Virus record (IMG/VR): IMGVR_UViG_3300012920_000302
Coordinates: 1 to 22,605 of that record
Source: a virus
Reading direction: 5' to 3' (one strand)
DNA: 22,605 bases
Part shown: piece after piece, positions 1 through 22,605 of the stretch
How the letters are laid out: each line of letters opens with the position of its first letter
How positions within the stretch are numbered: position 1 is the stretch's first letter
Made by a program: the position numbers and the translations under genes
Notes under the pieces: model-generated
The model's database searches: none
What the model saw: only the letters and a program-made list of their open reading frames with translations
Told to the model about the DNA's origin: nothing

Positions 1-1
1 A

Positions 2-298
2 GACATGAGCACACGTGTGTTCGGAGTTATTTCATCACAACCAGCATATGCCATGAATGCCGCGGCAGGCAATTCAGATTCACATCCATTTGTGGCCATG
101 ACAGGCAGAACACCTGTGAGAGTGATTGGACCTGTGGCTAAAGGACAACGTCTAGTCAGTTCTTCCACAAAAGGCACAGCCGGAGCCATTAACGACTCAG
201 ATATTACCAGCAGTCTACAGATAATTGGACGTGCTTTGGAAAACAAACACACCACCGACATTGGTTTAGTGAACTGTGTGGTGCGTACCAACAACTAA
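2..298 (+). CDS. C-terminal end of a fibre-like virion protein (5'-truncated by window edge)
   Basis: The reading frame is open to the left edge, so the internal ATG at 5 is probably not a start; this is the last ~98 residues of a longer protein. It closely matches the C-terminus of the next gene: both carry FGVISSQPAYAMNAAAG, then VAMTGRTPVRV, KGQRLV, IGRALE and end GLVNCVVRTNN. The shared domain resembles the C-terminal Peptidase_G2-like (IMC, self-cleaving) domains of some phage fibre proteins, but I cannot confirm the catalytic residues. Probable role: tail fibre or appendage component. Family-level function is inferred from the paralogue; the homology between the two copies is seen directly. 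Confidence 0.75.
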   Translation, partial: DMSTRVFGVISSQPAYAMNAAAGNSDSHPFVAMTGRTPVRVIGPVAKGQRLVSSSTKGTAGAINDSDITSSLQIIGRALENKHTTDIGLVNCVVRTNN

Positions 299-311
299 TC
301 ACCCAAAATTC

Positions 312-319
312 CATAAATA
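312..319 (+). promoter_or_regulatory. T4-type late promoter box CATAAATA
   Basis: CATAAATA differs from the T4 late consensus TATAAATA at one base. With T4 geometry (box at about -13 to -6) transcription would start near 325, giving a ~33-nt leader that contains the Shine-Dalgarno GGGAG at 343-347 before the ATG at 358. Confidence 0.65.
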
Positions 320-357
320 CCTTATATTAACAACAATCATGCGGGAGATATGGAACC

Positions 358-1368
358 ATGACAACACGTAACTTTAGAGTTAAAAATGGTATCGAAGTAG
401 GTGATATTACAATATCGGCCTCAGCAGGTACAATCACAGGTATGGCTACCGCGGCACCAAGTGCTGACGGTGATGTGGCCAACAAGAAATACGTTGACGA
501 CTCATTAGCGGGTCTATCACAAAACAGTATTTCTCAATTAAACAGTTCAGTATCAGTAACTGACTCAGGAACGAACGGAACAATCACAATTACAGCAGAC
601 GGAAATGCTGAATTGACAGTGACCGACGATGGTGTAAGAGTTCACGGAAACTTGACAGTTGATGGAACACAGACAATTATCAACACAACAACACTATCAG
701 TTGAAGACAACCTAATTGAAGTAAACAGAAACGTTTCTTCAAATGCAGGTATGCCAACAGTTTCTGGAATGAAAGTCAACAGAGGCGAAGGTTCAACTGC
801 CACAGAAACAGATCTTTTCTGGGCATGGGATGAATCATACGCTGATGACGGTACATCTACATACGGAAATGCAGGTGGTGCCTGGACAGCATTTAGATCA
901 GCAAATGAAGAAGTTGATGCTCTTGTAGACATCAGGGCCAACGTGGTACACGCTGTATCAACTTCGGCACAATACGCGGACGTTGCCGAGCGTTTCGAAG
1001 CAGACGCTCCTATGGCGGAAGGTGCAGTTGTTGAATTAGGTGGATCAGCAGAGATCACTGAATCAACTACTGACTTATCAGACGCAGTATTTGGTGTAAT
1101 TTCATCACAACCAGCATATGCCATGAACGCGGCGGCTGGAAACAACGACTCACACCCTTACGTTGCTATGACTGGTAGAACTCCAGTTAGAGTATCAGGT
1201 GCTGTAACAAAAGGTCAAAGACTGGTTACTTCATCAATCAAAGGTTGTGCTAGAGCAGTTGCACAAGGTGAATCAATCAATCCTTTCCACGTTATTGGAA
1301 GAGCATTAGAATCAAAAACTGACGCAGGCATTGGTTTGGTAAACTGTGTAGTGAGAACTAACAACTAA
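358..1368 (+). CDS. Fibre-like virion structural protein with Peptidase_G2-like C-terminal domain
   Basis: 336 aa. The start is ATG 358, with GGGAG 10 nt upstream. The N-terminus (MTTRNFRVKNGIEVGD) is of the kind seen at the head of marine T4-like phage fibre proteins. Residues ~55-110 are beta-rich Thr/Gly/Asp repeats (NSISQ, VTVTDSGT-like, ADG) also present in the downstream 829-aa protein. Residues ~95-170 hold the NLTVDGTQTI and SVEDNLIEVNRN segments common in phage fibre shafts. The C-terminal ~135 residues (from YADVAERFEADAP to VVRTNN) are shared with the preceding truncated gene and resemble Peptidase_G2/IMC domains. Likely a distal-tail or fibre protein. A terminator follows at 1397-1427. 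Exact T4 counterpart unknown. Confidence 0.75.
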   Translation: MTTRNFRVKNGIEVGDITISASAGTITGMATAAPSADGDVANKKYVDDSLAGLSQNSISQLNSSVSVTDSGTNGTITITADGNAELTVTDDGVRVHGNLTVDGTQTIINTTTLSVEDNLIEVNRNVSSNAGMPTVSGMKVNRGEGSTATETDLFWAWDESYADDGTSTYGNAGGAWTAFRSANEEVDALVDIRANVVHAVSTSAQYADVAERFEADAPMAEGAVVELGGSAEITESTTDLSDAVFGVISSQPAYAMNAAAGNNDSHPYVAMTGRTPVRVSGAVTKGQRLVTSSIKGCARAVAQGESINPFHVIGRALESKTDAGIGLVNCVVRTNN

Positions 1369-1396
1369 TAAATATTCATACTTTTTAGTAGAACAC

Positions 1397-1427
1397 AAAG
1401 GGCGGCCCTAGGATCGCCCTTTTTTTA
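1397..1427 (+). terminator. Rho-independent terminator
   Basis: An 8-bp stem AAAGGGCG (1397-1404) pairs with CGCCCTTT (1415-1422) around a 10-nt loop and runs into a T tract. It lies 28 nt after the stop of the 336-aa gene and just upstream of the next late promoter. Confidence 0.85.
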
Positions 1428-1433
1428 TGCCCG

Positions 1434-1441
1434 TATAAATA
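1434..1441 (+). promoter_or_regulatory. T4-type late promoter TATAAATA
   Basis: Perfect match to the T4 late consensus, immediately after the terminator. The predicted start near 1447 gives a ~78-nt leader, long for this window. The leader has an inverted repeat CAGCC (1455-1459)/GGCTG (1473-1477) and ends with AAGGAG at 1511-1516, 8 nt before the ATG at 1525. Confidence 0.8.
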
Positions 1442-1524
1442 CTATTACTGTGGTCAGCCGGCAATGATATCAGGCTGTGCATGGCGTATTGCTGTGCTAA
1501 CATTATTATAAAGGAGTACCTAGT

Positions 1525-4014
1525 ATGGCCATAGGTCGTATTACAGGGTCGGTCCTAAAGTCCAATCTGACTAGGAATGGCGTCGACCTTGCATTTGAAA
1601 CAAACCTACTGTATCTCGACGTAACGAACAGTCGGATAGGTATTGGTACTTCGGAACCAGCAACAACATTAGACGTGAACGGAACAGTGACGGCATCTGC
1701 CATCACAGGACTATCATCTGCGACAATCACAAACACCTCAACGGGTGACAGTCTTCTTATCACATCAACCGAAGACAGTTCAACAGCGGCACCTGTTATC
1801 ACATTAAAAAGAAACAGTTCTAGTCCAATAGATGCTGACTATCTTGGACAATTAAAATTCAAAGGTGAGAATGATGCTGACCAAGAAGTTGTTTATGCCA
1901 AGATTACAGGAAAAATTCAAGATACCAGTGATGGCACAGAGGATGGTATAATAGAGTTTGTAAACATAAAAGCAGGATCACAAACAACAACTGCCAGATT
2001 GAGATCTGACTCATTTCAACTGCTCAATGACACCAACCTTGTTGTGAGAGGCCTGACATATCCCACAGCAGACGGCACAGCGGGTCAGGTCATAAAGACA
2101 GACGGATCAGGAACATTAAGTTTCACAACCATATCAACAAACAGCATCTCACAAGGCGACTCAAATGTCACTGTCACAGATTCAGGCACAGGCTCAGTCA
2201 CAATTGACGCAGACGGTAGCACAATAATCACAATGAATGCTACCACTGTGTTGGATGCTTCTGCCACAACCAACGCCATCAGACTGCCTGGTGGAACCAC
2301 TGCACAGAGACCCAGTGGAGCAGTTGGTGAAATAAGATACAACAGCACCACAGACACCATTGAAGGTTACACATCAACGGCAGGTTGGGCACAACTGGGC
2401 GCCACAACATCCACGGAAGAAAGCACAGATGACACGTCTGCAGAAGATGCCACAGCACTCAGTACCACACAAGGTGTAATAAATCAATTCGCAACCAGCA
2501 GTTTTGACAGTGCCTGGTACCTGGCCATAACCAGAGACGAGATCAATGACGAAGTGGCCACTGCCAAGTACAGTTTGGTGCACAATGACACAAATGCTTT
2601 TGTGGCACACTCTCACATAGTAGAATCAGACAGTTCAAATTCATATCTCACAGTGCAGGCAGATGTCACAGGTGGTAATGCAAGACTGTTGGGAACAGGA
2701 GGTAGTGTTGTCAACTCTGTGTCAATTTATAGAATAGCAGTAGGTGACAATACCTCAGCCGCCACCACAGGAAATGTCACTACCACAATCAACACAGATG
2801 TAGACAGTGCCGCAGAAAAAATCGATGGCTGGGCACTGGCCAGTTACAGAGGTGCCAAATATTACATCTCAGTCAACAACACCACAACAGGCGAGTTGTC
2901 AAACACAGAGGCATTGGTGGTACACGATGGTTCAACGGCCTACATCACACAGTATGGAAATGTCAACACTGGCGACAATGATTTGATCACACTGACAGCA
3001 GAAGTGGACAGCACAGAGGTTGTGTTGAAAGCATCAGCACAGGCACCCAATTGCCGTGTCACAGTCTATAGAATTTTATTAGCAGACGACGAAAGTGGCT
3101 CAACAGGTGACAACGTAAATGTCATTGCGGGTACAAATGTGAGTTCTTCTGCTACCACAGTTGACACATTTAACACATCAACTTATACAGGTGCGTTCTA
3201 TGTGTTCACAGGATACAACGCAGGTGAAGGAGCGGCCAGTATATCAGAAGTGATGGTTGTGGCCAATGACGAAGCCTACATTGGTACAGGACCCATTGTG
3301 AGCACCAAAGGCACAGATCAACTGGATTTTACTGCTTCTCTGTCAGGTAACACTGTTACAGTACAGGCGGCATCAACATCAGGATCAAGCACTACCGTGA
3401 ACGGTTACAGGGTACACATGCTGAGGGGATCAGCGGGTGCATCAACGGCAGACACGGTACTGGTTACAACAACACAAACAATCACAGGACAGAAGACTTT
3501 CACGGCAGGCGTACTGACTGACACAATACAGTCTCCAGGATCAAACGCAGACATCAAACTGCAACCACAGGGCACAGGTTCTGTTGTTGTAAACAAACTA
3601 AAGTCTGACGATTCCTCTGTCATACAGATAGATGATGGTATAGAAGTTGATGGTACGTCACAGTACAACAGTGCAGTTACTTTCAATGCAGGATTTAATG
3701 AACGTATCAATGCATTGACATCATCAAGTACAATCACTGTTGACTGTTCAACGGCGAGGGTACACACGGTCACATTAGGCACAAACACAGAATTCAACAT
3801 CACTAATCTACCAACAGGAGGCACCGTTACACTGATCATCACACAGGACGGTACGGGTTCAAGGACGGCCACTTTCGGCACAGATGGTTCAACCGCAGTT
3901 AGATTCCCGTCTGGGTCAAGTGTGTTGAGCACGGGTGCCAACGACATAGACGTTGTGTCAATATTCAATGACGGCACGAACTTCTTGGGCAACATAGCAA
4001 GGAACTACTCTTAA
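1525..4014 (+). CDS. Large modular tail-fibre-like structural protein
   Basis: 829 aa. Start ATG 1525 with a strong AAGGAG 8 nt upstream. The N-terminus (MAIGRITGSVLKSNLTRNG, then LLYLDVTNSRIGIGT) is the attachment-type head found on many marine T4-like phage fibre proteins. Residues ~205-240 match the repeat in the 336-aa gene, followed by GAVGEIRYNSTTDTIEGY...GWAQL, a common fibre module. Residues ~322-640 are three diverged tandem beta-rich repeats of ~100 aa (aligning AWYLAITR/KYYISVNN/AFYVFTGY and VSIYRIAVGD/VTVYRILLADD/VNGYRVHMLRG). A fibre-type QTITGQKTFT segment follows near 650, then a beta C-terminal domain ending NFLGNIARNYS. Very rich in Thr/Ser/Asp/Gly with few Cys, as expected of an extended fibre. 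The stop overlaps the next ATG (TAATG). Receptor role is inferred. Confidence 0.8.
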   Translation: MAIGRITGSVLKSNLTRNGVDLAFETNLLYLDVTNSRIGIGTSEPATTLDVNGTVTASAITGLSSATITNTSTGDSLLITSTEDSSTAAPVITLKRNSSSPIDADYLGQLKFKGENDADQEVVYAKITGKIQDTSDGTEDGIIEFVNIKAGSQTTTARLRSDSFQLLNDTNLVVRGLTYPTADGTAGQVIKTDGSGTLSFTTISTNSISQGDSNVTVTDSGTGSVTIDADGSTIITMNATTVLDASATTNAIRLPGGTTAQRPSGAVGEIRYNSTTDTIEGYTSTAGWAQLGATTSTEESTDDTSAEDATALSTTQGVINQFATSSFDSAWYLAITRDEINDEVATAKYSLVHNDTNAFVAHSHIVESDSSNSYLTVQADVTGGNARLLGTGGSVVNSVSIYRIAVGDNTSAATTGNVTTTINTDVDSAAEKIDGWALASYRGAKYYISVNNTTTGELSNTEALVVHDGSTAYITQYGNVNTGDNDLITLTAEVDSTEVVLKASAQAPNCRVTVYRILLADDESGSTGDNVNVIAGTNVSSSATTVDTFNTSTYTGAFYVFTGYNAGEGAASISEVMVVANDEAYIGTGPIVSTKGTDQLDFTASLSGNTVTVQAASTSGSSTTVNGYRVHMLRGSAGASTADTVLVTTTQTITGQKTFTAGVLTDTIQSPGSNADIKLQPQGTGSVVVNKLKSDDSSVIQIDDGIEVDGTSQYNSAVTFNAGFNERINALTSSSTITVDCSTARVHTVTLGTNTEFNITNLPTGGTVTLIITQDGTGSRTATFGTDGSTAVRFPSGSSVLSTGANDIDVVSIFNDGTNFLGNIARNYS

Positions 4015-4763
4015 TGCCTGGCTTCAACTCCGTACTCACTTATGAGCCAGTGATAACAACCACAGACAGGCAACTGGAATTGGATGCCGCTGACTCAAGC
4101 AGTTATGGTGGTTCAGGTTCTACTTAAACCGACCTAGAGGGCAACGCCAACGCCACAATCACGGGTGCCACACACACAGCGGGCAACAAGGACGGCGGTG
4201 GCGTGGGATACTTCTCGTTTGATGGTACCAACGACTCCTGCAACTGTCCGGACGTGACCGGAGTTACAGACTTCACACAGTCAAACAACTACACCATCGA
4301 AGCATGGATATATCCAAACTCCACGCAGAACACCACAACACAAGGTGACAATGATGTCATCGAGAAATGGGAAGGTGTGACAGGATACCCATACGTGTGC
4401 CGTTGGATAAGATCTGCCAACAGGATGGCGATAGCCATATACAACGGTTCCGCCAGTCAGAGTGTGAGCATCACAGGTTTCACCACGGACGCATGGAATC
4501 ATTTCGCCGCTGTGTTCGACCACACCAATGACACACTGACGGGTTATCGCGATGGACAACAGATCGATCAGTCCGCACTGACCATAACAGGAACAATTGC
4601 CAACTCCCATGACCTATGGATAGCGAGGCGTGGCACAAGTGATGTTGCCACCCAGAACTGGTGGACGGGAAGGATATCAACAATCAGGACTTACAATCGT
4701 GCCCTAAGCGCCAGTGATGTTGACAGGAACTTCCAAGCGGAACGTAGATTCCACGGTATCTAA
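4014..4763 (+). pseudogene. LamG/concanavalin-like adhesin gene interrupted by an in-frame TAA
   Basis: From ATG 4014 (TAATG overlap with the fibre gene) one frame encodes MPGFNSVLTYEPV...LELDAADSSSYGGSGST, meets TAA at 4125-4127, and continues in the same frame to 4763 without another stop. The continuation (TDLEGNANATITGATHTAG, GYFSFDGTNDSCNCPDV, FTIEAWIYPN-like, WNHFAAVFDHTNDTLTGYRDG, YNRALSASDV) is a classic LamG/pentraxin-like jelly roll. The stop falls where such proteins usually have Trp (GSGTTWTDLSGNGN type). The fragment from GTG 4203 (186 aa) could be made alone but lacks a visible Shine-Dalgarno. GC is clearly higher than in neighbours, and AGG/CGT arginine codons replace the local AGA preference. 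Full length would be 249 aa. Likely carbohydrate-binding adhesion; status (pseudogene, recoding or sequence error) unresolved. Confidence 0.7.
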
Positions 4764-5188
4764 ACGATTAGATCTAATATAGTCTGTAATTTTCCTTTGA
4801 TACTTTTGTTGTTCAAAGTGTTTCTCAATCCACCGTGCAAATTTTTAGGCCAACATTCAAAAGCACACCAACAGTAACCTGAATGTTCTTCATTTAGTTT
4901 GGGTATGAATTCGTTATCTATGGCAATAAGGTATGTGTGAAAGAAAAACTTTTGATCGTTTGATGTAAACAGTTCCAACGGTATCACTTTTTTAAACACA
5001 GGTGTGTCACCTACTTCTTCTTGAATTTCTCTTTTCAATCCCTCAAATGCTGATTCCGTAAAACGTGCTTGGCCACCAACTAGACCCCAAGTGCCCTGTG
5101 TTTTGGCATCTGTTCTCTGCAAAAATAAAAATCTTTTGGTAGTTGTTGAATAGAACAATGCACCTGAACAAACAATATTTTCTTTCAT
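4760..5188 (-). CDS. Nudix hydrolase (MutT family)
   Basis: 142 aa. The Nudix box GX5EX7REUXEEXGU is complete: G39, E45, R53-E54, E57-E58 and G60 (GGQARFTES...REIQEEVG). The preceding WGLVGGQ and the N-terminal beta strands (SGALFYSTTTKRFLFLQR) fit the fold. The family hydrolyses nucleoside diphosphates linked to another group X, using Mg2+ bound by the Glu cluster; the exact substrate cannot be read here, and GDP-mannose or oxidised-nucleotide activity are only possibilities. It is the last gene of the minus-strand gp14-gp15 cassette, 22 nt after the gp15 stop, and its stop overlaps the LamG stop on the other strand by 4 nt. No late-promoter box directly upstream, so probably co-transcribed with gp15. 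Confidence 0.85.
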   Translation of the reverse strand: MKENIVCSGALFYSTTTKRFLFLQRTDAKTQGTWGLVGGQARFTESAFEGLKREIQEEVGDTPVFKKVIPLELFTSNDQKFFFHTYLIAIDNEFIPKLNEEHSGYCWCAFECWPKNLHGGLRNTLNNKSIKGKLQTILDLIV

Positions 5189-5210
5189 TACTATAATTTA
5201 GTGTGATTTT

Positions 5211-6656
5211 TTAAGGAGTAGTTGCGTCTTGACCACTGGCATCATCGTTTGCTGTGTATCCGCCATCCAACACAATGGTCCAATTACCAGCCGCATATAT
5301 GCCTTCGTAACTTTTTACCCATTCTGTGCCGTTGAATCTGTACTGTATTCCTGTATTCGTGTTGGTAACATAGTGTAGTGTTGAGTCTGGGTTACTGGCA
5401 TCAAACACTTTTTTCCAACGAGATTCACCACTGTCGTATTCTATGATGTCGCCCACACTGGCAATCAATGTGCCCCAAGTTGAACTCTGTAGTGTGGCAG
5501 TTGAATCACCTATTGAATCTATGATCAAATACCTGTCACCGTTCACAGGTGTGCCTGGTGCAAATGTTGTGGGATTGATAATCTTTTTCACTGCTGTCAA
5601 AGTGTTGGCAGGAATGGTGTCATTGTCAATGGTGTATAAAAGTATTGTGTCGTCCAATGATGTGGTTGCAATAGTGCCCACAATTTCGTTGCCTGTTGGC
5701 TGTTTCAATCTGATCTGGCTGGTGCCGTTTCTCACTTTGCCGTATTGGTCCAACAAAACTTTCCAGTTCACAGGTGGTCCAAATGTTTGGAATGGGTCAA
5801 AGTTGCTGGGTTCTCTGGCACCTGAATAATATCCGTCTCCGCCTGACTTCACATTTACACCTGTTGTACCCAAAAGTCTTAACTGATTTCCTGTGACCAA
5901 TAGTCCAAAATTGTTGGGAGTGATAAAACTCTGTGAAATAAGTGGACCACTAATCAATCCTTTGTTGATACCACCGTCATCTTCGTAGATACTCATTATG
6001 ATCTTTTGTACCACACCCAGTTTTTTAACTTTCACTGGTGGTGATAACCATATGGGCATACTGAAAGTCATTGTGGCCACATCTATTTCTGTGTCAGCAC
6101 CCACAGGAATGGTTCTTGAACTGAATGTGATTCCTGTAAGTTCCACATAACTCAAACTGGTCCAGTCAATGTAGTTGTCTGATTTTTGTATTTCAAAATC
6201 TGGATTGAACAAATACAGGATTTGTTCTAAAATCTGTAATTTTTGATCTGTGTTTGAACTGTAGATGTCTGCTGTGACTTCCAATCTGAAAGGTGATGGC
6301 ATTACTTTTTCCACTGTGTAACCAGCACCCAATTTGTTGCTGTATGTGCCGTCTTCTAAAACATCTCTTTCACGTAGGTGTTGCTTTTCCACGTGGTAGG
6401 GATTTTGCATACGTTCTCTGTCGTAGTTTAATTCTCTGATGTAACACGCAATCTTTGGTGCATAATTCAAAGCATTTTCTGAATTGTTTCTGATTATGTT
6501 TGCCACCTGCCTTGTGGGATCACCATAAACCACTGGCACAGGTTTCAAAGCAATTTGATCATCTGCGCCTTTGCCTGTTTCCACACTGAAATTGTTCAGT
6601 ATTCTCATAAACTGTGTCAAAAATCTACGAACCTGTCCAGAATAAAAATGTAACAT
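5211..6656 (-). CDS. 15: Tail sheath stabiliser/completion protein, gp15-like, with C-terminal extension
   Basis: 481 aa. Residues ~1-220 match the T4 gp15 pattern: an aromatic N-terminus (MLHFYSGQVRRFLTQFMRIL), the PVVYGDPTRQ segment, MPSPFRLEV-type strand, LQILEQILYLFNPDFEIQ, and a final MTFSMPIWLSPPVKVKK matching the family's 'W.(F).V..W..PP' end. gp15 caps the tail tube and sheath and joins the tail to the neck. T4 gp15 is ~270 aa; the extra ~200 C-terminal residues carry short Gly/Trp/Tyr modules (GDRYLIIDS; GDIIEYDSGESRWKKVFD; GIQYRFNGTEWVKSYEG) similar to ones in gp14 and gp18 here. The start ATG overlaps the gp14 stop (TAATG), which implies translational coupling. Confidence 0.85.
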   Translation of the reverse strand: MLHFYSGQVRRFLTQFMRILNNFSVETGKGADDQIALKPVPVVYGDPTRQVANIIRNNSENALNYAPKIACYIRELNYDRERMQNPYHVEKQHLRERDVLEDGTYSNKLGAGYTVEKVMPSPFRLEVTADIYSSNTDQKLQILEQILYLFNPDFEIQKSDNYIDWTSLSYVELTGITFSSRTIPVGADTEIDVATMTFSMPIWLSPPVKVKKLGVVQKIIMSIYEDDGGINKGLISGPLISQSFITPNNFGLLVTGNQLRLLGTTGVNVKSGGDGYYSGAREPSNFDPFQTFGPPVNWKVLLDQYGKVRNGTSQIRLKQPTGNEIVGTIATTSLDDTILLYTIDNDTIPANTLTAVKKIINPTTFAPGTPVNGDRYLIIDSIGDSTATLQSSTWGTLIASVGDIIEYDSGESRWKKVFDASNPDSTLHYVTNTNTGIQYRFNGTEWVKSYEGIYAAGNWTIVLDGGYTANDDASGQDATTP

Positions 6657-7822
6657 TAATTGTCAGCCTTTGGTTTCAACGCATCTTCCAGCGATTGTCT
6701 CTGTTTCACAGTTAGACCATTAATTGTGTCTGTGGTTGAGTTGTTGACAAACCCAGTTTTCTGTGTTGATCTAGTGTCTGTGTTAGAAGTAGTTATTCTC
6801 ACAGAATCTTCCACTTTGATCCATCTGGATCCATCATATCTAAACAGTCTGTTAGGCAAGTAATCAGTTCTCAAGAAATAGTCTCCTTTGTTGACATTGG
6901 CATTTGGAAATGAAATACCAAATCCTGCAGGGTTGCCGTTTGGTGCAACACCGTCACCGTCCAGATAGAATCCGTAGTGAGATGCGGCTGGTGTGTCTAT
7001 CACTGCATTGATTGGTTTATCTGTGGCCACTCTTTCTGTTGATTGAACATTGTCTGTTCTAATATTACCTCGTTCATCAATAGGTGCCACATAGTATTGT
7101 TTGTAATTGAAACCTGCTTTTGGTGAATCTTCTTCTGCCTGTGCCAACACTTGATCTGATATTGTTTTTTCTCTGTTGTAAGTGGACATATAACTGGCCA
7201 AACTTCCAGAAGTTGCGGCATCGCCAAGTATGTCTCTGTATTCTTGAGAATCTACTAGTGATTTCAGTTTCAATCTCAACAAATGTGGCCACCAAGTTTG
7301 TGAAAATCCTTCTGCGGCTCTGTTGACATCTTCAATCACATAGTATCTTTTGAGTGCAATTGGTATTGACTCATCTAAACTGTAATCTTCTTTCATATGC
7401 GGAAACTCTAACACATCTCCACTCATTGGTTTTCTGCCCAATCTTTCCACAGTGTCATTCAAATGCACGGTCAAAAACAGTGTGTCATTTTGCAAAAACA
7501 TTCCAAACTGACTTAGATTGAAATCTATGTCTTGCACATTGTAGATTCCTCTGATTGTGTAGATGTCAGCATCGTACTTTCTGTCTCTGTTTTCTAAAAA
7601 TAGTAAATCTTGTATGGTTCGTTCATTTAGACTATCGCCAGAATATTGTGGTTGTGTGGGACTTGCTGGACCGTCCTTGTTTGTGTCACCTTGATCATAG
7701 GGTCCTATGTATTTGTGGAAGTGTATGTCTGTGCCACCCACAGTGAACATCTCTTTGATGTTGCGATCAAAGAACTTGTAGTCCGCACCTTTTTCTGGTT
7801 TAAAAATGGATAATCTTGGCAT
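6656..7822 (-). CDS. 14: Neck protein gp14-like
   Basis: 388 aa from ATG 7822, which begins MPRLSIFKPEKGADYKFFDR, the usual beginning of marine gp14 homologues. The longer frame uses a TTG at 7849 or an ATG at 7831 that lie in or before the predicted late promoter, so I reject them. The core contains MFTVGGTDIHFHKYIGPYDQG, the FNLSQFGMFLQNDTLFLTV strand and the GDVLEFPHM motif seen in T4 gp14 (GDLIYFPM). gp14 forms part of the neck between portal and tail. T4 gp14 is ~256 aa; the longer C-terminus includes a GDYFLRTD...RLFRYDGSRWIKVED module (residues ~309-338) shared with gp15 and gp18. Divergent from gp13 and first gene of the inverted cassette. Confidence 0.85.
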   Translation of the reverse strand: MPRLSIFKPEKGADYKFFDRNIKEMFTVGGTDIHFHKYIGPYDQGDTNKDGPASPTQPQYSGDSLNERTIQDLLFLENRDRKYDADIYTIRGIYNVQDIDFNLSQFGMFLQNDTLFLTVHLNDTVERLGRKPMSGDVLEFPHMKEDYSLDESIPIALKRYYVIEDVNRAAEGFSQTWWPHLLRLKLKSLVDSQEYRDILGDAATSGSLASYMSTYNREKTISDQVLAQAEEDSPKAGFNYKQYYVAPIDERGNIRTDNVQSTERVATDKPINAVIDTPAASHYGFYLDGDGVAPNGNPAGFGISFPNANVNKGDYFLRTDYLPNRLFRYDGSRWIKVEDSVRITTSNTDTRSTQKTGFVNNSTTDTINGLTVKQRQSLEDALKPKADN

Positions 7823-7830
7823 ATCATACA

Positions 7831-7838
7831 TATTTATT
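7831..7838 (-). promoter_or_regulatory. Late promoter box AATAAATA for gp14-gp15-Nudix
   Basis: One mismatch to TATAAATA on the minus strand. T4 spacing puts the start near 7825, only 3 nt before the gp14 ATG at 7822. It lies back-to-back with the gp13 promoter at 7853-7860. Confidence 0.65.
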
Positions 7839-7852
7839 GTGTAGAGCAAACC

Positions 7853-7860
7853 AATAAATA
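7853..7860 (+). promoter_or_regulatory. Late promoter box AATAAATA for gp13
   Basis: One mismatch to the T4 consensus. It ends 5 nt before the gp13 ATG, so T4 spacing would start the transcript exactly on the A of ATG 7866. No Shine-Dalgarno is seen. Confidence 0.7.
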
Positions 7861-7865
7861 CGAGT

Positions 7866-8627
7866 ATGTCAGAACTTCAAACAGGTCAACAAGAGATATT
7901 TGATTACGTAAAGAACAATCTAGGTGAGGGTATGATTGACGTGGAATTAGACCCAAAACACTATCAAACGGCGCTGACTAGAGCCATAGACAGATACAGA
8001 CAACGCAGTTCAAATGCAGTTGAAGAATCTTATGCTTTCTTGAAATTGAAAGAAAATCAAAATACATATATTTTACCAGATGAAGTGATCAATGTGAGAA
8101 AATTATTTAGACGTACAGTGGGTTCCAGAACTGAAGGTGGAGAAGGCGGTACATTATTTGAACCATTCAATTTGGCATACACTAACACTTACCTTTTGAG
8201 AGCAGGTGCTACAGGTGGATTGGCCACTTACTATGCTTTCGCAAGTTATCAAGAATTAGTGGGCAAATTGTTTGGTTCATTTATTCAATTTCATTTTGAT
8301 GTGGCCACAAAAAAATTAACAATCACACAAAGACCAAGAGCAGATCAAGAAACTATCTTGATGCACACGGACAATTTTAGACCTGACATCACATTGTTCA
8401 AAGACATATATTCAAAACCTTGGATCAGAGATTACACACTGGCAGTTTGTAAAACAATGTTGGGTGAAGCCAGAGGCAAATTCAATACCATAGCAGGACC
8501 ACAGGGTGGCACAACTCTCAACGGTGCGGAACTAAAACAACAAGGTCTTGCTGAAATAGAAAGACTGGACCAAGAAATTGGCAACTTTGCTGAAGGTGGC
8601 ACACCACACAGTTTTGTTATTGGTTAA
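7866..8627 (+). CDS. 13: Neck protein gp13-like
   Basis: 253 aa. The N-terminus (QEIFDYVKNNLGEGMIDVEL...YQTALTRAIDRYRQRSSNAVEESY) and following YILPDEVINVRKLFRR, then AFASYQELVGKL, and TITQRPRADQETILMHTDNFRP...KPWIRDYTLAVCKTMLGEARGKF are the recognisable gp13 pattern of T4-like phages. gp13 and gp14 form the neck that closes the packaged head and joins the tail. T4 gp13 is ~309 aa, so this is a compact version. Start ATG 7866 is chosen for the family N-terminus and the adjacent late-promoter box. Transcribed divergently from gp14, unlike the co-directional 13-14-15 order I recall from T4 and cyanophages. Confidence 0.85.
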   Translation: MSELQTGQQEIFDYVKNNLGEGMIDVELDPKHYQTALTRAIDRYRQRSSNAVEESYAFLKLKENQNTYILPDEVINVRKLFRRTVGSRTEGGEGGTLFEPFNLAYTNTYLLRAGATGGLATYYAFASYQELVGKLFGSFIQFHFDVATKKLTITQRPRADQETILMHTDNFRPDITLFKDIYSKPWIRDYTLAVCKTMLGEARGKFNTIAGPQGGTTLNGAELKQQGLAEIERLDQEIGNFAEGGTPHSFVIG

Positions 8628-8643
8628 TTCTTAATCACACTAT

Positions 8644-8651
8644 TTTAAATA
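8644..8651 (+). promoter_or_regulatory. Late promoter box TTTAAATA
   Basis: One mismatch to TATAAATA, 7 nt before the ATG at 8659. The predicted leader is about 2 nt and no Shine-Dalgarno is visible. Confidence 0.5.
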
Positions 8652-8658
8652 AAGCGGT

Positions 8659-8844
8659 ATGTTAGAACAAGACCCGCAAAGAAAATACTCAGATCTCACA
8701 CTGGACGAATTGGAACAAGTGGTAACAGACTTGGAAAATATGAGTATTGCGGCCTTAAAACAAAAGAAAAAAGATCTTAGACATTTGATCTTAAAATCTG
8801 CAGAAGCGGCCAAAAAAGAGATTGAAAGACGTCTCAAAATCTAG
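8659..8844 (+). CDS. Small coiled-coil protein of unknown function
   Basis: 61 aa. Almost wholly charged, with heptad-like Leu/Ile spacing (LTLDELEQVVTDLENMSIAALKQKKKDLRHLI...AAKKEIERRLKI), so a long alpha-helical coiled coil is predicted. No signal peptide, membrane segment or known motif. It lies between gp13 and the dNMP kinase, 31 nt after gp13, with its own late-type box. The Lys-rich second half could bind nucleic acid or a partner protein, but no function is recognised. The codon pattern fits the neighbours and the late box and tight spacing support it as a real gene. Confidence 0.7.
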   Translation: MLEQDPQRKYSDLTLDELEQVVTDLENMSIAALKQKKKDLRHLILKSAEAAKKEIERRLKI

Positions 8845-8850
8845 TATAAT
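8822..8850 (+). promoter_or_regulatory. Sigma70-like promoter for the dNMP kinase
   Basis: TTGAAA (8822-8827), 17-nt spacer, then perfect TATAAT (8845-8850). Transcription would begin around 8857, the A of the kinase ATG. The -35 lies inside the end of the upstream small gene. This suggests early or middle expression by host RNA polymerase. Confidence 0.6.
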
Positions 8851-8856
8851 AAACAA

Positions 8857-9492
8857 ATGCTGATAGGAATTGTAGGACTGATAGGTTCTGGAAAAGACAC
8901 TGTGGCCAATAGACTGGTAGAAAAACACGGTTACCGCAGAGACAGTTTTGCCAAAAGTTTAAAAGACGCAGTGGCATCTATGTTCAATTGGGATCGTGAA
9001 ATGCTGGAAGGCAATACCACAAAGTCAAGAGAATGGAGAGAACAACCTGACGAATTCTGGAGCAAAAAAATGGGCAAATCTGTCACACCAAGATGGGTGT
9101 TACAGTACTTTGGCACAGAAGTCATGCGTGGTCAAATGTATGACGGTATATGGGTAGACAGTTGTATTGGCAGATACAAAGGCCAACCCACTGTGATATC
9201 AGACACTAGATTTGTGAACGAAGTTAAAACCATCAAAGCACACGGTGGCAAAATTGTGTGTGTAAAAAGAGGTGAATTGCCCACACAAAAACAAATGCAA
9301 GAACGTGGTGCTCATCAATCAGAATGGGATTGGTTAGACAGCGAATTTGATTTTGTTATAGACAACAGTGGCACAAAGGAAGAACTGTTTGCCAAAGTAG
9401 ATGACCTAATCGTCAGCAACAAGATCACCCATACGCCAACCCAATCTACGAACACTGCCCAACCGTTGGCAATTGGCGCAAACAGTTTTTAA
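8857..9492 (+). CDS. 1: Deoxynucleoside monophosphate kinase, gp1-like
   Basis: 211 aa. The P-loop is at residues 7-15 (GLIGSGKDT, K13), followed by GYRRDSFAKSLKDAVASMFNW and, near residue 80, TPRWVLQYFGTEVMR, the pattern of T4 gp1-type dNMP kinases. These phosphorylate dNMPs (in T4: dTMP, dGMP and hydroxymethyl-dCMP) to dNDPs to feed phage DNA synthesis. VISDTRFVNEV (~111-121) and FVIDNSGTKEEL (~167-178) fit the later family motifs. The last ~25 residues (after VDDLIVSN) look unconserved and are encoded antisense to the 3' end of the HNH gene, an 87-bp convergent overlap. A sigma70-like promoter lies directly upstream; there is no Shine-Dalgarno. Confidence 0.85.
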   Translation: MLIGIVGLIGSGKDTVANRLVEKHGYRRDSFAKSLKDAVASMFNWDREMLEGNTTKSREWREQPDEFWSKKMGKSVTPRWVLQYFGTEVMRGQMYDGIWVDSCIGRYKGQPTVISDTRFVNEVKTIKAHGGKIVCVKRGELPTQKQMQERGAHQSEWDWLDSEFDFVIDNSGTKEELFAKVDDLIVSNKITHTPTQSTNTAQPLAIGANSF

Positions 9493-9765
9493 ATTGGTAT
9501 AGGCTGTATTTCTTAGATCACCATCCACAAACATCACATCCAGTTGTAATGGATCCTGTGCTTTGAATCCACACATCTCACACTTTTTGAGTTTTTTATA
9601 TCCTGATCTTTGTAGGGGTGTTACACCACCAATTTTTTTGTGCTTGTGAATTCTGTTACAAGTGTCACATCTGCTACGCCAATAGATTTTGCCTGCTTTC
9701 TTGTAGGCATAGGCCCTGGGTCGTGACTTGCACTCCACACACAAAGGTCGCACTGTTTTGTTCAT
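9406..9765 (-). CDS. Zinc-ribbon protein with degenerate HNH endonuclease domain
   Basis: 119 aa. Four CxxC knuckles: C9/C12, C33/C36, C62/C65 and C96/C99, arranged as two zinc-ribbon/HNH-like halves. The second half (CEMCGFKAQDPLQLDVMFVDGDLRNTAYTNLKTVCANCQR) follows the HNH outline, with D81-G82, N86, N91-L92 and the final CxxC, but the position that normally carries catalytic His (VFHIDGD-type) is F79 here. Proteins of this kind, as I recall, are widespread in T4-like cyanophages. Possible roles are nuclease, nicking or DNA binding; loss of the His favours a non-catalytic role. Transcribed against the kinase with an 87-bp 3' overlap, and divergent from gp18. Confidence 0.75.
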   Translation of the reverse strand: MNKTVRPLCVECKSRPRAYAYKKAGKIYWRSRCDTCNRIHKHKKIGGVTPLQRSGYKKLKKCEMCGFKAQDPLQLDVMFVDGDLRNTAYTNLKTVCANCQRLGSVRRLGWRMGDLVADD

Positions 9766-9771
9766 ATATGC

Positions 9772-9779
9772 TATTTACG
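9772..9779 (-). promoter_or_regulatory. Weak late-type box CGTAAATA for the HNH-like gene
   Basis: Matches only the TAAATA core. It ends 6 nt before ATG 9765, giving a predicted 1-nt leader like several other genes here. Confidence 0.4.
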
Positions 9780-9784
9780 TTGCC

Positions 9785-9802
9785 TATATAGGTACCTAAA
9801 TA
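9785..9802. promoter_or_regulatory. 18-bp inverted repeat in a divergent intergenic region
   Basis: TATATAGGT/ACCTAAATA pairs as a 9-bp dyad with one mismatch and contains the perfect palindrome TAGGTACCTA (9789-9798). A second palindrome CCTATATAGG (9783-9792) overlaps it. It sits between the HNH-like gene and gp18 and could be an operator or an overlapping pair of promoters. No function is established. Confidence 0.4.
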
Positions 9803-9814
9803 TGGTAAATTTTG

Positions 9815-9831
9815 TCGTAAAAACCTTACGA
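9815..9831 (+). other. Small hairpin upstream of the gp18 promoter
   Basis: TCGTAA (9815-9820) and TTACGA (9826-9831) form a 6-bp stem with a 5-nt loop. There is no T tract, so it is a poor terminator. It directly precedes the late box at 9835. Confidence 0.35.
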
Positions 9832-9834
9832 TCT

Positions 9835-9842
9835 AATAAATA
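9835..9842 (+). promoter_or_regulatory. Late promoter box AATAAATA for tail sheath
   Basis: One mismatch to TATAAATA. The predicted start near 9848 gives a ~36-nt leader with AAGGAG at 9868-9873, 10 nt before ATG 9884. This conventional leader suits a very highly expressed virion protein. Confidence 0.7.
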
Positions 9843-9883
9843 CTTTCAGTATATACGTACAACTTGCAAGGAGAACACGTAAA

Positions 9884-12800
9884 ATGGCTTTAACATCACC
9901 AGGAGTAGAGGTTTCCGTAATAAACGAAAGTTTTTATGTACCATCAGATGCGGGTACAACACCTCTGTTTATAGTAGCATCTAGTCAAGACAAGGACAAT
10001 GGAGCAGGCACAGGCACAGCGGCAGGCACAACAACTGCGAACGCAAACACTGTATACTTGCTTTCATCACAAAGAGAATTAACAGAAACATTTGGAGATC
10101 CAAAATTCTACACAGATGCTTCAGGTAACCCAATTCACGGTTATGAATTGAATGAGTGGGGCCTACAAGCGGCATATTCATTCTTAGGAATTGCCAACAG
10201 AGCATATGTTTTAAGAGTAAATGTTGACACAGCAGACCTAATTGGTAGTGCAACGGCTCCAACAGCGGCACCGTCAGATGGCACATACTGGCTTGACCTT
10301 GCATCAAGTTCTTATGGTATATTTGAGTGGAGCCAAACAGATCAAAAATTCACAGCAAAAACACCAACGTTGATAACTTCAGTTTCTAACCTGGTAGGAA
10401 ACAGTTCAACAGGTGCACCAAAAACTTCAGTGGGTGCCATTGGTGATTATGCAATCAACACAACACACGTGAGCAACAAAATTTACAAAAAAACTGCTTC
10501 AAACACTTGGGTACATTTGGGTTCAAGTGCTTGGCACAACAGTTTGCCTGTGAAAACAGTTGCTTCAGGAACAACAGTCACAAGTGGACACAACATTCAA
10601 GTTAATGGTGTTCAAGTACAAACGGCTGGTACAGCATTATCAGATGTGGCAACAGCATTTACTAGTGCTAACGTTCCAGGTGTAAGTGCAAGTGTAAACA
10701 GCACAACAGGAAACTTAGAAATTTTCCACAACGGTTTAGGCTTTGGTGATTCAACTGCTGGCTTCAACACAATAAGATTTGAAGAAGGCAATGGAACATT
10801 ATTAGCAGACTTAGGAATCACAGCCGGCACACACAACGGTGTTAAATTCCTACAAGCAAAACACACAAACAGACCAACTTGGAAGACAGCAGACGAGGAC
10901 AGACCAAACGGTTCAGTTTGGTTCAAAACAACTTCTGCTAACTCAGGTGCTAACATTGTTGTAAAACTTTACAGCACAGCAGACGGGTCTTTCAGTTCAG
11001 TAAGTGCTCCGTTGTATGCAACAAATCATCAAGCAATATACAACCTTGATCCATCAAACGGTGGAACAGCGTTGAGCGTTGGCGACTTGTACACACAATT
11101 CAACATCACTGAACAATCAGTAGATGGACAGCAAGATGGCACACCAAATGTAGGTGACTTCCAGGTGTTCAGATACGAAGGTGGTGAAACAATAATTCAA
11201 TCAAAAACAACTTACCCAAGTTTCACAGCAAACGAAACTTTCACTGTAAGAGAATCAGTTAAAAATCAAGAAGCATTAGCGGCGGCCAAAACTGTTACTA
11301 TGGCTTCTGGAGATGGTTCTACACTAGGTGATCAAGAAGACTTTGTGACAGCATTCAACGGTGCTGGTTTCACAAACTTGGTTGCTTCTGTGATCACAGA
11401 AGGTGAGTTCAAAGGTGCAATTCAAATCAAACACAAATTAGGTGGTGAGTTTAGAATGAACAACACATCAGGAACACCACTTGATGACGCAGGATTTGGT
11501 ACAAGTGCCGCACACAGTTATGGTGGATACACTGCCAACAGTACAACACTGGTTGACAACTTATATGTTGCTCCAACAGGTGACTCAGAAGACTCAACTG
11601 TGGGTAACGAAGTGGTTGCCACAAACTGGAAACGTCTAAGTTACACAGCATCAGCAAGTGCTCCAACTGACGAGCCAACAGATGGCACATTATGGTATGA
11701 CACTAAGATTGATGAAGCAGACATTATGACTCACAACGGTACAACTTGGAAAGGTTACAAAGAAGTATACGCAACAACTGATCCAAATGGACCACAGTTC
11801 AGTGCAACTGCACCAACTACACAGTCAGATGGAACTCCACTTGTAGCAAATGACTTATGGATTGACACAAGTGATTTAGAAAACTATCCAAAACTTTACA
11901 AATACAACACATCAGCAACGTTAAGTTCGACTAACACAGCAAACCAAGTGGCAGTTACCACAACAGGTGCGGCTTGGGAATTAGTTGACAAAGCAGACCA
12001 AACCACTGAAGACGGTGTGGTTTTTGCAGATGCTAGATACCACACAGCGGCAGAAAGAAATGCAAACAACAGCACACAGGCTGGCACAGCAAGTTCAATC
12101 AAAGACTTATTAAGCGATTCTTTCTTAGACCCAGATGCTCCAGATCCAGCAAATTACCCACGAGGTATCTTGTTATGGAACACTAGAAGAAGTGGTTACA
12201 ATGTTAAAGAATATAAAAACAATTATATCACAACTACCAAGTATCCAAGTTCAGGTTCTTCAGGACTAGGTAACGTTAGATACAACAACGAATCAGTTGC
12301 AGGTTACTACCCAGACAGATGGGTAACTAAATCTGCCAACAACGCAGACGGTTCAGGAACTTTTGGTAGAAAAGCACAAAGACAAGTAGTTGTAGCACAA
12401 TTGAAATCAGAGATTGCCACTAACCAAGCAATCGGAGAAGATCAGAGAGGTTACAATGTTATTGCTTGTCCTGGATACCCAGAAGTAATACAAAATTTGA
12501 TTGACTTGAACACAGATCGTAACAACACAGCATTTGTTGTGGGTGACACACCTTTAAGATTAGAAGGTACATCAACTGCAATACAAAACTGGGCAACAAA
12601 CTCAGCAGGTGCATTAGACAATAGCGAAGACGGCCTTGTGAGTTCAAGTGATTACTTGGGTGTGTTTTATCCGTCAGGATTGACCACAGACAACGCAGGT
12701 AATTCAATTGTTGTTCCACCAAGTCATATGATTTTGAGAACATTGGCAAACAACGACAACGTGGCATTCCCTTGGTTTGCACCAGCAGGAACTAGACGTG

Positions 12801-13312
12801 GTGTTGTTGACAACGCAACAGCAGTAGGTTACGTTGATTCAGACTCAGGAGAGTTTGAAACAATCAGTGTCACAGAATCTGTAAGAGATTCTATGCACGA
12901 AGTCAAAGTAAATCCAATAACTTTCTTCTCAGGATCGGGTATTGTGAACTTTGGTAACCTAACAATGACCACATCAGGGTCTGCATTAGACAGAATCAAC
13001 GTATCAAGATTGGCAGTGTATCTAAGAAACCAATTAGATGCCATTGCTAAACCGTTTATCTTTGAACCAAATGATGAACTGACAAGAAACGAAATCAAAC
13101 AAGCGATTGAATCATTCTTGTTAGAACTAGTTGGACAAAGAGCGTTGTTTGACTTCCTAGTAGTTTGTGACGACACAAACAACACATCTACTAGAATAGA
13201 CAAAGGTGAACTATATGTGGACATCGCGATTGAACCTGTGAAATCAGTTGAGTTTATCTACATACCGTTAAGATTAAAAAACACAGGAGAAATAGCAAAT
13301 TTAGGGAACTAG
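9884..13312 (+). CDS. 18: Tail sheath protein gp18-like, enlarged
   Basis: 1142 aa, against ~659 for T4 gp18. The N-terminus (MALTSPGVEVSVINESFYVP, then TTPLFIVASSQDKDNG and YLLSSQRELTETFGDPKFY, AYSFLGIANRAYVLRVN) and the C-terminal ~320 residues (EIATNQAIGEDQRGYNVIACPGYPE, ISVTESVRDSMHEVKVNPITFF, NVSRLAVYLRNQLDAIAKPFIFEPND, GELYVDIAIEPVKSVEFIYIPLRL) are typical of contractile sheaths. The protein forms the helical sheath around the tube and contracts on infection. Residues ~120-720 are a Thr/Ser/Gly-rich insertion with several short modules of the form DG(T)xWxDT...YNGTxWK (near 131, 185, 330, 595, 645), probably outward-facing decoration. Strong Shine-Dalgarno AAGGAG and late promoter upstream; gp19 follows after 23 nt. 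Confidence 0.9.
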   Translation: MALTSPGVEVSVINESFYVPSDAGTTPLFIVASSQDKDNGAGTGTAAGTTTANANTVYLLSSQRELTETFGDPKFYTDASGNPIHGYELNEWGLQAAYSFLGIANRAYVLRVNVDTADLIGSATAPTAAPSDGTYWLDLASSSYGIFEWSQTDQKFTAKTPTLITSVSNLVGNSSTGAPKTSVGAIGDYAINTTHVSNKIYKKTASNTWVHLGSSAWHNSLPVKTVASGTTVTSGHNIQVNGVQVQTAGTALSDVATAFTSANVPGVSASVNSTTGNLEIFHNGLGFGDSTAGFNTIRFEEGNGTLLADLGITAGTHNGVKFLQAKHTNRPTWKTADEDRPNGSVWFKTTSANSGANIVVKLYSTADGSFSSVSAPLYATNHQAIYNLDPSNGGTALSVGDLYTQFNITEQSVDGQQDGTPNVGDFQVFRYEGGETIIQSKTTYPSFTANETFTVRESVKNQEALAAAKTVTMASGDGSTLGDQEDFVTAFNGAGFTNLVASVITEGEFKGAIQIKHKLGGEFRMNNTSGTPLDDAGFGTSAAHSYGGYTANSTTLVDNLYVAPTGDSEDSTVGNEVVATNWKRLSYTASASAPTDEPTDGTLWYDTKIDEADIMTHNGTTWKGYKEVYATTDPNGPQFSATAPTTQSDGTPLVANDLWIDTSDLENYPKLYKYNTSATLSSTNTANQVAVTTTGAAWELVDKADQTTEDGVVFADARYHTAAERNANNSTQAGTASSIKDLLSDSFLDPDAPDPANYPRGILLWNTRRSGYNVKEYKNNYITTTKYPSSGSSGLGNVRYNNESVAGYYPDRWVTKSANNADGSGTFGRKAQRQVVVAQLKSEIATNQAIGEDQRGYNVIACPGYPEVIQNLIDLNTDRNNTAFVVGDTPLRLEGTSTAIQNWATNSAGALDNSEDGLVSSSDYLGVFYPSGLTTDNAGNSIVVPPSHMILRTLANNDNVAFPWFAPAGTRRGVVDNATAVGYVDSDSGEFETISVTESVRDSMHEVKVNPITFFSGSGIVNFGNLTMTTSGSALDRINVSRLAVYLRNQLDAIAKPFIFEPNDELTRNEIKQAIESFLLELVGQRALFDFLVVCDDTNNTSTRIDKGELYVDIAIEPVKSVEFIYIPLRLKNTGEIANLGN

Positions 13313-13317
13313 ATTTG

Positions 13318-13325
13318 GGTAAATA
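13318..13325 (+). promoter_or_regulatory. Weak late-type box GGTAAATA before gp19
   Basis: Matches the TAAATA core only. Its 3' A is also the first base of the gp19 Shine-Dalgarno AGGAG (13325-13329), so a transcript starting ~6 nt downstream would exclude that site. gp19 is probably also read from the gp18 promoter. Confidence 0.35.
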
Positions 13326-13335
13326 GGAGAAACAA

Positions 13336-13956
13336 ATGGCAATATCAACTTTATCAAAATTTACAGTACCACTAGCAAACGATCAAAGTTCAGCATCACA
13401 AGGCTTATTGATGCCAAAACTTCAGTATCGTTTTAGAGCGATCCTGGAAAATTTTGGAGTATCAACACCACGTTCAGAACTTACAAAACAAGTGATGGAC
13501 ATAACAAGACCTAATTTGACTTTTGACAAAGTGACACTAGATGTGTACAACTCAAGAGTATATGTAGCAGGTAAACACACTTGGGATCCAATCACAATCA
13601 CTCTTAGAGATGATGTTAACAACTCTGTTAGCAAATTGGTTGGTGAGCAGATTCAGAAACAGTTTGACTTTTTTGAACAGGCAAGTGCGGCATCTGGTAT
13701 TGATTACAAATTTACTGGTAGAATTGAAATGTTAGATGGTGGTAACGGAGCAAGTACACCTTCAGTTTTAGAAACTTGGGAACTATATGGTGCTTATGTT
13801 GAGAACGTTAACTACAACTCATTAGCATACAACACTTCAGAACCAGCAACAATCACATTGTCAGTACAATACGACAACGCAGTACAAACTCCAATTGGAA
13901 CAGGAATTGGTACAGCAGTTGCAAGAACACTTGGTACTTTAAGTACAGGTGGTTAA
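13336..13956 (+). CDS. 19: Tail tube protein gp19-like
   Basis: 206 aa. The T4 gp19 fold pattern is visible: LMPKLQYRFRAILENFGVS (first strand), ELTKQVMDITRPNLTFDKVTLDVYNSRVYVAGKHTWDPITITLRDDV, YKFTGRIEMLDGG, then VLETWELYGAYVENVNYNSLAYNTSEPATITLSVQYDNA. Hexamers of gp19 stack into the inner tail tube through which DNA passes. T4 gp19 is ~163 aa, so this one is moderately longer. The start ATG 13336 has AGGAG 6 nt upstream. It lies 23 nt after gp18, is followed by a terminator at 13987-14013, and its position directly after the sheath gene is the standard order. Confidence 0.9.
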   Translation: MAISTLSKFTVPLANDQSSASQGLLMPKLQYRFRAILENFGVSTPRSELTKQVMDITRPNLTFDKVTLDVYNSRVYVAGKHTWDPITITLRDDVNNSVSKLVGEQIQKQFDFFEQASAASGIDYKFTGRIEMLDGGNGASTPSVLETWELYGAYVENVNYNSLAYNTSEPATITLSVQYDNAVQTPIGTGIGTAVARTLGTLSTGG

Positions 13957-13986
13957 TACAGTTTAGATTAGCATTTATAATACAGG

Positions 13987-14013
13987 AAAAGCGTCTTTAT
14001 AGGCGCTTTTTTT
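13987..14013 (+). terminator. Rho-independent terminator after gp19
   Basis: Stem AAAAGCGTCT (13987-13996) pairs with AGGCGCTTTT (14001-14010) with one T-G wobble and a 4-nt loop, and runs into further Ts. It ends the gp18-gp19 unit and abuts the next late promoter. Confidence 0.85.
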
Positions 14014-14018
14014 GTGGC

Positions 14019-14026
14019 TATAAATA
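14019..14026 (+). promoter_or_regulatory. T4-type late promoter TATAAATA, leaderless geometry
   Basis: Perfect consensus, 5 nt after the terminator T tract and 5 nt before ATG 14032. With T4 spacing +1 is the A of that ATG. It also shows that a GTG at 14014 cannot be the start for this transcript. Confidence 0.8.
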
Positions 14027-14031
14027 ACAGT

Positions 14032-15423
14032 ATGCCAAAGATAAATGATTTCTTACAAGGGTTTCAAGACAACCTACCAGGTTTAAAAGATTTCCGTCAC
14101 GCATCTAGATTGTATTTGGATGACAATTTCAAACTGGCACCCAAAAACAAATTTTTATTCCACGTGGTCTTTGACACAGATGAAGATTTATTTTACGGAG
14201 GATTTAATTCTGCAGAAAAATACCAACTCAATATGTTGGTCAAAAGTGCCGATTTGCCAAAATACGGAATGAATCTTGAAGAAAAAATTCAATACAACAA
14301 AAAGGTATACACTGCCACAAGAATACAGTACGAACCTGTGAATATTGTTTTCCATGATGACCAAGCAGATACCGTAAATGCATTTTGGAAAAAATATTAT
14401 GAATATTACATAGCAGATCCAAAAGCACTAAACATTGAACTAGCAATTAACCAAAACAAAGACGATACCTATGATCCTATCGACGGCAAAACTAGATATA
14501 GATTTGGTCTGGACACCGGCATAAAAAGAAAACAACCATATCTAAGAAACATTCAATTGTTTGTGTTACATAAAAAAAGATTCACTTCAATGACATTGGT
14601 CAATCCAGTGATTGGTTCTTTCAGTCACGACAATGTGGATCAGGCTGACGGTGCTGGAGTGCTGTCTAACACAATGCAAATATTTTATGAAACTGTGGTT
14701 TATGCCAGTGGCATTATAGTTCCAGGCGAACTGCCAAAAGGGTTTGCCACTTTGAACTACGACAAAGAACCTTCGCCACTGACTGTGTTTGGTAGAGGCA
14801 CAAACTCTATTTTTGGTCCTGGAGGTGTTGTGGACGGAATAGGCTCTGCAATTAAATTATTTCAAGAAAAAAACATTCTAGGTGCAATATTGGCGGCAGG
14901 TAACACCTACAACAATGCAAAAAAAATAAAAAAATCAGATGCCAAGGCCGAACTCAAAGGCATTGCCAAAAAAGGTGTACAAGAAATTGGCAAACAGGCA
15001 GGATCAATTTCAAATCCTGTGGCGCAGTTTGCTGTTGGTGCCGCTTCGTTGCTGGCCATCAAAGAAGCCAATGCCAAAGGCACAAATGATCAACAAAACA
15101 AAGCCAACACAAAAGTGATATCATCGCCAAGTTTAGACACCGCTCAGTTTCTTACACCCGACGAAGCATTTAATCTTGTAAACACAAACGCAACTGTGAA
15201 AAATCAAGTGGCCGCGGGCATATATTTCAAAGACATTGGTTCAAGAAAAAATTTGACTGTGGCACAAAGTGACATTGAATACACTAATGCAAATGCAACC
15301 ACAAAAACAGTTTATCAAAACAAAGCAGTAACTAATGTGAGAAAACTGGTCACTGAAGGATATCTAAAAATTTCAAGACAGACGCTTAATGTAAATATTG
15401 AAACTGAGAAAGCAAACATTTAA
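14032..15423 (+). CDS. Tube-fold structural protein, probably gp54-like tail tube initiator
   Basis: 463 aa from ATG 14032 (MPKINDFLQGFQDN); the frame extends to GTG 14014 but that lies upstream of the promoter box. The N-terminal ~240 residues (FRHASRLYLDDNFKLAPKNKFLFHVVF, INMLVKSADLPKYG-like, YNKKVYTATRIQYEPVNIVFHDD, NAFWKKYYEYYIADP, FTSMTLVNPVIGSFSHDNVD, MQIFYETVVYASG) have the gp19/gp54 tube-fold pattern, and similar proteins occur in marine T4-like phages. gp54 starts tube assembly on the baseplate. The C-terminal ~200 residues are an Ala/Lys-rich, partly helical extension (AAGNTYNNAKKIKK..., FAVGAASLLAIKEANAKG) with no recognised domain. The next gene overlaps the stop (TAATG). Assignment to gp54 rather than a second tube-like protein is moderate. 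Confidence 0.6.
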   Translation: MPKINDFLQGFQDNLPGLKDFRHASRLYLDDNFKLAPKNKFLFHVVFDTDEDLFYGGFNSAEKYQLNMLVKSADLPKYGMNLEEKIQYNKKVYTATRIQYEPVNIVFHDDQADTVNAFWKKYYEYYIADPKALNIELAINQNKDDTYDPIDGKTRYRFGLDTGIKRKQPYLRNIQLFVLHKKRFTSMTLVNPVIGSFSHDNVDQADGAGVLSNTMQIFYETVVYASGIIVPGELPKGFATLNYDKEPSPLTVFGRGTNSIFGPGGVVDGIGSAIKLFQEKNILGAILAAGNTYNNAKKIKKSDAKAELKGIAKKGVQEIGKQAGSISNPVAQFAVGAASLLAIKEANAKGTNDQQNKANTKVISSPSLDTAQFLTPDEAFNLVNTNATVKNQVAAGIYFKDIGSRKNLTVAQSDIEYTNANATTKTVYQNKAVTNVRKLVTEGYLKISRQTLNVNIETEKANI

Positions 15424-15800
15424 TGACAGAAATATACACAAATTTACCACCCAAAAAAGACAATAGTCTAGACGAAACTGTGAAAAAATTGACAACGACT
15501 GCCTATGAAACTGAATACGAATTTAATGCAGGACAATATGATGCCGCGATTGCATTTTTTGTCAAAAGAGGTTTTGCCAGAACAGCCGCAGAATCTACTG
15601 CTTATGTGATACTGGCACAGGCCAAAATTGATCAAGTGAATCCGCAAGAAGTTTTAGACAAACTTTCAGGTGTCAGCGATGCCGAATTATCAGAAATAAT
15701 GACCATAATACTCAACGCCAACAGATACAAATCCAGTAGGTTGGGTGTAAGACAAACTCTCACCACTAAGGATACTGTGTCTAGAAACATCCTAGACTAA
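15423..15800 (+). CDS. Small conserved virion-associated protein of marine T4-like phages
   Basis: 125 aa. The core (YEFNAGQYDAAIAFFVKRGFARTAAESTAYVILAQAKIDQVNPQEVLDKLSGVSDAELSEIMTIILNANRYKSSRLG) is alpha-helical. I recall similar proteins in cyanophage and other marine T4-like genomes, where they are annotated as hypothetical or structural. The start and stop are both coupled: its ATG overlaps the stop of the gp54-like gene and its TAA overlaps the gp4 ATG (TAATG in both cases), so the three genes are probably translated from one transcript. No enzyme motif, signal peptide or membrane segment. The function is unknown; placement suggests tail or head completion. Confidence 0.75.
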   Translation: MTEIYTNLPPKKDNSLDETVKKLTTTAYETEYEFNAGQYDAAIAFFVKRGFARTAAESTAYVILAQAKIDQVNPQEVLDKLSGVSDAELSEIMTIILNANRYKSSRLGVRQTLTTKDTVSRNILD

Positions 15801-16240
15801 TGTTACCAAGATTCGCCAAAGGAAAATTTCATCCTAAAAATCAAGAAAAATATGTAGGACTGAAGACTCCCACATACAGATCCAGTTGGGAACACGCATT
15901 TATGCGACTGTGTGATGAACACCCTAACGTGGCCAAATGGGCCAGCGAATCAATCAAGATTCCTTACCGTCATCCACTCACGGGCAAATACACAGTGTAC
16001 GTGCCAGACTTTTTCATAGTGTATGTGGACAAGAACGGCAGAAAAAATGCAGAACTGATAGAGGTCAAACCAATGGCACAAACATCGATGGAGGCCGCAG
16101 GCAGAAGTATGGGCAAGAAAAAACAGGTCATAATCAATCAGGCCAAGTGGGAGGCCGCCAATGCCTATGCCAGACAGAACAAAATTAGATTCAGAGTGGT
16201 GTCAGAAGAACAACTGTTCCACAACGGCACACGTAAGTAA
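15800..16240 (+). CDS. 4: Head completion nuclease gp4-like
   Basis: 146 aa (T4 gp4 ~150). N-terminal FAKGKFHPKNQEKYVGLKTPTYRSSWEHAFMRLCDEHPNVAKWASESIKIPYRHP is the clear gp4 signature. A TnsA-like PD-(D/E)xK nuclease site is readable: E31 in the SSWEHAF helix, D70 in YVPDFF, and E88-V-K90 in ELIEVKPM. gp4 acts on packaged DNA ends so that filled heads can be joined to tails. The start ATG 15800 overlaps the previous stop. Its TAA stop (16238-16240) lies inside the late-promoter box of gp16, so termination of this gene and initiation of the next share bases. Confidence 0.9.
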   Translation: MLPRFAKGKFHPKNQEKYVGLKTPTYRSSWEHAFMRLCDEHPNVAKWASESIKIPYRHPLTGKYTVYVPDFFIVYVDKNGRKNAELIEVKPMAQTSMEAAGRSMGKKKQVIINQAKWEAANAYARQNKIRFRVVSEEQLFHNGTRK

Positions 16241-16243
16241 ATA
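16236..16243 (+). promoter_or_regulatory. Late-type box AGTAAATA for gp16
   Basis: Keeps the TAAATA core, contains the gp4 stop codon, and ends 5 nt before ATG 16249, giving a predicted transcript beginning on the ATG. Confidence 0.5.
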
Positions 16244-16248
16244 AAACA

Positions 16249-16770
16249 ATGACAAAGAAATTAGAAGATATTTTAAATTTACCAAATGTCAAAGAAGCAT
16301 TCAAAGAAGTGGATGCCAAGGAAAAAGAGAAAACTGCCAAAGACACAGCAAATGGTAAAAGCAAAAATCTAGATCCTGAAACACACAAAAACTTACAGAA
16401 AAGTTATGCGGAATTTGACAAAGTTGCGGCCGCACTGCCACAGGTCAAAGGCTTGGGTGAATTATCAGACCTAGAACTGGACAAACTGGCTGTGGAAGCA
16501 GAAGAAAGTTACAAGAATCTAATGGACTTGGGCATGAACGTGGACTCACGTTATTCAGGACGTATATTCGAAGTGGCTAGTACAATGTTACGTAACGCCA
16601 TAGATGCCAAATCCAACAAAATTGACAAGAAATTAAAGATGGTTGAACTGCAACTAAAGAAAATGAAGTTGGACAAAGACGGCGAATCTGACGCTCCGAT
16701 AGAAGCACAAGACGGTTTTGTGATATCTGACCGTAATGAATTAATGAAGAAACTATTGAAAAAAGACTAA
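16249..16770 (+). CDS. 16: Terminase small subunit gp16-like
   Basis: 173 aa (T4 gp16 ~164). The central helical hairpin and the segment KNLMDLGMNVDSRYSGRIFEVASTMLRNAIDAKSNKIDKKLKMVELQLKKMKL form the antiparallel coiled-coil core typical of gp16, and the C-terminus (DGFVISDRNELMKKLLKKD) matches the usual short tail. gp16 oligomers recognise phage DNA and stimulate gp17 ATPase and cutting during packaging. Position fits: gp4 upstream, gp17 two genes downstream. Two genes are inserted between 16 and 17, which are adjacent in T4. No Shine-Dalgarno precedes ATG 16249, only the late-type box. Confidence 0.85.
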   Translation: MTKKLEDILNLPNVKEAFKEVDAKEKEKTAKDTANGKSKNLDPETHKNLQKSYAEFDKVAAALPQVKGLGELSDLELDKLAVEAEESYKNLMDLGMNVDSRYSGRIFEVASTMLRNAIDAKSNKIDKKLKMVELQLKKMKLDKDGESDAPIEAQDGFVISDRNELMKKLLKKD

Positions 16771-16773
16771 ATA
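16766..16773 (+). promoter_or_regulatory. Late-type box ACTAAATA
   Basis: Includes the gp16 TAA stop and ends 6 nt before ATG 16780, giving a predicted 1-nt leader. Confidence 0.45.
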
Positions 16774-16779
16774 TTGCAT

Positions 16780-17400
16780 ATGAGCACGTTCCAACAGTAT
16801 CTTACAGAAGCATCTAAGTCATACGATTATAAAATTAAGGTCGCAGGCGAGCCTAAAGACATCGACAAAAACAGACTGGAAACTGCACTACAAAAATTTG
16901 AAGTGGCCAGTATGTCAGCAGGCAAAAGCACACCTATTCAAAGTTTACCTTTGGATTTTCCACAGTTAAGCAACGAGCAAGTGACCATCTTTGATGTGAC
17001 CACAAACTATCCTGCCAGTTCAAGAGAAATGCACGAGTACCTAGCAACTTATATGGACTTACCTTTGACACATTTGGTTGTGAGAAGAGCCGGAGAACCA
17101 ACAGAAGAATATCAAGATCAAATGGAAATTGCTCAAAAATCAGAATATCAAAACAAACTTTTAGACATTGAGTACAAAGATGCCGCTAAAGTGAACGCAG
17201 AAGATTTTCATTCCACAAAAGCAAACATGAGTTTGTTGAAAGAATTACTTAAAGACAGAGATGCCAAATACGAAATTGAAAAAGGCACAGACAACAAAAC
17301 ACAAGAAGCACAAAGCAAAGAAGAACAGGCAAGTGCTTCACCAGTGACACCAGCACACAAAGGTGCTGTCAAAGGCAACCCACATCCAGCAGGAAAATAA
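16780..17400 (+). CDS. Conserved marine T4-like protein with capsid-targeting-like N-terminus
   Basis: 206 aa from ATG 16780; a TTG two codons upstream overlaps the promoter and is rejected. The first residues, MSTFQQYLTEASKS, resemble the T4 capsid-targeting sequence of internal head proteins (MKTYQEFIAEA type) and contain LTE, a consensus cut site for the gp21 prohead protease after E10. The next ~110 residues (YDYKIKVAGEP, LETALQKFEVASMSAGKSTPIQSLPLDFPQL, VTIFDVTTNYPASSREMHEYLATYM, THLVVRRAGEP) form an alpha/beta domain that I recall as conserved in cyanophages without assigned function. The C-terminus is Lys/Glu-rich and disordered. It sits between gp16 and gp17. Packaging into the head is inferred. 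Confidence 0.7.
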   Translation: MSTFQQYLTEASKSYDYKIKVAGEPKDIDKNRLETALQKFEVASMSAGKSTPIQSLPLDFPQLSNEQVTIFDVTTNYPASSREMHEYLATYMDLPLTHLVVRRAGEPTEEYQDQMEIAQKSEYQNKLLDIEYKDAAKVNAEDFHSTKANMSLLKELLKDRDAKYEIEKGTDNKTQEAQSKEEQASASPVTPAHKGAVKGNPHPAGK

Positions 17401-17402
17401 TC

Positions 17403-18632
17403 ATGGAAATGATGGACTTGATACAGAAATTAAATGAGATTTCTGAAAGAGAATTAACTAGAGGCGAAACTGCCAAAAAAGAAAAAATTGTCAAATCAAT
17501 GAAAAAAGACAAAGCCGGTTTTGAAAAAAGATACGGCGATGACGCTGAATCAGTGATGTATGCCACAGCAACCAAAATGGCCAAAAACGAAGCAATAGGC
17601 GACTCTGCTGACTTACAGAAAATTAAAACAGCGGCAGGTGGTGAAGAAATGCTAGTGAAAACTATGTTTGCGTCAGCAATTCAAAATGGTTTAGACGAAG
17701 GCGATTTCATTGACTCAGCGAGAAGAATGCTAAACATGACACCAGACAACATCAAAGCAATAATTGACAATGACACAAAGGCAATGGGAGATTCAGAACA
17801 ACCGGCCACAGAAGGTGGAATGAGTGACATACACATTGGTGCCCAAGAGGCAGTTGGTGAATATCTTGACGATGACGGAAATTTAAAAATGCCAAAAAGA
17901 GATGTGGTGGCAGATCTAGTGAAAAGATCCAAAGAAGCATCAATGCCATTATCATATGAATTAGAAACAGCGGCCAAAATGGTTGCTAATGACTTTGATG
18001 ACGGAGGCGCTAGAAGACACGAAATTGATGAACCTTATGACTTAGAATCAACTGAACTAAATACAAACACTATGGAAAACAACGACAAAAAAAACGTTAA
18101 AGAAGCAATACAAATGACAGCAGACACTCCCGAAGAAGCAGGAATGTTAATGCAGATTTTAAAAATGGCCGGCATCAAACCAATGGGTGCTGAAATGCCA
18201 GACACCAAACCAGGTGACGAAATGGATCCAGGTGAACTTAACAAACAAATGGATCAAACTGACGGTGACGAAATGGCAAAATATATGGGCATGATAGCAA
18301 AGCCTGATATGGAAAAACAAGAAGAAACTTTTGCTAACGAACCAGAAGAAAAAACACAAGATGTTGACAGTTTGGTAAATGTACACTCAGGTGGACTAAA
18401 CAGACAAAAAACACAGTACAGAAAAGAATATCCAGGCGACAATCCAATGGCAGTGGAAGACAAAATCACTGAAGAGGAATTGGCCAACAGCCTAAGAACA
18501 CAATACGAAGGTTTCAAACAAGCGTATCAAGAAGCGGCAAAACCAGACTACATTGACTTAGACAAAGACGGCAACAAAACAGAGCCAATGAAAAAGGCCG
18601 CACAAGACAAAGAAGCCAAAGACAAAAAATAA
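17403..18632 (+). CDS. Acidic Lys/Glu-rich protein with EF-hand/Excalibur-like motif
   Basis: 409 aa. It starts 2 nt after the previous stop; ATG 17403 has AGGA ~8 nt upstream and no late-type box, so it is in an operon with the 16780 gene. Residues ~19-60 (RGETAKKEKIVKSMKKDKAGFEKRYGDDAESVMYATATKMAKNEA) are a repeat-like motif found in several marine phage proteins. Most of the rest is low-complexity, rich in Asp, Glu, Lys and Met. Near the C-terminus PDYIDLDKDGNKTEPMKKAA carries a DxDxDGxxxE loop, Excalibur/EF-hand-like, suggesting Ca2+ binding. No signal peptide or membrane segment. Could be an internal head or scaffold-like protein; function not recognised. Confidence 0.65.
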   Translation: MEMMDLIQKLNEISERELTRGETAKKEKIVKSMKKDKAGFEKRYGDDAESVMYATATKMAKNEAIGDSADLQKIKTAAGGEEMLVKTMFASAIQNGLDEGDFIDSARRMLNMTPDNIKAIIDNDTKAMGDSEQPATEGGMSDIHIGAQEAVGEYLDDDGNLKMPKRDVVADLVKRSKEASMPLSYELETAAKMVANDFDDGGARRHEIDEPYDLESTELNTNTMENNDKKNVKEAIQMTADTPEEAGMLMQILKMAGIKPMGAEMPDTKPGDEMDPGELNKQMDQTDGDEMAKYMGMIAKPDMEKQEETFANEPEEKTQDVDSLVNVHSGGLNRQKTQYRKEYPGDNPMAVEDKITEEELANSLRTQYEGFKQAYQEAAKPDYIDLDKDGNKTEPMKKAAQDKEAKDKK

Positions 18633-18656
18633 GTCTTTTCCTCGCTACATTCTACC

Positions 18657-18664
18657 ATTAAATA
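18657..18664 (+). promoter_or_regulatory. Late-type box ATTAAATA for gp17
   Basis: Lies 7 nt before ATG 18672 in the 39-nt gap; predicted leader ~2 nt, no Shine-Dalgarno. Confidence 0.5.
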
Positions 18665-18671
18665 CTACACT

Positions 18672-20267
18672 ATGGCATATGTAAGTTTAGATTCAGAGCA
18701 GATTAAAAAAGCCAATAAGAAACACAAATACACCAAAGAACAGGTTTTACAACTTGAAAAGTGTATGGATCCCAAAACAGGTCCATTGTACTTTATGAAA
18801 ACTTTTATGAAGATACAACATCCTGTCAAAGGTGAAATGCCTTTTGAACCATTTCCTTATCAAGAACGATTGATAGAAAGTTACAACAATCACAGATTCA
18901 GTATTGCCATGCTACCCAGACAGACAGGTAAAACAACCTGTGCTTCAGGATTTTTGATATGGTACGCAATGTTTAGACCAGATTCACAAATACTAATCGC
19001 CGCACACAAATACGCAGGAGCATCAGACATCATGTCCAGGGTGCGTTATGCGTATGAGATGTTGCCTGCTTGGATCAAAGCAGGTGTAAACCAATACAAC
19101 AGGAACTCAATAGAATTTGACAACGGATCAAAGATAATGGCCACAACCACAACTGAAAACACAGGGCGGGGTATGTCACTTACATTGATCTACTGTGATG
19201 AGTTCGCATTCGTACAACCACCTGAAAAAGCCAAAGAGTTTTGGACTTCACTGTCACCAACATTGAGTACAGGAGGAAAGTGTATGATAACATCTACTCC
19301 CAACTCAGATGAAGATCAATTTGCCATGATTTGGAAAGAAGCCAACAAACGTTTTGACGAGTATGGCAACGACAAAGTGGTAGGCACAAACGGATTCTAT
19401 GCCATGAAGGCACACTGGTCAGAACATCCTGACAGAGATCAGGCCTGGGCAGACGCAGAAAGATCAAGAATTGGTGAAGAAAGATTTAGAAGGGAACACG
19501 AGTGTGAATTCTTAATCTTTGACGAAACATTGATCAGCAGTATACATCTTGCTGACATGGAAGGTGTACCGCCAGTGGAAACCACAGGACAGGTACGTTG
19601 GTTCAAACGTCCAACACCTGGTATGACTTATCTTGTCAGTCTAGATCCCAGCATGGGTACAGGCGGAGACTATGCGGCCATACAGGTTTTTGAACTGCCA
19701 ACATTTGAACAAGTGGGCGAATGGCATCACAACATGACGCCAATGAATCAACAGATTAGAATACTACAAGGCATAAACAAACACATACACGACACTATAC
19801 TAGAAAAAGACAGCAGTGCCTCCCCGCAAATATTTTACAGTATGGAAAACAACACCATTGGTGAAGCCGCTCTGATGAGAGTTATGGACATAGGTGAAGA
19901 AAACATAATTGGTATGTTTTTGTCAGAACCAATACGTAAAGGACACAGACGTAAATTCAGAAGAGGATTTAATACCACTGCCAAACACAAAATAGATGCC
20001 TGTACCAAATTTAAAGAACTAATAGAAGGTGGTAAAATGAAAATCAATTCACAACTGTTGATATCTGAAATGAAAGACTTTGTGGCCACAGGTTTGAGTT
20101 ACAAAGCCAAACCAGGACAGCACGATGACCTTGTAATGAGTTGTCTGCTAATGACACGTATGATGAAAGTTCTAGCAGATTTTGACCCTAAAATATTTGA
20201 AAAATGGACAGACAGATCCTCAGAATTAACCACACCCATGCCCATCTTTGGAAACTTCTACGGATAA
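18672..20267 (+). CDS. 17: Terminase large subunit gp17-like
   Basis: 531 aa (T4 gp17 ~610). ATPase domain: Q-motif-like FEPFPYQERLI (~58-68), Walker A LPRQTGKTT at 81-89, Walker B LIYCDE with D176-E177, and the coupling motif ITSTPNS (~205-212). Nuclease domain (RNase H fold): D325 in VSLDPSMGTGGDYAAI, E392 in YSMENNTIGEAAL, and D485/D486 in GQHDDLVMS, matching the T4 D401, E458, D542 set. gp17 is the motor and endonuclease that fills the prohead at the portal. The shorter length relative to T4 comes mainly from the termini. Its stop overlaps the promoter box of the following gene. Confidence 0.95.
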   Translation: MAYVSLDSEQIKKANKKHKYTKEQVLQLEKCMDPKTGPLYFMKTFMKIQHPVKGEMPFEPFPYQERLIESYNNHRFSIAMLPRQTGKTTCASGFLIWYAMFRPDSQILIAAHKYAGASDIMSRVRYAYEMLPAWIKAGVNQYNRNSIEFDNGSKIMATTTTENTGRGMSLTLIYCDEFAFVQPPEKAKEFWTSLSPTLSTGGKCMITSTPNSDEDQFAMIWKEANKRFDEYGNDKVVGTNGFYAMKAHWSEHPDRDQAWADAERSRIGEERFRREHECEFLIFDETLISSIHLADMEGVPPVETTGQVRWFKRPTPGMTYLVSLDPSMGTGGDYAAIQVFELPTFEQVGEWHHNMTPMNQQIRILQGINKHIHDTILEKDSSASPQIFYSMENNTIGEAALMRVMDIGEENIIGMFLSEPIRKGHRRKFRRGFNTTAKHKIDACTKFKELIEGGKMKINSQLLISEMKDFVATGLSYKAKPGQHDDLVMSCLLMTRMMKVLADFDPKIFEKWTDRSSELTTPMPIFGNFYG

Positions 20268-20273
20268 TAAATA
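20266..20273 (+). promoter_or_regulatory. Late promoter box AATAAATA
   Basis: One mismatch to TATAAATA, shares bases with the gp17 stop, and ends 6 nt before ATG 20280; predicted 1-nt leader. Confidence 0.6.
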
Positions 20274-20279
20274 CACTAT

Positions 20280-22484
20280 ATGAATCCAAAAACGTCACAA
20301 GACCTGTTTAACAAAATTAGATCGCAGTTCAGCAACATCAAAATTGGTGATGAAAACGGTGCCGCAACAGCAGATGCTTCTGAGGCAGTGTTTTTTGAAT
20401 TTGAATATCAGCCAGACAGCGACACATTTGGATCTATCAGCATATCAATAGCAGACGGTGAGAACATGAAAGTGTATTACAACCGTGATCTAGTGGAAAA
20501 AATAGACGAATCTGAACGAGACAACTGGTATGCTTTCCTTAAAGAATTAAAAGACTTTGCTGTGGAACACAGCCTTACATTTGACGTTAGAGACATTACT
20601 AAAACGCACCTATCGAAGCAGGATTATCAAAATCTCGCAGATACGAATCAAACGGTAAATACTGATGAAATGTCAGAAGAACTACAAAGACTCACTAAAT
20701 TAGCAGGCGTAACAGAGGGCCTTTCAGGCACTGCCAAACGTTCTTACGAGAACTTGGACAAAACAAGATTAATAATCAGACACACAGGCAAAGTTGATGA
20801 AACTGTGCCAGGCGCAAGATCAAGACAGATACAATCATTATACATTGAAAACGAAGATGGCGAAAGATTCAAGTATCCATTAACACATCTAGCAGGTGCC
20901 AGAGCAATGGTTAGACACGTGGCCAACGGTGGCAGACCACACGATGAGTTTGGCCAACACATAATACAGACTTCAGAAGACATTGCCAAACTGCAATCGT
21001 TTTCAAGATATGTCACAAACAAAGATCAACTGAATGACAACGCAGGCGACATCATTGAGCAGACAAAATTAAAATTAGAAAACCTAAGATCATATGTTAA
21101 AAATTTAAGCAAACAATCACACTACGAAAACGCCAGCAAAGATTTCAAAACAGCAGACGAAGTTGTGTTGGACGACGAAACAGTTAACAAGTTAAGAGAA
21201 AAATTCACAATGAAAAATCTAGACAACAGAGTAGAGGACGCATTGCCAATCATCAACAGAATTATGAGCGAACTAGAACAACCACAAGCAGAACCTGAAG
21301 TAACAGAATTCAAAGACGAAGACAAACCAGAGCCATACGCAGACGCAGGTATGGATGTTGTGAAATTCATCACAGATCCCAACAGCAAAATATTATTAAA
21401 CAAGGCACTGCCAGATGAGAAAAAATATGAACCACTAGGCAAGTCAGGCGAAGAGAGCAAAATGATCAGAGTGTTATCAGACATAGCATCAAGAATGTTG
21501 ACTGACACACCAGCAGGCGACAGAGTGGCCAACTTTGCTTCAAGAATGAGTGACCAAATGGAAAAAGGCAAAGGCGATGCGTTCAAAGGCAAGGACACAG
21601 TAGACGGACCAGGATACGAAAACAGAAACAGAAAAATTGCAAAAGCACTAGTGGCCAAGTATATGAAATCAGCAGAAGAGATTGATCCAGCAGATTTCAA
21701 AAAGAAAAAAGACATCAAAGGCAAAGAGTATGCCAAAGACCCAATGAGACCAGAAGCGGCATTTGAAGGTTGGGTTGACTCGGTTGGTGAAGCAACAATC
21801 AAACCTTATGTGTCAATGTACAAAGGTAAGGACGGTAAAATGGTCTATGACGTGCTAGACAAAGACAGCAACTCAGCATACAAAAGTGGTGACATGAAAG
21901 CGGCACAGGAATACCTAAGCAAAAATTATGACAAACTGAAAAGCGGTGAGTCTGTTCACAACGAAGAAGAACTAGACGAATACGCCAAAACAGATTTTGA
22001 AAGTTGGTTGGCCAGAAAAGGCAAAGACATCAAAGACCTTAAAGCAGACGAATACACAGCAATGGTACAACAGTACAAACAGCAAAAAGATAGAGCAGAA
22101 AAAATGCAGGCCGCAGGCATTATGAAAAAAGAAGGCATGGGCGACAAAATTGCAGACATGGCACAGAGCTTGAGCAAGGACGAATTTATGAGTCATGCTG
22201 ATGATTTGGGTCTTACACCAGAAGAAGCCGCAGAACACTATGAGAAGATGCAAGGCGGTGCACACGCTGGCAAGTTTGAGGGTAACCAGTTTGCACAGGC
22301 AGTACAGAAAGCCAAGGCGGCAGGTATGAAAGCAGGCAACAAATTCAAAGTGGGCGATCAAGAATACACACTGAAAGATGCTATTGAATTGGCAGGCCTA
22401 CAATTAGAAGAATTCTTTTCAGAAGAAGAACAGGCATACGATAACCAAATAGATCGTATCAAAAACCTAGCACTTTACCAATAA
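20280..22484 (+). CDS. Large protein of unknown function downstream of gp17
   Basis: 734 aa. The N-terminal ~115 residues form a mixed alpha/beta domain (AVFFEFEYQPDSDTFGSISIS, MKVYYNRDLVEKI, NWYAFLKELKDFAVEHSLTFDVRDITKTHL). A short SEELQRLTKLAGVTEG segment (~131-147) of a kind frequent in marine phage proteins follows. Residues ~150-290 are mixed (KRSYENLDKTRLIIRHTGKVDE, YIENEDGERFKYPLTHLAGARAMVRH). The rest is mostly helical and Lys/Glu-rich, including KPYVSMYKGKDGKMVYDVLDKD (~515-537) and EFMSHADDLGLTPEEAAEHYEKMQGG (~637-662). No signal peptide, membrane segment or known catalytic motif. The late promoter and place in the packaging block suggest a virion or head-associated role, but this is inference. 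Confidence 0.75.
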   Translation: MNPKTSQDLFNKIRSQFSNIKIGDENGAATADASEAVFFEFEYQPDSDTFGSISISIADGENMKVYYNRDLVEKIDESERDNWYAFLKELKDFAVEHSLTFDVRDITKTHLSKQDYQNLADTNQTVNTDEMSEELQRLTKLAGVTEGLSGTAKRSYENLDKTRLIIRHTGKVDETVPGARSRQIQSLYIENEDGERFKYPLTHLAGARAMVRHVANGGRPHDEFGQHIIQTSEDIAKLQSFSRYVTNKDQLNDNAGDIIEQTKLKLENLRSYVKNLSKQSHYENASKDFKTADEVVLDDETVNKLREKFTMKNLDNRVEDALPIINRIMSELEQPQAEPEVTEFKDEDKPEPYADAGMDVVKFITDPNSKILLNKALPDEKKYEPLGKSGEESKMIRVLSDIASRMLTDTPAGDRVANFASRMSDQMEKGKGDAFKGKDTVDGPGYENRNRKIAKALVAKYMKSAEEIDPADFKKKKDIKGKEYAKDPMRPEAAFEGWVDSVGEATIKPYVSMYKGKDGKMVYDVLDKDSNSAYKSGDMKAAQEYLSKNYDKLKSGESVHNEEELDEYAKTDFESWLARKGKDIKDLKADEYTAMVQQYKQQKDRAEKMQAAGIMKKEGMGDKIADMAQSLSKDEFMSHADDLGLTPEEAAEHYEKMQGGAHAGKFEGNQFAQAVQKAKAAGMKAGNKFKVGDQEYTLKDAIELAGLQLEEFFSEEEQAYDNQIDRIKNLALYQ

Positions 22485-22499
22485 TAGTAGTAGACATTA

Positions 22500-22507
22500 G
22501 ATAAATA
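22500..22507 (+). promoter_or_regulatory. Late promoter box GATAAATA
   Basis: One mismatch to TATAAATA. Predicted start near 22513 gives a ~69-nt leader ending in AAAGGAGG (22565-22572), 9 nt before ATG 22582, so this is a long-leader, Shine-Dalgarno type unit. Confidence 0.6.
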
Positions 22508-22581
22508 TCATTGTATATTATAGTGATAATGCTTAATATACATTTAGGCAACAACATAGGCACAAAAGGAGGCTTAACATT

Positions 22582-22605
22582 ATGGCTACATTGGCTGAAA
22601 TAAGA
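22582..22605 (+). CDS. Start of a further gene (first 8 codons, cut by window edge)
   Basis: ATG with a very strong AAAGGAGG site 9 nt upstream and a late-type box at 22500. Only MATLAEIR is visible. Similar beginnings occur, as far as I recall, in some marine gp32-type ssDNA-binding proteins, but eight residues do not allow an assignment. Confidence 0.6.

Follow-up and report, generated by a model that had tools for sequence, protein, structure and literature searches.

Late promoters and leaderless messages in described phages

The late transcription of T4, a textbook case, yields mRNAs led by Shine-Dalgarno (SD) sites, and its promoters consist of an 8-bp box with no -35 element. Leaderless mRNAs are found in the lambda cI type, in mycobacteria, and in Prochlorococcus; to our knowledge, the cases in phages are mostly individual genes. 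Kasugamycin leaves leaderless mRNA unaffected (PMC5230787). The box of a T4 late promoter occupies positions -13 to -6 (PMC2988020), so a spacing of 5 nt between box and ATG would make +1 the A of the AUG. In T4, Syn9, PA5oct, Phosso, Atu_ph07, and Vibrio 2.275, the box mostly lies 20-35 nt before the start codon and is accompanied by an SD.

The DNA analysed here (the window) is a 22,605-nt stretch of the IMG/VR record IMGVR_UViG_3300012920_000302 and belongs to a clade of uncultured marine T4-type phages, sampled as nine contigs. Homologues of gp13, gp17, gp18, and gp23 place the clade in the T4 superfamily, and, among isolated phages, Sinorhizobium phage Phosso, Pseudomonas phage PA5oct, and Agrobacterium phage Atu_ph07 are closest to it by gp13, gp17, and gp18. 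In contrast to the T4-type phages listed above, most start-proximal boxes of the clade are fused to the ATG, i.e., they end a few nucleotides before it. The gp13 orthologues of Phosso, PA5oct, and Atu_ph07, as well as Phosso gp14, have leaders and SDs, and the divergent gp13/gp14 pair of Phosso carries its boxes about 28-33 nt upstream.

TAAATA boxes in the window

The initial annotation had listed nine genes in which a TAAATA box ends 5-8 nt before the ATG, and all nine boxes and spacings were verified on the sequence. These boxes, with the associated genes, are as follows.

7855-7860, plus strand: box of gp13 (ATG 7866, spacing 5, predicted leader 0)
7866-8627, plus strand: gp13-like neck protein gene (PHROG head-tail adaptor Ad2)
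7831-7836, minus strand: box of the gp14-like gene (ATG 7822, spacing 8)
6656-7822, minus strand: gp14-like gene, N-terminus MPRLSIF
8646-8651, plus strand: box of the 61-aa gene (ATG 8659, spacing 7)
8659-8844, plus strand: 61-aa gene, no assigned function
9772-9777, minus strand: box of the HNH-like gene (ATG 9765, spacing 6)
9406-9765, minus strand: HNH endonuclease-like gene
14021-14026, plus strand: box of the gp54-like gene (ATG 14032, spacing 5), 7 nt past a terminator T tract
14032-15423, plus strand: gp54-like/tail-tube-like gene
16238-16243, plus strand: box of the gp16-like gene (ATG 16249, spacing 5), overlapping the upstream stop codon
16768-16773, plus strand: box of the 16780 gene (ATG 16780, spacing 6), overlapping the gp16 stop codon
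18659-18664, plus strand: box of gp17, large terminase (ATG 18672, spacing 7)
20268-20273, plus strand: box of the 734-aa virion protein gene (ATG 20280, spacing 6)

Three of the nine spacings (ATGs 14032, 16780, and 7822) are measured to an ATG that lies inside the longest ORF and not at its start. Relatives back these choices, with a spacing of 5-8 to the same ATG in 18/18, 14/14, and 65/65 cases, respectively, and the upstream in-frame ATG of gp14 is missing from some relatives. The reported lack of SD sites in the nine genes was likewise borne out, the class mean anti-SD energy being -0.3 kcal/mol (38 families) versus -3.2 kcal/mol for other families.

A second set of genes had been described as having boxes 38-83 nt upstream together with strong SDs. 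The distances hold for gp18, both fibre genes, and the 22582 gene, and the SDs of gp18 and the fibre genes reach -7.4 to -8.5 kcal/mol.

314-319, plus strand: box of fibre gene 358, 38 nt upstream, with SD (leader class)
1436-1441, plus strand: box of fibre gene 1525, 83 nt upstream, with SD (leader class)
9797-9802 and 9837-9842, plus strand: two late-type boxes of gp18 (tail sheath, ATG 9884), 81 and 41 nt upstream
9868-9873, plus strand: SD AAGGAG of gp18, -8.5 kcal/mol, conserved TTGCAAGGAG
13320-13329, plus strand: composite TAAATAGGAG of gp19 (tube, ATG 13336), box spacing 10, SD directly 3' of the box
22502-22507, plus strand: box of the 22582 gene, 74 nt upstream (leader class)

The gp18 box about 40 nt upstream is retained among relatives. 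The gp19 arrangement, in which GGAG lies between a box 10 nt upstream and the ATG, is an addition to the initial annotation.

Spacing and its conservation

The phasing had been called non-random, and 9 of 20 window starts are fused; when the 60 nt upstream of starts were shuffled 20,000 times with dinucleotides preserved, the count averaged 0.10 and never exceeded 3. The genome-wide count of TAAATA-to-ATG distances, proposed earlier as a check, was run on the nine contigs and gave a clear excess at 5-8 nt: 4 boxes at a distance of 4, 38 at 5, 39 at 6, 23 at 7, 16 at 8, and 3 at 9. The peak is sharp-edged with a hard lower limit at 5, as would fit a transcription start 6 nt past the box, and the start codons at spacing 5-8 comprise 69 ATG, 1 GTG, and 0 TTG.

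Spacing is also kept gene by gene. It is 5 for gp13 in 78/78 relatives, 6-8 for gp14 in 65/65, 7-8 for gp17 in 77/77, 6 or 8 for the 16780 gene (p16780) in 68/68, 6-7 for the 734-aa gene in 76/76, and 6-8 for the 61-aa gene in 56/56 positional relatives. Slightly looser are the gp16-like gene (5-7 in 60/63) and the gp54-like gene (5-8 in 18/18 and 43/45, in two counts), followed by the HNH-like gene (5-8 in 15/21). Across hundreds of orthologues, the spacer bases differ while the spacing is conserved.

Probable late-promoter identity

Boxes resembling TATAAATA stand ahead of structural genes, as in T4-type late promoters, and a conserved -35 element is absent from the TAAATA-fused promoters, only 3/116 of which have a good one, versus 15/31 of the fused TATAAT promoters described below. 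The late sigma factor gp55 is encoded in two clade contigs (E values 1.5e-44 and 2.5e-41), with a further match (1.5e-43) in a contig of the MAG MED657; it is absent from the window contig, itself a fragment. A search for gp33 (PF16805, Pfam) gave no match in 10 partial contigs. The TAAATA core, the missing -35, the structural genes downstream, and gp55 in the clade together resemble the gp55/gp33/gp45 system of T4-type late promoters.

In our judgment, T4-type late promoters with +1 on the AUG, or up to three bases before it, are very probably the correct explanation and the best available. The TAAATA boxes would be read as such promoters by the RNA polymerase of the host, equipped with a gp55-type sigma from the phage, and, judging from promoter geometry, transcripts would start on the AUG or up to about 3 bases before it. 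The resulting mRNAs would be leaderless or nearly so and would presumably be translated via the 5'-terminal AUG with no SD pairing; the predicted terminal AUG, the lack of an SD, and the use of AUG as start are features shared with known leaderless mRNAs. In the same genomes, host-type sigma70 promoters are joined to start codons likewise, and SD sites are retained by the genes whose products are most plentiful in the virion (gp18, gp19, and gp23).

Not every spacing of 6-8 yields a strictly leaderless mRNA: such transcripts may have leaders of 1-3 nt, or the start may be chosen flexibly. A Y-1 R+1 test, which sets a fixed start against an initiator that follows the AUG, found a -1 pyrimidine preferred at spacing 5 and not at 6, making it suggestive at 5 and not decisive at 6-8.

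Host-type promoters at start codons

In the same clade genomes, TTGACA/TATAAT promoters are fused to ATGs with a modal spacing of 6. An example from the window is the following.

8822-8850, plus strand: sigma70-type promoter TTGAAA-N17-TATAAT of the deoxynucleoside monophosphate kinase gene (ATG 8857, spacing 6)

The sigma70 -10 element lies at -12 to -7, so a spacing of 6 would put +1 on the AUG. A -35 with at least 5/6 matches to TTGACA was found for 15/31 TATAAT-fused genes versus 35/579 other TATAATs; the association of fused TATAATs with a TTGACA-like -35 at 16-18 nt has a Fisher p of 7e-10, in which orthologues are not independent.

The leaderless reading of the initial annotation, which had been confined to late genes, thus survives in part: late-type boxes with a predicted +1 on the AUG or no more than 3 nt from it, and no SD, occur clade-wide, but the class is not late-only, as sigma70 promoters with a -35 are fused too. 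Short-leader expression, as predicted from these promoters, is a general habit of the clade and not merely a late one. Whereas the leaderless cases known to us in phages are mostly single genes, some 14-39% of the genes called on each contig are fused here, and both promoter classes take part.

Leaders and virion copy number

It had also been proposed that translation classes follow virion copy number, with low-copy proteins leaderless and abundant ones expressed from leaders. This proposal is compatible with late promoters placed on the AUG, and we regard it as plausible, if somewhat doubtful. Strong SDs are held by gp18, gp19, and gp23 both in the clade and in the Pelagibacter phage HTVC008M, and the fused genes, neck and packaging genes among them, include gp13, gp14, gp16, gp17, and the gp54-like gene here and, independently, gp2, gp4, gp48, gp25, gp3, and gp13 in HTVC008M. 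The fibre genes do not fit cleanly: T4 fibres are low-copy, yet leaders precede the window fibre genes, which are probably low-copy as well, and contig G013 of the clade has a fused tail-fibre-like gene. The data points are few, and the classes are set against assumed protein amounts.

Gene context and competing readings

The gp54-like gene is the clearest fused case because a conserved terminator precedes its box.

13987-14013, plus strand: intrinsic terminator (AAAAGCGTCTTTATAGGCGC + T7), downstream of gp19 and upstream of the gp54-like box

This terminator is kept in 18/18 relatives (hairpin of -9.5 to -12.6 kcal/mol, accompanied by a T tract), and it bears on the possibility that the late promoters are real but translation proceeds mainly by coupling on longer read-through mRNAs, the spacing reflecting mere genome compaction. 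For 46/116 fused genes (about 40%), a same-strand gene ends within 30 nt upstream, often with the box over its stop codon, so coupled translation could contribute there. However, 40/116 have an opposite-strand upstream neighbour, among them the divergent gp13 and gp14, whose start codons are separated by 43 bp, and the conserved terminator separates the gp54-like gene from gp19. Some tightly packed genes in the same operons lack a box, so compaction alone makes no boxes. We consider coupling unlikely as the main route.

Another reading takes TAAATA at 5-8 nt as a translational signal, i.e., an SD substitute such as an A/U-rich ribosome or S1 site, and not a promoter. The box does occupy the usual SD position and replaces the SD. 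Nevertheless, the same motif lies 38-83 nt upstream of SD-bearing genes, stands directly after the terminator at the gp54-like gene, and is found 20-35 nt upstream in sister phages; the non-fused gp3-like and gp4 genes, translated inside operons, have no box in 59/59 and 60/60 relatives; and a second, unrelated promoter sequence, which has a -35 of its own, is fused at the spacing that matches its +1. We therefore reject this reading as very improbable. Chance is already refuted: TAAATA is an AT-rich motif in genomes with a GC content of 34-44%, but the shuffles and other A/T hexamers used as controls argue against it, and in T4, Syn9, PA5oct, and Atu_ph07, which are similarly AT-rich, no gene or hardly any has the box at 5-8.

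Start-proximal boxes in other T4-like phages

The Pelagibacter T4-like phages HTVC008M and Mosig and the Methylophilales phage Melnitz also have neck, baseplate, and accessory genes with a box at a distance of exactly 5 nt from the start; the papers located did not describe these genes as leaderless. They differ from the clade in belonging to another T4-like lineage (Kyanoviridae), in a spacing of exactly 5 instead of 5-8, and in having far fewer such genes. HTVC008M and Mosig show a spacing spike at exactly 5, in HTVC008M at annotated starts, which suggests convergence with the clade. It may be, although we would not yet lean towards it, that marine T4-type phages with probably SAR11-like, streamlined hosts moved promoters onto start codons at least twice independently, giving a phage-wide leaderless mode with host-type and late promoters in which SD leaders serve the highest-copy proteins and 5'-end architecture sets expression level.

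Host leaderlessness was considered as the link and set aside, since no TATAAT peak near the ATG was seen when two MAGs that contain relatives of gp13, namely a Ca. Pelagibacter bin and 'Rickettsiales' MED657, were sampled; phage-contig binning is weak host evidence. Phage S21 as a helper of leaderless translation was rejected as an explanation. HTVC008M, Mosig, and Melnitz do encode it, but so do PA5oct, Phosso, and Atu_ph07, where fused genes are nearly absent, and a search of the clade fragments did not find it.

A widespread, abundant marine T4-like lineage with promoter and start codon as one unit would make leaderless translation testable as a routine mode, and points to host translation as a possible influence on how phage promoters are built. 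The rule of 5-8 nt from box to ATG aids start-codon calls and predicts 5' ends in uncultured phages. Fused boxes are also carried by the divergent gp2/gp4 pair of HTVC008M, whose genes lie 26 bp apart.

Start-fused boxes in the window and its relatives

The window record is a complete entry of 22,605 bases, whose sequence found no near match among isolated phages, and by protein families it carries a T4-type structural region (gp13, gp18, gp19, gp54-like, gp4, gp16-like, gp17 and neighbours). The nine fused boxes of the initial annotation, i.e., TAAATA ending 5-8 nt before an ATG, were borne out with their spacings (nt between box and ATG) on reading the sequence. This phasing, as had been proposed, is not random: 9 of 20 starts have a box at 5-8 nt, whereas 20,000 dinucleotide-preserving shuffles of their own upstream sequences averaged 0.10 and never exceeded 3.

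IMG/VR scans with gp13 and gp17 retrieved at least 600 stretches (at least 599 of them relatives) and 506 stretches, respectively. Among the matches listed, the gp13 box lies exactly 5 nt 5' of the ATG in 78/78 relatives with upstream sequence, with differing flanks.

Fused boxes of the window, with orthologues whose box spacing is in range
gp13, spacing 5
gp54-like (ATG at 14032), spacing 5; 18/18
gp16, spacing 5; 60/63
p16780 (gene with ATG at 16780), spacing 6; 68/68
734-aa virion protein gene (ATG at 20280), spacing 6; 76/76
HNH, minus strand, spacing 6; 15/21
gp17, spacing 7; 77/77
61-aa gene, spacing 7
gp14, minus strand, spacing 8; 65/65

Spacer bases differ between orthologues (27 distinct spacers for gp16) while spacing remains in range. 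The neighbouring gp3-like and gp4 genes are box-free (0/59 and 0/60).

Genes were called by a simple ORF rule, identical for every genome. In six contigs of the clade (uncultured marine T4-type phages related to the window), the top three hexamer-by-spacing combinations before ATGs were TAAATA at 5, 6 and 7 nt, and three further, previously unused contigs gave the same picture. Over all nine contigs (647 ORFs, orthologues included), TAAATA counts at spacings 4, 5, 6, 7, 8 and 9 were 4, 38, 39, 23, 16 and 3, i.e., the excess at 5-8 nt holds genome-wide; fused boxes occur in 38 protein families.

Promoter type and translation

The T4 late box spans 8 bp from -13, without a -35 element (PMC2988020). 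A TAAATA ending at -6 places +1 six bases on, so that a spacing of 5 would put +1 on the A of AUG. The spacing distribution has its abrupt onset at 5, and spacings 6-8 allow predicted leaders of 1-3 nt. The clade encodes gp55. TATAAT is also fused to ATGs in the clade, with a modal spacing of 6, the value expected for sigma70; a -35 element matching at 5 or more of 6 positions accompanies 15/31 fused TATAAT sites (several orthologous) versus 35/579 TATAATs elsewhere, and 3/116 fused TAAATA sites. Judging from promoter type, TATAAT-fused genes would be expressed early. In the window, the ATG of the dNMP kinase gene follows a host-type TTGAAA-N17-TATAAT at a spacing of 6 nt (promoter to ATG, 8822-8857), and other clade genes have similar fused TATAATs.

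The absence of Shine-Dalgarno (SD) sites noted initially also stood, SD pairing averaging -0.3 kcal/mol in fused genes versus -3.2 in other families (background stretches, about -2). For some fused genes, coupled translation of read-through mRNA is another potential route, as 46/116 lie no more than 30 nt after a same-strand gene. Reading the fused motif as a ribosome signal makes it hard to explain why two unrelated promoter types each keep their own +1 spacing.

In the window, seven Ts that follow a conserved hairpin end 7 nt 5' of the gp54-like box, and 18/18 relatives likewise have a hairpin and T tract; transcription of this gene is therefore expected to begin at its fused box. A consensus scanner did not list this hairpin among its hits. 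The stem pairs GCGCC or GCGTC with GGCGC, pairing being preserved, and terminator, box and ATG all fall within 45 nt (13987-14031).

Ahead of gp19 stands TAAATAGGAGAAACAAATG (13320-13336). The gp19 SD is predicted to lie outside any transcript started from its box; either this box is a possible vestige or the SD may serve a gp18-gp19 read-through mRNA. The gp14 and gp15-like genes (6656 start in the window, and relatives) abut without an SD in several relatives, which suggests that translation beyond the fused gp14 start is coupled.

Other T4-type phages

Other phage genomes were run through the same script. T4, Syn9, Cr30 and phiM12 had zero genes with a box at 5-8 nt, and PA5oct, Phosso, Atu_ph07 and Vibrio 2.275 almost zero; in most of these the box peak lies about 20-35 nt upstream, in contrast to 5-8 in the clade. 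Phosso, a close relative, shares the divergent gp13/gp14 pair, but there each gene carries a strong SD and its box lies some 30 nt upstream, whereas the window pair is fused. A spike at exactly 5 nt was found in the Pelagibacter phages HTVC008M (11 genes) and Mosig (6), in P-SSM2 (4) and in the Methylophilales phage Melnitz (3). At annotated starts, the HTVC008M genes include tape measure, gp2, gp4, gp48-like, gp25, a baseplate wedge gene, gp3, CsgF, cyclase and oxygenase. Its divergent genes gp2 and gp4, whose start codons are separated by 26 bp, both have a box at a spacing of exactly 5 (NC_020484, 18916-18943).

Leaderless phage mRNAs are known: according to the AR9 paper (PMC5312081), phage transcripts often lack a leader. 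For Prochlorococcus, too, such starts are reported as likely (PMC5607370). In the literature searched, which left out most subscription papers, T4-type late promoters fused to starts were not described.

Copy number and host

The proposal that low-copy proteins are leaderless and abundant ones have leaders fared unevenly: gp18, gp19 and gp23 agree and, independently, so does HTVC008M, where these three have SD-type leaders, but fibre genes fit poorly and one clade contig (G013) has a fused fibre-like gene. We regard the pattern as a lead, not a result.

Two MAGs, one of Ca. Pelagibacter and the 'Rickettsiales' MAG MED657, contain phage contigs of the clade, a weak hint, from MAG binning only, at SAR11 as host. 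The putative host genes sampled had no TATAAT peak.

At the contig start, a 97-aa ORF (5-298) repeats the C-terminal part of the adjoining 336-aa fibre protein (358-1368), likely a tandem tail-fibre domain.
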